In this document: positions 1 to 64,000 of the stretch, one piece after another
Layout of the letters: each line of letters begins with the position of its first letter
How positions within the stretch are numbered: the stretch's first letter is position 1
Source: Roseinatronobacter monicus
GTDB lineage: Bacteria; Pseudomonadota; Alphaproteobacteria; Rhodobacterales; Rhodobacteraceae
Length of the DNA: 64,000 nt
Direction of reading: 5' to 3'
Assembly (NCBI RefSeq): GCF_006716865.1
Contig: NZ_VFPT01000005.1
Coordinates: 62,001 to 126,000, forward strand
Notes under the pieces: model-generated
What the model was told of the DNA's origin: nothing
The model's input: the letters and a program-made list of their open reading frames with translations, nothing else
Databases searched by the model: none
Made by a program: the position numbers and the translations under genes

Positions 1-342
1 CTTTTCGGTTGGGGATCGATGTTTCACGAGGCCCATGGCTTCTACATCGACGGTGTAGACGCCAACACTGCCACTCTGCCGCCAGGATGGCAGGATCGCG
101 TCATCCACCTCGCTGTTCAGCTGGATGGTGCCACAGTGACCGCAATCGCCCCCTCCCCCGAGGATCTCGTCGTCTCGAAGCTGGCCCGCCTCGATGAGAA
201 GGATATCGCCTATATCCAGGAGCGGCATCGATTCCGGCCATTGGACATCGAAACAGTTGCGGATCGTTTGGCCGCAACGGAGATAGATGATGCAACGCGA
301 AAATCCGCATTAGCCTTCCTGTCGTCCCTGGCGGAAGTTTGA
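1..342 (+). CDS. DUF6036-family protein, 5'-truncated
   Basis: The frame is open from base 1, so the gene starts outside the window; the ATG at 19 is internal. The visible 113 residues match the C-terminal part of DUF6036, a nucleotidyltransferase-like fold often found in toxin-antitoxin-like or mobile contexts (family knowledge). Recognisable stretches are FHEAHGFYIDGVD and the later PEDLVVSKLARLDEKD segment. The end overlaps the convergent gene at 310-582 by 33 bases. The actual activity and partner cannot be judged from this fragment. Confidence 0.7.
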   Translation, partial: LFGWGSMFHEAHGFYIDGVDANTATLPPGWQDRVIHLAVQLDGATVTAIAPSPEDLVVSKLARLDEKDIAYIQERHRFRPLDIETVADRLAATEIDDATRKSALAFLSSLAEV

Positions 343-582
343 CCACCACCTCTCGAGATCGTCCATCTCTTTCTCGATCTTCGGCAGCAGCCTGCTCAAC
401 TCGCGGCTATGTGGGCCCTCCCCCTTCGTGCACCAGGATCCATCAACGCCTCGAAAGACGTCACCGGTGATCACGCCCTTCAGAGCTGCTGCAATGACCG
501 GACGGTCGCGATCGAGCATCTGTTCGCAGAGACGGATCGCCTCAGCGTGGGTGGGATCGCTGAAGTCATCATTCGTCATCGT
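310..582 (-). CDS. Hypothetical protein, about 90 residues
   Basis: No family recognised. The protein is charged, with a Trp-rich amphipathic C-terminus (LERWWSNFRQ). The ATG at 582 has a good GAGGAG ribosome site seven bases upstream. An in-frame ATG at 657 would add 25 residues that also look protein-like, so the start is uncertain. It converges on and overlaps the DUF6036 gene, which argues that the pair has been neighbours for some time. Confidence 0.55.
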   Translation of the reverse strand, partial: TMTNDDFSDPTHAEAIRLCEQMLDRDRPVIAAALKGVITGDVFRGVDGSWCTKGEGPHSRELSRLLPKIEKEMDDLERWWSNFRQGRQEG

Positions 583-826
583 AAGCTCCTCAGCCGCCGC
601 CAGAATTTCAAAGGTCTCTCCGTATTTGTCGATGACCTTCCTGGTGGCCAAAATCATCCTGTGAAAGCCCAATTATCGCTGCGACGCGCCCGAACGGCTG
701 CTATCTCAGATTGCTGAGAATGCAGTGCTGCACGTCCGAAAGTCAGCTCTCCGCCCTTCGCGTCACCCGACACATGCTGCACCAAGTGGGACAGTTCATA
801 ATGAGGCTTGCCTGCCTTTTCCCGGG

Positions 827-1177
827 CTATTTCGACAACAGCTCTTCAGTGATCAAACCGACAATGCTGCCGTGCGCGAAGCTGGTATCAGGCTGCTCAA
901 CGCGGGACAGGGACTTGGCGATGTCAGCGGGCATATGACCATGCTGCAAGAGCAGTGATATGAGAACACAGGCATCCTGCACCATGAACTCAAGCTGCGA
1001 GCCTGATTTGAAACCAGCAGAATAGAAGATTTCGCGAGGGCGGTTTGAATCGCGGGGATCATATCCAAGCGAGAGATACACGGTATGGCCGTCAGCAGTC
1101 GTGATCTTGCGCGTTTCTGTTAGACGGCGCGTCGGTATGTCATAACGCGGTTCGGGCTGATCGCGGTAATCGTCCAT
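827..1177 (-). CDS. Stand-alone TSCPD-domain protein
   Basis: A 116-residue protein whose residues ~30-95 (YLSLGYDPRD, FKSGSQLEFMVQDA, LISLLLQHG) follow the TSCPD pattern otherwise found at the C-terminus of B12-dependent class II ribonucleotide reductases. No reductase body is present, so this is the domain alone. The start at 1177 is chosen because the upstream in-frame extension to 1216 has no protein character. It lies 52 bases downstream of ssb on the same strand and may share its transcript. A role near DNA precursor supply or replication would be inference from the domain and from the ssb neighbour only. Confidence 0.65.
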   Translation of the reverse strand: MDDYRDQPEPRYDIPTRRLTETRKITTADGHTVYLSLGYDPRDSNRPREIFYSAGFKSGSQLEFMVQDACVLISLLLQHGHMPADIAKSLSRVEQPDTSFAHGSIVGLITEELLSK

Positions 1178-1229
1178 GGGAATGTCCTTGTGTGGAAGGG
1201 CGCAGGGGCGGCTCAAGCCGCCCCTTTGC

Positions 1230-1550
1230 TCACTGGTCTTTCACCGCCAGGCGGCTGAACTCATCGCCTGCGAGAGTGACGCCATACACGGTTGCGCCAT
1301 CTTTTTCGTAAGAAGTCTCGCGGATCGTGCCGCGCGTGTGAACGAGATCACCCACCTCGATGTTGTCCTTGATCCAATTGACCGTCTTTTCGTTGAAGAT
1401 GGTGACGGTATTCCAGAAAGGCTTGCTGTCCCAAGAGCCGTCTTCGGCGCGCTTGCCGTAATCGGCTACGACCGAGACTTTGAGCGTCGAGCCTGCTTCC
1501 GTGACCTTGCCAACGCGGCCAATGATCTGAAATTCTGCAAAGGTTTTCAT
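1230..1550 (-). CDS. ssb: Single-stranded DNA-binding protein
   Basis: A 106-residue OB-fold protein that coats single-stranded DNA during replication, repair or conjugation. The SSB pattern is visible: MKTFAEFQIIGRVGKV at the start, a central WDSKPFWNTVTIF strand, and the IEVGDLVHTRGTIR strand near residue 70. The start at 1550 is fixed by GGAGAAG five bases upstream. It lacks the long disordered acidic tail of chromosomal SSB, which is common for plasmid or phage types. A 14-bp perfect inverted repeat lies 58 bases upstream (1608-1660). Confidence 0.85.
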   Translation of the reverse strand: MKTFAEFQIIGRVGKVTEAGSTLKVSVVADYGKRAEDGSWDSKPFWNTVTIFNEKTVNWIKDNIEVGDLVHTRGTIRETSYEKDGATVYGVTLAGDEFSRLAVKDQ

Positions 1551-1607
1551 GGTCTTCTCCTTACTTGAGGTTTCGATGTTGAACGGGGATGCGTGCTGGT
1601 GATGCAA

Positions 1608-1660
1608 GCAAATGAAAAAACAGAGTGTCTGCCGAAGGGAGAAGCCGTTTTTTCATTTGC
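1608..1660. repeat. 14-bp perfect inverted repeat upstream of ssb
   Basis: GCAAATGAAAAAAC at 1608-1621 is the exact reverse complement of 1647-1660, with a 25-base spacer. It lies 58 bases upstream of the ssb start. A-rich arms and a long spacer suit a protein-binding site or a transcribed stem-loop rather than a GC-rich terminator. The rest of 1661-2030 holds only short open frames without protein character and nothing else recognised. Confidence 0.6.
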
Positions 1661-2030
1661 AGGGAATGGCTTGTCCGTGACGGGTTGCGAAGAGCCAGTA
1701 AAGCTAAAGAACCGTTGTTGAAACCGCGAGGGGAAGGCTGTTCCTGCGCATTACCAGTCTTTGGCTTGGCAAAAAATCACGGCGCTGATCACACAATCTC
1801 ACGCGGCTGAAGCGGAGTGCGCAGCACACATTGGACAGAAAACGGGAATGCTGGCAGGCTATCGTAACGAGGGCAGCCGGATCGCGACTTCGGGGCCGGT
1901 CAGGGTTGTCCACACGCGCGGCGCTATTCCAAGGCTTGCGCAACATGGCGATAGTGCATGGCGTTTTCTTGGGGGCTGAGCTTCGCTGACAAGGCCAGAT
2001 CAGAGAGCCTGAGTTGGGAGAGATGCGCAT

Positions 2031-2750
2031 TTATTCCACCATGGTGGGGGCAAGCCCAAAACGTTGCAGACAAACGGAAATGCGGCACAGCAAGTCTTCA
2101 TCGCAGGGTTGGATGTTCGGAAGGTGTCGCGCGGCTTCGCGCAGATCATTTTTGTTTTGAGAGACAAGATACTTCGCGATGCCGCCCCCGAATTGCAGCG
2201 CAGGCAGGTAATCGAGCACGGGCCGATCTTGTCTCTCCGCATCTTCAAAGGCCATGGATAGAATTGCCAGAAGCTCCTTGCCGCATAGGCGGTGAGGTTC
2301 GACAAAATCGGGCATGATGCTGATCTGTGACATACAGAGCAAGGATATGATTTCGTCGAAGGCGGCGGTTTTCCATCCCCGACGTGGAGATTGAAGAAGA
2401 TCAGCAAGTGGCGCGAGCTTTGGGTGCAGCCCCCGCACGGTATCAATGTTTGCCATATTGGGGAATGATATGACGCCGCGATAGCAAAACACACAGGGGT
2501 AGTAAGTGTCGGGGGCCAGGATGATCTGGACATACACATCATCCAGAGGATCAGCCGCACGGAAGCGTGCGATGTTTGGCTCAAACAGAATAGGGTCGCA
2601 AAGCGAAGGTTTCGTCAGCATGGGATTGGCTTTGCCCCTTTGCAGAAGTTGATCCATCGCGTTCTGACCGACGGATGGTCGAGCTTCACGCCGTGCTGTG
2701 CGAGATTCTGTCGGAACTTCAGCGCCAGCATGTTCATGCAGGGCCGTCAT
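2031..2750 (-). CDS. Hypothetical protein, up to 239 residues
   Basis: No family recognised. A soluble protein with aromatic/Cys-rich patches (YYPCVFCYRGVISFPN about residues 84-99) and a hydrophobic stretch around LLAILSMAF. ATG at 2750 gives the longest form, but the first ~30 residues look non-native. ATG at 2657 or 2621 are alternatives; none has a strong ribosome site. It is separated from ssb by about 480 bases and from H-NS by 65 bases, all on the minus strand. Confidence 0.5.
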   Translation of the reverse strand: MTALHEHAGAEVPTESRTARREARPSVGQNAMDQLLQRGKANPMLTKPSLCDPILFEPNIARFRAADPLDDVYVQIILAPDTYYPCVFCYRGVISFPNMANIDTVRGLHPKLAPLADLLQSPRRGWKTAAFDEIISLLCMSQISIMPDFVEPHRLCGKELLAILSMAFEDAERQDRPVLDYLPALQFGGGIAKYLVSQNKNDLREAARHLPNIQPCDEDLLCRISVCLQRFGLAPTMVE

Positions 2751-2815
2751 CGGCCCGATGGCACTCGGATGCGTAAGGGCGCCCCGGCGGTCTAATCAAC
2801 GCTCTACAAGTCGCG

Positions 2816-3127
2816 TCAAATTTTCAGGGCGTCTTCGTTCATTCCTGCCTCGAGGGCCTCTTTGAACCAGTCTGGTTTGCGGCCTCGGCCCGTCCAGGTG
2901 AGGGCGGGATTTTCCGGATGGCGGTATTTCGGCGATCCTTGGGTTTTGCTCTTTGCCTTCCCCGAAATGGCCATTACGTCCTCGAGCTTCACGCCCATTT
3001 CACGGGCATAGCCTTCCAGCTTGGCGCGGGCCTCGGCGAGTTGGCGCGCCTCGAAGCTCTCTACCGCCTTCTGAATATCTTTCTGGTATTTTTTCAGCTC
3101 CTCAAGCGACATCGCGTGCAAATCCAT
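2816..3127 (-). CDS. H-NS family nucleoid-structuring protein (HvrA type)
   Basis: A 103-residue protein with an N-terminal charged coiled coil (about residues 6-50, dimerisation) and the C-terminal H-NS DNA-binding motif: KYRHPENPALTWTGRGRKPDW at about residues 67-87, with the TGRGRKP minor-groove hook. H-NS proteins bind AT-rich and curved DNA and silence horizontally acquired genes. Plasmids often carry a copy that reduces the cost of their own carriage. Here it sits next to a T6SS cargo operon, a plausible silencing target (inference). Confidence 0.88.
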   Translation of the reverse strand: MDLHAMSLEELKKYQKDIQKAVESFEARQLAEARAKLEGYAREMGVKLEDVMAISGKAKSKTQGSPKYRHPENPALTWTGRGRKPDWFKEALEAGMNEDALKI

Positions 3128-3706
3128 TGGGGCCTCCCTGACAAATGATAGTTCAGTCTATGCCAAACGGAGACGCAAAAAGAAACCCGCTATTGCGGGC
3201 GTCTGAATGCTCGGGTCGAAAGCAACCAATGTCGGCCGCGCTGAGCGTGTCAGGTGCCAGCCAGTGATAGGCCCAATGGGCGGTAAGCGGACCGATGCAG
3301 GTGCGGCAGCGCGCTCACCGCGTGCGGCCAAAGCGGCCCTTCATCGAGGAGCCGGAATGGACCCAGCATGCCCCACCGCGCCTTTGCACATCGAGCCCAT
3401 GGGTGGTCATTCGCCTTTCAGAAAACTCGATTGCGCGCCTGACACTCCTCCCTGAGGCAGGTGTTTCAAATATCAGCCGATTGCCCATAAAAAACAGGTT
3501 CAAAACCGGGGTGCAGCCCTGTCTGCGACACAGCGGTACGTGATCAAGCACTGTTCGAGCAACAGCACTATCGACCGAGTGTGAACTTTTTACATGTACT
3601 TTCAACCTACCCCCACCTCTGGCGTCACAGGCGTTATTGTTGCAACCGCTTGACTTCCTGTGCCGAGCACCGCAAAAATCTTGCCATTGTGTGTATGGGG
3701 TTTGGG
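3128..3706. other. Intergenic, no supported gene
   Basis: Several short open frames on both strands show no protein family or codon consistency. Around 3603-3710 a short frame ends in TGA overlapping the ATG of the DUF4123 gene, the usual geometry for a translationally coupled upstream gene. The frame has an internal stop, so it could be the decayed tail of a lost upstream gene such as vgrG. That is a guess. Confidence 0.4.
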
Positions 3707-4990
3707 ATGACTGCCTTTCTTGGCTTTTGCCATGTCAGCGGTGGGGATGCCCCGTCTCAGCTTATAGCCGCTGCCTTTTGCGCGGATCGCCCCGAGTTTG
3801 AGGCGCTGGTTGGTGCTGCGCTGGCGGCGCAGGGTTATCGGCTGGACTGGGCCGAGGATGTGTTGCCTGCAGGCCCATGGGTTGCCCGACATCCTTCCGC
3901 AGGCGGGGCAGCGCTTGCACGTTTGGTGCATGAGGGTCGTCACGTTGCCCTTGGACCAATGACACCGCTGGGTGGGGTCAACGCGCCACAGGATGAAGCT
4001 CAGGACTGGCTGCATGTCGAAGAGATCGGCCCCATTACTCCGCTGGATGCGCAGTTTGGGGTGCATCCGAAGAAATCCGTCCCCGATGCCCTGCATGACG
4101 CGCTGTTCGGCCAGCCCGAGCCGAGCGAGGCCGAGCGGGCGGCTTTGAGCGACGCCCCGCCGCCTCTGGTCACCTATGCCGTTCTGGACGCGGCCAAGAT
4201 GCCCTATCTGCTGACCAGCCTGCTGGACAGCTCCGGCCTGCGCTATCAGTCGCTGTTTCAGGGCGCGGCGCAGGAAGAACTGGGGGAACACGCGCCTTAC
4301 CTTGTGGAACTGAAGGACGGCCACGACTTCACCCGCCGCCTGTTTACCGGGCCAGACGGGGTTGGCGGGCTGTGGGACAAGGAACTGGGCATCTTCATCC
4401 GCTCGCGCGCAGGGTTTGACGCCCTGCGCAAGCACCTGCGGAAGTTTACCCGCGTGCAGGATGAAGACGGCAAGTGGTTTTATTTCAGGTTCTGGGAGAA
4501 AAGTGTTTGGGCGGCTGTTCTTTCGGATGAAGGTTTAGGTAAGCATCCGATAGCCGTTGGTTTTTTAGCAAAACTTATATTGCTGGTTCCGAAGGTTGAT
4601 TGCCGCGATGCCTTCTTGTCTCTTCGATACAGCAAGGATTTCAAACCCGAGGTGCGCGCGCCTGTTCTTGATCGCCACCTGCAGTCCGCATTGAACGCAG
4701 AAATAGACAGGCTGAATGAGTTAGGAGAAATCAAGGCTGCTCTTTCTGGCGAAGCCTTGGGGCATATGACAGCCGAAGATCGCTATGAAATGATGAAAAG
4801 CCTCCGGTTCTGGTTGATTGAAATCGGGTTTGGCCAATCGGACCAACGCCTTACCGCGATGCGTCTTTTGATTGACAAAGGCCTCTTACAGGGCAACCCT
4901 TGGCCGCAATCCTTGCAGCAGATGCTGGCCGACCCCTCACGTGGTATTGGCGTTCGTCTTTGGCTGCTAGAAAACAAGGATTGGATGTAA
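3707..4990 (+). CDS. DUF4123 protein, T6SS effector adaptor (Tap-like)
   Basis: A 427-residue protein. Residues ~150-272 carry the DUF4123 pattern: TYAVLDAAKMPYLL, then APYLVEL, then LRKHLRKFTRV with a downstream FYFRFWEK. DUF4123 proteins load lipase and other effectors onto the VgrG spike of the type VI secretion system. The 150-residue N-terminal region and ~150-residue C-terminal region are not recognised. An in-frame extension to 3581 is rejected as unprotein-like. ATG at 3707 follows a GGGGTTTGGG stretch; ATG at 3695 is possible. The stop overlaps the next start (TAATG), so the three genes form one operon. Confidence 0.8.
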   Translation: MTAFLGFCHVSGGDAPSQLIAAAFCADRPEFEALVGAALAAQGYRLDWAEDVLPAGPWVARHPSAGGAALARLVHEGRHVALGPMTPLGGVNAPQDEAQDWLHVEEIGPITPLDAQFGVHPKKSVPDALHDALFGQPEPSEAERAALSDAPPPLVTYAVLDAAKMPYLLTSLLDSSGLRYQSLFQGAAQEELGEHAPYLVELKDGHDFTRRLFTGPDGVGGLWDKELGIFIRSRAGFDALRKHLRKFTRVQDEDGKWFYFRFWEKSVWAAVLSDEGLGKHPIAVGFLAKLILLVPKVDCRDAFLSLRYSKDFKPEVRAPVLDRHLQSALNAEIDRLNELGEIKAALSGEALGHMTAEDRYEMMKSLRFWLIEIGFGQSDQRLTAMRLLIDKGLLQGNPWPQSLQQMLADPSRGIGVRLWLLENKDWM

Positions 4991-5955
4991 TGTCAGAGGT
5001 TCACAGGTCCATGTGGATCAGGCTGGGCATTGTTGGCCTTGGCGCTGTTGTCTTGATTGGTGTATTAGTTGCAAATATATGGAGCAGGTCTTTGCAAGAT
5101 TACTTTGTTGAATCCAAAACGGTCTGTGCCGGGCGCTATGATCTCGACATTCCCGCAACCTTTGACATCCGTATTAATTCCGCGCGGCTCAACGGCTTTG
5201 CAGTGGAGCCGCTTGGACGGATGGACCGGGAGGCATTTGAGGCGACCGTCGACGCGCGCCGCCGTGCGCTTCAGAACGGGATCACCGATCTTGCGGGAGA
5301 GACAATTCGCCTGCGGTGGTGGCGCGACAGTGCGGATGTCCGGATTCTCGCAGTGGATGTCGATTTTGACGTGCCGGGTATGACTCTCGGTGGCTATGAT
5401 GTTGAAGCCTATCGATTGATAAATGGACAGCTCTTCAAGATATCCGGCGTAGTTCTGGACGCGCGTGAGTCCCGGGACCTGACAAATCTTATGGATGTGG
5501 CCGCGGGTCTGCGTGTGGGCGATGGTCCCGGTTTTTGTTTTGACGGCGGACGATACCCTGATGTGCTGCCTACGCAAGGGGTGAGCGCCTTTATCCACGA
5601 CCCGGCCCTGACCGGCTATGGCCTGCGCCTCTCCATTTACGAAGGGACGTCCGCGCCATCGGATATCGCGGACCCGGCTGGAACCCGCTCCCTGCGCGCC
5701 AAGCGGCGGCAGATCGCAGGTCATCGTGGGTATGAGGTTCAGATCGTGACCCGTGGCGAAACGGGGTACGATAACCGGGAGGTCCTGAAATTTCTTGCCT
5801 TTGCCGGGAAAGCTGGCCGCCGGGGCGAGCCCTTTGTCAAGATCTCTGCTACCTTGTTCAAGAACGCTGCAAGCGCCGATGCCCCGCCCTATGATGTGGA
5901 AATGTCGCGCGCCCTGTGGGACCTGGTTTTGACCAGCCTGCGCACGAGGCAATAA
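4990..5955 (+). CDS. Tli4-like immunity protein for a T6SS lipase
   Basis: A 321-residue protein with an N-terminal membrane anchor or uncleaved signal (residues ~10-30, LGIVGLGAVVLIGVLVANIW) and a periplasmic body. Its C-terminal third resembles the Tli4 immunity fold (GVSAFIHDPALTGYG, then a YEVQIVTRGE strand). Tli proteins block a co-encoded phospholipase that acts in the periplasm. Gene order adaptor-immunity-lipase matches Pseudomonas PA1508-PA1510. Start overlaps the preceding stop and the end is one base from the lipase start. The family call rests on pattern plus context. Confidence 0.72.
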   Translation: MSEVHRSMWIRLGIVGLGAVVLIGVLVANIWSRSLQDYFVESKTVCAGRYDLDIPATFDIRINSARLNGFAVEPLGRMDREAFEATVDARRRALQNGITDLAGETIRLRWWRDSADVRILAVDVDFDVPGMTLGGYDVEAYRLINGQLFKISGVVLDARESRDLTNLMDVAAGLRVGDGPGFCFDGGRYPDVLPTQGVSAFIHDPALTGYGLRLSIYEGTSAPSDIADPAGTRSLRAKRRQIAGHRGYEVQIVTRGETGYDNREVLKFLAFAGKAGRRGEPFVKISATLFKNAASADAPPYDVEMSRALWDLVLTSLRTRQ

Positions 5956-5956
5956 G

Positions 5957-7327
5957 ATGACCGGTAGCGCGACACAATCTTGCCCGATTAATGTGATTTG
6001 CCCAATCGTTTTCATCCCGGGCATCATGGGAAGCCGACTCAAGAGAGCAAGTGACGGTGACGTTGTCTGGGACCCAGGGTCAGGGTCCTGGGATCAGGCC
6101 AAGAATGCGTTCGAGTTAGCGACATCGAGGGCTGCGGCGAAAAGAGAACTTCTCGTCGGTGAGCCGCGCGCATCATTTTCATCCGATTACCTGGAGGTTG
6201 ACCACAATAGTGCGGGGTGGAAGGCCGACCGGGGCTGGGGCGGGATGCTGGGAACCTATCAGCCGTTCATGAATTGGCTTTCGCGTAATGAGGTCACGAA
6301 GATTGACGGTTGCATGGTCAGGATCCAGTTCGTGGTCTGGGCCTATCCTTACAATTGGACGAATTCCAACCGTATGTCTGCCGCAGGCCTGGGCGAGGTA
6401 GTAGCAGAGGCCGAAAGCGCCGCAAGGGCCGAAGCCGCCCGCCTGAACCGTCAGGCCATGAAGCCTATCCTGGTCACGCATTCCATGGGGGGCTTGGTCT
6501 CACGGGCCTATACGCAGATCCTGGGCAACGCCGGCGACGTTCATGGCGTGATCCATGGTGCGATGCCCACCAATGGGTCGCCGGAGCTTTACAAACGCAT
6601 TCGCGGGGGGTTTGAAGGGGCGACAAGGTCCGTTCTGGGCCGCAATCAAGCGGAGGTGACGGCAACGGCAGCAAATATGCCCGGGCCGCTGGAACTGGCG
6701 CCGAACCGTGTTTATCAGGACGTTCCGGGACGCCGCCCGTGGCTTCGGGCGCTTGATGGGATGGGCAACGAGCTGTGGGCCTTGCCCCGTGCTGATCCTT
6801 ACGAGGAAATCTATTTGAATGCGACGGACTGGTACCGGCTTGTGGATCAAACCTTGCTTGATCCCGACGGGGATGCCGAGGCCGCGTGGCGGGCCTATCG
6901 ACGCCAGGTCAACATAGCCAGGAACTTTCATGCCGAATTGGAAGGCAGCGGGTTTCACCCAAATACACGGATGTTCTATGGCACGGGCCGCGATACGCGC
7001 GATCATGTCGCGTGGCGGCCAATGGAACGTTTCGCGGGGGCATATCCGGTCAATCCGGTTGCCACCTTCTCCTCCGGGCGGGTCAATCTGCGCGGCAGCA
7101 ACCCCGGCAATCCGACAGGTCCGGCGACGTTTGGCCGGACCCTTCAGATGGACGGACCAAGGGCGCAGGGCGATGGCACTGTCCAGGCAGGCTCCGGGCT
7201 GCATGTGCCCGAAATGTCAGTTGCGGTGACGGATGGCTTTGACCATCAGAAAGCATATGACTCCCGTGATGCGCGCGAACTTACCCGTGATTGGTTGGTC
7301 GATATGGTGAAAGAGGCGGTGGCATAG
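5957..7327 (+). CDS. T6SS lipase effector (Tle type, alpha/beta hydrolase)
   Basis: A 456-residue alpha/beta hydrolase with LCAT/PGAP1-like features. FIPGIMGSRL at about 19-28 supplies the oxyanion loop. The nucleophile is Ser176 in VTHSMGGLVSR, with Thr in place of the first Gly of GxSxG. GDGTV near residue 414 supplies the likely acid and FDHQKAY near 438 the His. There is no signal peptide, as expected for a T6SS cargo. Predicted to hydrolyse phospholipids in rival cells; substrate and the exact Tle class are inferred. Its immunity gene and adaptor lie immediately upstream. Confidence 0.78.
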   Translation: MTGSATQSCPINVICPIVFIPGIMGSRLKRASDGDVVWDPGSGSWDQAKNAFELATSRAAAKRELLVGEPRASFSSDYLEVDHNSAGWKADRGWGGMLGTYQPFMNWLSRNEVTKIDGCMVRIQFVVWAYPYNWTNSNRMSAAGLGEVVAEAESAARAEAARLNRQAMKPILVTHSMGGLVSRAYTQILGNAGDVHGVIHGAMPTNGSPELYKRIRGGFEGATRSVLGRNQAEVTATAANMPGPLELAPNRVYQDVPGRRPWLRALDGMGNELWALPRADPYEEIYLNATDWYRLVDQTLLDPDGDAEAAWRAYRRQVNIARNFHAELEGSGFHPNTRMFYGTGRDTRDHVAWRPMERFAGAYPVNPVATFSSGRVNLRGSNPGNPTGPATFGRTLQMDGPRAQGDGTVQAGSGLHVPEMSVAVTDGFDHQKAYDSRDARELTRDWLVDMVKEAVA

Positions 7328-7864
7328 CGGGCGAATTGAAGCAGTGATCGCAATGGCTGCCCAACAGCTCGTCTAATCTCATATTGAGGCCGGATGACAG
7401 GCGGCGTGGTGACCGCGGTTCAAGGTCGCCCCATGACAAAGCTTTGATGCTTCACAACAGGCGCGTGTCCATGCCGAAATTGTTGCAGCGGCGGGTCCTG
7501 CCAATCCACAGGTCAACGCCATACTCGCGCGCTGGTAATAGATCGGTCACGGTATGATTGTGGTTTCGGTCTATCCTGTTGGTGAAGGATGCCCCTGCAG
7601 GGCCGCGCTGCGCCAAGCCGGCCGGTTTGGCCACGATCAGAGGAGCTGCCCGGCGAGGACCCGCTGCGAGCACGAATGGCCGGTTCGGCGACGCGGCAGC
7701 GCAGCATGCTGCCCGTGCCGACCGGCTGCAAAGGGCCGAGCATGTCGATCTGGCCCCTTCCAGTGCCGAACGGACCTTATGGTTCAGGCTGACAGGCCAT
7801 TTCGAGCCCCAAAGGCACCAAAATTCTGCCAGGCCGCGAACGTCTGCATCTCTGAAACTGATGT
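7328..7864. other. Intergenic; degenerate dispersed module
   Basis: No supported gene. Bases ~7605-7760 contain a decayed copy of an intergenic module also seen near 10735, 15665, 39115 and 62095 (a GGCCGGTT core, a CTGC-rich middle and a terminal GGGCCG). Confidence 0.5.
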
Positions 7865-9050
7865 TATACCAATCAGCATTGATCAGAACTCTTGAGCCCA
7901 GTCGCGGGTTCCAATGGAGGTGATTGTGTCGGGCATGCTGACCAATTTGTTCCAAGCCTTGCAGCAATGATCTACGATGTCTTCATAGGTTTCGAAGATG
8001 AGGTTTGATAGCCAGTTGTCTCGCATGAATTGCCAGATGTTTTCGACTGGATTGAGTTCTGGGCATTTTGCGGGGATCGGGATGATGGTGATGTTGTCCG
8101 GAATGACCAGCTTGTCAGTCATGTGCCATGCGGCTTGATCCACGAGCACAGCCCCATGTGCTTTGGGTGCGACAGTTTGGGAGATTTCAGCAAGATGCAG
8201 GGCCATCGCTTCGGTATTGCACGCTGGCAGCACAAGACCTGCAGCTTTCCCGAGGGCTGGGCAAATCGCTCCAAAGATGTAGCTTGAACTCGTGCGCTGA
8301 TCATGTGGGGCGGAAGGTCGCGTACCGCGCTTCGCCCATCGGCGCGTGATCTTGTTTTTCTGGCCGACACGCGCTTCATCTTGGAACCAGACTTCGATCA
8401 CAGTGCCTTGCAGGAGCCGTGCGCGGAGCTTTGCTACTGCGGCTGCAAACCCTTTTTTTTAAAGTCCTCCAGTGCGGCTGTATCTTGCGCGTGATGGCGC
8501 GGGCGTGCTGTGAGTTTGACATAACCAAGCGCCCTGAGTTCCCGGCTTATCGACGTCTCGTGAAGTGAAATCCCAAATGTGTCTGCAATCCATTTCCTCA
8601 GATCACTCAGGCGCCAGCGGACGACCCCATGGACCGATAAGGTCGGACCGCTCTCAACAATTGCAGCAAGCGCCCTGCGCTGCTCATCGTTAAGCTTAGA
8701 CTGCTGACCAGGAGCTTTGCCGTTGATCAAGCCGTCAGGCCCGCGGGCATTAAACCGCTCCACCCAGTCACGGACAATTTGTAGGCCAACACCACCAATC
8801 CGAGCAGCATCGCTGCGCCGACCGCCATCATAGATCTCCGCCAGCGCCAAAAGCCTGCGGGCTTGGTTGGCATCCTTTGTCTTTCGCGCAAGTTCTCTCA
8901 ACTTCATGCCGTCGTAGTCTGTCCGTAACGCGAGCGCTGCGCCCATAGAGAGGCCCTCCCCAGAAAATCTGACGCCATTGAGTCAGATCTTCATAGATTT
9001 GGGAATCCCAAAACCCTCAGAAGAGTCAGATTTCGCGAGACTTGGTATTA
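7865..9050 (-). mobile_element. IS630-family insertion sequence
   Basis: About 1,186 bp. Imperfect terminal inverted repeats: the left end starts TATACCAATC at 7865 and the right end, read on the minus strand from 9050, starts TAATACCAAG. Both continue into a shared CTCTT...GAG block. IS630 elements duplicate a TA dinucleotide, consistent with the ends. One transposase is encoded in two overlapping frames. The right end lies 43 bases upstream of the ArsR start. Confidence 0.8.
7883..8946 (-). CDS. IS630 transposase in two frames (-1 frameshift)
   Basis: The first frame (8946 to 8434) gives the N-terminal helix-turn-helix part, including RSDAARIGGVGLQIVRDWV. The second frame (to 7883) gives the DDE catalytic part with VWFQDEARVGQKN, VLVDQAAWH and CPELNPVENIWQ. 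They are joined at an A8 run (T8 on the plus strand, 8453-8460) followed by GGG. A -1 slip there continues directly into FAAAVAKLRARLL and the catalytic domain. Programmed frameshifting at such runs is known in IS630 relatives, so the element may be active rather than mutated. Confidence 0.8.
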
Positions 9051-9056
9051 GGTAGC

Positions 9057-9089
9057 TTGACCCGACATCCATATTTCGCAATATTGCGA
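9057..9089 (+). promoter_or_regulatory. Promoter and 14-bp operator of the arsR-like gene
   Basis: TCGCAATATTGCGA at 9076-9089 is a perfect palindrome ending three bases before the ATG at 9093, typical of an ArsR autorepressor site. TTGACC at 9057-9062 with AATATT at 9080-9085 (17-base spacing) is a plausible promoter overlapped by the palindrome. The start point would fall at or next to the ATG, and no ribosome site is visible. The -35 box is only seven bases from the IS630 end. Confidence 0.55.
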
Positions 9090-9092
9090 TGT

Positions 9093-9392
9093 ATGGATAT
9101 CGGCAAAACCCTCTCAGCCCTCAACAACCCGGTCCGCCGCCAGATCCTTGCGTGGCTCAAGGACCGTTCCAATTTCCCGCCAGCCCTGCCGGAACACGCC
9201 AACCTGACAGGTGTCTGCGTCGGCTACATTCAGGAGAAGGCGAATCTTTCGCAATCGACAGTGTCGACTTACATGCGTCTGCTCAAGGATGCGGGCCTCG
9301 TTACGTCCGAACGACATGGCCAATGGACCTTTTACAGCCGGAACGAAGAGGCCATCGCGGCGGTGTTGAAAACGCTGGCAGAGGAGATGTAG
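9093..9392 (+). CDS. ArsR-family HTH repressor
   Basis: A 99-residue winged-helix protein: LNNPVRRQILAWLKD (helix 1-2), the recognition region NLSQSTVSTYMRLLKDAGLV (about 52-71), then the GQWTFYS wing. The ArsR metal-binding ELCVCDL motif is absent, so it is more likely a redox or small-molecule sensor than an arsenic sensor (inference). ATG at 9093 is preferred over upstream in-frame codons because it follows its own operator. The stop is two bases before the reductase ATG, so the pair is co-transcribed. Confidence 0.82.
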   Translation: MDIGKTLSALNNPVRRQILAWLKDRSNFPPALPEHANLTGVCVGYIQEKANLSQSTVSTYMRLLKDAGLVTSERHGQWTFYSRNEEAIAAVLKTLAEEM

Positions 9393-9394
9393 CC

Positions 9395-10615
9395 ATGACC
9401 ATCAGTGACCCCCTCATTCTGCCAAACGGCGCCACACTGAAAAACCGCATCGTGAAATCCGCGATGTCAGAGGCGCTTGCCGATGAATACAACAATCCGA
9501 CCCAGGCCCATATCGATCTTTTTGCGCAGTGGAGCGCAGGGGGCGCGGCATTGCTGATCACCGGAAACACACCTGTGGACCGAGTGCATCTCGAACATGC
9601 GGGCAACTTCGTTCTGGACCCCGATTCAGATATCGAGCGCGTCTCGGCACTGGCCGCATCAGGCAAAAGCGGTGGCGCAAAAATCCTCGTGCAACTTGCC
9701 CATGCCGGCAGACAAACCCCCGAGGCGATCAATGCACGCCCCACATCTGTTTCAGACGTCCAACTGGATTTGCCCGGCTACGGCAAACCGACCCCGGCAA
9801 GCGAGGCCGAGTTCAAAGAGATCATCGCGAAATTTGTCCGGTCTGCAAAGATTGCAGAAGACGCGGGGTTTGATGGCGTCGAGATTCATGCCGCACATGG
9901 CTACCTGCTGAGTTCGGCCCTGTCGCCCCGGATCAATACCCGCACCGACCGTTGGGGCGGCGCACTGGAAAACCGGGCACGGCTGGCGCTCGAGGTGGTC
10001 AAAGCGGTCCGCCACGCTGTCGATCCGCGCTTTATCGTTGCCGTCAAACTGAACTCATCCGATTTCCAGAAAGGTGGCTTCGACCATGCCGAGGCTGTTC
10101 AGGTGGCTGTCATGCTGGAAGCGGAAGGCGTGGATTTCATCGAAATCTCCGGCGGCAATTTCGAAGAGCCGACGGCATATCAGCACGCGTCGAAAAGCGG
10201 ATCGACGCAGATACGGGAAGCCTATTTCCTCGACTATGCTGCCGCAATCAAATCTGCCCTGGCCATTCCCCTGATGGTCACCGGAGGCTTTCGATCCGCG
10301 AACGTCATGAATGACGCCATTTCCAGCGGCAAAACCGACCTGATCGGGATGGGACGCCCCTTTATCGCCGATCTAGGGTTCGCCGCCAGATTGCTGAGTG
10401 GCGAGATCACCAAAGCACCCTTCGTTGAACAGAATTTCCCGCCTGCCGACACCTTGCCGCGCGGGGCGGTCCTCAACTGGTTCTGCACACAGATCGCACT
10501 TGCAGGGAAGACAGGGGCACCGGACCTCACAATTTCTCTGGTGGATGGGCATAAGAGCTACTTGAACCAAATCAAACTGGCCACCGAGCGGCTGCTCGAA
10601 GCAAGACGCGATTGA
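9395..10615 (+). CDS. Old yellow enzyme-type NADH:flavin oxidoreductase
   Basis: A 406-residue FMN-dependent TIM barrel. Family signatures: LKNRIVKSAMSEALAD near the N-terminus, QLAHAGRQT near 92, FDGVEIHAAHGYLLSSALSP at about 156-175 with the substrate-binding His residues, RTDRWGGALENR, and the C-terminal MVTGGFR...IGMGRPFIAD phosphate-binding region. Reduces activated alkenes or enones with NAD(P)H. GAGGAG lies seven bases upstream of the start. Translationally coupled to the ArsR repressor, which probably senses a reactive electrophile that the enzyme removes (inference). Confidence 0.88.
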   Translation: MTISDPLILPNGATLKNRIVKSAMSEALADEYNNPTQAHIDLFAQWSAGGAALLITGNTPVDRVHLEHAGNFVLDPDSDIERVSALAASGKSGGAKILVQLAHAGRQTPEAINARPTSVSDVQLDLPGYGKPTPASEAEFKEIIAKFVRSAKIAEDAGFDGVEIHAAHGYLLSSALSPRINTRTDRWGGALENRARLALEVVKAVRHAVDPRFIVAVKLNSSDFQKGGFDHAEAVQVAVMLEAEGVDFIEISGGNFEEPTAYQHASKSGSTQIREAYFLDYAAAIKSALAIPLMVTGGFRSANVMNDAISSGKTDLIGMGRPFIADLGFAARLLSGEITKAPFVEQNFPPADTLPRGAVLNWFCTQIALAGKTGAPDLTISLVDGHKSYLNQIKLATERLLEARRD

Positions 10616-10950
10616 TTTCGGTCTAAAAGAAGGCTTCGAAAGCTACTCATAGCGGTCATTGATTCAGGTTCGATGGAAGGCAGGTTCGTCCCGATCAGCG
10701 ACGTTCAATAGCAAAAAATGCTGCGCGATGCACGATTGGCCGGTTTGGTGAATGCCGCACTGCAGCGTGCCGCCGACGCTGACTGACCGCAAAGGGCCGG
10801 GTGCGCCGCCGCACGGTCTACCGGCCCAACGGCCGGACAGCAGCCTGTGAACTTGCAGCATTGCATATGCACCATCTTAAGGAGTTCGCCCTGAACAACC
10901 CTCAACATCCTGATTATGCTTGCGAAATGAACGTTTCTTATCGCCTTTTA

Positions 10951-10988
10951 TTGCAAGGTTTCGTATAATCTGGGCCGAAACCTTGCAA
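10951..10988. repeat. 13-bp perfect inverted repeat before an IS5 relic
   Basis: TTGCAAGGTTTCG at 10951-10963 is matched exactly by its reverse complement at 10976-10988, with a 12-base loop. It ends 14 bases before the IS5 transposase fragment, so it may be the regulatory end of that element. The preceding 10616-10950 has no gene; ~10735-10820 is a copy of the dispersed GGCCGGTTT module. Confidence 0.55.
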
Positions 10989-11002
10989 TTTCGGGGTGGG
11001 CG

Positions 11003-11095
11003 ATGAAGGCAAAACCGAAGGGTCCAGAGCAAGACGATCTGTTCCGCGCGCGGCTGGTCGAGATCTGGGGATCGTATCCGGGCCACTGGTCATAA
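11003..11095 (+). pseudogene. IS5-type transposase N-terminal fragment
   Basis: Thirty codons with GPEQDDLFRARL, the N-terminal signature of one IS5-group transposase, followed by a frameless tail and TAA. The rest of the transposase is missing. ATG at 11003 follows GGGGTGGG. Confidence 0.55.
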
Positions 11096-11111
11096 CTGCT
11101 CCGCACATCCA

Positions 11112-11732
11112 TCATTGTTTCCCTGTCTTTTTCGGTTTGGGCTGATGCAATCTGCGGCGTACATTTGCACGGAAGGTGTTGCGCAGATCCTTGTTGATCA
11201 GATCGAGATCGAACCAGTCCGGATCGAAATACCCACCAGCCCAATACAGTTGATCGGCGTTCTCATCGTGATCAGGGTCCGAAATCGCTTCCAGAAACAT
11301 CTCATACCCGAAAGTGCCACCAACGTCCTCAGGCGGTGTGGCGCGCGCGCCGGCGACACATTGGGCATGTTTGGGAACAGGATCCAGAGCCAACCAGTCC
11401 ACAACCGTGATCTTGTGCTGCCAGTGGTCTCCAAAGTCATAGATATAGACGAAGCCACAATCTTGCTTGACGAAATCTGACAACCGGACTTCGCTTGAGT
11501 CGAAAACCTTTTGGTCATCGAAATCATGGTACAGCAACTCCGGATCACCAAAGCGCAGGCCGCCGATCAGAAACTCATGGAGATGGCTTTCTGTCCAGCT
11601 GAACGCCGCCTGCAAGACCAGATGCAGCTTGTCGAGCGACCAGTCGGTCGGCACAGTCAGCTCGCGCCAGATCAGCGGCGTGATTCCGTCAAGCTCAACA
11701 CGAAGTTTTGCGGCATTTATCTCATGAAGCAT
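11112..11732 (-). CDS. Plasmid pRiA4b ORF-3 family protein
   Basis: A 206-residue protein matching PF07929 along its length: RVELDGITPLIWRELTVP near the start, SLDKLHLVLQAAFSW, the FVYIYDFGDHWQHKI block (~94-108), and the GGTFGYEMFLEAISDPDH block. The family is named from an Agrobacterium rhizogenes plasmid ORF and is common on plasmids and mobile elements; its molecular function is unknown. Full length. Start at 11732. Confidence 0.88.
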   Translation of the reverse strand: MLHEINAAKLRVELDGITPLIWRELTVPTDWSLDKLHLVLQAAFSWTESHLHEFLIGGLRFGDPELLYHDFDDQKVFDSSEVRLSDFVKQDCGFVYIYDFGDHWQHKITVVDWLALDPVPKHAQCVAGARATPPEDVGGTFGYEMFLEAISDPDHDENADQLYWAGGYFDPDWFDLDLINKDLRNTFRANVRRRLHQPKPKKTGKQ

Positions 11733-12084
11733 GTGGCCTCACCATGTGTGCGCGTTCTGTAAAATTCTTGGACCAGTTTGCGCTGAACCGCAAACGTCAA
11801 TCTTTCTCAAACTTCTTAAGCTCTTGCTCGGTTGGCTCGGGAAGCCGGAGCAAGATTGTTAAGTAATCATCCCTATTGCTTGCCACCTTCACAGCCAGCA
11901 AACAGGCTTACCAGCGTCTTTGCCACCACGAAGGCGGCCATGAGGCACGAAAGATGGGGGCGAGAGCCTTAGGGTGTCATCCTGCCCCGTACCGGAATTG
12001 ATGCGGTGGATGCCCCCTCCTCGAACGGCATCGCAATGTGCCATGGTGGTTATTCAGCCACCACCAAAGAGAAAGGGAGCATCC
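11733..12084. other. Intergenic; probable left end of an IS110 relic
   Basis: No gene. The final ~90 bases, including the CCATGGTGGTTATTCAGCC hairpin-like segment and GAAAGGGAG ribosome site, read as the untranslated left end of the IS110 fragment that follows. Confidence 0.4.
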
Positions 12085-12339
12085 ATGAACGAAGGTATCA
12101 TCATTGGCGTCGACTTGGCAAAGAACGTGTTCCAACTGCACGGCGCGCGCCGTGATAGGCAGGTTGAGTTTCGAAAAAAGCTGTCACGCGCACAATTCGC
12201 CAGGTTTTGCGCCGATCATCCGCCCGCACTGATCGCTATGGAGGTCTGCGCAACGGCTCATTTCTGGGCTCGTGAGCTTGAAAAATATGGCCATGACTTG
12301 CGGCTGATCCCGCCAATTTACGTGAAGCCATTCATCTGA
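12085..12339 (+). pseudogene. IS110-family transposase, C-terminally truncated
   Basis: Eighty-four residues: the RuvC-like DEDD N-terminus IIIGVDLAKNVFQLHG, LSRAQFARFCADHPP and LRLIPPIYVKPF. About 250 residues are absent, including the C-terminal Tnp_20 domain. The frame stops at TGA exactly where the XRE gene ends. It is a different IS110 subtype from the copy at 62.7 kb. Confidence 0.8.
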
Positions 12340-12723
12340 TCATTCACGATACATGGGGTCAACTTTCTGAACAAGTGCAGCAGCCACAAGCTCCCGTTGA
12401 TCCCCGGAAAGTGATGAAAAAAAACGCTCGGCGGCACTCAGATAATCATCATGAGCACAATGACACGTCTTCAGTCCCAGCAGGACCTCAGGCCCTACAT
12501 CAAGCGCCTCTGCAAGCTTGAATACTGTCACAATGCGCGGGCTGTTTGCGCGACGTTCTTCTATGTCCTTTACAGCCCTCATGTTGAGCCCCGCCTTGCG
12601 AGAAAGAGCTGCCGCTGATATCTTTCGTTCCTTCAAGAGACGCAAAAGGTTCGTCCGAAAAATTTCAGATCGGTCCTCAGTCGCCCCTTGCTGAATTACA
12701 CTCATGATCGCTGGCGTCTTCAT
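12340..12723 (-). CDS. XRE-family HTH regulator
   Basis: A 127-residue protein with an N-terminal Cro/C1 HTH (residues ~22-80: LRLLKERKISAAALSRKAGLNMRAVKDIEERRANSPR) and a C-terminal helix rich in charged residues. It resembles phage or plasmid repressors. Its stop codon abuts the truncated IS110 gene, so the IS110 deletion endpoint lies at its 3' end. ATG at 12723 is used; ATG at 12705 is also possible. Confidence 0.78.
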   Translation of the reverse strand: MKTPAIMSVIQQGATEDRSEIFRTNLLRLLKERKISAAALSRKAGLNMRAVKDIEERRANSPRIVTVFKLAEALDVGPEVLLGLKTCHCAHDDYLSAAERFFSSLSGDQRELVAAALVQKVDPMYRE

Positions 12724-12946
12724 GTGATAGTCCCCAAATATGTAACTGTAATGTCAATTGCACATAACCCTTACTCGTCAATGAGAATACAGCGCGCAAC
12801 ATGCTGCATTTTTGCAAAAATTCAAACTACTTAGCGTCCAACTTCAAGTGTAGCGTTTGACATGAAATAAGGGACCGTGGTCTGATCGTACCGCCCGCGT
12901 TTTTCAGTGCTCTGCACCGTGCAGATTCCAGGCGAGACGAAACAAG

Positions 12947-12974
12947 AAAAAAGGGCTACGCAAAAGCGAAGCCC
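12947..12974 (-). terminator. Rho-independent terminator on the minus strand
   Basis: GGGCTACGC and GCGAAGCCC form a 9-bp stem with one mismatch and an AAAA loop (12953-12974). On the minus strand it is followed directly by six T (12947-12952). No intact minus-strand gene now lies immediately upstream of it. Confidence 0.6.
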
Positions 12975-13295
12975 TCAAGTTCAGTTTCAGTGTTCGTAAT
13001 GTACCATAACGATCCAAGTTGCTTTCGCAAGAGAAAATTTACAGGCATTACCCAGCAAAACCGGGGGCCGGTTGCCGGATTGCGAACCATTCGTGCCCCA
13101 GTCCAGTGCAGGGCGATTGCGACATGACCTTGAATGTCACCGGGCTCAAACCGCCTCCCCCCCCCCCTGAACGCTCAACTTCGGTGTTTGAAAAATATTA
13201 GTTGCCTTCAAAGGATTTTGCAGTGTACCCATCCGAAATTGATAGCAGCACTGGCAATGCCGGGCCGGTTTGCACTGCAGCAAAGGGGATTTTGA
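12975..13295. other. Intergenic with C11 tract
   Basis: No supported gene. A run of eleven C lies at 13157-13167, 128 bases upstream of NYN copy 1. A short frame running through it (13115-13201) has no family and is not called. Confidence 0.4.
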
Positions 13296-13844
13296 GTGTT
13301 TTATAAAGACGATAATCTGGCGTTGTTTATAGATGGTGCAAACATCTACTCCGCGGGCAGAGCACTCGGGTTTGACATTGACTACAAGCTGTTGCGGCAA
13401 GAATTCATGCGCCGGGGCAAGTTGATCCGAGCATGTTACTATGCTGTTCTCTTTGACAATGAAGAGTATTCTCCAATACGCCCCTTGTTCGATTGGCTCA
13501 CTTACAATGGTTACCATATGGTCACCAAGCCTGCCAAAGAATACGTTGATAGTGACGGACGTCGGAAGATCAAAGGCAACATGCATATCGAGCTGGCGAT
13601 CAATGCCATGGAACTTGCTCCACGCCTCGACCACGTGGTTCTGTTTTCAGGAGATGGTGATTTCTGTCCTTTGGTTGAAAGCCTGCAACGTCAGGGCGTT
13701 CGTGTTTCCATTGTCTCCACGATCAGAAGCCAGCAGCCGATAGCTAGTGACGAGCTGCGCCGCCAAGCCGACAATTTCATCGAGCTTGATGAGCTGCGCG
13801 GCGTAATCAGTCGGCCTGTACGCGGAACTCAGGAAGATAGCTAA
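13296..13844 (+). CDS. NYN/LabA-type protein, copy 1, catalytic acids lost
   Basis: A 182-residue NYN (PIN-like) domain protein with FIDGAN (Asp13) and FSGDGDF (Asp120, Asp122). NYN proteins are Mg-dependent RNases. The middle acidic motif that reads KGNMDIELAVDAM in copy 2 (46540-47115) here reads KGNMHIELAINAM: Asp97 is His and Asp103 is Asn. Those positions normally help bind the metal, so this copy may bind RNA without cutting. The rest is very similar to copy 2. The C-terminal helix DELRRQADNFIELDELRGVI is shared. Confidence 0.85.
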   Translation: MFYKDDNLALFIDGANIYSAGRALGFDIDYKLLRQEFMRRGKLIRACYYAVLFDNEEYSPIRPLFDWLTYNGYHMVTKPAKEYVDSDGRRKIKGNMHIELAINAMELAPRLDHVVLFSGDGDFCPLVESLQRQGVRVSIVSTIRSQQPIASDELRRQADNFIELDELRGVISRPVRGTQEDS

Positions 13845-13898
13845 ACTGCCGCTGTCATCATCCCCGACCTGAACGACGGGGCTTCCCGGGCGTATTTT

Positions 13899-14058
13899 CA
13901 GATCATTTCTTTGATCTTTCCGACCGATATGCCAGCTTGGACGCGAAGAAAGACCCCCTTCTGGAGATCGATAGGATAGTGCCTTGGGACGACTTCCGGC
14001 CTTTATTGAAGAAGGTATGGCGCAAGCCCCTGAAAGAGAGATATGCCAAAAAGCTAGT
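13899..14058 (+). pseudogene. IS5-family transposase N-terminal fragment
   Basis: An open stretch encodes FFDLSDRYASLDAKKDPLLE and VPWDDFRPLLKKVWRKPLKE, the N-terminus of an IS5-group transposase. There is no start codon in place and no catalytic part. It runs directly into the IS256 relic. Confidence 0.65.
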
Positions 14059-14069
14059 GACGGTCGTCA

Positions 14070-14218
14070 TCAGGCGGCGATTTGAAGTTGCTTGATGCCG
14101 TGTTTGAATTCAACCCCCTGAATGACTTCGGGAAGACGGTTTGGCCCAGAGACCTTCCGCCATTTTTCTTGGCTGACATCATCAGCCGGTAGACCATGGC
14201 GAGGGCGGTTTTGCGGTT
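14070..14218 (-). pseudogene. IS256 transposase C-terminal fragment, frameshifted
   Basis: Two overlapping frames, TALAMVYRLMMSAKKN and GPNRLPEVIQGVEF, together match the end of IS256 transposases; the intact copy here at 25.2 kb ends with LNGRNQLPKVIEGITF. A frameshift separates them and the remaining ~370 residues are absent. 14219-14496 holds nothing recognised. Confidence 0.7.
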
Positions 14219-14496
14219 GACCTGACAAACTGTCTGTTTCGCTACGCCACACGCGAGTGACCGGACCAAGGAAGCTGCGTCCCAGCATCGCAGGTGACCT
14301 GAATGGCTGTAATGAGCACCGAGCACGACGCTGGCACGATCCATGAGCGTCGTAAGGTCGCTGTACCGCCGCAGTTCTACGTGAGCCCATCAGCGACATT
14401 CAAGAAGGCCGCAGCATGGAAGACCTTGGCAGGTGAAGCATAGTGCTCTGCCCCTTGCGGAAGGCCGGCCCACTGCAGTGCCGCGCGGTCACCGCA

Positions 14497-14787
14497 TCAA
14501 GCGGCGTTGACTCTATCTTTGAGGTGCTTCGCAATAGTGAATTTGACGGCTTTATCGGCGGGCTTGTCGATGACTGCGCCAGTTGCCGGGCTGCGCACTT
14601 GGCGCGCAGCACGATCACGCACCGAGAGCTTGCCAATATTGGGCAGCGTGACAGCATCACCTGAGGCGACAGTTTTGCTCACTACATCGCAGACGGCATC
14701 GAGAGCAGCTGCAGCTGATTTCTTATCAGACCCGAGCGCGGTAGCGATTGCGGCCACAAGATCGGACTTGGAGATCGGTTTGTTCAT
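14497..14787 (-). CDS. HU-family DNA-binding protein
   Basis: Ninety-six residues with the HU fold: NKPISKSDLVAAIATALG (helices 1-2), the signature VTLPNIGKLSVRDRAARQVRSP (residues ~46-67) and a C-terminal FTIAKHLKDRV helix. The usual GFG of the core strand is NIG and the arm reads RSPATGAVI, so it is a divergent HU. Bends and compacts DNA. GGAGTAAGC lies before the ATG. It sits 98 bases downstream of an IHF-beta-like gene on the same strand. Confidence 0.85.
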   Translation of the reverse strand: MNKPISKSDLVAAIATALGSDKKSAAAALDAVCDVVSKTVASGDAVTLPNIGKLSVRDRAARQVRSPATGAVIDKPADKAVKFTIAKHLKDRVNAA

Positions 14788-14885
14788 ATGCTTACTCCTC
14801 TATATTTTAGCATATTGATTTTGTTTTTTCACTGCCGCGGCTTGCCAAATCCTGCCGGTATACCTGCGCAGGGCCGCTACGGGGC

Positions 14886-15173
14886 TCACGACTTCTCTTC
14901 GTTCAGCCGTTTGAGCAGCAAGCTCGACGCCCGAAATGCCACAACCTGTTTTGGCTCCACTGCCACCGCCGCACCCGTGCGCGGATTGCGTCCAAGACGC
15001 GCTCTTCGCAGCTTCGCGCTGAACGCACCAAAGCCGCGAAACTCTACCCGATCACCACGCCCCAGCGTATCTGTGATCTCATTGAATACCGCATCTACCA
15101 CCGCAACGATTTCGCGCTGCGTAAGATGCGGGTTTTCATCTGCGAGCTTCGCTAGCAATTCCGACCTGACCAT
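14886..15173 (-). CDS. ihfB: Integration host factor beta subunit, copy 1
   Basis: Ninety-five residues: [38 protein letters not shown], then [10 protein letters not shown] and the DNA-intercalating arm [10 protein letters not shown] (~residues 63-72). Nearly identical to copy 2 at 36083-36370, and the two also share about 60 bases upstream of the start. IHF-beta usually pairs with IHF-alpha, not seen here, to bend DNA at recombination, transfer and replication origins. ATG at 15173 is chosen over the upstream in-frame codon because copy 2 has the same start. Confidence 0.88.
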
Positions 15174-15430
15174 GCACAACCTCAATGTTTGAAACCAGAT
15201 CAAAAGCAGTTTCAATTGCGCAAGGCAAGGGGCTTGTCTTTCGAAGTAGGACGGCGGTGGCGCAGGGAGGAGGAGTGCGCTACCGCCGAGTTCGTCTGGC
15301 CAGTGGGAAAAGAAAGGCCAGTCGGAAGCCGCTATGATTTTTACCTAAGCACTCTCATTGGGCAAGGCGTGTTTCTGCATTGTGGCATTTGGGGTTGCTG
15401 CAATGCAACACCAGAAAGATTGGGGCTATG

Positions 15431-15496
15431 AAACCCGCACATATGCGTGCGGGTCGAGATGATCCGAAGGACAGCACGGGGGATCGACGGGCCTAG
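15431..15496 (+). repeat. Relic of the ~400-bp leader module
   Basis: About 66 bases match the first part of the four leaders at 32624, 40040, 44279 and 47952. The first hairpin is kept with a compensatory change: the stem ACCCGCGC/GCGCGGGT of copy B is here ACCCGCAC/GTGCGGGT. The GGGGGATCGACGGGCC block also remains. There is no downstream gene. Confidence 0.75.
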
Positions 15497-16040
15497 GACT
15501 TGGGGCTGAGCGGAACAGTATCGCTGCATAAAGGATCAAGGGGCCCAAAGCCGCGTATATGAAAAGCATAAAGGACAAAGCCCCACCTTCATTTCCAAGA
15601 AATAACCGTCTGCAAGAGTCCGCATCTCCGACACTCAATATCCAAAAATGCTGCGGCAACCCTGAGTGACCGGTTCGGGGAATCTGCGCTGCGGTACAGT
15701 GGTAATCCCGACCGTCAGATAAGGGCCGACTGCCGACTGTGACTCTGCGGCATCGCAACTGCGGAAATTAGCTAAGGCAGCCAGTCGTCGTGTCGACTTC
15801 GACCGACTGTTGATCACGGGAAACGGGCAGTGCAAAGTTTGAAAGCGCGATTACCCGTCGGGACGAGCCCGACCCGGATTGAGCCGTTGGGCTCCGAGTT
15901 CCGCTGCGGTGAGCTTCTCGGAAGTCCTATTGTGAGCGTGTTCAAATTATTTTCTCGAGATACAACAATCCCTGCGCCGGAACTCGAGAAGCACGGGAAG
16001 TAACGCGGGATGGGAATGCGGGCAGCGAAACGGACGCCAA
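15497..16040. other. Intergenic; degenerate dispersed module
   Basis: No supported gene. About 15650-15780 is a decayed copy of the dispersed module (a GACCGGTTCGGGGAA core). The remainder has no recognised content. Confidence 0.45.
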
Positions 16041-16754
16041 TCACCGCGTCAAATCGAAGACTTCTCGTGCGCCGGTGATCCGATGCACATAGTCTATCCG
16101 CGCGCCGTTCCAATGATAACGATAATGATCAGCTTGGCGCGCGACAGACACAACGTTCGGCCAGAAAGCAGCGAAACATTCACTGCCGGGATTGCGCAGG
16201 CTGGGATAGACGATCCCGTTCGAGCCGTCCGCCCTCAACCGACCAGCAAATGCCTGTGGCGCGGAGTAGGCTGTAGGGTCCGGGTCGAGAAATGCCTCAA
16301 AGCCACCCACACGCAGGTCATGCAGGTCGGCGTCAATCTGACCCACCAGTTCACGCACTTCGCTGATCCAGCCGGGTGCCTCACCCGTGGCGGCATAGGC
16401 GCGGGCCATGTGGAACGTGTGCTCGCGCAGGGCGGTTTCCAACGTATCGCCCGCATAATAGACCCCGTAGCTGCCATCCGTGAAGCGCGATGGTCGGTCA
16501 GGCGAGAAATGCACGAAAGCTGCCATGACCCATGATGCGCCATCGCCCGAAAGGCGTTTGTCTATCGGCACATCATCAAGCTTGCCGTAACTTTCGGCAA
16601 GGCGCGGATTGGTGCGCTGGACGGCGCGTGCGATCAGATCCCAGTCATGCGGGTCCGAGATATCGTCGTACAGGTCGATGGGGGGATAATGCGACAGGGT
16701 GAGGCGATGCGTACGCCCCCAGTTTACCCGTGCAAGCGGCGGGTCACCATCCAC
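16041..16754 (-). CDS. RES-domain toxin
   Basis: A 237-residue protein with the RES domain (about residues 75-225): FVHFSPDRPSRFTDGSYGVYYAGDTLETAL holds the conserved Arg and Tyr, followed by IVYPSLRNPGSECFAAFWP. RES toxins degrade NAD+ when freed from their Xre partner. The start is taken as GTG at 16754, which overlaps the antitoxin gene by 11 bases; the longer frame to 16850 lies inside the antitoxin. Gene order antitoxin-toxin is standard for RES/Xre. Confidence 0.85.
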   Translation of the reverse strand: MDGDPPLARVNWGRTHRLTLSHYPPIDLYDDISDPHDWDLIARAVQRTNPRLAESYGKLDDVPIDKRLSGDGASWVMAAFVHFSPDRPSRFTDGSYGVYYAGDTLETALREHTFHMARAYAATGEAPGWISEVRELVGQIDADLHDLRVGGFEAFLDPDPTAYSAPQAFAGRLRADGSNGIVYPSLRNPGSECFAAFWPNVVSVARQADHYRYHWNGARIDYVHRITGAREVFDLTR

Positions 16755-17145
16755 CGCGCATGCTGTCCAGATAGCTGCGAATGCGCTGAAGGTCGGCCAT
16801 ACCGCCTGCCAGCATGACATCCAGCGCCGAGGCGCCGCCAAGATCGGCATTGGGCTTTCTCACCCAGGCATAACCGCGCTGCGGGTCGGCAAAGACCAGC
16901 CGCAGTCCTTTGTGGATGCCCAGAATATGCGAAAGACGATCTGACAGATCGCGCGAGTGGCGGCCGTATTCGCCCTTGCGCCAGCGGTGCAGGCTGCGTG
17001 GCGAGATACCACCCAGCAGGATCGCCGCTTCGGCATCGGTAATGTTCCAGTGCTCGAACAGGCGCAGCGCGGCGCGCTGCATGGCGGCCTGTTCGGCCAA
17101 AAGGTCGTTGTCGGCGGTCTTGGGTGTGTGCAGGACTGTCAGCAT
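16744..17145 (-). CDS. Xre/MbcA/ParS-type antitoxin
   Basis: A 133-residue protein: an HTH region (LFEHWNITDAEAAILLGGISPRSLHRWR, residues ~29-56) and a C-terminal DUF2384 toxin-binding domain (RLSHILGIHKGLRLVF, ALDVMLAGGMADLQRIRSYLD). It neutralises the RES toxin and probably autoregulates. GGAGGCAAG stands just before ATG 17145, which decides the start. The end overlaps the toxin start. Confidence 0.88.
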   Translation of the reverse strand: MLTVLHTPKTADNDLLAEQAAMQRAALRLFEHWNITDAEAAILLGGISPRSLHRWRKGEYGRHSRDLSDRLSHILGIHKGLRLVFADPQRGYAWVRKPNADLGGASALDVMLAGGMADLQRIRSYLDSMRGGW

Positions 17146-17275
17146 GGCTTGCCTCCTGTCCGATATATAGCACATCGCAGACAAATGTCCAGAAGTGTTG
17201 TCGCGTGACACCATGATCACCGCATGTTGGAATGGTCAAAAACCAAGAAAACCCGTTGAAAAACTGCTTTCGTGC

Positions 17276-17345
17276 GCCGGCAGCGCACCCTTCACCTGCC
17301 GGGTTTCCATCAAAACGGTGCCAAAGCCAGCTGCGATGCAGGCTG
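17276..17345 (-). pseudogene. Internal relic of an IS110 transposase
   Basis: On the minus strand about 70 bases match the segment of the 62.7-kb IS110 gene that encodes GFATVLMETRQVKGAL. No frame or ends remain. The rest of 17146-17577 carries no gene. Confidence 0.6.
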
Positions 17346-17577
17346 ACAGCCGACGTATTCAGTGCCACGCCGGAGTGACTGCTTTGGTGAACCTTGCGAA
17401 ATGCCTCGACCAGCGGCTTTGGGCCGGGTGTGTCGATGGTCGACCTCGAAGAGTCGGCGGGCCATGCTGCACCGCCGCAGGGCGGCTTCGAGCCCATTGC
17501 GGACGGTCGGTCAACCCTTCCTTGACCCGCTACTTGGTATAGCCCATGTTTGCGCGAGAGATAATACAGGTGTGGAT

Positions 17578-18672
17578 ATGGGCTGGCCGGGTGAAAAGGT
17601 TTTGGTGCGCGTTATTGATACTTTAGAAAAGGGTATTGGTGGAGCTCTCCGGCCTTGGCAGACACGGAGGGTTGGAAAAGCCAATGCCGAAGTCCGCATG
17701 CAAGAGCGATTACTACTTGAGCAAGTTGAATTAGACATTGCAGACCTGAAAGCCGGGCGGAAAAAATTGGACGTTAATGGAAAACTAATTGCCTGTGATG
17801 TTTCGTCTCCAATGTTGCTTGAGGGGCCTAAGCCAGCCAAAGTTAAAAGGATTGAGCACAAGCCTGCGGAATCTCTTGAGTTTGCACAGGCTGCGCATGA
17901 AGCTGCGCAAGCTCAAGAGATGCAACAAGCTGTTAACCTAAAGAAGATCGCTTTGTATGCTGAAGAAGAAGCGGAGGAGCTTGACCAACAGTTTGAAGGT
18001 CTAGAAGCGGGAGGTACAAACCGACAGCCCGACTTGGATGCGGACTGGTTTGCAAAGTGGAGGACTGGGGCTCAAGAAGTTTCCAAAGATGAAATGCAAC
18101 GGCTCTGGGGCAAGCTCTTGGCAGGGGAAGTCGCAACACCGGGATCATATTCAATGCATACCATTGAATTCTTATCCCGCATGTCTTCTGCGGATGCTGC
18201 CGCTCTCGCCCACGTAGCCCCTTTTGTGACGTCAATTGGTATTATCAAGGTCACAGACAAAGACTTCAAAAATTTGGGACTTACGTTTAGCCATCTACTT
18301 TACCTAGATGACCTTGGTCTCATAAATGGTACTAATGCAATTGAGGGCATCACATGGACGCTGGGTCAGATCGAACAAGAAAATGGCCGAAGTGTCTCAA
18401 CCTTGGACGTCGGACGCGATGCGTTAGTTTTCTTCCACAGTGAAGGTGGTGAACGTCAAAGCAAGCTAAAATTCAATGTTTATACGCTGACCCGTGTTGG
18501 TCGGGAAGTTCTTACGTTGGCATCATTTCCAATACATCCCGAATACCTGAAGTTGATTTGTGACCTAGGCATATCGCAAGAGGTGGAGGAGGTGCAAATT
18601 GGTACATTTTCTCCTGACCGTACCCAAGTTCATTCGCTTAGAACTATTGCGAAGAAACCTGTACCTAACTGA
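17578..18672 (+). CDS. DUF2806-domain protein
   Basis: A 364-residue protein. Residues ~150-230 show the DUF2806 pattern: WFAKWRTGAQEVSKDEMQRL, WGKLLAGEVATPGSYSMHTIEFLSRM. The N-terminal half is a charged helical region (LEFAQAAHEAAQAQEMQQAV). Function is unknown; the family occurs in accessory and defence-rich regions. Codon use is visibly more AT-rich than neighbouring plasmid genes, which suggests a separate origin. ATG 17578 or GTG 17572 could start it; the upstream frame is rejected. Confidence 0.75.
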   Translation: MGWPGEKVLVRVIDTLEKGIGGALRPWQTRRVGKANAEVRMQERLLLEQVELDIADLKAGRKKLDVNGKLIACDVSSPMLLEGPKPAKVKRIEHKPAESLEFAQAAHEAAQAQEMQQAVNLKKIALYAEEEAEELDQQFEGLEAGGTNRQPDLDADWFAKWRTGAQEVSKDEMQRLWGKLLAGEVATPGSYSMHTIEFLSRMSSADAAALAHVAPFVTSIGIIKVTDKDFKNLGLTFSHLLYLDDLGLINGTNAIEGITWTLGQIEQENGRSVSTLDVGRDALVFFHSEGGERQSKLKFNVYTLTRVGREVLTLASFPIHPEYLKLICDLGISQEVEEVQIGTFSPDRTQVHSLRTIAKKPVPN

Positions 18673-19139
18673 TGCCGTTTATTTTGAAGATTTGTTCTGT
18701 CCAAGCGGTTCTGCGTTGCACTTCTTCAGTGTAGCTAGAAACGTCCGCCTAAGTCCCGCATAGCTGACACTCGCCCTTCATGGCGGAACCTTCTGTCAGG
18801 TTGGAAACACTAGCAAAAGGCAGTTTCGTCCGCATTGCTGACGGTCAGTCAGGACAAAAACCTGTGGTCAGAATGTGTCGGACTCAAACGGTCGATTCCG
18901 CCCTGGACAGAAACGCTTGGGTTTTGTCCAGAGCAACTGTCGCAAAGCCCTACGCGGACGGTCAGTTGCTCTCAGCGTCTCCCTCCGTGAAATAGTTCAG
19001 GCTGATGACGACGTATGCCCATTGAACACCGTTCCGTAAGGATCTAAGATTTATGGACCTGCCTTACTTTCGATTTAAAAATACAAGTTTCAGGCGTCGA
19101 AACAGCACAAAGTAGATCCGAGAGCGGAGAAAGAGGTCT
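18673..19139. other. Intergenic with decayed repeat
   Basis: No supported gene. 18780-18995 is open but lacks any family and contains phrases such as GCATTGCTGACGGTCAGTCA that recur in Rhodobacterales intergenic repeats. Confidence 0.4.
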
Positions 19140-20838
19140 ACATCTTGTTGAGCGACAACCACCTTGGCCGGTAGCGACAACCATCTTGGCCGGTGGCGCT
19201 GATCGGAGGGCGGGCTTGCCCGCCTGGAGGTCAGCGCCACCGGCCAAGATGATTTTGGGTTAGGTGCTGGTCGCTGCGGGTTGATAAGCCGGAAGCCTCT
19301 ACGTTCCAACGGAGGACCCCGGTTGGCCTATCAATCCATCACCGACCAGCAATTGAGATTATACATGACCGACCTCAAAAATCACAGCCAATGCACATCA
19401 GCCGCCCGTGCCGTGTTCAGCGAAAGAACCGCTCGGCGATTTGATGCAGATCCAACGCCCCCTTCACAGCGCAAGATTGTTCACGGGCGTACAGTATCCG
19501 ATCCTCTTGAAGGGTATTGGGAGAATGACATCCTTCCTGTTCTGGAGAACGACAATGCCCTGCAGGCCGTGACGTTGTTGCGTCACCTCCAGGGTCTACA
19601 TCCTTTGGCTTTTCCAGATGATCGCATCCGCCGAACCCTGGAGCGAAGGGTCCGGCAGTGGCGCGCGCTTAAAGGCCCGGAGCGCGACATCATTTTTCGC
19701 CAGACACCAGAGCCAGGCTATATGGCACAGTCCGACTTCACCCATGCAGCCGAGCTGGAAGTGACCATTGCAGGCGCACCATTCCCGCACCTGCTTTATC
19801 ATTTCGCAATGGTCTATAGCCGCTGGGAACATGTTGGTGTTGTCTTGGGCGGGGAGAGCTTTACGGCCTTGGCCGAGAACCTCCAGCAGGCGTTGTGGGC
19901 CTTGGGGGGTGTTCCACAAAACCATCGTACGGATAGTCTTTCAGCCGCATTTCGAAATCTGACGCGTGACGAGTGTGAGGATATTACCAAGCGCTATGAA
20001 GCGTTCGTCGGTCATTATGGTAGGCTCATTTCGCATTAGCTATGCGTCTGAGATGATTCTACTATGTTCCCGTTATGTTCACCTTCAAATATAATGGGGC
20101 GCACGATGGATCATGGTTATTTTGTTGAGTGGTTTTCAGCGATTGAATACCTCTCGGAGGTTCAAAGATCAGAAGTCGAGCGTGCTTTGGGTCGCCAACA
20201 GCCCCTGAACGAAGTTGTACAAGTTCTTGAGAGCCGGATCGGTTCGGATCGGCAATGTCCACACTGCGCTTCGGCTGGGGCAACTCGCAGGGGGTTTTCG
20301 AATGGTCTGCGGCGCTATCACTGTGGGAACTGCACGAAAACGTTCAACTGCTTGACGGGCACACCTCTGGCACGCCTGCGCCACAAAGCACTCTGGCATG
20401 AATTTGGAGCGTCATTGGCAGCGGATGAGACAATCGTCCAGTCCGCGCAACGCTGCAATGTTGCAAACAGCACAGCCTTTCGATGGCGTCATCGGTTCTT
20501 GAAAGCCGTAACCAGCGAAGTGAAGTTGAGCGGCATTGTGGAGGCTGACGAAACCTTCGTTCTTGAAAGTCACAAAGGATCCCGCACCCTTGATCGTAAA
20601 CCACGCAAGCGCGGCGGATCTGCCAAAAAGCGAGGCCTATCGTCTGAACAAGTCCCTGTGCTGGTGGCAGTGGATAGATCAGGGGCAACCGAATGTGCAA
20701 TTCTGCAAAAGCTAAGTGCAGCAGCTCTTGAAAACGCTCTGCGCCCTCTCCTCAACAGCGACACCCTCTTGGTTACAGAGGTGGTCCTGGTTTTTCGACC
20801 AGTTTTATGCCGCGCAGCGCTCTGGCATGGGTTTCCTA

Positions 20839-21669
20839 TCACGCGGCAAGTTTCATGTTTGGTTTGCGATTATCATAAACTTCGTCCGGGGTCATCAGGC
20901 CGTGGGATGAATGCGGGCGTTCTTCATTGTAATAAGCGATCCAGGTGCCGATCCCCTGGCGCGCCTCCCGGCCAGTTTCGAAGGTGTTCAAGAAGACGCA
21001 TTCGTATTTCAAGGACCGCCACAGTCGTTCGATCATGCGGTTGTCGATCCAGCGGCCGCGCCCATCCATCGAAATCTTCACCTTTGCGTCTTTCAAAACG
21101 TCGGTGAAATCGGTGCTGGTGAACTGGCTGCCCTGGTCCGAATTGAAAATTTCGGGCGGGCCATAGGTGGCCAGTGCCTCCTTCAAGGCCTCGACGCAGA
21201 ACCCGGCATCCATAGTATTGGACAGCCGCCAGCTCAGCACCTTGCGGCTGTGCCAGTCCATGATGGCGACCAGATACAAAAACCCGCGCTGCATGCGGAT
21301 ATAGGTAATGTCCGTACACCACACCTGGTTGGGACGCGTGATGGGCAGATCTTTTAGAAGATATGGATAAACCTTGTGTTCGGGGTTTTTCTTACTGGTC
21401 TTGGGTTCCTGATAGATCGGCACCAAACGCATGAGCCGCATCAGCCGTCTTGCGCGATGGCGGCCGCATTTGTGACCCTCTCTTTGCATATGACGCGCCA
21501 TCTGCCGCGAGCCGTACCATGGCGTTTTCAGGAATTGCTCGTCGATGATCTTCATGAATTTCAGGTTTTCCGCGCTTTCACCGCAGGGCTGATAGTACAG
21601 CGTCGATCGGGCGAGCGACAGCAGTGTGCATTGCCGCCGGACACTCAGTTTGGGATGATCTTTCTTCAC
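20839..21669 (-). CDS. IS3-family transposase OrfB
   Basis: A 276-residue integrase-core protein: an N-terminal HTH_21 region (PWYGSRQMARHMQREGHKCG) and the rve DDE domain with TDITYI, FNSDQGSQFTS and the later ERLWRSLKYECV Glu. It overlaps orfA by four bases (ATGA), the usual coupling or frameshift site. Confidence 0.93.
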   Translation of the reverse strand: MKKDHPKLSVRRQCTLLSLARSTLYYQPCGESAENLKFMKIIDEQFLKTPWYGSRQMARHMQREGHKCGRHRARRLMRLMRLVPIYQEPKTSKKNPEHKVYPYLLKDLPITRPNQVWCTDITYIRMQRGFLYLVAIMDWHSRKVLSWRLSNTMDAGFCVEALKEALATYGPPEIFNSDQGSQFTSTDFTDVLKDAKVKISMDGRGRWIDNRMIERLWRSLKYECVFLNTFETGREARQGIGTWIAYYNEERPHSSHGLMTPDEVYDNRKPNMKLAA

Positions 21670-21974
21670 GGCTTTTTGCCTCCAGTCCCGAGAATGAGCC
21701 TGGAGGCATCCGCCAAAAAATCCCGTTCCACTACCAATTGGCCAATCTTGGCGTGCAGCTTCTCTACATCCTTGCCGGAAATCACTGGTTCACCAACCGG
21801 CTTGGCGTCAAACGACTGCGCCATCTTGGCAATTGCCGTGCGTTTCCAGCCGTTGATCATCGTCGGATGTACTTCATATTTCTTCGACAGCTCTGCCGTC
21901 GTCAACTCTTCACGGATCGCTTCCAAGGCAACCTTCGCCTTGAATTCTGCCGTGTAACGCTTCTGTTTCGCCAT
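21666..21974 (-). CDS. IS3-family transposase OrfA
   Basis: A 102-residue HTH protein: RYTAEFKAKVALEAIREELT, AELSKKYEVHPTMINGWKR and a C-terminal leucine-zipper-like VEKLHAKIGQLVVERDFL. Binds the IS ends and is extended into OrfB for transposition. Confidence 0.93.
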   Translation of the reverse strand: MAKQKRYTAEFKAKVALEAIREELTTAELSKKYEVHPTMINGWKRTAIAKMAQSFDAKPVGEPVISGKDVEKLHAKIGQLVVERDFLADASRLILGTGGKKP

Positions 21975-23164
21975 ATCGATTGTTCGTCCTTCTTCAGTTG
22001 CCAGAGCTTAGCAACTGGTCCGAATTTCCGCGACCACCTCTTACCGATAGCTGCACAAGCTATCCGCCGTGCGCGGCAGCTCTGGGCATCACTCATGAAG
22101 CGATCAACCTGAGCGCCGGCGAACGCGTTCGCGGGGAAATCCATATTCAGACGGTTAACAGTCGGCATGAACGCCTGAAAGGTTTCTTGAGAAATCATCG
22201 TGGCGTCGCAACGCGCTATCTCGACAGCTATCTGCGATGGTACAAACTCACCATCTTGCCGAAAACCCCATCCGCAAGGTCCGTCTTGGCAACTGCATTG
22301 GGACTTATCCCCGTCTCTCAACCTTTACGCATAGCTAATGCGAAATGAGCCTTATGGTATGGATGCCAGTCGCAACAACCGTGGTGAAGCCCATGAGAAT
22401 GGCGCCGTGGAATCGCAGAACCGTCACTTGAAGAAGGCCATCGCACAGGCACTGATCCTGCGCGGCAGCCGTGATTTTGCATCTGTGGCCGAGTATCGTC
22501 GTTTCATTGATATGCTGGTGGCGCGGCGCAATCGACAGCGTATGGAAGCGGTTGAGGTAGAACAGCTGCATCTTAAACCTTTGCCGCCGCGGCGCACCAC
22601 AGACTATACGGAAGTTATCGTGCCGGTCACAAGAATGGGCGGCTTCAGGGTCAAAAGCATCTTTTACAGCGCGCCGTCACAGCTCATCGGGCAGCGTTTG
22701 CGCATCCATCTATATGATGACCGCCTCGACGCATTCTTGGGCAGCACCCTTGTCGCAACGCATCCCCGTGGCCGAGGCCGTAACGATGGCCATCGTGTCC
22801 ATGTCATCAATTACCACCACGTTATCCATGCCTTGAAGCGCAAACCACAGGCTCTTTGGAGCTCGATCTACCGCGATAGCCTCTTCCCCCGCACCGAATA
22901 CGCGCAGGCCTGGGAAGTGCTACAGCACAGCCTGCCGCGACGCGACGCCTGCCGCCGCATGGTCGCTCTGCTCTTTATTGCCCACGATCAAGCCTGCGAA
23001 GCGGAATTGGCACGTCTTCTTGCTGACGATCTCGGCTCTGGTTTGATACCGGACCCAAAGACGCTCGCGACACAGCTCACCCCTAAACACGCGGTGCTGC
23101 CAAAGGATGTTGTGGTTTCTCATCCGTCGCTGGACAGCTTCGATGCGCTGCTGGAGGTACGCGC

Positions 23165-23986
23165 ATGACCTCCCGGGAGATCGACATCCACACGCTGCCC
23201 AGCATGCTGAGCGCCCTGCGCTTACCCAGCTTCCACAAGCTATGGCAGGAAATCGCCACACGAGCCGATACCGAAGGCTGGCCGGCTGCGCGCTTCCTGG
23301 CCGTGCTGGCCGAATACGAACTCGCCGAGCGGGACATGCGCCGCATGCGCCGTCATCTGAATGAATCCCAGCTCCCAGCTGGAAAGACTTTGGCAACCTT
23401 CGATTTCAAAGCTCTGCTTACCTTACCACGCGCCCGGGTCGAAGCTCTGGCTGCGGGAGATTGGTTGGACGGCGGCGCAAACCTGATCGCCATTGGCAAC
23501 TCCGGCACGGGCAAGACCCACATTCTCTGTGCCATTGGCCATGCCCTGATCGAAGCAGGCCATAGGGTCTTCTATACCCGGACCAGCGATCTTGTCCAAA
23601 GACTGCAAGCCGCACGTCGGGATCTGGTGCTCGAAGCAGCTTTGGCCAAGCTCGACAAATTTGACCTGATCATCCTTGATGACATTACCTATGCCCACAA
23701 GGATCAGGCCGAAACCGGGGTGCTCTTCGAACTGATTGCCCGGCGATACGAATATCGCAGCATCGCCATCGCGGCCAATCAGCCGTTCAGTGGATGGGAT
23801 CAAATCTTTCCCGACAAAGCCATGACCGTCGCGGCCATCGACCGACTTGTCCACCATGCCAGCATTCTTGAGATGAATGCGCAAAGCTTTCGCCAAAGAA
23901 GCGCTGCGGCCAACATGAAAATGCAAAACGAAGCCTCAGCGACAACCAAAAACGACAACCAAGAAGAAGGAAAAAACCTGACCTAA
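23165..23986 (+). CDS. istB: IS21 ATPase IstB
   Basis: A 273-residue AAA+ protein with Walker A GNSGTGKTH (~residues 109-117) and Walker B LIILDDITYA. Helper ATPase for target selection by IstA. Intact although its partner istA is broken, so the element is not autonomous. Confidence 0.92.
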   Translation: MTSREIDIHTLPSMLSALRLPSFHKLWQEIATRADTEGWPAARFLAVLAEYELAERDMRRMRRHLNESQLPAGKTLATFDFKALLTLPRARVEALAAGDWLDGGANLIAIGNSGTGKTHILCAIGHALIEAGHRVFYTRTSDLVQRLQAARRDLVLEAALAKLDKFDLIILDDITYAHKDQAETGVLFELIARRYEYRSIAIAANQPFSGWDQIFPDKAMTVAAIDRLVHHASILEMNAQSFRQRSAAANMKMQNEASATTKNDNQEEGKNLT

Positions 23987-24108
23987 AGACAGTAAAAAAC
24001 ACAACCCCGGCGGCCGCTATAACCGGCCAAGGTGGTTGTCGGCACCGGACAAGGTGGTTGACGCGCTACAACATCTATCCTGATTTCGCGGAAGTGGTGT
24101 TTTCGAAT

Positions 24109-25026
24109 ATGGATGATGTTGAGCTAGCCCCGGGAGCGTTGGCCATGGAAAAAGAAGGGGGTGACGTTATCGAGATTACCTCGGTTTCTGGTCTTCTGAA
24201 AGCTCTACGGAGCAACAATCGAGATCAGCACATTTTTCGTGGTGAACACGCTGACTTTGGAGAGACTTCCCTCATCCCTTCATACGGGCGTATGATACGC
24301 CATCTAGTCCCGGATGAATTGAAAAAAATAAGTGGAAACCATTTTTTTCAGAATCCACCACCACCCAAAGTCATCTCTGCGATCAAAGCTGAAAGCAACT
24401 ACCTGACCCAGTTCTACTCTAAGCTCAGCGAGCATCTACAAGAGCGATTGGCACTAGATCTGCTAGATGCCCAGCATAGGGGTCTACCAACACGGTTGCT
24501 TGATTGGTCTGAAAACCCGCTTGTTGCACTCTTCTTCGCGACAAAAAACCCTGACGAGGACGGCTTTCTGTTTTCACTGAGGGTAGACAGAATCGCCATT
24601 TGGACAGGAAATGATCTCCTCAACTCGACGGGGGGAATACCCGGAAATAGTACCATAGACTGGAACATTGAAATCATGTTTCCGGTCAGAATAGGTCAAC
24701 GGATCAGCCGCCAGCTTGGATGCTTTACAGTCCACAGAGCGCCGTGGCTTCGTGCCGATCACGATTTTAAAACTGTCATATCAACGACATCAACAGGCGC
24801 ACGTTGCATTAACGCAACAGCCCAATCGCCACGCGTTCTTAGGCATCACGTTACTCGTTACAAAATCCCCAAGACAGTTAAGCCTGAATTGCGGAGGGAA
24901 GTTTCGCTTCTCGGCGTCAACTGCAAAACCCTTTGGTTGAACACAGAAGATACAATCAAAGCGGATGCCGAAAAGCGCCTGAATGATGCCTTAATACATA
25001 TTCTAGTGCAGTGCGGTATGGTATAA
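24109..25026 (+). CDS. FRG-domain protein
   Basis: About 305 residues. The FRG domain (~residues 22-190) has HIFRGEHADF, SLIPSYGRM, DAQHRGLPTRLLDWSENPLVALFFA. FRG proteins are widespread in accessory and defence islands; the activity is not established. IS21 element 1 ends 38 bases upstream. ATG at 24109 or 24145 (GGGAGCG before it) may be the start. Pre-insertion sequence gives an open frame a little further left but no start codon, so the IS may have cut the promoter or leader. AT-richer than the plasmid genes. Confidence 0.75.
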   Translation: MDDVELAPGALAMEKEGGDVIEITSVSGLLKALRSNNRDQHIFRGEHADFGETSLIPSYGRMIRHLVPDELKKISGNHFFQNPPPPKVISAIKAESNYLTQFYSKLSEHLQERLALDLLDAQHRGLPTRLLDWSENPLVALFFATKNPDEDGFLFSLRVDRIAIWTGNDLLNSTGGIPGNSTIDWNIEIMFPVRIGQRISRQLGCFTVHRAPWLRADHDFKTVISTTSTGARCINATAQSPRVLRHHVTRYKIPKTVKPELRREVSLLGVNCKTLWLNTEDTIKADAEKRLNDALIHILVQCGMV

Positions 25027-25127
25027 TTATCGACAGTTTTTGCTCGCCGGGTAAGTGTTTTTTACCCCGAGTGGCCTCTGCAACCGCGCAGGCTGCGGAA
25101 ACTAGGCGGATCAGATCGCGAAGTCGC

Positions 25128-26528
25128 GAGCTATGCGGGAATTTGGGTGATGGCATGAATTGAAAGGCGGCGTATTGTGGCGGGTGTCAAAGCCAGCCAG
25201 AACCTCACGAGGAGCAATACGCCTATGAAGAACGATACAACCATTCTACCGTTTCGCCAATCAGAAACTATCGTCGACCCGCTGACAGAACTGGCACGGG
25301 AAGGCGCACGCCGGATGCTGGCGGAAGCGCTGAAAGCCGAAGCTGATGCATTTGTGGCCAGCTTTGCGGACGAGAAGCTGGACGATGGCCGCCAGCGGAT
25401 CGTCCGCCATGGACTTGGCCCTGAACGTCAGATCCAGACGGGCATTGGCGCTCTGAATGTGCAGCGCCCCAAAGTGCGTGACCGGATGGCGGCACTCGAT
25501 CCTGCGCAAAAGATCCGCTTCACCTCGAATATACTGCCGAAATGGGCGCGCCGCTCGGTCAGCTTGGACGCGCTGTTGCCCGTTCTCTACCTGAAGGGCA
25601 TTTCCACGGGCGATTTCCAGGAAGCGCTGTCAGCCATTATGGGCCCCGATGCACCCAACCTGTCTCCGAGTGTCATATCCCGCCTGACCGCAGGTTGGCA
25701 GGCAGAATATGATGCCTGGGCGCGGCGTGATTTGTCTGCGCGCAATTACGTCTACATATGGGCAGATGGCGTCTATCTGCAGGCGCGCATGGAAGAAAAT
25801 GCCGAATGCATGCTGGTGATCATCGGAGCCACACCGGAGGGCAAGAAGGAACTGATCGGCTTTCAGGTTGGGCTTCGGGAAAGCTCGCAGAGCTGGCATG
25901 AATTGCTGAGCGATCTCAAGGCTCGGGGCCTGTCTGTCGCCCCCAAGATCGCGGTGGGCGATGGCGCCTTGGGGTTCTGGAATGCATTGGACAAGGCATT
26001 TGGCAGCACGAAGCACCAGCGCTGCTGGGTTCATAAGGTGAAGAATGTGCTGAACTGTTTTCCCAAGCAGATGGCCGCAGCCGTGAAATCTGATCTCGAT
26101 GATATCCAGCATGCCGCTACGAAAGCGGAAGCGAAGGCCGCAATGGATCTGTTCAGTGAGAAATATAAGCAGAAATACGAAAAAGGCGTGAATTGCCTGA
26201 CCAAGGACAGTGACGCCTTGCTGGCTTTCTTCGACTTCCCGGCTGATCACTGGGGCCATCTGCGCACGACGAACCCCATTGAGAGCGTCTTCGCCACGGT
26301 TCGGCACAGAACGGTTCGCACAAAGGGTGCGCTCTCGCAAAAGACCGCGAAACTGATGGTCTTTACCCTCATTCAGGCCGCGTCCAAGAAATGGTTGCGC
26401 CTCAATGGCAGAAATCAGTTGCCAAAAGTCATCGAAGGAATCACATTCAACGACGGCGTCGAAGTGATTTTTGACGCACCAAGCCGCGCCGCCTGAAAAT
26501 GCGCGTCACCCAAATTCAAGCATAGCTC
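25128..26528 (+). mobile_element. IS256-family element (1,401 bp)
   Basis: Terminal repeats GAGCTATGCGGGAATTTGGG and, from the right, GAGCTATGCTTGAATTTGGG. The 9-bp duplication CGAAGTCGC flanks it (25119-25127, 26529-26537). It lies between the FRG gene and the nuclease pseudogene in a non-coding region. Confidence 0.9.
25225..26496 (+). CDS. IS256-family transposase
   Basis: A 423-residue mutator-type transposase: YVYIWADGVYLQARME (first Asp), KIAVGDGALGFWNALDKAFG (second Asp), HQRCWVHKVKNVLNCFP, and a late TTNPIESVFATVRHRT containing the Glu. Full length and intact. ATG 25225 follows GAGGAG. Confidence 0.93.
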   Translation: MKNDTTILPFRQSETIVDPLTELAREGARRMLAEALKAEADAFVASFADEKLDDGRQRIVRHGLGPERQIQTGIGALNVQRPKVRDRMAALDPAQKIRFTSNILPKWARRSVSLDALLPVLYLKGISTGDFQEALSAIMGPDAPNLSPSVISRLTAGWQAEYDAWARRDLSARNYVYIWADGVYLQARMEENAECMLVIIGATPEGKKELIGFQVGLRESSQSWHELLSDLKARGLSVAPKIAVGDGALGFWNALDKAFGSTKHQRCWVHKVKNVLNCFPKQMAAAVKSDLDDIQHAATKAEAKAAMDLFSEKYKQKYEKGVNCLTKDSDALLAFFDFPADHWGHLRTTNPIESVFATVRHRTVRTKGALSQKTAKLMVFTLIQAASKKWLRLNGRNQLPKVIEGITFNDGVEVIFDAPSRAA

Positions 26529-26824
26529 CGAAGTCGCCGCGATAGCCTCCCTTGCGCCTGCAGCGCACGGCAGAAAGGTCCGCATAACTGCCGGTCGATT
26601 CCTCTGTAGGTCTGTGTGGTGCGCTTACTCACCCTGCGCGCGTCGATGATCCCAAGGCATCTCGAACAGAGATGGTCCTAGTTCTTCGACCACTTTGCAG
26701 CCCAGTTAAGGTGGATCAGGGTTTCATTTCAGGCTGCCATTCTCATAGGTTCTGTTTTGCTCGCATAGGCCTCGTCGGGGGTCAAGATGCCATGGGTCGA
26801 GTGCGGTCGTTCGGCATTGTAATA

Positions 26825-28315
26825 GGCTATTTCGCGGTTTGTGTGGGTGGCTTGGTTTCCGTTCATTTGCCTGTGGCACAAGATGTTGTGCGGTAGGGTG
26901 ACGCTGGTAAGTGGGTGAGATTGCCTGCGATGAGGTATGACATGTTGATGAGGTTGCGGGTTTTGCGATACCCGCGCGCCCGAGCCTTTGCGGCCTGAAT
27001 GAGGCCGTTGATGGCTTCGACAGCGCCGTTGCTCAGATCGCTGTCAAAACCGTTAAGTATACCATCCCAGTGCGCCTTGAGTGTCAGAGCGAGTTTCTTG
27101 AATGCTGGCAGCCTGCTGCGGCGCGCCCATTGAAACCAGGCGGTAAGCCGTTCTTCGGCCTCTGCCTTGGACTCGGCTTCAGCAAAGATGTCGCGCAAAG
27201 CCTCTTTCAAGCGAAACGCGCGTCCTGTTTTCAGGTGCATCCGAGATAGATCATGATGCTGTGTGATCTGCCGCTTCGTCCATCTCTTCTTGTCCTTGAG
27301 CCACATCCAGCGGCTGTGTTTCAACTCAGGTCTGCTGCGTACTTCGGCGCGGCGAACCTCTTCAAGCGCCACATTGGCCAGTTGGATGACATGGAATGGG
27401 TCGAAGGTAACATCCGCGTTCGGCAGATGCTTTGCGACGCCAGAAATGTAGGCCCTACTCATATCGATACAGGCAGCGGAGATGGCATCGGGATCACCGC
27501 CATGGGCGCGCAGATCTTCACCGAAAGCCGCCACAGTCTTTGCATCACGTCCTTCACAGGCAAAGAGAAGCCTGCCGGCCAGAAGGTCGTGAAATAGGGT
27601 GATGTAATTATGCCCGCGGCGCGCAGCTGTCTCGTCAATCCCAAGGGCGGTCACGGCGCTGAAGTCTTCGCGATCTCGCGCTGACGACACGTAATGGTCA
27701 AGAACCCGCCAGAGGCGATCGTCACCAACATCAAGCATATCAGCAACAGCCTTCACCGGCATCTGTCGCACCAGCGCAATCACAAAGGCTTCAAACAACT
27801 GACTGAAACCGCTGCCACTGCGCGCCCAGGGGACCGGAACCTGTCCGGTCTTGCTACATTGGCTGCAAGCAACACGTGGCACATCGGCATGGATGAAAGC
27901 CTTGTGCTCGAAAAAACGCAGGTGTTCCCAGATCCTGGATCGCGTGTCATGGACGGGCTGATCGGGCGCGCCACAGGAGGGACAAGCAAATCGACTTCCC
28001 GCCTTGAAGCGGACGTCAAAGTGGATCTCTTTGAGTTTGGCGTCAAAACGTACGTCCGTGACACTCCACGGAGCCTGCAGGCCAAGAGCTGTCGTGAACA
28101 AACTTGTCTCGGGACCCATGAATACCTCCTCATCCGCTGGTTTCAGGAAGCTTCACCCTATCCAAAAAAACTGCCGCAGCTCAACAGGCTCGGCGCGTCT
28201 GACGCTGCGATATTTGAGGTCTCCGCGACAGACGCGCCTTATGTTGTGACCACAATATCTGGTAGAAGATTCAATCCGCCGCCCACCAGCAACCCACACA
28301 AATCGCGAAGGGACC
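26825..28315 (-). mobile_element. ISL3-family element (1,491 bp)
   Basis: Terminal repeats GGCTATTTCGCGGTTTGTGT on the left and, read from 28315, GGTCCCTTCGCGATTTGTGT. The 8-bp duplication TTGTAATA (26817-26824, 28316-28323) proves insertion into IS3 orfB. Confidence 0.92.
26863..28119 (-). CDS. ISL3-family transposase
   Basis: A 418-residue protein: N-terminal zinc finger CPSCGAPDQPVHDTRSRIW...CSQC, then VTALGIDETAARRGHNYIT (first Asp), DMSRAYISGVAKHLPNADVTFDPFHV (second Asp), and a C-terminal NGAVEAINGLIQAAKARARGY (Glu). Intact. Confidence 0.94.
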   Translation of the reverse strand: MGPETSLFTTALGLQAPWSVTDVRFDAKLKEIHFDVRFKAGSRFACPSCGAPDQPVHDTRSRIWEHLRFFEHKAFIHADVPRVACSQCSKTGQVPVPWARSGSGFSQLFEAFVIALVRQMPVKAVADMLDVGDDRLWRVLDHYVSSARDREDFSAVTALGIDETAARRGHNYITLFHDLLAGRLLFACEGRDAKTVAAFGEDLRAHGGDPDAISAACIDMSRAYISGVAKHLPNADVTFDPFHVIQLANVALEEVRRAEVRSRPELKHSRWMWLKDKKRWTKRQITQHHDLSRMHLKTGRAFRLKEALRDIFAEAESKAEAEERLTAWFQWARRSRLPAFKKLALTLKAHWDGILNGFDSDLSNGAVEAINGLIQAAKARARGYRKTRNLINMSYLIAGNLTHLPASPYRTTSCATGK

Positions 28316-28771
28316 TTGTAATAGGCTAGCCATTTTCCGATGCCGCTGCGTGCCTGTGACCCGGTCTCAAACCCGTGCAAATAGACACATTCGTACTTGA
28401 GGGATCTCCACAGCCGTTCGATCATTCGGTTATCAATCCACCGCCCTTTGCCATCCATGCTGATCTTGATCTTCGCATCGCTTAGCACGTCGATCCAATC
28501 GCCGCTGGTAAACTGTGATCCCTGATCGGTGTTGAATATCTCCGGCGTGCCATGTTTTGCCAATGCCTCTTTCAGTGCCTCGATGCAGAACGCGGTGTCC
28601 ATGCTGTTGGAGAGCCGCCAAGCTAAAACCTTGCGGCTAAACCAGTCCATGATCGCCACGAGATTGCGTATTCCGGCGGATCCGGCCACCCATTCCGACA
28701 ACATCCGGCCACCTGTTCCGGGGTATCCGGCCACCTGTGACGCGTTGCCGTGAGGCAGCGTGTTTTGGTTA

Positions 28772-29530
28772 TCAGTCCTGAGGGGTTTCGTCACCCATTT
28801 TGGTGATGGTCTTGCGCATGGATTGGCCCTCGAGTTCGAGACGGTAGGCGTTGTGAACGATGCGATCGAGGATGGCATCGGCGAATGTGGGTTCGCCGAT
28901 GACGTCATGCCAGGCTTTGATGGGTAATTGGCTTGTGATCATCGTTGAGCCGCGCCCGTAACGCTCTTCGACGATCTCCATGAGATCGCGGCGTTGCGGT
29001 GATGTCAGCCTGTCCGGTCCCCAGTCGTCCAAGATCAGCAATTGCGCCTTCGTGATGCTGCGGAACAAGCGGGGGAAGCGTCCGTCACCATGGGACAGCT
29101 CCAATTCCTCGAAGAGGCGCGGCATCCGTTTGTAGACCACAGTCACGCCGTCACGACAGGCTGCCTGGGCCAGTGCGCAGCCAAGCCAGGTCTTGCCGAC
29201 GCCACAGGGGCCCGTGATGATCAGATTACGCTTGTCGGTGATCCATCTGCCTGTGAGCAGGCTTTGGAACAGCGCTTTGTCGAGGCCACGGCGTGCGCGG
29301 TAATCAACATCTTCCGGGCTGGCGCCAACATGGCGCAGCCTGGCAGTCCGCATGCGAGCCTCAAACCTCTTTGTTTCTCGGCTTGCGACCTCACGGTCAA
29401 CGAGCAAGCCAAGCCATTCAGCATGGCCGAGATCGGCAGTTGCATCTTGCATCTGCAGTTCGGCAAAGGCTTCGGCCATGCCGTCCAGCCTGAGGGCTTT
29501 AAGGTGATGAAGGGTTGGATGGTCGAGCAT
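28772..29530 (-). CDS. istB: IS21 ATPase IstB
   Basis: A 252-residue AAA+ ATPase with Walker A GPCGVGKTW and Walker B LLILDDWG. ATG 29530 (MLDHPTLHHLKALRLDGMAEAF) is the usual IstB start; the longer frame runs into istA. Ten bases separate it from the istA stop. Confidence 0.93.
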   Translation of the reverse strand: MLDHPTLHHLKALRLDGMAEAFAELQMQDATADLGHAEWLGLLVDREVASRETKRFEARMRTARLRHVGASPEDVDYRARRGLDKALFQSLLTGRWITDKRNLIITGPCGVGKTWLGCALAQAACRDGVTVVYKRMPRLFEELELSHGDGRFPRLFRSITKAQLLILDDWGPDRLTSPQRRDLMEIVEERYGRGSTMITSQLPIKAWHDVIGEPTFADAILDRIVHNAYRLELEGQSMRKTITKMGDETPQD

Positions 29531-29540
29531 TGTGTTCCTT

Positions 29541-31070
29541 TCAATGGAAGTAATCGGCGCCACGGATATTGGGGTGGGTGATGGCAGGCTCGTCCGTGGC
29601 GCGGGTGCGGGGCCTGCTCTCAAGCCCATTCTTGAGAATGGACAGGAGTGACGAATAGGATCTGGCGTTGATTTCGAGCGCACGGCGACAGGCCGCATCA
29701 AGTCGGTCGCGGCCAAACTTGTCGGCCAGCCGGATCACCCCAAGGCAGGTGCGATAGCCCTGTTCCGGGTGCTTGCGCTCGCGCATCACGACCTCAACGA
29801 AGATGGCCACGTTTGGCCCAACGCGAGCCGCACGTGCTTTGATACGCTCTGGCGTCCAGTCATCGCGGAATTGGTGGTGCGCTGGCATGTGATCGCGCAG
29901 CGTAGAGTGCTTCCCGTTGCTGGACGTCCTGACATGAGAGGCGACACGCTGCCCGAGATGGAAGACTTCGATGGTGCGGCCTGTGATCCGCGCCCACAGC
30001 TCTTTCTTCAGCAGCTGATAGGGCACGGAGTAATAATGCTTGTCGATCGCGACGTGGTAATCGAACCCGGCGCGGCACTTCTTCCATTCAGCATAAACAT
30101 ACGATGCTACCGGCAGCGACTTCAGGGCGGGTTTGTCCAGCTGTTCAAAAAGCTGTCTGCGGCTGGCCCCGAGGTGACGCGAGACCTTGTCGTTGAGCCT
30201 GTCAAGCAACGGCTTGATGGCCGCGTTCAACTCAGCAAGGCTGAAGAACTGGCGGTTGCGCAGCCGTGCCAGTATCCAGCGCTCAGCCAGCAATACCCCA
30301 CCCTCTGCCTTCGCCTTATCTTTGGGCTTATATGGCCTCGCCGGGACAACGGCCGTGTCGTAATGCGCGGCCATATCTGCATAGGTCCGGTTGATCGCGG
30401 GGTCGTAAAAGCACGCCTTGGTGACCCCTGCCTTCAAATTGTCCGAGACGATCTGGGCGGTCACACCACCGAAGAAATCCAAAGCGCGGACATGGCTTGC
30501 GATCCAATCCGGTAGGGATTGCGTCCAGGTCGCCTCGACAAATGTATAGTTCGATGCCCCCAGAACAGCGACAAACACCTGTGCCGTGCGCACCTCCCCG
30601 GTCTCAGGGTCAATCACATCGATCGTATGGCCGGCATAATCGACGAACAGGCGCTCACCTGCAGGATGGCGCTGTCGCATCACCGGCGACAGCTTGCCTT
30701 CCCAGCGTGTGTAAAGTTCGCAAAACCGGGAGTATCCATACCCATCAGGATGATCAGCGCGATATTCTTCCCACAACAGCATCAACGTCACGCCCTTGCG
30801 GCGCAACTCGCGGTGAATGCAGGGCCAGTTAGGCTCGGTCGCGCGGTTCGCAATATCACGCGCCGTGCGTGGGTAAATCAGGCGCTCAAGGTCGGTGTCA
30901 GACATCTCTGGTGGTAGCGGCCAGCTCAGATCAACCTCGGCAGCGCGATCCAGATAGGCCTTAACCGTTGTCCGCCCAATCGTCAGGCTGACACCAATTT
31001 TACGGGTCGAAAGACCCTCGGCTGATAGCCGCAAAACATCTCGTATCTTCCGCATTGGCAATCTCTTCAT
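29541..31070 (-). CDS. istA: IS21 transposase IstA
   Basis: A 509-residue transposase: N-terminal HTH (LRLSAEGLSTRKIGVSLTIGRTTVKAYL), integrase core with LFVDYAGHTIDV, QIVSDNLKAGVTKA and the later KPKDKAKAEGGV, and a C-terminal Mu-transposase-like region. Complete. Confidence 0.94.
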   Translation of the reverse strand: MKRLPMRKIRDVLRLSAEGLSTRKIGVSLTIGRTTVKAYLDRAAEVDLSWPLPPEMSDTDLERLIYPRTARDIANRATEPNWPCIHRELRRKGVTLMLLWEEYRADHPDGYGYSRFCELYTRWEGKLSPVMRQRHPAGERLFVDYAGHTIDVIDPETGEVRTAQVFVAVLGASNYTFVEATWTQSLPDWIASHVRALDFFGGVTAQIVSDNLKAGVTKACFYDPAINRTYADMAAHYDTAVVPARPYKPKDKAKAEGGVLLAERWILARLRNRQFFSLAELNAAIKPLLDRLNDKVSRHLGASRRQLFEQLDKPALKSLPVASYVYAEWKKCRAGFDYHVAIDKHYYSVPYQLLKKELWARITGRTIEVFHLGQRVASHVRTSSNGKHSTLRDHMPAHHQFRDDWTPERIKARAARVGPNVAIFVEVVMRERKHPEQGYRTCLGVIRLADKFGRDRLDAACRRALEINARSYSSLLSILKNGLESRPRTRATDEPAITHPNIRGADYFH

Positions 31071-31585
31071 CGGGCTTCCTTCCAGACTAAAAAGCCAGAC
31101 GGTAGCCAGTTACAGATTGCCTCGCAGCATCACATCACAGGGTGGCCGGATACTTTCGGAATCACTGGCCGGATGACCCCGGAATACGCACACGAGATAC
31201 AGGAAACCGCGCTGCATCGGAATATAGGTGATATCTGCACACCAGACCTGGTTTGGACGGTCAATCACGACGTTCCGTAGCAAGTATGGCCAGATTTTAT
31301 GCTGCGGGTGTTTCTTGCTGGTATTCGGCTCTTGGTAGATCGGCACCAAACGCATGAGGCGCATCAAGCGGCGGACACGATGCCGCCCGCATGCGTGGTT
31401 GTTGCGCTTCATATGACGCGCCATTTGGCGCGATCCGTACCACGGCGTCTCCAAGAACTGCTTGTCGATGATCGCCATAAACCGCAGGTTCTCGGCGCTC
31501 TCGCCCTTTGGCTCATAGTACAAATTCGACCGCACCAGGGTCAGCAGCGCACACTGGCGACGGACGCTCAACTTGTGATCCTTGC

Positions 31586-31894
31586 TCACCATTTTTTGCC
31601 TCGCGTCCCGAGCAACTGGTGCGAGGCATCGGCCAAAAAATCCCGTTCCACCACAAGCTGGCCAATCTTGGAATGCAGCTTGTCGACTTCAGCCGCACTT
31701 ACCTGCTCTGGGGCTGCACCTCGCCGCGCAAAAGTTGCCGCCATGTTCTCTATAGCCGCGCGCTTCCAAGTGCCGATTTGTGTCGGATGAACATCGTACT
31801 TCTTCGACAGCTCCGCCAGCGTCAGCTCCTCGCGGATCGCTTCAAGCGCAACCTTGGCTTTGAACTCTGGCGAATGGTTCTTTCGTTTCTTCAT
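31586..31894 (-). CDS. IS3-family transposase OrfA (element 2)
   Basis: 102 residues, HTH type: SPEFKAKVALEAIREELTLA, ELSKKYDVHPTQIGTWKR, VDKLHSKIGQLVVERDFL. Intact, but its partner OrfB is interrupted. Confidence 0.92.
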   Translation of the reverse strand: MKKRKNHSPEFKAKVALEAIREELTLAELSKKYDVHPTQIGTWKRAAIENMAATFARRGAAPEQVSAAEVDKLHSKIGQLVVERDFLADASHQLLGTRGKKW

Positions 31895-32623
31895 TCTGGA
31901 TCACTTCTCTCATCATGCGATCCACCTTAACAACTGGTCCGAAATTCCGCGACCACCTCTAACGTCCCTGACCAGATACCGCGACCCGCTGCATTCGCTT
32001 CTTGCTCTTCTCGCAGATAGTCATCCGAATACTGCCGATACGCCACCGCCCAACCCTCGCTTACCATCCAAGCATTCAGATCGTCGCGCCCGAGGTAGCA
32101 AACGGATATCGCGCGATCCCATCTGTCGGTATCAAACTGACGACACCGGATCGAGCTGCCGTTGATGCGGCGCGCAAGCGCATGTGTCGCTTCAACACCG
32201 CATGGCCATGTCGCGCCAGAAGGCTGCGTGCAAAGCTGATCCTCTTCCGGTGCGTCAATCCCATGCAACCTTATCCGCTGACCATCAACATGAAGCGTGT
32301 CACCATCGAGTACTCTAGGGACACCCTCGAATACTCGGCGTTCCCGATGCTCAAGAAACGCCGGCACAAACTTTAGGGCTACAATCAGAACCAAAGCCAG
32401 AAGCGCCAAACGACGAATACGGCGCAGAAATCGAAACATCCAAATACCTTTTCAAGCTTTTCAGGCAGGCCAATAGCATCATCATGATTCCGGCCACAAC
32501 AGGGCGATGGTGGCGGCTGCGGATGGGCGCTGACCGTCTCTGCGAGCCAGCCATCTGCCCAACCGGTCCTGCCACCCCTGCCCCGCCCGTCTCGGCCCTC
32601 ACGGGTCACGACCGCTATCGCAA

Positions 32624-33021
32624 TAGATCAGGGGAAACCCGCGCGCATGGGCGCGGGTTGAGACTATTCCAAGGACAGCGCGGGGGATCGACGGGCCTAT
32701 GGCCCGCTCACCGCCCGCGCTGACACTCTTCCTTTTTCTTGTCCGCCCAACAGACCTGATCGAGCCGGTCAAGGGGCAAGCGCCGCGCGAGGCGCGTCGT
32801 CAGATCACCCACCCGTGTCCTCGCTTCGCTGCGGGCCGCGCCAGTGGGCGATCTGACCCCGTGACAGTCTCGCTCAGGCCCGTGGGTCGGGCTTCGCCCT
32901 CTCCCACTCTGTTCCGCCGAATACATGCGTATCCGGCAAACAGAGTGGCCGAGGCGCAGCCCATTGGCGGGAATAGGGACCAACCCCAGCCGCCCACATC
33001 GCTTGAAGAGGACGAAAGACT
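32624..33021 (+). promoter_or_regulatory. Leader module A (~400 bp, repeated four times)
   Basis: First of four near-identical plus-strand modules. Internal structure: a 5' hairpin ACCCGCGC/GCGCGGGT, then CAGCGCGGG pairing with CCCGCGCTG around an inner GGGCC/GGCCC hairpin. A 14-bp stem follows (32799-32812 with 32844-32857), then a GTGGG...TTCG...CCCAC hairpin, and finally an AGAGGA ribosome site directly before the DUF3768 ATG. No gene-like frame is consistent between copies. Confidence 0.85.
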
Positions 33022-33393
33022 ATGGACAACGCCCAAACCTTAATCAACCCGCGCGCCGCGATCATCGCAAAGCAGAATGATGCCTTTCGCGCCATGATGC
33101 CCCTTGGCGGTCACAAGACCTATCTGGGCCAGACCGTCACAACCCGCGCAGTCGCAGCCAAGGGCTTTGACTTCCTGTTGAACGCTCAAATCGCTGTCGC
33201 GGCCTTCAACGACTTCAATGAAGAAAACGACCCCTACGGCGATCATACCTTTGGCGTGGTCACAGTGAGCGGGGAACGCTTGTTCTGGAAGATCGACCTT
33301 TACGATCTGAACTTTGAATACGGCTCCGACCAACCAGAAAACCCAGAGCGCACTCGCCGCGTTCTGACCATCATGCTGCCCTCTGATTACTGA
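33022..33393 (+). CDS. DUF3768 protein
   Basis: A 123-residue protein that matches DUF3768 along its length: NDAFRAMMPLGG, FDFLLNAQIAVAAFNDFNEE, DPYGDHTFGVVTVSGERLFWKIDLYD and ERTRRVLTIMLPSDY. The family is almost confined to alphaproteobacterial plasmids and integrative elements; function unknown. Expressed from leader module A. A 10-bp hairpin (33401-33426) follows the stop. Confidence 0.9.
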   Translation: MDNAQTLINPRAAIIAKQNDAFRAMMPLGGHKTYLGQTVTTRAVAAKGFDFLLNAQIAVAAFNDFNEENDPYGDHTFGVVTVSGERLFWKIDLYDLNFEYGSDQPENPERTRRVLTIMLPSDY

Positions 33394-33400
33394 ACAGGGC

Positions 33401-33426
33401 GGGCGTGGCCCCATCAGGCCGCGCCC
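33401..33426 (+). terminator. Intercistronic hairpin after DUF3768
   Basis: GGGCGTGGCC and GGCCGCGCCC pair fully (one G-T) around a six-base loop. No T run follows, so it may be a processing or protective stem rather than a terminator. Confidence 0.45.
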
Positions 33427-33464
33427 AACCTTCGCACAACCTGCGCAAGAAAGGAGGTGAATCC

Positions 33465-33578
33465 ATGAGTGAGCAAATTCTGCAATCGCGCCGCCAAGAG
33501 GCTTGGGCGCTGATTAGGAAGGGCGGTTTCTCGGCAAAGATAGGCCGCGCCTTCCTTATCCAACACGGCGCTGTGTAG
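33465..33578 (+). CDS. Small protein, 37 residues
   Basis: Encodes MSEQILQSRRQEAWALIRKG followed by 17 residues ending HGAV. The AAGGAGGTGA upstream is a near-perfect ribosome site with ideal spacing, which is the main support. Amphipathic and basic; no family. It lies between DUF3768 and the ParB-like gene in the same direction. Confidence 0.65.
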   Translation: MSEQILQSRRQEAWALIRKGGFSAKIGRAFLIQHGAV

Positions 33579-33660
33579 CGCCCCAGTCTTGCCCCGATGC
33601 ACACGGGGCAAAGCACCAATACCCCGGAAAATCCAAAATCGCAAATGAGGAATTGACGCC

Positions 33661-35532
33661 ATGACCAAGCATCAGACAATCACCGCCGACACCATCCAGC
33701 GCTTCGTGCTGGCCGATCTTTACCTGTCAGACCTGAACCCCCGCCAAGTGGCCGACCCGCAGGAGATCGACCATCTCGCAGATAGTATCGAGGTTTGCGG
33801 CCTGATCCAGAACCTTGCGGGATTGATGGACGCAAAAGGTAAAATCGCCATTGTTGCAGGCGGTCGCCGCCTTCGTGCAATCACCCGCGCGATGGAGCGC
33901 AATCCTGAGTTTCTGACCACGCGCCCCGAACTGGCCACTATCCCCGTGCAGCTTGCCCCCGACGAGCAGACCGCGCGCGCTTGGGCCAGCGCAGAGAACA
34001 CCGCGCGCGCCGATCTGCATCCCGCCGATGAAATCCGCGCCTATGGCCGGATGCGGCAGGCCGGGAGTGATGTCACCGCCATTGCACGGGTTTTTGCCGC
34101 GACCGAAGCCCATGTTTACCGCCGCCTTGCACTGGCCGATCTGCCCGCGCCTGTCCTCGACGCTTTGCGCAAGGGCGAAATCAGCCTCTCGATTGCCAGC
34201 GCCTTCACCGTTGCCAATGACGAGGCGCGCGCTCTGGAAATTCTCGACGGGGTGCGCGGGAATGACAATTACACCGCGCAGCGCGTCAAAACCCTCTTGC
34301 AGCCCGAAGCCGTGGCCATGACCGACCGCCGCGCCCGCTTCGTCACCCTTGACGCCTATCAGGCCGCAGGCGGCACCATCACCCGCGATCTCTTTGCAGA
34401 CAGCGCTTTCTTGCAAGATGCCGAATTGCTCGACCGCCTGTTTGAGCAAAAGCTGCAAGACGCCGCCGAGGGCTTGAAGGCCGAAGGCTGGAAATGGGTG
34501 GAAACTGTTCCCGCGCCCTACGTGTCTTATGAGGTCACGCAGCGCATGAAGCGCCTCTACCGCGTCGAGGGGGAATTGACCGAAGATCAGGCCGCGCGCG
34601 TTGATGAACTGGCCGAGATTGCCGAGCAAGACGACCTCACAGACGCGCAGCGCGACGAGTGGGCCGCCCTCGAAGACATCTTGGCGGGCGATTACACCAA
34701 CACGCAGCGCCAGCACAGCGGCCTCTATGTCTATGTCGCCCATGACGGGGAGTTGCGCACGGATTGCGCCTATATCCGGCCCGAAGACTTCGCGGACGCA
34801 ATCGCGGCCGAGGTTCTGACCGGCCACGCAGCCAGCAGCGCCGCCGCCACCGCCGAGCAGACCGCCGCCCCGAAATCCCCCTATTCGGCCTCGCTTGTGC
34901 AAGACATGCACGCCGCCCGCCTTCATGCCCTGCAATCGGCCTTGCTCGACAAGCCCGAATTGTTGCTCGATCTCTTGGGCTTCATGTTCTCTGGCAAGGG
35001 TGGTGTCTATGAAACCCTGTTCGATCTGACCCCACGCGAGGCCAATATCACGCCAAGCAAGACCGAGGGGCTGGACGCCGACACCCGCCTTGCCAGCGAT
35101 GAAGACCGCCCGTCCTGGATGAAGGCAGACGAGCGCGTTGACGCCTTCACCAGATTTCAGGGGGAAGGCAAGAAAGCCCGCAATGCAGCCCTGTCACTTG
35201 GCCTCACGCGCACACTTTCATATCCCCACCGCGAAACCGCGTTCTTCGATCATATCGAGGCCGCAGCCAGCGCCGATCTGCGCAAGGTCTGGTCACCTAC
35301 CGCCGAAGGGTTTTTCTCACGGGTCAGCGCAGATTATCTTGACGCGCTCATGCTTGATCTGACCCAATGCGACCCGCAAGGCTCTGGCTTCAAGGCATGG
35401 GCCAAGCAGAAGAAGGCCCAAAAAGCCGAAGCACTGGAACGCCTGTTCACCTGCCCGGACTATCAGGCGGTCTGGCAGATCGACGCCGATCAGCGCGCGC
35501 GCATCAAAGCATGGCGTCCCGATTGCTTCTGA
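33661..35532 (+). CDS. ParB/Spo0J-like protein of the plasmid leading-region type
   Basis: A 623-residue protein. The N-terminal ParB/sulfiredoxin-like domain (~residues 16-110) has YLSDLNPRQV and AIVAGGRRLRAI. An HTH follows (~120-190, SDVTAIARVFAATEAHVYRRLAL). The long C-terminal part, with an Ala-rich linker near 395, is not a partition domain, and no parA is nearby. Such long ParB-like proteins occur in leading regions of conjugative plasmids beside ssb and anti-defence genes, so a role in establishment rather than segregation is more likely (inference). Confidence 0.85.
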   Translation: MTKHQTITADTIQRFVLADLYLSDLNPRQVADPQEIDHLADSIEVCGLIQNLAGLMDAKGKIAIVAGGRRLRAITRAMERNPEFLTTRPELATIPVQLAPDEQTARAWASAENTARADLHPADEIRAYGRMRQAGSDVTAIARVFAATEAHVYRRLALADLPAPVLDALRKGEISLSIASAFTVANDEARALEILDGVRGNDNYTAQRVKTLLQPEAVAMTDRRARFVTLDAYQAAGGTITRDLFADSAFLQDAELLDRLFEQKLQDAAEGLKAEGWKWVETVPAPYVSYEVTQRMKRLYRVEGELTEDQAARVDELAEIAEQDDLTDAQRDEWAALEDILAGDYTNTQRQHSGLYVYVAHDGELRTDCAYIRPEDFADAIAAEVLTGHAASSAAATAEQTAAPKSPYSASLVQDMHAARLHALQSALLDKPELLLDLLGFMFSGKGGVYETLFDLTPREANITPSKTEGLDADTRLASDEDRPSWMKADERVDAFTRFQGEGKKARNAALSLGLTRTLSYPHRETAFFDHIEAAASADLRKVWSPTAEGFFSRVSADYLDALMLDLTQCDPQGSGFKAWAKQKKAQKAEALERLFTCPDYQAVWQIDADQRARIKAWRPDCF

Positions 35533-35542
35533 TGCCCAAGCA

Positions 35543-35560
35543 GGGCGGCATACGCCGCCC
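35543..35560 (+). terminator. Hairpin after the ParB-like gene
   Basis: GGGCGGC, loop ATAC, GCCGCCC: a perfect 7-bp stem ten bases past the stop. No U tract. Confidence 0.45.
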
Positions 35561-35590
35561 GCTTATCCCCATCTCTCAGAGGTTGCCACC

Positions 35591-35827
35591 ATGCCCGACT
35601 TCACCGCCCACCGTCACCCCGCGCTCTCTGTCAGATGCCCCGAATGTGGAAAACCCGTAGGCGTCTGGTGCCGTGACCCCGCAACCGGCCAGTTGGTTGA
35701 CGATCTTCACCCCCCGCGCCAAGCCGCCGCCGATCTGGCCTTTCTCGCACAACATGGCCACCTTGCCAGCGTCGAGAACACGCCGCACGGCTGGCAGATC
35801 AATCCTCAAGGCCGCGCCCGCGATTGA
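35591..35827 (+). CDS. Small zinc-finger protein
   Basis: Seventy-eight residues with ALSVRCPECGKPVGVWCRDP near the N-terminus: CPxCGxxxGxxC followed by DDLHPPRQAAADLAF, like the short phage/plasmid zinc-finger family. Probably binds DNA or another protein. TTGCCACC precedes the ATG without a strong ribosome site. Followed by a terminator. Confidence 0.7.
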   Translation: MPDFTAHRHPALSVRCPECGKPVGVWCRDPATGQLVDDLHPPRQAAADLAFLAQHGHLASVENTPHGWQINPQGRARD

Positions 35828-35945
35828 CCCTCGACAGCCGCGCAGGGCTTCGCTAACATTACTGTATATTCTCCCTCGTGGTGTCGGGTGCAGTGCAGCC
35901 AACATTCAAGAGTTTCGTCTTGTTCCTTTTGCGATGGAACCACCT

Positions 35946-35973
35946 GCCCCCGCCTGTCGGGGGCATTTCTTTT
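35946..35973 (+). terminator. Rho-independent terminator
   Basis: GCCCCCG, loop CCTGT, CGGGGGC, then ATTTCTTTT. The same CCACCTGCCC...GTCGGGGGC cassette recurs at 46368 and 47209, so one terminator type has been copied in this block. Confidence 0.8.
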
Positions 35974-36082
35974 GAGGGAAGCCCTGACGATGTTGGGTGG
36001 AGTGGTGCCCTGATCCTCTCCTGGGGCTGCACCCCAAGAGAACATCAGGACTGGCGCTACCCGCGCAGGGCCGCTCGCGCGG

Positions 36083-36370
36083 TTACGGATTCTCTTCGTT
36101 CAGCCGCTTGAGCAGCAAGCTCGACGCACGAAACGCCACAACCTGTTTTGGCTCTACCGCCACCGCAGCACCTGTGCGCGGATTACGGCCTTGCCGCGCA
36201 CCGCGCAGCTTTGCGCTGAATGCGCCAAAGCCGCGAAACTCAACCCGATCACCACGCGCCAGCGTATCTGTGATCTCATTGAATACCGCATCTACCACCG
36301 AGATGATTTCGCGCTGCGTAAGATGGGGGTTTTCTTCCCAAAGCTTCGTTACCAATTCCGATCTGACCAT
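36083..36370 (-). CDS. ihfB: Integration host factor beta subunit, copy 2
   Basis: Ninety-five residues, almost the same as copy 1: [39 protein letters not shown] arm. It is the only minus-strand gene between 33 and 36.5 kb and lies 124 bases from IS1182. No alpha subunit is visible. Confidence 0.88.
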
Positions 36371-36494
36371 GCTCAACCTCAATCTTCGTCACCAAATCAA
36401 AAACAGCTTTGGCCACGCAGGACAAGGGGCTTGTCGTTGGGGCTGTCGCCTCAAGGCCCCCCCCGCAACTCAGCTTGAACGGCTGTTATGCGGA

Positions 36495-38183
36495 GAGGGT
36501 GTGTGAAAACTCGCCTCTTTTTGTGAATTGTGGTATGCTCTCTACATCTGAAGCGAGGGTATGTCATGGCGGGATTTATCGAAGGTTTGGACCGCCAGCA
36601 GACGATGTTGCTGCCTGAACATCTGGACGATTATGTTGATGAGAACAGCCCGGTCCGCGCCATTGATGCCTTTCTCGACATGCTTGATCTCGCGATGCTT
36701 GGCTTCACTGTGCAGCCATCGCCGACCGGTCGGCCAGGCTATCATCCTGGGCTGTTGCTGCGGATTTATCTCTACGGGTATTTGAACCAGATCCAGTCAT
36801 CACGGCGGCTGGAACGAGAATGCGGTCGTAACCTGGAACTCATTTGGCTGACCGGTCGGTTGAAGCCGGATTTCAAGACGATTGCTGATTTTCGTAAGGA
36901 TAACGGGCCTGCGATCCGCAAAACCTGCCAGCAATTTGTCGCCCTATGCCGCAACATGGGTTTGCTCGACGGCGATGTTGTTGCGATTGATGGCAGCCGC
37001 TTTAAAGCGCTGAACTCCAAGGCCAAGAATTACACGCGCGGCAAGCTGCGCCAGAAGCTCGATGAGATTGATAAAGCAATCGAGCGTTATCTGGGCGAGT
37101 TGGATCGTGCTGATGCGGTGTTTGAGCAGACGGGCACTGTGCTGCCAGAGGCCCGCATGGAACGCACCCTGAGAAAGCTGGAACATCTGAAAAAAGAGGC
37201 GGTCCGCTACCGATCAATTGAACAGCGCATGGATGAGACTGGTGAAAGCCAGGTCTCGCTCAGCGACCCTGACGCCAGATCAATGGCAACAACAGCGCGC
37301 ATGCCGCGCATTGTCGGCTACAATGTTCAGACCGCTGTCGAAGCCGATCACCATCTGATCGTCGCACATGAAGTCACCATGCTTGGGTTTGATCGGGACG
37401 CTTTATCGATGATGGCGGTAGCCGCGGGCGATGAAATGACGACAGATCAACTCACGGCAATCGCGGACAAAGGCTACTACAAGGGGGAGGAAATCGTCGT
37501 CAGCGAAGAGGCTGGCATCTCGGTTGTCGTTCCTAAACCCATGACATCAAATTCCGGTGCGCGCGGCCAGTTTGACAAGGCAGACTTCGCGTATGACGCC
37601 GCAAAGGATGTCTACATCTGCCCAGCGGGCGAGGATTTGATTTACAGATTTACCAGTCAACAAGACGACAAAGCCATCAGATCATACTGGTCGGGCGCAT
37701 GTGCTGATTGCGTCATCAAGGACAAATGCACGACCGGCAAGGAACGCCGCGTGCGCCGGTGGGAACACGAGGCTGTCCTTGAGCGCGTTCAGGCGCGGCT
37801 GGATGCCGACCCAGGCCAATTGGCTGTCCGAAGCATGACGGTAGAGCACCCCTACGGCACGATTAAATCATGGATGGGTGCCACGCATTTCAAAATGCGG
37901 ACCCTGAAAAAGGTGGCGACGGAAATGGCGCTGCATGTGCTGGCCTATAACATGACCCGTGTCATGAACATCATGGGCATTCCGGCGATGATCGCGGCGA
38001 TGAAGGCGTAAATGGCCTTGATTGCTCAAAATCCGCTCCCGAAAACACAGAAACCATCCTCAGATGCTCCCGCCGCCCTCGTGGCCCCCCGAGACGGACC
38101 AAATACTTCGCACGACTAAAAACACGCCCATACGGCGAGAACGACCGGTTTTTCCAAAAATAGTCGAGTTTTCACACACCCTC
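36495..38183 (+). mobile_element. IS1182-family element (1,689 bp)
   Basis: Perfect terminal repeats GAGGGTGTGTGAAAACTCG and a 4-bp duplication CGGA (36491-36494, 38184-38187). Inserted between ihfB copy 2 and the metallopeptidase-like gene; it does not disrupt a recognisable gene. Confidence 0.92.
36566..38011 (+). CDS. IS1182-family transposase
   Basis: A 481-residue protein: N-terminal DUF772 region (AIDAFLDMLDL...GRPGYHPGLLLRIYLYGY), FKTIADFRKDNGPAI, GDVVAIDGSRFKALNSKAKN (first Asp), a coiled middle, TAIADKGYYKGEEI (second Asp) and VEHPYGTIKSWMG (Glu). ATG 36566 chosen. Intact. Confidence 0.94.
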   Translation: MAGFIEGLDRQQTMLLPEHLDDYVDENSPVRAIDAFLDMLDLAMLGFTVQPSPTGRPGYHPGLLLRIYLYGYLNQIQSSRRLERECGRNLELIWLTGRLKPDFKTIADFRKDNGPAIRKTCQQFVALCRNMGLLDGDVVAIDGSRFKALNSKAKNYTRGKLRQKLDEIDKAIERYLGELDRADAVFEQTGTVLPEARMERTLRKLEHLKKEAVRYRSIEQRMDETGESQVSLSDPDARSMATTARMPRIVGYNVQTAVEADHHLIVAHEVTMLGFDRDALSMMAVAAGDEMTTDQLTAIADKGYYKGEEIVVSEEAGISVVVPKPMTSNSGARGQFDKADFAYDAAKDVYICPAGEDLIYRFTSQQDDKAIRSYWSGACADCVIKDKCTTGKERRVRRWEHEAVLERVQARLDADPGQLAVRSMTVEHPYGTIKSWMGATHFKMRTLKKVATEMALHVLAYNMTRVMNIMGIPAMIAAMKA

Positions 38184-38195
38184 CGGACCTTGCGG

Positions 38196-38909
38196 TCATT
38201 CGCGAAAGGAGTCACCTGCTCGAATTTCGCCCAACAACGAAACAACAGCTTCTGCCCCGCCGTGGTGGTCAAGCCAATCAATCACCTGACAGGCTGAAGC
38301 CGTATAAATCGCCTCCGCCTTGGTAGCGCCAAGGCGTCGGAATGTTCGCTGATCAGAAGGCGGTTGCGCCCAATCTCCGGTTTTGCAGCCCGAAACTACG
38401 CCAGCCTCAATGTCCAGATAGCGGGTATCGTGCGAGATATAGACGGCGAGGCCCTCGTCAAACCATGTTGGAACAGCTTGTGAGAAGAACCGCCGATTGC
38501 TGCCGACCCTTTCGTGCAATTCCGCATGCGCAAGCTCATGCGCCAAGATGGTTGGGGTTGCCCCGTCAGGGTATACGAATACGAACAGGTTCATGTAAGC
38601 CATTGCAAGCGGGCGCGGCAGGCTGCGCATTCCGCAATCACCCGACAGGCAAAGCAGCCAGACCGGATCTGACATGCGCTCTGGGTAGAAATCCAGAACC
38701 ATTCCTTCTGCCGTCGCAAGATCCTGCAACGCCGCGTCAATTTGTGCGTCAGTCGCCCGCTGATCGACATATATCTGCGGCGCAACCTGTCGAAACCCGG
38801 AACATGCCGGGAACAGATACGCCCTGACATGCGGTTCGGAATGCAGCAACCATGCCAGCGCAATGCTGAGCAATACGAAAACAAGTGCAATCAGGCGGCG
38901 CAGTGTCAT
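38196..38909 (-). CDS. Membrane-anchored gluzincin-like metallopeptidase
   Basis: About 237 residues: a signal anchor (LIALVFVLLSIALAWLL) and a body with HELAHAELHERVG, the HExxH zinc motif in the variant HELAH, at ~125-129. WFDEGLAVYIS ~29 residues later supplies the third ligand Glu, typical of gluzincins. Predicted periplasmic peptidase; substrate unknown. IS1182 lies 13 bases beyond the stop without damaging it. The 34-codon membrane gene ends 11 bases upstream. Confidence 0.72.
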   Translation of the reverse strand: MTLRRLIALVFVLLSIALAWLLHSEPHVRAYLFPACSGFRQVAPQIYVDQRATDAQIDAALQDLATAEGMVLDFYPERMSDPVWLLCLSGDCGMRSLPRPLAMAYMNLFVFVYPDGATPTILAHELAHAELHERVGSNRRFFSQAVPTWFDEGLAVYISHDTRYLDIEAGVVSGCKTGDWAQPPSDQRTFRRLGATKAEAIYTASACQVIDWLDHHGGAEAVVSLLGEIRAGDSFRE

Positions 38910-38919
38910 TGATGGCACA

Positions 38920-39024
38920 TCAGGTTTTGTCCTTCCGGCGTTGGTTTCTGCGCCAGATCAAAATCGGAATTCCGATGACCGACACGAAAAGCAAAACATC
39001 CACTGCAAAAGACAAAATTTTCAC
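38920..39024 (-). CDS. Small single-pass membrane peptide
   Basis: GTG start; 34 residues, KILSFAVDVLLFVSVIGIPI then LIWRRNQRRKDKT. One membrane helix followed by a basic tail. It precedes the metallopeptidase in the same direction and may be co-expressed. Support is the helix and position only. Confidence 0.45.
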   Translation of the reverse strand: MKILSFAVDVLLFVSVIGIPILIWRRNQRRKDKT

Positions 39025-39235
39025 ACGATAAGCCCGACAAGCACGGCAAGGGTTGATCCGCCTGTCAGATATAAGAACTTCAATCTGTTTTCTCAACGTT
39101 AAGCGCGGATGACCGGTGTGGGCCCTGCCTTGCGGCACTGCAGCATGCGAAACGCGGTCCGACCGGCAGTTGTGATGCGGACTAAAGGGTCATTCAAAGA
39201 CTTGCCGTGCCCGGTTCCATTGGTAAGGTTGCGAG

Positions 39236-39781
39236 ATGAGCGCACCTTATCGTCTGCCAGATGAGTTCGAGACAACCCGCTATCACCTTCGCCGCGTGAG
39301 GGAGGATGACGCACCGGTTATTTTTGACAGTTACGCCACCGATGTGGACGTCACACGCTTTCTTGGCTGGAAGCCTCATCGAAGCATCGCAGACACCTAT
39401 GAATTTCTCGAACTAGCAGCGGCTGAATGGGATTTGGGAAACGGTTTCCCCGTAGTCGTATTTGATCACGCAACCGGGGGCTTTATTGGAATGTTTCACC
39501 CTAAGGTAATGGGTCACAAGGTGAACTATGGTTACGTTTTGCAGAAATCAGCTTGGGGAGAAGGCTGCGCCACAGAAGTGATGCGCTGGCTTGTAAAGCA
39601 TGCCTTGGATCATCCTACGATTTACAGAGCGGAAGCCTTCTGTGACGTAGATCATCCAGCGTCGGCCAGGGTGATGGAGAAAGCAGGTATGGAGCGTGAG
39701 GGTATCCTGCGGCGCTACTTCAGGCACCCCAACATGTCTGAGGCGCCTCGCGATTGCATCATCTACTCGAAGGTCCGTTAA
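39236..39781 (+). CDS. GNAT acetyltransferase, RimJ/RimL type
   Basis: A 181-residue protein with the Acetyltransf_3 pattern: LRRVREDDAPVIFDSYATD, GGFIGMFHPK, YVLQKSAWGEGCATEVMRWL (acetyl-CoA site) and SARVMEKAGMEREGILRRYF. Transfers acetyl to a protein N-terminus or small amine; substrate unknown. Complete. The spacer before it (39115-39190) is a decayed dispersed module. A GCCCCGC/GCGGGGC hairpin (39805-39820) follows the stop; 39821-40039 has no gene. Confidence 0.85.
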   Translation: MSAPYRLPDEFETTRYHLRRVREDDAPVIFDSYATDVDVTRFLGWKPHRSIADTYEFLELAAAEWDLGNGFPVVVFDHATGGFIGMFHPKVMGHKVNYGYVLQKSAWGEGCATEVMRWLVKHALDHPTIYRAEAFCDVDHPASARVMEKAGMEREGILRRYFRHPNMSEAPRDCIIYSKVR

Positions 39782-40039
39782 GGGCTCCTACCTGCCAGTG
39801 GCAAGCCCCGCAAGCGGGGCCAGGCTGCTGAGGCTACGCCCCGAACCCTGACAGCCATCGCTCCCTGATCCAATGCGCCCTGCCCCGTCTCTTCCAGAGC
39901 CGCGCCAGATCACTTGTCTCATGGTCGCCATGAATGACAGGTTTCGGCCCTGCGGGTCTGCATCCTTCTTGCAAGACCACCGTTGCCCTCGTTCGTGCAC
40001 GGCTCTTGCCCGCGAAATCCGCGTATAGATGCACAGTGA

Positions 40040-40441
40040 TAGATCAGGGGAAACCCGCGCGCGATTGCGCGGGTTGAGACTATTCCAAGGACAGCGCGGG
40101 GGATCGACGGGCCTATGGCCCGCTCACCGCCCGCGCTGACGATCTTTCTTTTCTTCTTGTCCGCCCAACAGACCTGAGCGAGCCGGTCAAGGGGCAAGCG
40201 CCGCGCGGGGCGCGTCGTCAGATCACCCACCCGTGTCCTCGACCTGCGGTCTGCGGGCCGCGCCAGTGGGTGGTCTGACCCCGTGACAGTCTCGCTCAGG
40301 CCCGTGGGTCGGGCTTCGCCCTCTCCCACTCTGTTCCGCCGAATACATGCGTATCCGGCAACAGATTGGCCGAGGCGCAGCCCATCGGCGGGAACAGGGA
40401 CAAACCCCAACCGCACACATCGCTTGAGAGGATGAAAGATC
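40040..40441 (+). promoter_or_regulatory. Leader module B (~400 bp)
   Basis: Second copy. The first hairpin is ACCCGCGC/GCGCGGGT with a different loop from module A. The long stem GTCAGATCACCCAC with GTGGGTGGTCTGAC is fully paired with one G-T. Ends with GAGAGGATGAAAGATC directly before the ATG at 40442. Confidence 0.85.
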
Positions 40442-40696
40442 ATGACCGTGAAACCTTGGCAATCGTGGCACCATTTCGATTCAGCCGAAGATGCCATTGA
40501 ATACCGCCGCGAACACGGCACAGGTGGCTGGATTTTCGAGATCAGCGACAATGGTGAAGCCGTGCTGTTCCCATGGCAGAGCACGCCCAAAGATATCTTC
40601 AATTCCGTGTTCGTGCATGGGCGCATAGGCCGTTTCATCGGCACAGATGAACGCAAAACATGGTCATATGACATGGCCGAAAAACTTGGCCTGTGA
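40442..40696 (+). CDS. Hypothetical protein, 84 residues
   Basis: Expressed from leader module B. Acidic with many aromatic residues (KPWQSWHHFDSAEDAIEYRR, GGWIFEISDNGEAVLFPWQS). No family recognised. Ten bases separate it from the next gene, so the two form a small operon. Confidence 0.7.
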   Translation: MTVKPWQSWHHFDSAEDAIEYRREHGTGGWIFEISDNGEAVLFPWQSTPKDIFNSVFVHGRIGRFIGTDERKTWSYDMAEKLGL

Positions 40697-40706
40697 GGGG
40701 GAAATC

Positions 40707-41003
40707 ATGGCTGTTACCATCCAATACCCCGCAATGGCCTATCGCTATGAAGGCCGCGTTCACCGCAAAGGCATGACCTCAAGCCGCACCATCATCAAAA
40801 CCTTTGACCGCGCCCACTCGAGCACGGTCATACTGGCCGACACGCCAGACGCCATGACGCGCCTCGATGACATGCTTGAAGCCGCCTTCAAAGCCAAGAT
40901 TGGCGCAACTGCCGCGTTCTATGATGCCGCCGCTTGGTTGAACGACACCGAAATCCTGTCATGCGCCAAGCGCGCGAAATGCCAGATCGTGCCCCCGATA
41001 TAG
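40707..41003 (+). CDS. Hypothetical protein, 98 residues
   Basis: Second gene after leader B. GAGGGGGAAATC precedes ATG 40707, which sets the start. Beta-rich N-terminus (YPAMAYRYEGRVHRKGMTSS) then an alpha-helical half with ADTPDAMTRLDDMLEAAFKA. No family recognised. Confidence 0.65.
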   Translation: MAVTIQYPAMAYRYEGRVHRKGMTSSRTIIKTFDRAHSSTVILADTPDAMTRLDDMLEAAFKAKIGATAAFYDAAAWLNDTEILSCAKRAKCQIVPPI

Positions 41004-41366
41004 GGGGGCGGTCATACTCAGGTCTGGTGTCCTGATCGCCCCAGGAGGACAAGCCCCCTGCCCCGATCAGGACGGGCGCTGCCCGCGCAGGGCCGCTATC
41101 GCGGGAAAGGTGTCGGGCGTCCTCGTTTAATGTGTCCGGCTGTTCACCCGTGCGCGGCTGCGCCGCGCGTCGGGGCCGGACGCAACCACCCCACACGGCC
41201 TTGTCATTCTACCACACCCGTCAAGGACGGCGCACCGCCAGGGGCGGTGCTTGCAAGCGGCCCTACAGGCCGTCCCTGACAGATGTGTCCAAATGCCCGC
41301 GACCGAGCGGGGCAGTTGAGCCTCGATTTTCTCCGTCACTTCACCTATATTCTCAAGGAGATCACA
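41004..41366 (+). other. Structured intergenic region
   Basis: No gene. Dense inverted repeats: GTCAAGGACGG near 41229 pairs with CCGTCCCTGAC near 41270, enclosing a GCACCGCC/GGCGGTGC hairpin. Upstream, the GGGCGCTGCCCGCGCAGGG motif near 41072 also follows the IHF and 46.4-kb genes. It looks like a transcribed or single-strand-folding leader for the membrane gene at 41367. Confidence 0.5.
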
Positions 41367-41573
41367 ATGAGCGACATCGACATGAACCAAGCCCTCGCCA
41401 AAAAGCTCGACGCCGAAATCGTAAGTCTTCACGCGACAACGATGAAGCTTCATGCCGAGACGATGAACCTGCGCACCCAGAAGATCTGGTATCCAGTCTT
41501 CGTCGCAGGAACACTGCTCGCAGGCGGCGCAGGCGCTCTCGCCCTCATCTTGAGGCTCACGGGCGTCATCTGA
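41367..41573 (+). CDS. Small membrane protein, 68 residues
   Basis: A charged N-terminal helix (residues ~5-40) and one C-terminal membrane helix (VFVAGTLLAGGAGALALIL). CAAGGAGATCACA precedes the ATG and decides the start. No family recognised; could be a holin-like or surface-exclusion-type peptide, without evidence for either. Confidence 0.65.
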   Translation: MSDIDMNQALAKKLDAEIVSLHATTMKLHAETMNLRTQKIWYPVFVAGTLLAGGAGALALILRLTGVI

Positions 41574-41611
41574 ACGATGCAACGCGGCTCTTCGGGGCCG
41601 CTTTTTGCATG

Positions 41612-41881
41612 TTATCGCGTGAGCCTGACCACCTGCCGACCCGCCGCATCGCGGGCAATCTCACCCTCATACAGATAATCAACAGAGCGCTTCAGGCGCA
41701 CAAAATCATCATTCGCCAATTCGCGCCACCGCTCCCCTTCCGGCCAGCGGTTCAGCGCCGCGCTGCGCTCCGCGCGCTCCAAGCGCATCACAGCATCTTC
41801 CATCACCCGCACTTCGCGATCAACAATCGCGCGCGCCGATCCAATCAGTTCCGCCAGCACCGCGTTCAGTTCTCTCGACAT
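41612..41881 (-). CDS. Hypothetical protein, 89 residues
   Basis: Mostly helical and charged (VMEDAVMRLERAERSAALNR, DFVRLKRSVDYLYEGEIARD). No family recognised. It converges on the small membrane gene with a 38-base gap. Codon use fits the local genes. Confidence 0.55.
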   Translation of the reverse strand: MSRELNAVLAELIGSARAIVDREVRVMEDAVMRLERAERSAALNRWPEGERWRELANDDFVRLKRSVDYLYEGEIARDAAGRQVVRLTR

Positions 41882-42125
41882 CGCCTTGCCCCCGATTTCT
41901 TTCTTTTGCTCTCAGCGATTCTGAATCATTGCGAGTCGCGAAGCAATCGTTTCGACACGAATAATGACATCCTGCGACTGGCCTGACCTATCCCCTTAAA
42001 AATTGGGACAGCTTACATGTCGCGCCGATCCGTCAAGGCCAAGCCCTGCGGGGCGCTGCGCGCGCCTTGACAGACCGGCTTTCCCGACATGTCGCAACAT
42101 CTCCATTTTCAAAAGGAGATAGGTC

Positions 42126-42284
42126 ATGAAATACATTCGCAAACGTGCCACCAAACTTCGCATCGCTGCCGCAAAGTTGCGCCGCACCATCCGCCGACAG
42201 CTTCAGGCCATCGACATCAGCATCAGCATCGAGATCAACCTGATCTCCCTCAAGATCACATTCACCGCAAAGCGCCGAGACTGA
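42126..42284 (+). CDS. Small basic protein, 52 residues
   Basis: MKYIRKRATKLRIAAAKLRR then an Ile/Ser-rich strand region ending TFTAKRRD. AAAAGGAGATAGGTC directly before ATG is a strong ribosome site. Very basic, so a nucleic-acid or membrane binder is likely. Upstream lies a GTCAAGGC...GCCTTGACAG inverted repeat (42031-42075), like the structured leader at 41.2 kb. Confidence 0.6.
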   Translation: MKYIRKRATKLRIAAAKLRRTIRRQLQAIDISISIEINLISLKITFTAKRRD

Positions 42285-42437
42285 CCGGCGCTACCCGCGC
42301 AGATGGAGCAAACTGCAAACATCCGATGAAACCCATGGCTGAATCCTGTGTAAACGGTTAAAGACGTGCCAGTCTCATAACTCTGTCGAAGATCATAAAC
42401 TGAGCTGAACCAATTAATTCCACAACGGAAAGCAAAA

Positions 42438-43238
42438 TTGCGTATCCAGTCTTTGACCAAATTCCTGCTGGCACCAAAATGGCAACTTGAAACGCCGCGC
42501 GCCCTCAAGGAGCCGCTGTTTTTATGGCTTACTGCTGGTCAGGGCCGTTTGACCATTGCCAGCATGACGCGCGGCGTGCAACCGCACAACGCCATCTATA
42601 TCCCCGCTGGTACCTTACACAGCTTCCATAACATGACTCGGGTTCAGGGTACCGCGATATACCTTGATCAGGACCATAGTCGTCTCGACCTGCCACAAGC
42701 GCCAGTACATCTGCGTTTACTCGATGTGAACAGCCAGTTTGAAGTGACGACTCTAATTGATTCGATGCGCCGCGAACTGGATGGCGACCGCCCCAAAGCC
42801 TTAGAAGCCGCACGTCTACAGCTTGGGCTGCTGAGCATCTGGCTGCATCGGCGTAGTCTTGATAATCGTGATGGAGCCCATACCCCACCCGACCTGAAAG
42901 CCAATGACCGGCTGACTGCACGCTTCACCTCATTGCTGGAAAGCAATTTCGGCCTTGCGTGGAATGTCAGCGATTATGCCGCGACTCTTGGCGTTACCCC
43001 CACACATCTGACCCGCGCCTGTCGCGCCAGTTGCGGGCGGACCGCACTGGAATTGATACAACGTCGCCGCCTATATGAAGCTTGCAATCTATTGCTGGAA
43101 ACAAAAATCCCGGTGCAAGATATCTCGTACAGACTTGGCTTTTCAACACCAGGCTATTTTTCGCGCAGCTTTTTACAGACACTCGGCGCACCTCCCTCAA
43201 CCTTCCGCAAAAACAGAGGCCGGGTGACGACATATTGA
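42438..43238 (+). CDS. AraC-family regulator with cupin-like sensor
   Basis: A 266-residue protein: N-terminal AraC_binding cupin (PHNAIYIPAGTLHSFHN around 50-65) and C-terminal double HTH (~165-260: NVSDYAATLGVTPTHLTRAC, VQDISYRLGFSTPGYFSRSF). An effector-controlled activator; target not evident. Its codon use and the ordinary promoter region differ from the surrounding plasmid array. Confidence 0.85.
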   Translation: MRIQSLTKFLLAPKWQLETPRALKEPLFLWLTAGQGRLTIASMTRGVQPHNAIYIPAGTLHSFHNMTRVQGTAIYLDQDHSRLDLPQAPVHLRLLDVNSQFEVTTLIDSMRRELDGDRPKALEAARLQLGLLSIWLHRRSLDNRDGAHTPPDLKANDRLTARFTSLLESNFGLAWNVSDYAATLGVTPTHLTRACRASCGRTALELIQRRRLYEACNLLLETKIPVQDISYRLGFSTPGYFSRSFLQTLGAPPSTFRKNRGRVTTY

Positions 43239-43993
43239 TTGGTGCGTTATACGCGGCGCGGATCGTGCCGAGGAAGAGCGGACAAGACACCTACCTGCTT
43301 GATGCGCCATACAAGACTGGAGAGTGTCGTGTAGAGGTGACGCAGCCTAAAACTAGCTTCAACGCCCAGTGCAGAATGCCCTAGCTGACTCACCTCTGTC
43401 TATCGTCGGCACTCGGCATTTTGGGAGCACGCGCAGAGTCCGCGCTACGCGCGCTTAGGCGATCCCGCATGCGGGCCAGACCATTACCCGCCCGTCTTGG
43501 CCAAACGGTGCACGACCTCTATCGCAGCAGATCAAGGCAAGCCGCGCGCGCGTGCGGCTCTTGCGCGACGGTGGCTATCGCCAAGTATCCTCGACCCCGT
43601 AGGCTTCGAGCATATCTCGTGATACACACCCCATCGTTGCCCGCGCAGATGCAAGTGCGCTCCATGGCACGGGCTTCGGGCTGGATCAGGGCCGGCCCAG
43701 CATCATCGCAACACGAAGGCCAGTATCACCGATCAGCCAAAGCGGGTTTCAAGATGCCATGCCAGTGACAGGGAGAGTGACGCTTGACGGTAGGCGCCTG
43801 ATGCCCTGAGATCGCCCCCTCTCTGTTTCTGGAAGATGCAATCTGGGCTGGCGCGGGCGGGCTGTTCCCGAAGCAAGCTTCGGCAAGCAGAAATACGGTT
43901 TCCCCCTTCGGCGGACCCTCCGCATTTCGGCTTGCAGCCCGCCCTGTTGCGCCAGCCCCTTTCGTTTGCATCGAAACAGAAAGGAACGATCCC
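43239..43993 (+). other. Intergenic; long foldable leader
   Basis: No supported gene in ~600 bases. At 43845-43958 a long inverted repeat (GGGCTGGCGCGGGCGGGCTG against CAGCCCGCCC and GCGCCAGCCC, with a 4-base bulge) encloses CCGAAGC/GCTTCGG and other hairpins. It ends 35 bases before the next start. Different sequence from leader modules A-D but the same position and foldability. Confidence 0.55.
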
Positions 43994-44191
43994 ATGTCAA
44001 ATTACTACCGCGTCACCACCCCTGTCACCGGCACCGATGGCAAAACCCGCTTCCGCCAGATCGGTGTGGCCTTCCCTCAGCGCGATGACGCCAAGTCCTT
44101 CATGAAGATCCAGCTCGAAGCCCTTCCGCTCAATGGCGAACTGGTGCTATTCACCCCGCGTAACGGCGAGGATGACGACGTTACCGAATGA
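43994..44191 (+). CDS. Hypothetical protein, 65 residues
   Basis: NYYRVTTPVTGTDGKTRFRQ, IGVAFPQRDDAKSFMKIQLE, then an acidic tail (NGEDDDVTE). It looks like a small beta-alpha protein. GAAAGGAAC before ATG. Also found in spirit on related plasmids as an uncharacterised gene, but no named family is claimed. Confidence 0.65.
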   Translation: MSNYYRVTTPVTGTDGKTRFRQIGVAFPQRDDAKSFMKIQLEALPLNGELVLFTPRNGEDDDVTE

Positions 44192-44212
44192 GGCCCGTTC
44201 CTCCCGGGCCTC

Positions 44213-44238
44213 GGGGTGGCGGCAATAGCCGCCGCCCC
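44213..44238 (+). terminator. Hairpin after the 65-residue gene
   Basis: GGGGTGGCGGC, loop AATA, GCCGCCGCCCC: an 11-bp stem with one G-T pair, followed by ATCCCC without a T run. Confidence 0.45.
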
Positions 44239-44278
44239 ATCCCCTGTTCCAGGGGAGCCGCACCTAAACGCGCGACAA

Positions 44279-44678
44279 TAGATCAGGGGAAACCCGCGCG
44301 CATGGACGCGGGTTGAGGTGATCTGAAGGACAGCGCGGGGGATCGACGGGCCTGTGGCCCGCTCACCGCCCGCGCTGACGATCTTGCTGTTCTTCTTGTC
44401 CGCCCAACAGACCTGATCGAGCCGGTCAAGGGGCAAGCGCCGCGCGGGGCGCGTCGTCAGCCCACCCACCCGTGTCCTCGACCTGCGGTCTGCGGGCCGC
44501 GCCAGTGGGTGTTCTGACCCCGTGACAGTCTCGCTCAGGCCCGTGGGTCGGGCTTCGCCCTCTCCCACTCTGTTCCGCCGAATACATGCGTATCCGGCAA
44601 CAGATTGGCCGAGGCGCAGCCCATCGGCGGGAACAGGGACAAACCCCAACCGCCCATCGCTCAAGAGGACGAAACACC
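44279..44678 (+). promoter_or_regulatory. Leader module C (~400 bp)
   Basis: Third copy, with local changes: GGTGATCTGAAGG in place of ACTATTCCAAGG, and CAGCCCACCCAC in place of CAGATCACCCAC. These weaken two pairs of the long stem. Ends AAGAGGACGAAACACC directly before the ATG at 44679. Confidence 0.85.
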
Positions 44679-45434
44679 ATGACCAGCACAGCCGAACTGA
44701 CCCGCCACCCCAAACTGACCTTTACCGCCATTGATGATCTGACCACAGAAGCCCGTTTCAGCATGGACGGATGGGGCAGCGATATCGTGTGCAAATACTG
44801 GAAAGTTGAGAACCACGGCAGAAGTGACCCTTGGCGCTATGAGTTGGAAACCATCGAAGGTAAAGGCGGGGTGTTCTGTCACCCAAGTGAAGATGGATGC
44901 CGCCTGGCTATCGTGCGCCACCTGATCTATTTCGGGTTGATCGACATTCCCCAAGACAATCAGCATCTGGACGCGCGCAACACAGCTATCGCTGTCACGA
45001 CCCAAGCCGCGCGCGAGCAGATGGCAGGCCCGCGCATTGGCGATTTCATCGAGATGACCGACGGCAGCTTGCAGCGCTTTTGCAACAAGACCAAACACGG
45101 GATGCAGACAACCGAAGGCGGCAGCTTTCACGTCACTTCAACAGGCACGGCCAGCTATTCAGGCGGATTGAACCCGCCGCAGATGATGGAGCGCATCGAG
45201 GACACAGGGGCCACCAAGCGCGGGCGGTTCTGGTTCTTCTCGCACGCGATCGCAGGCGCAGGGCGTGGCGTTGATGTCTTCCTTCCTTGCCGCGTCTATC
45301 GCCTCACTGAACTGAGCATGACCGAAGAAGAGGCGCGCAACCATCCAGCAGCGCGCGGCATGGCCGAGTTTTGGGGCGAGAACCACCCCGATCACTTGCG
45401 CCAGATTGCGAAGTTGATGGAAGGCCGACTGTAA
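44679..45434 (+). CDS. Hypothetical protein, 251 residues
   Basis: Expressed from leader C. Two apparent parts: an N-terminal half with FSMDGWGSDIVCKYWKVENH and a C-terminal half with RIGDFIEMTDGSLQRFCNKT and FHVTSTGTASYSGGLNPPQM. No family recognised with certainty. Soluble, acidic and full of plasmid-style codons. Followed by a strong hairpin. Confidence 0.7.
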   Translation: MTSTAELTRHPKLTFTAIDDLTTEARFSMDGWGSDIVCKYWKVENHGRSDPWRYELETIEGKGGVFCHPSEDGCRLAIVRHLIYFGLIDIPQDNQHLDARNTAIAVTTQAAREQMAGPRIGDFIEMTDGSLQRFCNKTKHGMQTTEGGSFHVTSTGTASYSGGLNPPQMMERIEDTGATKRGRFWFFSHAIAGAGRGVDVFLPCRVYRLTELSMTEEEARNHPAARGMAEFWGENHPDHLRQIAKLMEGRL

Positions 45435-45441
45435 GCGCTTT

Positions 45442-45467
45442 GCATCCCCGCGAAATTGCGGGGATGC
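45442..45467 (+). terminator. 10-bp hairpin between plasmid genes
   Basis: GCATCCCCGC, loop GAAATT, GCGGGGATGC: a perfect 10-bp stem seven bases after the stop, without a T run. The next gene starts 29 bases further on. Confidence 0.5.
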
Positions 45468-45495
45468 CCACACCTTGAGAAAAAAGGCTGCAGCC

Positions 45496-45855
45496 ATGAA
45501 AGACGCATTCTGCCGCATCGAAGGGCGTGAGATCACAGATCACGAGGCCCGCGCCATTGTCAAAGCCATCGCGAACTTGCGCGCTGTCTTCGCACCCTTT
45601 GTCGCGGCCAGCCCCGATACAATTCCCAACTATGCCAGCGTGCCCTACAGGCCCAAGGGCAGCACAAAATCCTACCAGATCACCCCCTGCCCGAAGCGCG
45701 GCGCTGGTTTCTACATTGTCGCCATCACCCCGCATGATAAAAATCATTACGGAATGCCGCTTTACCAGCCCGAGACTGTCACGGTCTGGCTCGATATCGC
45801 GCCGCTCTACGTGCCGACGCGAAAGGAAGACTGTCATGATCTGGAAATCTGCTAA
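45496..45855 (+). CDS. Hypothetical protein, 119 residues
   Basis: IEGREITDHEARAIVKAIAN at the start, GSTKSYQITPCPKRGAGFYI in the middle, WLDIAPLYVPTRKEDCHDLE at the end. No family. The final 20 bases overlap the next gene, so they are translationally coupled. Confidence 0.65.
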   Translation: MKDAFCRIEGREITDHEARAIVKAIANLRAVFAPFVAASPDTIPNYASVPYRPKGSTKSYQITPCPKRGAGFYIVAITPHDKNHYGMPLYQPETVTVWLDIAPLYVPTRKEDCHDLEIC

Positions 45856-46336
45856 ACTCCTGATCGCATTTTACCGCGACAAGAACCAGCGCAAGCGGCG
45901 CATCCCTTATCTATGGGGGCCAAAGGGGGCCGAGGCAGGGATCACGGATCGCGAAAAATCCGATCAGGAAACATTCGTTCTGATAGAGGACGCCAAAGGC
46001 GCGCGCGATATCCAGATCAAATTCCGGCCCGAGCATATCGTCATCCGCCGCGATGCCGGTGACTATTGGCACGGGCTGGTGATCACAGATCACAGCATCA
46101 AAGCCCGCGTTGCAGGGCGCATCATTGAAATCGGGCATGATGGTGCTGTGAAATCCATCAGCGCCGATGACACCGAGAGCGACAAAACCATCGTCGAGGC
46201 CGATGGCACCGTCTTCAAATGGACGGATCTGGCCGAGATCGTCATCTCAGGCGACGGGGCCGAGGTCTCGCACCGTCAGCCCGACCAGTTCACAGCAATC
46301 ACACCGCAAGGCACTATCACCAAAGCCTTGCGCTGA
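45836..46336 (+). CDS. Hypothetical protein, 166 residues
   Basis: GAAAGGAAGACTGTC sets the ATG at 45836, inside the previous gene. A basic N-terminus (KLLIAFYRDKNQRKRRIPYL) then a beta-rich region with repeated short strands (KARVAGRIIEIGHDGAVKSI, VEADGTVFKWTDLAEIVISG). No family recognised. Its last 44 bases and the terminator behind it are duplicated downstream of NYN copy 2. Confidence 0.65.
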   Translation: MIWKSAKLLIAFYRDKNQRKRRIPYLWGPKGAEAGITDREKSDQETFVLIEDAKGARDIQIKFRPEHIVIRRDAGDYWHGLVITDHSIKARVAGRIIEIGHDGAVKSISADDTESDKTIVEADGTVFKWTDLAEIVISGDGAEVSHRQPDQFTAITPQGTITKALR

Positions 46337-46391
46337 ACCCCTTTCCTCTAGCGATGGAAAACCACCTGCCCACGCCAGTCGGGGGCTTTTT
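46293..46391 (+). repeat. Direct repeat, left copy, with terminator
   Basis: About 98 bases, including the end of the 166-residue gene and a terminator (GCCCACG/CGGGGGC at 46368-46386, then TTTT). Repeated with few changes at 47134-47236; NYN copy 2 lies between. Confidence 0.8.
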
Positions 46392-46539
46392 ATGTGCAGA
46401 TCAGGGCGGGCGCTGCCCGCGCAGGGGGCTTGGGTGAGCGCAGACGCGACTTAGGGTGAAAGACCTCTTGATTAATTGGCAAAAGAGGTCGATCTAAACG
46501 TCTCAACAGCATGCCACACCAAAACATTCAAGGATTACC

Positions 46540-47115
46540 ATGTTTTATAAAGACGAACGCCTCGCGTTGTTTATTGACGGCGCAAACCTTTTCGCAGCAG
46601 GGAAAGCGCTAGGCTTCGACATTGACTACAGGCTCCTGCGTCAGGAGTTCGCACGTCGCGGCAAACTGCTGCGCGCTTTCTATTACACCGCGTTGCTGGA
46701 AAACGACGATCATCAACCAATGCGTCCATTGACAGATTGGCTGCAATACAATGGATATTCCTTGGTGACCAAGACCGCAAAAGAATACACGGATTCAATG
46801 GGCCGGCGTAAGGTAAAGGGCAACATGGATATCGAGCTGGCTGTGGATGCAATGGAACTTGCGCCACACCTGGATCATGCTGTCTTATTCTCAGGCGACG
46901 GGGATTTCCGTCCGCTGGTCGAAAGCTTGCAGCGTCAGGGTGTTCGTGTGTCGGTGGTGTCCACCATCCGCAGCCAGCCGCCCATAATTGCAGATGAATT
47001 GCGCCGCCAGGTGGATAATTTCATCGAACTTGACGAGTTGCGTGACGTTATTGGCCGCCCTCCGCGTGAGCCTCGCAGTGATGCGCCGCGCGAAGAAGAG
47101 CAGATGGAGAGCTGA
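46540..47115 (+). CDS. NYN/LabA-type RNase, copy 2
   Basis: A 191-residue NYN domain protein with all acidic motifs: FIDGAN (Asp13), KGNMDIELAVDAM (Asp97, Asp103) and FSGDGDF (Asp120, Asp122). Predicted metal-dependent RNase, in contrast to copy 1 at 13296. Its C-terminal tail (SDAPREEEQMES) is acidic. It lies as a cassette between ~98-base direct repeats, consistent with insertion or duplication by recombination. Confidence 0.85.
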   Translation: MFYKDERLALFIDGANLFAAGKALGFDIDYRLLRQEFARRGKLLRAFYYTALLENDDHQPMRPLTDWLQYNGYSLVTKTAKEYTDSMGRRKVKGNMDIELAVDAMELAPHLDHAVLFSGDGDFRPLVESLQRQGVRVSVVSTIRSQPPIIADELRRQVDNFIELDELRDVIGRPPREPRSDAPREEEQMES

Positions 47116-47133
47116 TCGAACTGGCCGTGTTGT

Positions 47134-47236
47134 CAGCAATCACACCGCAAGGCACCATCACCAAAGCCTTGCGCTGAACCCCTTTCCTCTAGCGATGGAA
47201 AACCACCTGCCCCTCGCCAGTCGGGGGGCTCTTTTT
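47134..47236 (+). repeat. Direct repeat, right copy, with terminator
   Basis: Repeats 46293-46391: the orphan gene tail CAGCAATCACACCGCAAGGC, the CTCTAGCGATGGAAAACCAC phrase and a terminator (GCCCCTCG/CGGGGGGC then TCTTTTT, 47209-47236). Here the coding tail is out of context, so this is the acquired copy. Confidence 0.8.
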
Positions 47237-47245
47237 GTCTGGCAC

Positions 47246-47291
47246 TGTAGCTTATAGTTGACAGATTGCGGGGTGATAACTATAAGCTACA
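47246..47291 (+). promoter_or_regulatory. Promoter-operator of the toxin-antitoxin pair
   Basis: TGTAGCTTATAGTT (47246-47259) and its exact reverse complement AACTATAAGCTACA (47278-47291) flank an 18-base spacer. TTGACA (47258-47263) and TATAAG (47281-47286) have 17-base spacing and are each covered by one arm. The start point would lie at about the toxin ATG (47293), giving a leaderless mRNA; no ribosome site is visible. Confidence 0.8.
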
Positions 47292-47292
47292 C

Positions 47293-47595
47293 ATGGCGAA
47301 TGAAATCCGCATCACTCCTACGTTTTCCGAGTGGCTTGACGGTCTCAAAGACCACAAAGCGGCCGCCTTGGTATCGGCCAGAATCGAACGCCTCGGCTAT
47401 GGCTTGCTCGGAGATGTGAAGGTGTTTGACGGGATCGGAGAGCTGCGGATCGACTACGGTCCTGGCTATCGGGTCTATTTCTGCCGCCGTGGCGGAACGC
47501 TCTACATCTTGTTGTGCGGTGGGGCCAAGAGAACGCAGGATCGAGACATCAAACGCGCCAAGAAAATGGCAAAGGAGATTGGTTATGACCATTGA
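47293..47595 (+). CDS. RelE/ParE-superfamily toxin (HigB-like killer)
   Basis: A 100-residue protein: ITPTFSEWLDGLKDHKAAAL, DVKVFDGIGELRIDYGPGYR, VYFCRRGGTLYILLCGGAKR. Matches the addiction-module killer subgroup, ribosome-dependent mRNA interferases. The toxin gene comes first, as in higBA. Overlaps the antitoxin by 11 bases. Confidence 0.88.
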   Translation: MANEIRITPTFSEWLDGLKDHKAAALVSARIERLGYGLLGDVKVFDGIGELRIDYGPGYRVYFCRRGGTLYILLCGGAKRTQDRDIKRAKKMAKEIGYDH

Positions 47596-47893
47596 AACAG
47601 TGCCCTTTGACGCAGCCAAGTATCTTGCGGAGCCGGAGGCGCAAGCCGTTTTCTTGCGCGATGCGCTGGAAACAGGTGATGCTGGATATATTGCCCATGC
47701 GCTTGGCGTGATTGTGCGCGCGCGCGGCATGTCGCAGGTTGCCCGCGATGCAGGCTTAAGCCGCGAGGCGCTTTACAGGGCGCTCTCTCCCACAGGCAAC
47801 CCCAGGCTTTCGACCCTCTTGGGCGTCACCAAGGCGCTCAATATCCGGCTTGAGGCTTCAGCACTTCCGACAACACCTAACGGTGCGCAGTAA
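47585..47893 (+). CDS. HTH antitoxin, addiction-module antidote
   Basis: A 102-residue protein: PFDAAKYLAEPEAQAVFLRD and a HTH with SQVARDAGLSREALYRALSP and NPRLSTLLGVTKALNIRLEA. The antidote type that pairs with HigB-like killers; binds the toxin and the 14-bp palindrome to repress the operon. A normal AAGGAGATTGGTT ribosome site precedes it, unlike the toxin. Confidence 0.88.
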   Translation: MTIETVPFDAAKYLAEPEAQAVFLRDALETGDAGYIAHALGVIVRARGMSQVARDAGLSREALYRALSPTGNPRLSTLLGVTKALNIRLEASALPTTPNGAQ

Positions 47894-47951
47894 GGGCGGG
47901 AGTTTGGCTACCTCCGCTTGCGTTTCTGTCTCTGTATATCCTGACAGATCA

Positions 47952-48347
47952 TAGATGAAACCCGCGCGCATGGACGCGGGTTGAGACTATTCCAAGGACA
48001 GCACGGGGGGTCGACGGGCCTGTGGCCCGCTCACCGCCCGCGCTGACGATCTTTCTTTTCTTCTTGTCCGCCCAACAGACCTGATCGAGCCGGTCAAGGG
48101 GCAAGCGCCGCGCAGGCGCGTCGTCAGATCACCCACCCGTGTCCTCGACCTGCGGTCTGCGGGCCGCGCCAGTGGGTGGTCTGACCCCGTGACAGTCTCA
48201 CTCAGGCCCGTGGGTCGGGCTTCGCCCTCTCCCACTCTGTTCCGCCGAATACATGCGTATCCGGCAAATCAGATTGGCCGAGGCGCAGCCCATCGGCGCA
48301 AACAGGGACAAACCCCAACCGCCCATCGCTTGAGAGGATGAAAGACT
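47952..48347 (+). promoter_or_regulatory. Leader module D (~400 bp)
   Basis: Fourth copy. Similar to B and C. Begins TAGATGAAACCCG (the GATCAGGGG of the others is shortened). Ends GAGAGGATGAAAGACT directly before the ATG at 48348. Confidence 0.85.
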
Positions 48348-48599
48348 ATGCCCGAACTCGCTTGCATGACCGTTTACCAGTTTTCCGAATTGTCAGACGC
48401 CGCCAAGGAAAAAGCCCGCGACTGGTGGCGCGCTGGTGGCATGGATTATGACTGGTGGGACAGCGTCTATGATGATTTTGGCCGCATCTGTGAAATCCTG
48501 GGTGTTGACCTCAAAACCCGCGACATCAAACTGATGAACGGACGCACACGGCAGGGGTTCTGTCGCAAATATCTCGTGCATGCGGGTAGCACGGCATGA
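48348..48599 (+). pseudogene. Leader D gene truncated by IS6
   Basis: The first ~69 codons encode VYQFSELSDAAKEKARDWWR, YDWWDSVYDDFGRICEILGV and KLMNGRTRQG, the start of a plasmid family whose normal continuation would be another ~100 residues. From 48556 the frame runs into the IS6 end and stops at 48599, giving a chimeric 83-residue product. Confidence 0.75.
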
Positions 48600-49383
48600 T
48601 GCGGCGCTGTAGAAGCTGACTTCGCAGTGATGATTGGATGGAAACGATGATTGACTTCAAGGGCGCACATTACCCGAAATCGGTGGTCTTGTTCGCAGTG
48701 TTTTTCTATCTACGCTACCCTGTGTCCTATCGTGACCTCGAAGAGATAATGCAGGAGCGCGGTGTCGATGTTGACCACGCAACCCTGAACCGTTGGGTGG
48801 TCAAGTACTCCCCATTGATTGCGGCAAAAGCTCAGGCGAAAAAGCGTCCGACGGCCATCTCTTGGCGGATGGATGAGACTTACATCAAGGTTAAGGGCAA
48901 GTGGATGTATCACTACCGCGCGGTGGACCGGAACGGCCAAACCCTTGATTTCATGCTATCTGAGCGGCGTGACAAGCCGGCGGCGCGGCGCTTCTTCCGA
49001 CGTGCAATCGGCAACAACGGCATCCCCGACCGCATCGTTATCGACAAAAGTGGGGCAAATCTGGCGGGCCTGGAAGCCGTGAATGTGACCCTCAAATTCA
49101 CAGGAACTGGGCAGACCATCAAGATCCTGCAGGTCAAATACCTGAACAATATCCTCGAGCAGGACCACCGGTTCATCAAGCGCATCACAGGTCGAATGCT
49201 CGGCTTCAAGGCATTCCATTCGGCGTCTGCTACGCTTGAAGGAATCGAGACCGCGCATATGATCCGTAAGGGACAATTCGGCGCCAACGGCATGACCGCA
49301 TTCCAGCAGTTCGCCCAGCTCGCAGCATAATTATGTCCAGCGCCAGCCTGATCTCAACCTGACTGAAAATTTGCGACAGAACC
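48556..49383 (+). mobile_element. IS6-family element (828 bp)
   Basis: Terminal repeats GGTTCTGTCGCAAAT at both ends. Flanking eight bases are ACGGCAGG and CTCTCAGG, not a target duplication. IS6 elements lacking duplications usually mark deletion or cointegrate junctions, so the DNA on the two sides was probably not adjacent before. Confidence 0.88.
48638..49330 (+). CDS. IS6-family transposase
   Basis: A 230-residue protein: FKGAHYPKSVVLFAVFFYLR, RYPVSYRDLEEIMQERGVDV, WRMDETYIKVKGKWMYHYRA (first Asp), RIVIDKSGANLAGLEAVN (second Asp), LEQDHRFIKRITGRMLGFK (Glu). ATG 48647 is an alternative start. Intact. Confidence 0.94.
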   Translation: METMIDFKGAHYPKSVVLFAVFFYLRYPVSYRDLEEIMQERGVDVDHATLNRWVVKYSPLIAAKAQAKKRPTAISWRMDETYIKVKGKWMYHYRAVDRNGQTLDFMLSERRDKPAARRFFRRAIGNNGIPDRIVIDKSGANLAGLEAVNVTLKFTGTGQTIKILQVKYLNNILEQDHRFIKRITGRMLGFKAFHSASATLEGIETAHMIRKGQFGANGMTAFQQFAQLAA

Positions 49384-49459
49384 CTCTCAGGTATCAAACC
49401 CCTAATTCGATATTCACGGCAGAACTACCCAACCGATGACCCGTACGACAAGACCTGGT

Positions 49460-50488
49460 TTAGGCACTCTGCAATGCGGCCTCGGCCTCAGTTTCTGTGC
49501 CATGTGCGGCACGTTCTCGATAAGGTGTCGTCTGGTACTGTGCGCGGTAGCATTTCGAAAAGTGGGACGGAGCCGTGAACCCTGTTGCGATCGCCACGTT
49601 AATGACGCTCATATCTGTCTGCAGTAGCAGGTGGCGTGCTCTTTCTAGACGCAACTCCATGTAATAGCGCTTAGGGCTGCGGCTCAGATAGCGCCGGAAA
49701 AGTCGCTCAAGCTGACGAGTGGATATATCCACTTCACTGGCCAGGTAAGAAGGACTGACCGGGTCTTCGATATGGTTTTCCATTAATTCTATCACACGTG
49801 CCAGTTTCGAATTACGCACCCCAATGCGGATAGGAATTGACAGCCGCTGCGTGTCACTATTTGTGCGAATCGACGAATAAATCAGTTGGTCGGCCACCGC
49901 ATGAGCGAGATCGGCTCCTCGGGCATTTGTGATGACAGTAAGCATCATGTCCAATGGCGCAGTCCCGCCTGCCGCTGTCAGGCGTTTTCTGCTGATTACA
50001 AAAACAGACTTATTCAGCTCTATTTCCGGAAAACTCTCGGTCAGGGCGTTGTGGTTTTCCCAATGTATCGTGGCGCGATGCCCATCCAGAAGCCCGGCTT
50101 TTGCCAGAGCCCATGCCGCTGTGCAAATCCCTGCAATCGTGTTGCCATGACGGGCGCGTTTTCGCAACCAAGACAAGATCGCCGGGGTGGTCGCACGCTG
50201 CACATCTACCCCTCCGCAGACAACGATCATGGCGTCATTACAAATATCGCCCAGGCCTGCCGTTGCACTGACCTGCGTTCCATTTGAGCAGGTGACTGCA
50301 TCACCCGTTTCACTGATCAGTTTCCAGCTATAAAGCCGATTGCCCGCCACTCGATTTGCAAGGCGTAAAGGCTCTATGGCAGCTGAATATGCCAAGAGTG
50401 AGAAGCGGTCCAAGAGTAAAAATATAAACTGTTGATGCGGGGCATCGATAGGATGTAGAGAAGCGCGGGGGGTAGAGAGCGTTGCCAT
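49460..50488 (-). CDS. GlxA/GbdR-type AraC regulator
   Basis: A 342-residue protein: an N-terminal DJ-1/PfpI-like domain (~20-190, DAMIVVCGGVDVQ, GICTAAWALAKAGLLDGHRA) and a C-terminal AraC DNA-binding domain (~225-325, YLASEVDISTRQLERLFRRY, INVAIATGFTAPSHFSKCYR). Such regulators, GbdR included, sense betaine or dimethylglycine and activate its catabolism. The betaine-type transporter and DMGDH-like enzyme downstream make this a fitting regulator (inference). ATG 50488 used; GTG 50500 possible. Confidence 0.85.
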   Translation of the reverse strand: MATLSTPRASLHPIDAPHQQFIFLLLDRFSLLAYSAAIEPLRLANRVAGNRLYSWKLISETGDAVTCSNGTQVSATAGLGDICNDAMIVVCGGVDVQRATTPAILSWLRKRARHGNTIAGICTAAWALAKAGLLDGHRATIHWENHNALTESFPEIELNKSVFVISRKRLTAAGGTAPLDMMLTVITNARGADLAHAVADQLIYSSIRTNSDTQRLSIPIRIGVRNSKLARVIELMENHIEDPVSPSYLASEVDISTRQLERLFRRYLSRSPKRYYMELRLERARHLLLQTDMSVINVAIATGFTAPSHFSKCYRAQYQTTPYRERAAHGTETEAEAALQSA

Positions 50489-50571
50489 GTTTTTGATCAC
50501 GTAAGAATGAAGCTGACCGGCTCAAAAACAACTTTCATCTATGTGATGCAAGTTAAATTATTTGCTGTATG

Positions 50572-50601
50572 AGAGGCGGTCGCGGAATTTTGGACCAGTT
50601 G
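50572..50601. repeat. Solo end of an IS3 element
   Basis: AGAGGCGGTCGCGGAATTTT then GGACCAGTTG matches the right terminal repeat of IS3 elements 1 and 2 with three changes. No transposase remains, so it is a scar. Confidence 0.65.
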
Positions 50602-50690
50602 TATCCCCAGCCGATCATTCGCGGTGAGGCAGTGAGAACATTAATGACGTAACTCTGGTCGGGACCGCGCCCGCTGCCAATTCAGTGAGG

Positions 50691-50951
50691 CTATTGAGCT
50701 TTGTGGTCGCGCCGAAATAAGTTCCATTCTTCGTGAACGCTGCCATCGGGAAGCTGACACCATCCTGTCAGACCACCTGGCTCGGGGCGTATTTCGACCT
50801 TACCGCCCAGCTTGGCACAAAAGACCGATGCCGGATTCGCGTGGCCAATTACTGGCATTTGCATAGGCGGGCCTAGCGGTTTCGTCACACATCCAGCTAA
50901 CGGCGACCCCAAGCTACGGAACAAAATCCAACGCATCATATATCTCGACAT
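50691..50951 (-). CDS. DUF333 lipoprotein
   Basis: Eighty-six residues: a short signal and lipobox (SPLAGC), then DUF333 (IGHANPASVFCAKLGGKVEI...GLTGWCQLPDGSVHEEWNLF). Secreted lipoproteins of unknown function (sometimes named putative hemolysin). A G9 tract (50961-50969) lies just upstream of its start. Confidence 0.8.
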   Translation of the reverse strand: MSRYMMRWILFRSLGSPLAGCVTKPLGPPMQMPVIGHANPASVFCAKLGGKVEIRPEPGGLTGWCQLPDGSVHEEWNLFRRDHKAQ

Positions 50952-51065
50952 TTAAAACCCGGGGGGGGGTGTATCGCAGGCAGTGTTGCAACATTTCGGG
51001 CATAACGACAGGATCCTCTCCCTTGCTGTTGGAGCGTTGGCTGTGCTGGGCGAAATCATTGGGTA

Positions 51066-51099
51066 GTATCGGGCAATCCACAAACAAACTGCCCGATAC
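51066..51099. terminator. 10-bp inverted repeat between genes
   Basis: GTATCGGGCA and TGCCCGATAC (51066-51075, 51090-51099) with a 14-base loop, nine bases after the uspA stop. A T-rich tract follows on the plus strand only, so it is a possible bidirectional terminator. Confidence 0.5.
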
Positions 51100-51107
51100 G
51101 ATTTTCT

Positions 51108-51521
51108 TTAACGCACGACGAAAACCGACACTTTGGCATGGGCCGCAATATACCCCCCATGAGAGGAAAAGATATATTCCATCAGGCCGGGTTGATGGCT
51201 GGCCATCACGACCAGATCGGCGCCGACCTGCTCGATTGCAGACAACAGCTTCCGGTCGACCTCGGCCTCTGGATCGGCTGAACTAAGGTTGAGCGCTGTT
51301 GCCGAAATGGCATATTCTTCAGCCTTGCGGTCCGCGAATTCCTGCAATTTTTCGCCGTATTCGCTGTAAGATTTCGCTATCTCGGATGGCAACTCTCCTG
51401 ACACGCTGACGAAGCATATTTCTGCCTTGTGATCGCGTGCCATGCCGCAAGCTAGATCAACCGCCTTTCTGAGAGTGTCGCGGTGAACAAGATCGATTGG
51501 CACCATTATCCTTGAAAACAT
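51108..51521 (-). CDS. Universal stress protein, UspA family
   Basis: A 137-residue protein: RIMVPIDLVHRDTLRKAVDL at the start and VGADLVVMASHQPGLMEYIF, SSHGGYIAAHAKVSVFVV at the end. The ATP-binding G-2x-G-9x-G(S/T) is altered (ASHQPG...SHGGYIA), so it may be a non-binding type. It lies directly downstream of the BCCT transporter on the same strand; UspA-BCCT pairing is common in Rhodobacterales and may tune uptake. Confidence 0.87.
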   Translation of the reverse strand: MFSRIMVPIDLVHRDTLRKAVDLACGMARDHKAEICFVSVSGELPSEIAKSYSEYGEKLQEFADRKAEEYAISATALNLSSADPEAEVDRKLLSAIEQVGADLVVMASHQPGLMEYIFSSHGGYIAAHAKVSVFVVR

Positions 51522-51598
51522 TCAGACCTCCTTTGGTGGGGTTCCGGCCGGGCGGCAGGACAGATTGTCTGCGCCCGGCCATGCATTAGAGCGTTTGA

Positions 51599-53425
51599 TC
51601 ATTCTGCTGGTTCAGCGACACCATGCTTTGTGCGCCGGTGGTCGTTGAACAGCGCTTTGCCCAGTGAGATGCACATCAACACCATGATTATCGTGAACGG
51701 CAGCGCGCCGATGATCATGGCATCCGACAGTGCATCCATGCCACCACCGCCCGCGATCAGAAGCACAGCGATCACCGCGGTCAGGATGACCCCCCAGATG
51801 ATGCGGTGGCGGATGCCGGTTTCCGCCTGACCGCCGGACATGATGGTGTTCATGACCAGAATGCCGCTATCTGCCGACGTGACCAGAAAAGTCAGGATCA
51901 ACACCACGCTCATGATCGTGATCCCGGTCAACAAACCGCCATCAATCATGTGACCGAGGGTGACAAACAGCTTTGCCGTGTTGGAGGCAGCGATGATGCT
52001 GCCATCGGCGACGCCTGACAATTCCAGATCAATTGCAGTGCCACCCAGAATGGTCATCCAGGCAAAGCAAACCAGTGATGGCGCGATGACGGCACCGAGC
52101 ACAAACTCGCGAATCGTCCGGCCACGGGAAATGCGCGCCAGAAACAGGCCCACGAATGGCGCAAATGCAATCCACCATGCCCAGTAGAAGGTGGTCCAGC
52201 CGGCCTGCCATCCGAACAGGCGGCCATCGGTGCCTGCGGCATAAAGCGCTGCCGAAGTTTCGGCGGGTAGTTCTGCCATTGAGGCTGGCAGGCTGTCGCG
52301 GAAGCCGTCAAGCGAGCCCCAGGCATTGGTTGCCCCGCCATATACCGCAGCAAGATCCTCACCGCTCAGGCCCGATTGCAGCACAGCAGGTGCGGCGGCA
52401 AAGGCTTCCAGAGATTGCGGGGCGTGGGCACCAAAGCTCAGGTACAGGAAGTTCAGAATATAGTCGACCAGCGCGGCGCCATAGGTTGTCATGGCAAAAA
52501 CGAACGACCCGAAGATGACGAAAGTCATGATCAGGATGAATGACATCACCAGATTGGCGTTCGACAACCACTTGATCCCGCGCCCTACGCCCGAGACGGC
52601 AGACAGAATAGACAGGCCCATGATGACGACCAATCCAGCGATCAGCCCGACTGTCGCGGGTGCAGGTGCATCCCCGGTCATGTTCATCATCCATTCCATA
52701 CCGGTGATCGCATACAGCCCGTCCACGAATTGACTGACCCCGAAGCCGATAGTCACGGACACCCCCAGGATCGTGGCAACGACCCCGACCACATCGACCA
52801 CATGGCCAAACGGACTGTTGATGAAACGACCAAACAGCGGTGTCAGGGCAGTGCGGATAGTCAGCGGCATGCCCCGTGTGTAGGCGTAGTAGCACAGGCT
52901 CAGGCCAGTGGCGACATAGATGGCCCATGCGTGAAAGCCATAATGCAGGAACGTGTAGCGGTATCCTGCTTGCAGGCCTTCGACCGTGTTGCCTTCGACA
53001 TTGCCAGTCACGGTTTCGGGGTTCGACCCCCAAAGCCCCAATGGCTCGGCGGTGGCAAAAACCATCAGCCCGACACCGAGACCGGCCCCGAACATCATCG
53101 CGAACCATGAAAAGGTCGAGAATTCGGGTTTTTCACCTTCCTCTCCGAGCACGCGCTTTCCTGTTTGCGGGATAAGCGCGATCACAAACAGAAAGAAGGT
53201 GAACATGCCGACAGAAAGCACGTAGAATGTGTTGAACCCTTCGAGTAGCGTCCATTTAAAGCTGGAAAGCTGCGCACCGGCTGATAATGGCCAGATCAGT
53301 GCCCAAAGTACGATCCCGACCATGATGGCCTTGGAGATGGTCGCGATGGGGATCGAATGCCCCTCATAGAAACCCTGCTCGGCTGTTGTAATATCAACAT
53401 CCGTAAACGGTGGCTTTATGGCCAT
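51599..53425 (-). CDS. BCCT-family betaine/choline/carnitine transporter
   Basis: A 608-residue membrane protein with ~12 helices. BCCT signature: MMFGAGLGVGLMVFATAEPL, FLHYGFHAWAIYVATGLSLC, and WTTFYWAWWIAFAPFVGLFL then ARISRGRTIREFV with the Trp-box. Imports quaternary ammonium compounds, Na+- or H+-coupled, for osmoprotection or catabolism. Substrate not decidable, but downstream DMGDH-like and aminotransferase genes favour catabolic use. Confidence 0.93.
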   Translation of the reverse strand: MAIKPPFTDVDITTAEQGFYEGHSIPIATISKAIMVGIVLWALIWPLSAGAQLSSFKWTLLEGFNTFYVLSVGMFTFFLFVIALIPQTGKRVLGEEGEKPEFSTFSWFAMMFGAGLGVGLMVFATAEPLGLWGSNPETVTGNVEGNTVEGLQAGYRYTFLHYGFHAWAIYVATGLSLCYYAYTRGMPLTIRTALTPLFGRFINSPFGHVVDVVGVVATILGVSVTIGFGVSQFVDGLYAITGMEWMMNMTGDAPAPATVGLIAGLVVIMGLSILSAVSGVGRGIKWLSNANLVMSFILIMTFVIFGSFVFAMTTYGAALVDYILNFLYLSFGAHAPQSLEAFAAAPAVLQSGLSGEDLAAVYGGATNAWGSLDGFRDSLPASMAELPAETSAALYAAGTDGRLFGWQAGWTTFYWAWWIAFAPFVGLFLARISRGRTIREFVLGAVIAPSLVCFAWMTILGGTAIDLELSGVADGSIIAASNTAKLFVTLGHMIDGGLLTGITIMSVVLILTFLVTSADSGILVMNTIMSGGQAETGIRHRIIWGVILTAVIAVLLIAGGGGMDALSDAMIIGALPFTIIMVLMCISLGKALFNDHRRTKHGVAEPAE

Positions 53426-53648
53426 GATTGTCCCTCTCTGTTGTGTTTCGGGTCAGCGGAAATTCCTGATCCCTTGGTCGATAATTGTGATTGGCGTCTT
53501 CCGCGCCATTGATGTGTTCAAACGCATTGCAACATCCTTGCGAAGCAATGGCGGCAGGGGGGGGCTGTAAGCGACACTCTCGTGTCCACCGGCGCCATCT
53601 AAGGGGTAGCCCGATGACGGTACAGTCGCCCAAAGCTCCAGCGCATTC

Positions 53649-53795
53649 AGATACCGTATTGGGGCACGGCTCGAATCACGACGGTTGTGAATTGAAATTT
53701 CAGGTTAGTTGAGGTGTCGTTGCCCTTGGCACACTGGGCAGCGTGTTAAACGGGGTCGCGCTGTGAAGCCCGCTCCAAAATATCTATGCTTAGAA
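53649..53795 (+). mobile_element. Left-end relic of an IS110 element
   Basis: AGATACCGTATTGGGGC and the following ~140 bases match the left end of the IS110 at 62566 (GAATCACGACGGTTGTGAATT, GTGTCGTTGCCCTTGGCACA, GGGTCGCGCTGTGAAG). There is no transposase. The preceding 53426-53648 has no gene; a G8 tract is at 53557-53564. Confidence 0.8.
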
Positions 53796-53864
53796 GGGGG
53801 CTAATGGGCAAAACTTTGTGGTCGACTTGGTGGGGTAGGGTTTCGGAACAAGGCGGGACCCACC

Positions 53865-54926
53865 ATGGATGTAAGCTTTTTTGTCGAAACGACGTTTGAC
53901 GATGGAGAAACCAAGACGCGCAATATCGGTCGACTTCGCCGTGCGCCGGACGAATTCGGTTCCGAGAATTTGGGCCTTCTTCTCGAGGACGCAAAGACCT
54001 TGTTGAGGCGCTTGCAGGAATGATTGCGCAAGATCAGCCTCGGTGAGGCTTTGGGGGCTCGCCGGAAATGCGATGACTGTGGCAAACGACGCGCGATCCA
54101 TAATGATCGACGCCGTATTCTTGACACGCTGTACGCGCGAATTCGGGTGAAGTGGCCAAGGCTTCGACGCTGCTTGTGCCAACCGGCTGTGATCACGTCA
54201 TCTGGGCCGAAATCACCACTTGCCGGGTTGTCTTCTGAGCGCGCTACTCCCGAACTTCGGTGCCTTCAGGCTGAATTGGGGGCGAGGCACTCGTTTCGGG
54301 AAGCCGCTCGATTGATCGAAATGTTCCTGCCCTGTTCGGCTCAGTTAAACACGACCGTTCGAAATCGCTTGGGTCGCATCGACGACGAGCTAAGCCACGA
54401 CGACGCAAGCCAAAGAGACGCGGATACGATGGTACCGCCCTCCCCACCGACCGTTTTCCTGGATGGTGCGCACACACGATATCGGCCTGAATACCAGAAA
54501 CGCCACATGGATGTCGTGGTCGGCAAGGTTGAAAGCCCCAATATGAGCCGGCGGTTTGGCCTCGTACAGCAAGCCGCTAGTTCTCCTGAAAGGCAGCTAC
54601 GACATGACCTGATCGCGCAAGGCTGGGAAGGTCAGAGCAAAGTGACCGCTATTTCAGAGGGCGAACCTGGACTGCCGAATTTGGTGATGCGTGCCGTTCG
54701 AGGTTCCGTCACGCACATACTGGACTGGTGGCATATCTCGATGCGGGTCAAGCACATTGAAAACGCGGTGCGGGAACTTATTCAATCGAAGGGCTTTTCA
54801 GGGTTGCCGCTCTTTTTCGAGCGACCTGCCGATACATTGCGTTGGTACCTTTGGCACGTCAAAGTGATGACCGCCGCGACAATCCTTAACGTTCTTCAGA
54901 TCGATTGCGACCGTCTGCACGCCTAA
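53865..54926 (+). pseudogene. ISKra4-family transposase, decayed
   Basis: Residues VSFFVETTFDDGETKTRNIG start the frame, but TGA stops it at 54021-54023. In the same frame it resumes with RKCDDCGKRRAIHNDRRRIL, LQAELGARHSFREAARLIEM, PTVFLDGAHTRYR (catalytic) and HILDWWHISMRVKHIENAVR. The C-terminal ~100 residues (NEIVAKRM type) are missing. A frameshift near 54020 is also likely. Confidence 0.78.
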
Positions 54927-55244
54927 ACCCGAGAATTACGAGAAGCGGCCAAAGGCGTGCGGGCCGCGCAGCTGGCCCACCTGCGCGCACTTTCTGACCA
55001 ACTTTACCCGAGCCTGCGCATCTATCTTTTTGACGCCAGGCGCGTGTTTTCATCGCACCTGACAGTTTTTGGCCCCTTGATTGCCACGCTCTACCTTGGG
55101 CGGCACTATCTTGCCTTCCGTGACCGGGCGCGGATCGACGCCTTTAGCGAACACTTTGACTGGCTGATACGTGAAGCTGACATTACGGCCCGCGAGCTGC
55201 CGCATTACCTTGACACACTGAACGACGATGCCGAGCGTGAATAG
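54927..55244 (+). pseudogene. C-terminal fragment of an unidentified gene
   Basis: In-frame with the ISKra4 stop: ELREAAKGVRAAQLAHLRAL, SDQLYPSLRIYLFDARRVFS, HLTVFGPLIATLYLGRHYLA, FRDRARIDAFSEHFDWLIRE. It resembles the C-terminal domain of a Rhodobacterales regulator-like protein, but no family name is certain. The 5' part was replaced by ISKra4 sequence. Confidence 0.5.
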
Positions 55245-55393
55245 TAGGCCGCATAATTCCAAACGCCGATAGACGTCAGGCTTTGCCAGCCATCCTGAAC
55301 TTGCCAAATCGGGCGCGTTGTCTGTGTCGAGTATTGCTGACACGCGCCAGAATAGAATACAAACCACAGTCAGCGTTACATCTCTGCGGCTGC

Positions 55394-56269
55394 TTAATTT
55401 CGGCGCGCCAAATAATCGCGGGTGAATGCAGCGTAACCCGGGGCGGTGACTCCCAAACGATCACGGATGAGGGCGTGAAGTGCAGGCAGGCGGTGGAACG
55501 GCACCTGCGGGGCAAGGTGATGCTCGACATGAAAGGGCATGTTCCAGGCCAGCGCACGAACCGCTCGGGTAGTAAAGGTGGTGCGCGTGTTTTCCAATAC
55601 GTTCGCTACTTGCGGGCAGTCCCCATGTTCGGCCAGAAGGTATAGCCGAAGCGCAGGCTGACCAAGCAGGCAGGGCATAATCCAAAGCCACAGCAGCAGG
55701 GGCGACCACAGCAGCGTCAATAGCGCCATTGTGTAAATCGCGATAAGGACTCGGGCTTCTCGCTCTGCGCGGCTGCGAATTGTGGCGGGCAACCACGCTG
55801 GAGCCTCGCGGCCGGTCGCAAGGCGGATCAATAATGCTATCTGAGTACGCCAGTAAGGAATGCCGCTTACATGCCACAGCCATCGCGCGCGGGTCTGCAG
55901 GACAGGCCCTTCCAGTTCAGGATCACCAGCGCGATTGGTATGCCGGTGATGGGCAAAGTGGAACGGCCGGAACCACAAGAAGGGATTCAGGATCAGCAGG
56001 CCGATACCATGCCCCACAAGATCGCACAGTCGGTCGCTGGCAAAGGGGGTGCGGTGCGTGCATTCGTGCTGCAGCGTGAACAGGAACACGATCAATACGC
56101 CATGAACCGGCAGCGCCAGCCACCATAACGGTGGTTGCAAAGTGATCAGAGTTCCCGTCACAAGAATCGCACCCAGATGACCAGCCAAATGCGCCAAACC
56201 CGGCGCGTTTGCGCGGGCAACCAGCGCAGCGCGGGCTTCTTCCGGTAGATCAGCAATTGACGCGCTCAT
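55394..56269 (-). CDS. Membrane fatty-acid desaturase/hydroxylase-family di-iron protein
   Basis: A 291-residue protein with four or more membrane helices and all three His boxes: HECTH, HFAHHRHT, and EHHL in MPFHVEHHLAPQVP, plus EHGDC. The family inserts oxygen or desaturates at a membrane-bound di-iron centre. It lies 111 bases downstream of the DMGDH-like gene and in the same direction, so the substrate may be a quaternary amine rather than a lipid (inference). Start ATG 56269. Confidence 0.82.
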   Translation of the reverse strand: MSASIADLPEEARAALVARANAPGLAHLAGHLGAILVTGTLITLQPPLWWLALPVHGVLIVFLFTLQHECTHRTPFASDRLCDLVGHGIGLLILNPFLWFRPFHFAHHRHTNRAGDPELEGPVLQTRARWLWHVSGIPYWRTQIALLIRLATGREAPAWLPATIRSRAEREARVLIAIYTMALLTLLWSPLLLWLWIMPCLLGQPALRLYLLAEHGDCPQVANVLENTRTTFTTRAVRALAWNMPFHVEHHLAPQVPFHRLPALHALIRDRLGVTAPGYAAFTRDYLARRN

Positions 56270-56380
56270 AAGGCATCTCCAGTCATGTCAAAGGCGGATC
56301 AACTGAACCGGGTTGGTCTGGACAGACAATCCTAGGCCACGGTCATAACGCAAGTGCTTCTTCACCGCTTTGCCACATAA

Positions 56381-58831
56381 TCATGCCTTTATGCGTTCCG
56401 ATTTGGGATCATACATCGGCGTCAGGCTGGCGGTTGCGTCAAAGACCTGACCTGCAACCATGATGCCATAACGTGACGCCATCATTTCGTCCGGGCTTTC
56501 GCCACCATATGCGCAGGGCACATAGCCCATGCCGATGGCACCACCAAGCTGGTGGCCGTAATTGCCTGAACTCAGATATCCCACGATCGCGCCGTCGCGC
56601 AAGATCGGTTCATTGTGAAACAACAGCGGCTCGGGGTCGGTCAGGCGAAACTGCACCATGCGGCGCGCCAGCCCCGTTTCGCGCTTGCGCAGCACCGCGT
56701 CACGTCCCAGGAAATCGCCCTTCGCGGTTTTCACCGCAAAGCCAAGCCCCGCTTCCAGCACATGGTCTTCATCCGTGATGTCATGGCCGAAATGGCGATA
56801 GGCCTTTTCGATCCGGCAACTGTCCATCGCGTGCAGCCCACATAGTTTCAGCCCGACCTCGGTGCCTGCCTCGACCAGGGTTTCGAACACATGGGCGGCC
56901 TGATCGGTGCTGACATACAACTCCCACCCCAACTCACCGACATAAGTGACCCGGTGCGCGCGTACCAGCCCCATGCCGATCTCGATCTCTCTCGCAGTGC
57001 CGAATGGGTGCGCCTCATTCGAGAAATCATCGGGCGAGACAAGCCGCAGCAGGTCGCGCGATTTCGGTCCCATCACCGGCAAAACAGCTTCGCCCGCCGT
57101 GACATCAAGTATCGTCACATGGCGGTCATCCGCGTGGCGGCGCAGCCATGCCAGATCACGTTGCAAACTGGCGCCGGGCACGACCAGCAGGAAGGACGTC
57201 TCGCCCAGCCGCGTCACTGTCAGATCGCTTTCAATCCCGCCGCGCGCGTTCAGCATCTGGGTATAGACCAGCCGCCCGACCGCGACATCTATCTGATTGG
57301 CGCAGATATGCTGCAAGAAGGCCAGAGCATCCGTACCGTCCACGCGGATCTTGCCGAAAGAGGTCATGTCCAGCAACCCGACACCCGTGCGCAGCGCCAT
57401 ATGTTCCGCGCGCTGGTTGTCGAACCAGTTCTGGCGCTTCCATGAATAGCGGTATTCACGTTCCTGCCCGTCATTGGCGAACCAGTTGGCGCGTTCCCAT
57501 CCTGCAACCTCGCCAAAGACCGCGCCGCGCGCTTTCAAGTGGTCATGTAGCGCCGAGCGGCGAATGCCGCGGCTGGTGGCCATCTGGCGATAGGGGAAGT
57601 GGTCGGCATAGAGCAGACCCAGCGTTTCAGACACGCGCTCTTTCAGATAGCGGCGGTTCTTCTGGAAGGGTTGGGCGCGGCGGATATCGACCTCCCACAG
57701 ATCGAAGGGCGCTTCGCCATCGTTCATCCATTGCGCCAGCGCCATACCCGCCCCGCCCGAGGACGCAATCCCGATCGAGTTATACCCCGCCGCGACCCAA
57801 TAGCCGCGCAACTCGGGCGCTTCGCCAAGATAGTAACGGTCATCGGGCGTGAAACTTTCCGGCCCGTTGAAAAACGTGTGGATCCCGGCATCGGCCAGCA
57901 TCGGCATACGGTTGATGCTCATCTCCAGGATCGGTTCGAAATGGTCGACATCCTCGGGCAATTGGTCGAAGCAGAAATCCTCCGAAATCCCGTTCATACC
58001 CCAGGGTTTCGCCTTTGGCTCAAACGCGCCCAGCATCATTTTTCCGGCGTCTTCCTTGTAATAGGCGCATTCATCGGGCACGCGCAGTACTGGCATCTGT
58101 GTCAGCCCGGGGATGCCTTCGGTCACGATGTAGAAATGTTCGCAGGCATGCAGCGGCAATGTGACCCCGTTTTGCGCGGCCAGATCACGGCCCCACATGC
58201 CGCCGCAATTCACCACCAGATCGGCAGCAATATGGCCCTGCTCGGCACCCTGCACCCAATCGACCCCTGTAACGCGACCATTTTGTTGGGTGACCTGCGT
58301 GACCTTGACATGCTCGGCAATCAGCGCGCCGTTGTTACGTGCGCCTTTGGCCAGCGCCAGCCCAATATTGCCTGGATCAGCTTGTCCATCCAGCGGCAGA
58401 TGCACGCCCGCCGTCACGCCGTCGATGTTCAGATGAGGATAAAGCGTCTTGACCTCGGTGGGGGACAGTTCATTAACATCGACGCCAAAAGCGCGGGCAA
58501 GGCTGGCCTGGCGCAGAATTTCTTCCTTGCGTTCCAACGTCAGCGCGGCGGTGATCGACCCGCATTGGCGAAACCCGGTGGCAAGGCCGGTCTCGGCTTC
58601 CAGCCGCGTGTATAGATCGGCGGAATACTTTGCCAGCCGCGTCATGTTCTGGCTGGCGCGCAACTGCCCCACCAGTCCCGCCGCGTGCCATGTCGTGCCT
58701 GATGTAAGCTGTTTACGCTCCAACAGGACAATATCCGTCCAGCCCAGTTTGGCCAGATGATAGGCGACCGAACAGCCCGAAATGCCGCCCCCGATAATGA
58801 CGACGCGGGCTTTGGCGGGAAGTGTAACCAT
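56381..58831 (-). CDS. FAD oxidoreductase-GcvT fusion (dimethylglycine/sarcosine dehydrogenase type)
   Basis: An 816-residue protein. N-terminal DAO domain (~1-370) with RVVIIGGGISGCSVAYHLAK and TWHAAGL, whose His matches the FAD-linked His of dimethylglycine dehydrogenase. A linker domain follows (EYRYSWKRQNWFDNQRAEHM, ~480), then GCV_T (TSFGKIRVDGTDALAFLQHI; YVGELGWELYV) and GCV_T_C (~720-810). Oxidatively demethylates an N-methyl amine and passes the C1 unit to tetrahydrofolate. ATG 58831; an in-frame ATG at 58888 would add 19 unlikely residues. Divergent from an XRE-cupin gene. Confidence 0.9.
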   Translation of the reverse strand: MVTLPAKARVVIIGGGISGCSVAYHLAKLGWTDIVLLERKQLTSGTTWHAAGLVGQLRASQNMTRLAKYSADLYTRLEAETGLATGFRQCGSITAALTLERKEEILRQASLARAFGVDVNELSPTEVKTLYPHLNIDGVTAGVHLPLDGQADPGNIGLALAKGARNNGALIAEHVKVTQVTQQNGRVTGVDWVQGAEQGHIAADLVVNCGGMWGRDLAAQNGVTLPLHACEHFYIVTEGIPGLTQMPVLRVPDECAYYKEDAGKMMLGAFEPKAKPWGMNGISEDFCFDQLPEDVDHFEPILEMSINRMPMLADAGIHTFFNGPESFTPDDRYYLGEAPELRGYWVAAGYNSIGIASSGGAGMALAQWMNDGEAPFDLWEVDIRRAQPFQKNRRYLKERVSETLGLLYADHFPYRQMATSRGIRRSALHDHLKARGAVFGEVAGWERANWFANDGQEREYRYSWKRQNWFDNQRAEHMALRTGVGLLDMTSFGKIRVDGTDALAFLQHICANQIDVAVGRLVYTQMLNARGGIESDLTVTRLGETSFLLVVPGASLQRDLAWLRRHADDRHVTILDVTAGEAVLPVMGPKSRDLLRLVSPDDFSNEAHPFGTAREIEIGMGLVRAHRVTYVGELGWELYVSTDQAAHVFETLVEAGTEVGLKLCGLHAMDSCRIEKAYRHFGHDITDEDHVLEAGLGFAVKTAKGDFLGRDAVLRKRETGLARRMVQFRLTDPEPLLFHNEPILRDGAIVGYLSSGNYGHQLGGAIGMGYVPCAYGGESPDEMMASRYGIMVAGQVFDATASLTPMYDPKSERIKA

Positions 58832-58892
58832 TGGCGGCAATCCTTGCAGGCCCGCACGGGCGGGGATGATAAGGCCAAGTGTTGCCATCTTG

Positions 58893-58923
58893 AAAATGAA
58901 ATTTCAAATATTAATTTCATTTT
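58893..58923. promoter_or_regulatory. AT-rich operator between DMGDH-like and XRE-cupin genes
   Basis: AAAATGAAATT and its exact reverse complement AATTTCATTTT (58893-58903, 58913-58923) with nine bases between. It lies 61 bases upstream of the oxidoreductase and 99 upstream of the regulator, the expected position for a shared binding site of the XRE-cupin protein. Confidence 0.6.
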
Positions 58924-59021
58924 GAGTATATTTTACCAAACTATTCTATCTTGGCGAAAATCCTTGCGTCGCAATGTTGATGGTTTACCAATGCGGGCAG
59001 GAGCGAAGGTATGAAATCCGC

Positions 59022-59576
59022 ATGAGCAAACAGATCGGTGACGATATCCGTGCCCTGCGCAAGGCGCGCGACATGACCCTGAAGCAGCTTGCGACCGCAA
59101 TCGGCCGTTCCCTTGGTTGGCTTAGCCAGATCGAGCGCGGTCAGACCGTGCCTTCGGTGCGCGATCTGGCGCAGATTGCTGACACTCTGGGCATCAACAT
59201 CAGCGTATTCTTCCGCTCTGCAAACCGCGCCGAGGCCGAGCGCGGCCTTGTCTTGCGCGCCGATGACCGCGTGCCTATTGGATCGACGGAAAGCGGCTTG
59301 ACCGAAGAGTTGCTTTCGCCCTCGCTGTCAGGGTCGTTCGAGATGATCAAATCGGTTTTTGCCCCGCATTCCGACAGCGGCGGGCGCGTTCGGGCGCGTG
59401 ACCGCGAAGATGGCGGGGTGTTGGTCAGCGGCAGGCTGTCTTTGACCATCGACGATCTGGAACTCAAACTGAATACGGGCGACAGCTTCCAATTCAACAA
59501 TCGCGACTACGCGTGGTCAAACCCGCATTCCGACCCTGCGGTCGTGATCTGGATCATATCACCGCCTGTCTATTGA
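59022..59576 (+). CDS. XRE-cupin transcriptional regulator 1
   Basis: A 184-residue protein: HTH (~6-62, LRKARDMTLKQLATAIGRSL...IERGQTVPSVRDLAQIADTL) and a C-terminal cupin_2 (LNTGDSFQFNNRDYAWSNPH). Such regulators sense small amines or their aldehydes. Divergent from the DMGDH-like gene with a palindrome between, so likely its controller. ATG 59022. Confidence 0.87.
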   Translation: MSKQIGDDIRALRKARDMTLKQLATAIGRSLGWLSQIERGQTVPSVRDLAQIADTLGINISVFFRSANRAEAERGLVLRADDRVPIGSTESGLTEELLSPSLSGSFEMIKSVFAPHSDSGGRVRARDREDGGVLVSGRLSLTIDDLELKLNTGDSFQFNNRDYAWSNPHSDPAVVIWIISPPVY

Positions 59577-59849
59577 CGCGCTGACCCCAAATCGCCTGGC
59601 CTGCTGCGCATCGCAAGCGGGCTATACGTCGCGCAACATATCCTGTCACGTCGGCAAGGCCGCAACTGACGCCTGACCGACACTTTGCACGCTGGCAAAG
59701 GGCAATGCGCAGGTTCGTCACGCGTGGCTGGGAAGAAGACTTCCGGTAGAGGGCCCCGCATTCAAGCGCAACGAACGAAGAAGTCGACAGGGGAACATGG
59801 CTGATCTGCCAGATCTTGGCCGTGTCTTTCGTTGCACGAGGCTGCGGTC

Positions 59850-61172
59850 TCAGGCCAGATTGCGCAGAATGTCCGCAAGCTTGCCGAACAATGTGTGAAT
59901 CTCGTCCTCGGTGATGATGAAGGGTGGCGACAGCGCGATGATGTCGCCTGTAACGCGGATCATGAGGCCTTTTTCCCATGCGAGCTTCATCGCTTCGGCC
60001 CCCCGCGCCCCAGGCGCACCTGGCCGCGGTGAAAGTTCGATCCCGGCAACAAGGCCAAGATTGCGCAGGTCGATCACGTTGGGCAGCCCCTTCAGGCTAT
60101 GCACCGCCTCTTCCCATAGCGGAGAGAGGGTCGCCACACGCGCGAACATGTCGTTTTGGCGATAGGACTTCAGCGTTGCCAAAGCAGCGGCGACCGCCAT
60201 TGGGTGCGCTGAATACGTATATCCATGGAAAAGCTCGATGGGAACTGTCGCATGTTCCATCGCTGACTTGTAGATCGTTTCATCAACGATCACCGCGCCC
60301 ATCGGAATGACGCCATTGGTCAGTCCCTTCGCAGTGGTGATGATGTCGGGTTTCACGTTGAAATATTCCGCCGCGCTCGCAGTTCCAAGGCGTCCATAGG
60401 CGGTGATAACCTCATCAAAGATAAGCAGGATGCCGTAGCGATCACAGATCTCGCGCAAGCGCTTGAGATACCCGACTGGGGGCATCAGTACACCGGTAGA
60501 GCCCGCCATCGGTTCGACGATGACCGCGGCAATAGTGGACGGATCGTGCAATTCGGCAATCCGGATCAGGTCGTCAGCCAGTTCCGCGCCATGCTCTGGG
60601 CAACCACGCGAAAACGCGTTGCGCGCAAGGTCATGAGTGTGGCGCATGTGATCGACGCCGGTCAGCATGGTCCCGAAATGCTTGCGGTTGTTGACGATCC
60701 CACCAACCGAAATGCCGCCAAAACCGGTGCCGTGATAGCCCCGTTCACGCCCGATCAGGCGCGTCCTTGCGACATCGCCGCGGACACGGTGGTAGTGCAG
60801 CGCGATTTTCAGCGCCGTATCCACAGATTCCGACCCCGAGTTCGTGAAGAACACATGGTCGAGCCCTGTCGGGAATAAGTTAGCCAACTGTGCCGCCAGT
60901 TCGAAAGCCTGCGGTGTGGCAAAGTTAAAGTGCGGCGCATAGTCAAGCGTGGCAATTTGGCGTTGCACCGCCTCTACGATCAGGGGGTCATTATGGCCGG
61001 CGTTCACGCACCACAGGCCCGCAGTCGCATCCATCACCTGCCGTCCGTCATGGCTGGTATAATACATCCCGTTCGCGGCCGTGATCAGCCGAGGGTCTTT
61101 TGCGAAATCCCGGTTTGCGGTGAACGGCATCCAGAAACTGGAAAAGTCATTCGGGGTGGCGACGCGGTTCAT
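59850..61172 (-). CDS. Class III PLP aminotransferase (omega-amino acid:pyruvate type)
   Basis: A 440-residue protein: FTNSGSESVDTALKIALHYH, LIFDEVITAYGRLGT (Asp for PLP N1), TTAKGLTNGVIPMGA (Lys Schiff base), LFHGYTYSAHP. Resembles beta-alanine/omega-amino acid:pyruvate transaminases. GAGAGGA nine bases upstream decides ATG 61172. Divergent from XRE-cupin 2. Probably handles a terminal amine formed in the same pathway or imported with it. Confidence 0.9.
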   Translation of the reverse strand: MNRVATPNDFSSFWMPFTANRDFAKDPRLITAANGMYYTSHDGRQVMDATAGLWCVNAGHNDPLIVEAVQRQIATLDYAPHFNFATPQAFELAAQLANLFPTGLDHVFFTNSGSESVDTALKIALHYHRVRGDVARTRLIGRERGYHGTGFGGISVGGIVNNRKHFGTMLTGVDHMRHTHDLARNAFSRGCPEHGAELADDLIRIAELHDPSTIAAVIVEPMAGSTGVLMPPVGYLKRLREICDRYGILLIFDEVITAYGRLGTASAAEYFNVKPDIITTAKGLTNGVIPMGAVIVDETIYKSAMEHATVPIELFHGYTYSAHPMAVAAALATLKSYRQNDMFARVATLSPLWEEAVHSLKGLPNVIDLRNLGLVAGIELSPRPGAPGARGAEAMKLAWEKGLMIRVTGDIIALSPPFIITEDEIHTLFGKLADILRNLA

Positions 61173-61317
61173 CTGACTGTCCTCTCTCCCATGGATGACT
61201 TCGGTTCCTAGCATGCTTCCATAATCGATCAATCCTGATTTGATCGACACAACTTCCTTGCTGAAAACGTTGAAATAAGTTATCAATTGCTTTCGATAGA
61301 AAGCGGTAAATCACATC

Positions 61318-61884
61318 GTGAACGCTACATCTTCGCATGATGCCATGGTCGCGCGCCGCCTCAGGGTCGTTCGGCAATCCAAGGGATTGTCACAGCGCGA
61401 GCTCGCGCGGCGAACCGGGGTCGGCAGCGGAACGATCAGCCAGATCGAGTCCATGGCCACCCAGCCCTCGGTCTCGGTACTCAAGAAGATACTGGATGGT
61501 ATCCCGATGGACCTTGCCACGTTCTTTACCTTCGAATTATCCACGGTTGAAACGCCTGTGTTTCGGAAGGGCGAATTGATCGACATCGGTGCCCCGGGTT
61601 TGAAGTACCTGCTTGTGGCCGCATCGCGTTCAAACCGAAAGCTCCAGATGCTCCACGAATTCTATCAGCCGGGACGCGACTCCGGGCGTAGAGTCCTGAG
61701 CCATGAGGGCGAGGAATGCGCAATTGTGATCGCAGGGAAGCTGGAGCTGACGGTTGGTGACGAGACGTTCTTGCTGGAAAAGGGTGACGCGTATTATTTC
61801 AGCAGCAAGACGCCACACAGATTCCGAAATCCGGGTCCGGATGTCTGCGAGATTGTCAGTGCATGCACGCCGCCTACGTTCTGA
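61318..61884 (+). CDS. XRE-cupin transcriptional regulator 2
   Basis: A 188-residue protein of the PuuR type: HTH (VRQSKGLSQRELARRTGVGS, IESMATQPSVSVLKKILDGI) and a cupin (EGEECAIVIAGKLELTVGDE, YYFSSKTPHRFRNPGP). Divergent from the aminotransferase, so likely its regulator. GTG 61318 or ATG 61345 could be the start; GTG gives the family's usual N-terminus. Confidence 0.85.
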   Translation: MNATSSHDAMVARRLRVVRQSKGLSQRELARRTGVGSGTISQIESMATQPSVSVLKKILDGIPMDLATFFTFELSTVETPVFRKGELIDIGAPGLKYLLVAASRSNRKLQMLHEFYQPGRDSGRRVLSHEGEECAIVIAGKLELTVGDETFLLEKGDAYYFSSKTPHRFRNPGPDVCEIVSACTPPTF

Positions 61885-62264
61885 GCTTTCCAAGTTCTGG
61901 ATCCCTCGATTTGGCGGTGCGATCCATTCTTGGAAGCGGAAGGAATTTCTATGCAGGTAGGTCAAGCTATCCGGTAGCTTAAAGCCTGACGCGCCAGCGC
62001 AACGTTTTCGGCGGCACAGATTTTGCGAATCCTGCTCCCTTTACACTTGAGTCGACCTAGCGCGGGACAGCGACTGGCCGCTTTCGTCGAATGCTGCAGC
62101 TGCAATGCGGTAAGGTCACAGGCGGCTGTCCGCCCTGTGCGAATTCGAGGGCAGCATCGACGTGCCCGGCCCAGAGCCGTCGTACGACCTATCCAGTTCG
62201 CCGCAGTGCTCCTTCCCCAGACCGGCCATTCATACTGGACGCATCGCGCTGCAGAGGATCTCAG
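61885..62264. other. Intergenic; dispersed module
   Basis: No supported gene. About 62095-62240, read on the minus strand, is a copy of the dispersed module (ATGGCCGGTCTGGGGAA ... CTGGGCCGGG). Confidence 0.45.
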
Positions 62265-62565
62265 TTATTGCGCATCGCTATGCGCGCGTGCGGCGTTCAG
62301 GTACTCATCGACACATTTGGCCTCAATATCGTGCTCCGTATCGATGCGGATATGTCGCCTGAACTTCCCTTTCCCCGCCAGAACGCCATGCGGATCAGGC
62401 AACTGCCGCCCCACGCTGAATTCAAGCGTAACATGGTTCCGATAGGCGAAAACGCCGCAGAACCCCGTGCGCGATGCAAAGAGGATGCCGCCGTATTTGA
62501 CCTCTTCGGTGATTTGGGGGCCGGAGGCCAGCGCTATGTCGCGAAGACGTGCCACGATGGGGAAG
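62265..62565 (-). pseudogene. DUF1801 (YdhG-like) gene truncated by IS110
   Basis: Residues VARLRDIALASGPQITEEVK, YGGILFASRTGFCGVFAYRN, LEFSVGRQLPDPHGVLAGKG and FRRHIRIDTEHDIEAK match the DUF1801 fold C-terminal part. The 5' end stops at the IS110 boundary (62566), so the start and first ~30 residues are missing. Confidence 0.72.
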
Positions 62566-63761
62566 AGATACCGTATTGGGGCTCGGCACGAATCACGGCC
62601 GTTGTGAATTGAAATCCGAGGTTGATTGATGTGTCGTTGCCCTTGGCACGCTGGGCTGCGTGTCAACGGGGTCGTGCTGTGAAGCGCGCCCCAAGATATC
62701 CAATACGAAAGGGCAACGACATGGATTTGTATATCGGTTTAGACGTCTCCCTTGCAAGCACCGCGATTTGCGTGGTGTCCGCGCAGGGCAAGGTGGTGAA
62801 AGAAACGGCCGCGCCGAGCGAACCCGAAGATCTGGTGAGGGTCTTGCGTGGCCTGCCCGGGCGCGTCGTTGGGGTAGGGCTTGAAGCTGGGCCATTGTCG
62901 CAATGGCTGTATCAGCATTTGACCGAGGCTGGCTTTGCCACCGTTTTGATGGAAACTCGGCAGGTGAAGGGTGCGCTGAAGGCGATGCCGATCAAAACAG
63001 ACCGGCGCGACGCCGAAGGGATTGCGCGGCTCTTGCAGATGGGGTGGTTCCGATCGGTTCATTGCAAATCCCTGTCGGCACAGGAAATGCGCGCGCTGCT
63101 GTCTTCGCGCAAGGCAATCCAGCAAGCGACCCTCTCGCTTGAGCTGTCGATCCGTGGAGTGCTGCGCAACTTCGGACTGAAGATGGGACAGGTGGCCAAG
63201 GGGCGGTTTGAACAGCGGGTGCTGGAGCTGGCCGAGGGCAATCCTATGCTGGAAGCTGCCGCGACCCCGATCCTGAGTGCGCGCCGTGCCCTGCGTCAGG
63301 AGCTGGCAGGGATGGAGAAGTTGCTGCGTGATCATGCCAAATCTGATCGCGTCTGCCGTCAGTTGATGACCATGCCAGGCGTTGGTTACCGCGTGGCTCT
63401 GACGGTCAAGGCAGCGATAGATGACCCTGAACGATTTCGATCCTCCAGAGACGTTGGTCCCTGGGTTGGCCTGACGCCACGCCGCGAGCAATCCGGTGAA
63501 CGCGATATCATTGGCGAGATCTCACGGGCGGGCGATGCGGGGTTGCGCACGGCGCTTTATCAAGCGGCAACGGTGATGTTGCATAGCGGGCGCCCCAATT
63601 GGCTGAGCGCCTGGGCATGGAATGTCGCCAAACGGCGCGGAAAGAAGCGCGCGACAGTTGCGCTGGCGCGTCGGATCGGGGTGGTTCTGCACCGCATGTG
63701 GCGAGACAACGCTGAATTTCGCTACACCCGCTCTGATGCCGTGGCGGCCACCACAGCATAG
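62566..63761 (+). mobile_element. IS110-family element (right end not located)
   Basis: Left boundary placed at AGATACCG because the shared sequence with the relic at 53649 begins there. The 155-base untranslated left end could encode the element's bridge RNA. The right end lies somewhere in 63762-64000 or beyond. No inverted repeats or target duplication are expected for this family. Confidence 0.75.
62721..63761 (+). CDS. IS110-family transposase
   Basis: A 346-residue DEDD recombinase: LYIGLDVSLASTAICVVSAQ (first Asp), VGLEAGPLSQWLYQHL (Glu), IKTDRRDAEGIARLLQMGWF (Asp pair) and a C-terminal Tnp_20 with MTMPGVGYRVALTVKAAIDD and SRDVGPWVGLTPRREQSGER. Works with a structured RNA in known members. 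ATG 62721 after AAAGGGCAACGAC. 63762-64000 downstream is non-coding. Confidence 0.93.
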   Translation: MDLYIGLDVSLASTAICVVSAQGKVVKETAAPSEPEDLVRVLRGLPGRVVGVGLEAGPLSQWLYQHLTEAGFATVLMETRQVKGALKAMPIKTDRRDAEGIARLLQMGWFRSVHCKSLSAQEMRALLSSRKAIQQATLSLELSIRGVLRNFGLKMGQVAKGRFEQRVLELAEGNPMLEAAATPILSARRALRQELAGMEKLLRDHAKSDRVCRQLMTMPGVGYRVALTVKAAIDDPERFRSSRDVGPWVGLTPRREQSGERDIIGEISRAGDAGLRTALYQAATVMLHSGRPNWLSAWAWNVAKRRGKKRATVALARRIGVVLHRMWRDNAEFRYTRSDAVAATTA

Positions 63762-64000
63762 GCTGTGAAAAACCGCACCCCCGGTCACATCAGAGTTCTG
63801 AAGCAAAAGGAGAGATAGGCCACGTCTGACGGCGATGGCTCACCGAGGTCCCCAAGCCGGGACGCGGTCCCCGATGATGCCGACAATGGGCTAGTCACCA
63901 GATAACCATCTGAGTGCGCCGAAGAGATAGGCACGCGGGAACCGTTCTTGGACTGGGTATAATGTGGCAGCCACAGCGCTGACTACGGATGGAAGCACAT

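Follow-up and report, generated by a model that had tools for sequence, protein, structure and literature searches.

The repeats Frpo1 and Frpo2 of plasmid F are 90 % identical over 548 bp, stand directly before leading-region genes and are read towards traM and the tra genes, a direction for which the position of oriT in F was assumed. The ssi sites, of which ssi2 and ssi3 of ColIb-P9 are examples, are structured single-strand initiation sites of leading regions or small plasmids. In the excerpted text of PMC9849209, deletion of Frpo1/2 abolished the early rise of the reporters tested in F; in the excerpts of that source and of PMC11541004, the single-stranded promoters for which experiments are described come from enterobacterial plasmids. 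ICEBs1 sso1 is a single-strand start common to a conjugative element and rolling-circle plasmids, but it belongs to Firmicutes and, in the excerpt of PMC4595007, is described for priming second-strand synthesis and not for gene expression. When the literature was searched, no report was found on Frpo in Alphaproteobacteria or on a single-stranded DNA promoter in Rhodobacter, and a search for leading region and anti-defence gave none with Rhodobacterales among the matches listed.

The window (the whole stretch of 64,000 nucleotides analysed here, from a contig of Roseinatronobacter monicus) contains four repeated modules of ~400 bp. We consider it probable that they serve for single-strand initiation in the leading regions of conjugative plasmids, in a way similar to Frpo and ssi sites. 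They share with Frpo1 and Frpo2 the repetition, the place directly before leading-region genes and a transferred strand that folds better than the sense strand, and DUF932, ParB-like, ssb and antirestriction families are common to the F leading region and the module neighbourhoods. The likeness to ssi sites and to sso1 is one of description. Frpo is one long imperfect hairpin, whereas the module is multi-branched. When 5,426 E. coli genomes were searched (E 0.01), no module was found, and 3 small plasmid records had just the 37-nt hairpin top; at the level of sequence, the modules are without kinship to Frpo.

Module copies and the genes behind them

The following features were observed in the window.

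15428..15495, + strand: remains of the 5' part of a fifth module, with a 66-bp piece at 15430-15495
32624..33021, + strand: module copy 1, directly upstream of the DUF3768 gene, then the ParB-like gene
33022..33393, + strand: DUF3768 gene behind copy 1 (Pfam 3.8e-28)
33661..35532, + strand: ParB-like gene, 623 aa (ParB_N and HTH_ParB slightly under the Pfam cut-off)
40040..40441, + strand: module copy 2, upstream of the 84-aa orphan gene
40442..40696, + strand: 84-aa orphan gene behind copy 2
44279..44678, + strand: module copy 3, upstream of the 251-aa orphan gene
44679..45434, + strand: 251-aa orphan gene behind copy 3
47952..48347, + strand: module copy 4, before a gene cut short at an IS6-type element
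48348..48599, + strand: 83-aa reading frame behind copy 4, truncated at the IS6-type element
48638-49330: IS6-type transposase after the 83-aa frame (DDE_Tnp_IS240, 2.6e-37)

Pairwise identity among the four copies is about 91-96 % (91.5-95.9 %), their similarity stops at both flanks, and each ends with an AGAGGA site followed by an ATG. The preliminary description, which had reported four near-identical plus-strand modules ending at AGAGGA before different genes, is thus confirmed. Nine near-full copies were found in the whole genome, on three plasmid-like contigs; module arrays are common to two of these (C5 and C6), and one of the five copies on C5 is oriented opposite to the rest. The Rfam scan of the window gave 0 matches at the gathering score, and that of ten loci gave just four chance-level matches (E 0.34-1.9).

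No Pfam or NCBIfam match was found for the 84-aa and 251-aa proteins at E 0.01. A 184-aa version of the 83-aa frame is present elsewhere on the same contig, with the first 69 residues identical. Single plasmids have several module copies, placed before different genes, and the gene families behind modules include ArdC, DUF932, DUF3560 and DUF3768-ParB. In 20/24 modules, the end is positioned between -15 and +20 nt relative to an annotated start. A DUF3768/DUF1419-ParB companion, as in the window, was observed in 6 of the 14 plasmids opened, in agreement with the earlier suggestion that the ParB-like gene is a typical companion.

Family structure and strand asymmetry of folding

A module family of ~375 positions was found again in Rhodobacterales plasmids, and the conserved region of its alignment extends beyond the hairpins to the start codon. 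The consensus structure contains 94 pairs, 46 of them changing on both sides, with 92.6 % of cells paired. None of 500 shuffles was as high on any of five measures and slid controls were 38-43 % paired, so the covariation proposed as a check of the modules was found. The elements of the multi-branched fold are listed for copy 2.

40052..40075: hairpin 1 (helix 18), both-side changes in 6/9 pairs across the family
40092..40138: hairpin 2 (helices 15-17)
40142..40158: unpaired tract, rich in pyrimidines on the + strand and in purines on the presumed transferred strand
40160..40392: domain that helix 1 (TCCGCC with GGCGG) closes around hairpins A, A2 and B
40172..40301: hairpin A, long-range stem (helix 8)
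40231..40265, + strand: portable hairpin-top motif CCGTGTCCTCG-N-CTGCGGGCCGC(G/A)CCA, common to inoviruses, microviruses, a rolling-circle plasmid and other plasmids
40304..40329: hairpin A2 (helices 6-7)
40337..40372: hairpin B, loop conserved and stem covarying

Helix 8 corresponds to the long-range stem noticed before; it has 18 pairs in the family structure, 11 with both-side changes. The hairpin-top motif is missing from two sub-families (13 and 7 of the 61 sequences). Many gaps in the family alignment have a length not divisible by three, which argues against a conserved reading frame in the module and supports the earlier statement that there is none.

On the presumed transferred strand, the four window copies showed fold stability of z -5.0 to -7.8 against shuffles. 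When DNA parameters were applied, 13 of 15 modules had a better fold on this strand than on the mRNA strand, beyond the effect of composition (z <= -2.2), with little asymmetry in the other two (L065, z -1.3; L038, z -0.1). The positive control, Frpo1/Frpo2 of F, gave z -3.6/-2.7, and the structured-RNA controls (two cobalamin riboswitches and RNase P) gave z -0.3 to +1.1. With RNA parameters the asymmetry was weak in several module copies (z -0.3 to -3.7). Composition alone made the transferred strand more stable in 58/61 shuffles, by a smaller margin.

We also analyzed G-T against A-C cells. However, these counts were dropped as strand evidence. It is because the bias of 244:79 in the transferred-strand fold of all 61 sequences shrinks to 123:83 on 39 core sequences, and then to a nearly even 83:69 on the transferred strand in the strand-neutral consensus of 34 core modules. 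The strand signal thus depends on whole-sequence folding. In the case of 1x1 mismatches the same lean was observed, but shuffles lean likewise, and they were rejected as well.

Position on plasmids and the shared hairpin top

Plasmids were scored for position if mobilisation (relaxase) genes lay inside the stretch fetched (n=9); five of the 14 module-bearing plasmids opened (L067, L068, L115, L117 and L118) were left unscored. In 9/9 named plasmids the modules, whether full or partial, are on the far side from the relaxase and face it (20 of 20), and contig C6 of the R. monicus genome agrees. According to the excerpt of PMC11541004, the relaxase usually belongs to the lagging region. Because the relaxase typically enters last, the module side would correspond to the leading region and the transferred strand would serve as template, the direction of transfer being read from the relaxase position. 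The leading-region placement expected from the preliminary description is thereby supported in related plasmids. Its proposal to locate the relaxase succeeded in relatives, where the modules are on the far side, but not on the contig of the window: a search there for PF03432, the only relaxase family sought, detected none, so its transfer direction is taken from relatives. Genes of PF02534 are present on contigs C2, C3 and C6. Ten reading frames of L016 were scanned for mobilisation functions and none was found; its 689-aa frame, considered as a mobilisation protein, was rejected as a recombinase.

The top of the largest hairpin recurs without the rest of the module in inoviruses, microviruses and a rolling-circle plasmid. 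Carriers of this core hairpin comprise 7 inovirus-like and 4 microvirus-like elements, 2 annotated Microviridae genomes and 1 Rep_1 plasmid. The orientation is the same in 14/14 of these elements (about 9 lineages), the single-stranded form corresponding to the transferred strand, and the ssDNA phages carry the core hairpin antisense to Zot or replication genes. A looser viral scan returned 65 stretches, many of them chance matches; 22 were judged genuine (an outer inverted repeat of at least 7 and a CRCC end), and ssDNA-phage markers were found in 11 of these 22. Among isolated hairpin copies in other plasmids, those of theta-type plasmids and those beside virC genes are of mixed orientation. 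Beside virC/ParA genes they are directed away from the relaxase in L113, L116 and C6, and against the modules in L068, and L031 and L029 each have one isolated hairpin in each direction. When the literature was searched with the motif letters, none of the matches listed was on the hairpin-top motif. The hairpin common to modules, ssDNA phages and a rolling-circle plasmid is new and goes beyond the preliminary description.

Explanations of the modules

The modules would work as follows. When the transferred strand enters the recipient, the module would fold into its set of hairpins, and a host polymerase, most likely RNA polymerase, would start RNA synthesis at the folded strand. Synthesis would proceed towards oriT and into the adjoining gene, and anti-restriction and establishment genes would be expressed before the second strand exists. 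The module probably also gives a primer for second-strand synthesis. Promoter activity, RNA start site, polymerase, timing and priming are what we infer from the arrangement. A scan for sigma-70-like promoters covered two of the four window copies and gave none, consistent with the expected absence of normal double-strand promoters. A family-wide hexamer scan gave no conserved paired -35/-10 at 15-19 nt spacing; the same scan gave at most 8/12 matches on Frpo, so that Frpo was not singled out either. Canonical boxes are reported for Frpo in the excerpt of PMC9849209, whereas the module is without conserved ones. The earlier view of an alphaproteobacterial Frpo/ssi counterpart driving early expression therefore gains from covariation, position, direction and the transferred-strand fold, but not from a conserved paired -35/-10, and the RNA start on the folded strand is presumed.

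If the modules were complementary-strand origins only, they would serve to prime DNA synthesis on the strand that comes in, and their proximity to genes would be incidental. The core hairpin does occur in replicons that need such a start, namely ssDNA phages and a rolling-circle plasmid, and in the excerpt of PMC4595007 sso1 of ICEBs1 was recognised by likeness to plasmid sso and matters for stable acquisition. However, 20/24 modules end at an annotated start codon, the multiple copies of a plasmid precede different genes, and conservation continues past the hairpins to the start codon, so we regard this explanation as unlikely. Sense orientation, an end at the ribosome site and strong structure would equally suit structured mRNA leaders (a riboregulator or an RNA-stability element) made from a double-strand promoter. 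Yet the mRNA strand folds less well, which is not so in the three RNA controls, the window copies have no conserved 5' flank, the scan of two copies gave no sigma-70-like promoter, no Rfam family was found, and the core hairpin is antisense to Zot/replication genes in ssDNA phages; mRNA leaders are thus quite improbable.

A role as repeats for recombination or mobility, either cassette sites or a miniature element by which leading-region genes are shuffled, is very improbable in our view. The multi-copy nature of the modules, the single gene or operon behind each and the arrays common to C5 and C6 would fit, but the orientation is fixed, the modules are coupled to start codons, the structure covaries, and in the nine plasmids scored all modules are on one side of the relaxase. 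Returning to single-strand initiation, it seems quite possible, if somewhat short of probable, that one portable start signal around CCGTGTCCTCG-N-CTGCGGGCCGCRCCA, recognised by a conserved host factor, serves three kinds of elements with a single-stranded DNA stage, namely conjugative plasmids, rolling-circle plasmids and ssDNA phages that are unrelated to each other (inoviruses and microviruses), and that alphaproteobacterial plasmids built from it a larger module in which this start becomes a gene switch on arrival.

A covarying, multi-copy alphaproteobacterial family without kinship to the enterobacterial ones would suggest that gene expression from incoming single strands is wider. The modules would mark leading regions in plasmids without annotation for them, and early-establishment roles would be predicted for the orphan genes behind them. 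With the hairpin in common with ssDNA phages, it becomes directly testable which host enzyme acts on folded single strands outside enterobacteria.

Module copies and their fold

The preliminary description had reported four near-identical + strand copies of a folding element of about 400 bp (the module), each ending at the ribosome site of a different gene. All four were recovered, with 91.5-95.9 % identity and unrelated flanks, together with a remnant.

32624-33021, +: module copy 1
40040-40441, +: module copy 2
44279-44678, +: module copy 3
47952-48347, +: module copy 4
15428-15495, + like copies 1 to 4: module remnant, first ~66 positions only

Nine near-full copies were found in the genome, five on the contig of the window (C5), three on C6 and one on C2; the C5 copy at 142328-142719 has the reverse direction relative to the other C5 copies. 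A block of 2.9 kb containing a module and the 251-aa gene is common to C5 and C6 at 99.4 % identity (window 43487-46395; C6 stretch L018:14303-17213), so that copies from this one genome cannot be treated as independent of each other. The gene behind module 4 (window 48348-48599) stops at an IS6-type element, and its 184-aa version lies behind another module on the same contig (L016:15771-16325, - strand).

For the family set, the fetched loci yielded 84 matches above length and score limits, of which 67 were distinct and 61 remained after near-duplicate removal. The hairpin top of these 61 has the core GTGTCCTCG in 39, one of two other tops in 13 and 7, and is unclassified in 2; some modules are entirely without the hairpin-top motif. 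In the sense direction (5' to 3'), the module opens with hairpins 1 and 2, which are followed by a pyrimidine tract, a closed domain and the ribosome site. The domain, closed by TCCGCC/GGCGGA, encloses hairpins A, A2 and B, and hairpin A is the long-range stem pointed out previously. In plasmid L116, a 1.8-kb insert with an annotated IS110 transposase splits a module (L116:20228-22027).

When RNAalifold was applied to 34 selected core-type modules (alignment A1), 69 pairs were obtained, 35 with both-side changes keeping the pair. A 94-pair consensus, limited to Watson-Crick pairs and so identical on either strand, was paired in 92.6 % of cells in the 34 modules (covariation 0.279), with both-side changes in 46 pairs (329 cells). 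The preliminary description had looked to covariation for support, and this was obtained: none of 500 shuffles matched the consensus on any of five values. Slid versions fell to 38-43 % paired cells, a comparison that favours the consensus as it was derived from the same sequences, among which related ones are counted repeatedly.

With DNA parameters, the presumed transferred strand (the single strand taken to enter the recipient) was more stable in 61/61 modules, with a mean difference of -15.1 versus -6.0 for shuffles. The same bias was seen in 58/61 shuffled modules, so composition accounts for part of the difference. Against their own dinucleotide shuffles, 13 of 15 modules tested showed strand asymmetry at z <= -2.2, and L065 (-1.3) and L038 (-0.1) fell short of it; window copies 1 to 4 gave -3.5, -2.7, -3.5 and -2.2. 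Frpo2 and Frpo1, the single-stranded promoters of plasmid F, gave -2.2 and -3.4 in this test. In a second run (30 shuffles), nine modules ranged from -1.9 to -7.8 (DNA) and -0.3 to -3.7 (RNA), Frpo2 and Frpo1 gave -2.7 and -3.6 (DNA) and -2.0 and -5.1 (RNA), whereas two cobalamin riboswitches and RNase P of the same genome, used as RNA controls, gave -0.3 to +1.1 (DNA) and +0.9 to +2.2 (RNA). Counts of G-T versus A-C cells were a weaker, mixed strand signal.

Place, direction and adjoining genes in plasmids

Fourteen named plasmids bearing modules were examined, and nine with a relaxase in the stretch, preceded by a mobC/virD1-like or small gene, were scored for direction (L014, L015, L064, L065, L066, L069, L113, L114 and L116). 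The relaxase was confirmed by PF03432 in L014, L064, L065, L114 and L116 and taken from annotation in the other four. In these nine, 20 of 20 modules, whether complete or partial and with the split L116 module counted as one, lie away from the relaxase, about 3.6 to 23 kb distant, and are aimed at it. PLSDB listed no module places in these nine records beyond the stretches examined. Four plasmids (L067, L068, L117 and L118) have no annotated relaxase within the stretch and were unscored, and L115, with a MobF relaxase and oriT not placed, was kept outside the count. The three modules of contig C6 are likewise aimed at its relaxase. Since passages of Samuel et al. (PMC11541004) place the relaxase typically in the lagging region and the modules lie away from it, we take the modules to be in the leading region, and the transferred strand to be the template of the genes behind them.

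An annotated start lies within -15 to +20 nt of the module end in 20/24 cases; two further modules have an ATG at the end, although the annotation begins the gene 25 or 28 nt later, and no annotated start was found at the remaining two ends. The genes behind modules encode ArdC-like proteins (L064, L066 and L114 by Pfam ArdcN + MPTase-PolyVal; L065, L068 and L116 by annotation). Others behind modules are ParB-like, pair DUF3768 or DUF1419 with a ParB gene next in line, join DUF3560 to a methyltransferase, belong to DUF932, or are hypothetical and precede DUF4942. In L069, the zincin gene beyond the module is short, with recombinase genes before it. ArdC is described in PMC7213743 as required by the recipient but not by the donor. 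The F leading region similarly holds ssb, ParB-like, methylase, antirestriction and DUF932 genes, all on the strand reading towards traM. Single-stranded DNA-binding protein genes also occur, as in F, in the module regions of two plasmids (L113:28484-28828 and L114:7482-7814).

Module matches were present in 45 PLSDB records (Paracoccus 16, Phaeobacter 8, and others; short hits counted in), among them one Jiella (Hyphomicrobiales) plasmid, which was examined. Genome scans gave matches in 28/295 at family level, 102/390 at order level (query, a Paracoccus module; many through the short hairpin-top motif alone) and 7/385 at class level, own genome counted.

A hairpin top shared with phages and other plasmids

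The motif CCGTGTCCTCG-N-CTGCGGGCCGC(A/G)CCA, which forms the hairpin A top and mostly lies within a GTCAAGG...CCTTGAC stem, also occurs alone in unrelated plasmids. Across the phylum it was found in 5/299 genomes (own included), and the reversed control pattern had no match among the matches listed in that scan. In IMG/VR, the strict pattern matched 13 stretches and a looser one 65, of which 22 were accepted. Seven of the 22 are inovirus-like with Zot genes (L124, L125, L126, L132, L169 and L186 by Pfam; L174 by similarity to L124); G2P-type replication proteins were found in five of the seven and none in L169 and L186. Four of the 22 encode a REP_ORF2-G2P protein, recognised by Pfam in L167 and L195 and by 91-95 % identity to the L167 protein in L159 and L171. 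Two phages annotated as Microviridae, namely Rhizobium phage RHph_Y67 and Eel River basin pequenovirus, carry the hairpin between genes, and with two hairpin queries (E 0.1) INPHARED matched only these and RHph_N39. The Rep_1 rolling-circle plasmid pKp_SB617_3 also carries it.

In these ssDNA elements, the module-sense motif is opposite to the Zot/replication gene strand in 14/14. If the gene strand is taken as the virion or displaced one, as is established for these groups, the single strand bears the same form as the transferred strand. Grouping of close relatives leaves about nine lineages (at equal odds 2 x (1/2)^9, about 0.004). Among DNA matches between different phage lineages (E 1e-10), 22/24 are this hairpin (49-57 bp, 87.5-100 % identical).

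The hairpin does not keep a single direction in all elements, which speaks against the function proposed below. Lone copies by virC/ParA-type genes are aimed away from the relaxase at L113:35316 (-), L116:23475 (-) and C6:118809-118839 (-), and a single copy beside such genes at L068:30478 (-) has the direction opposite to the modules. L031 and L029 have the hairpin once in each direction; in L029, a 4.2-kb Paracoccus plasmid, the two inverted hairpins (123-332) lie close together, like paired single-strand initiation sites. The hairpin also occurs in ~2,953-bp plasmids (L028 and others) of Pseudomonas, Klebsiella, Salmonella, Serratia, Citrobacter, Providencia and E. coli. A flank version close to GTGCCGTCAAGGCGCGCAGGGCC is common to L120, L122, L123, L127-L130, L163, L176, L134, L135 and L139, and adjoins a ParB_N gene in L120.

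Proposed function and novelty

Structure, place, direction, gene coupling, strand-tuned fold and shared hairpin are direct observations; the biochemistry we infer, and our preferred reading is a single-strand initiation module. It would fold on entry of the single strand, and host polymerase would start RNA on it, reading into the adjoining gene. Priming is a likely second use; by its title, Masai and Arai 1997 describes Frpo as serving both RNA start and priming. In F transconjugants, according to passages of PMC9849209, the early reporter rise was gone on Frpo1/2 deletion. Conserved promoter boxes were not found in the module, and this result, like the modules without the hairpin-top motif, goes against the proposed function.

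Passages of Samuel et al. (PMC11541004) describe a search with five known Frpo/ssi sequences plus candidates. In openly licensed PubMed Central full texts, no description was found of Frpo in Alphaproteobacteria or of an ssDNA promoter in Rhodobacter, and among the matches listed there was none of leading-region modules in Rhodobacterales/Paracoccus or of the hairpin motif letters. The kind of element (single-stranded promoter or ssi, single-strand initiation site) is already known. What appears to be new is the module family with its architecture, together with the shared hairpin.
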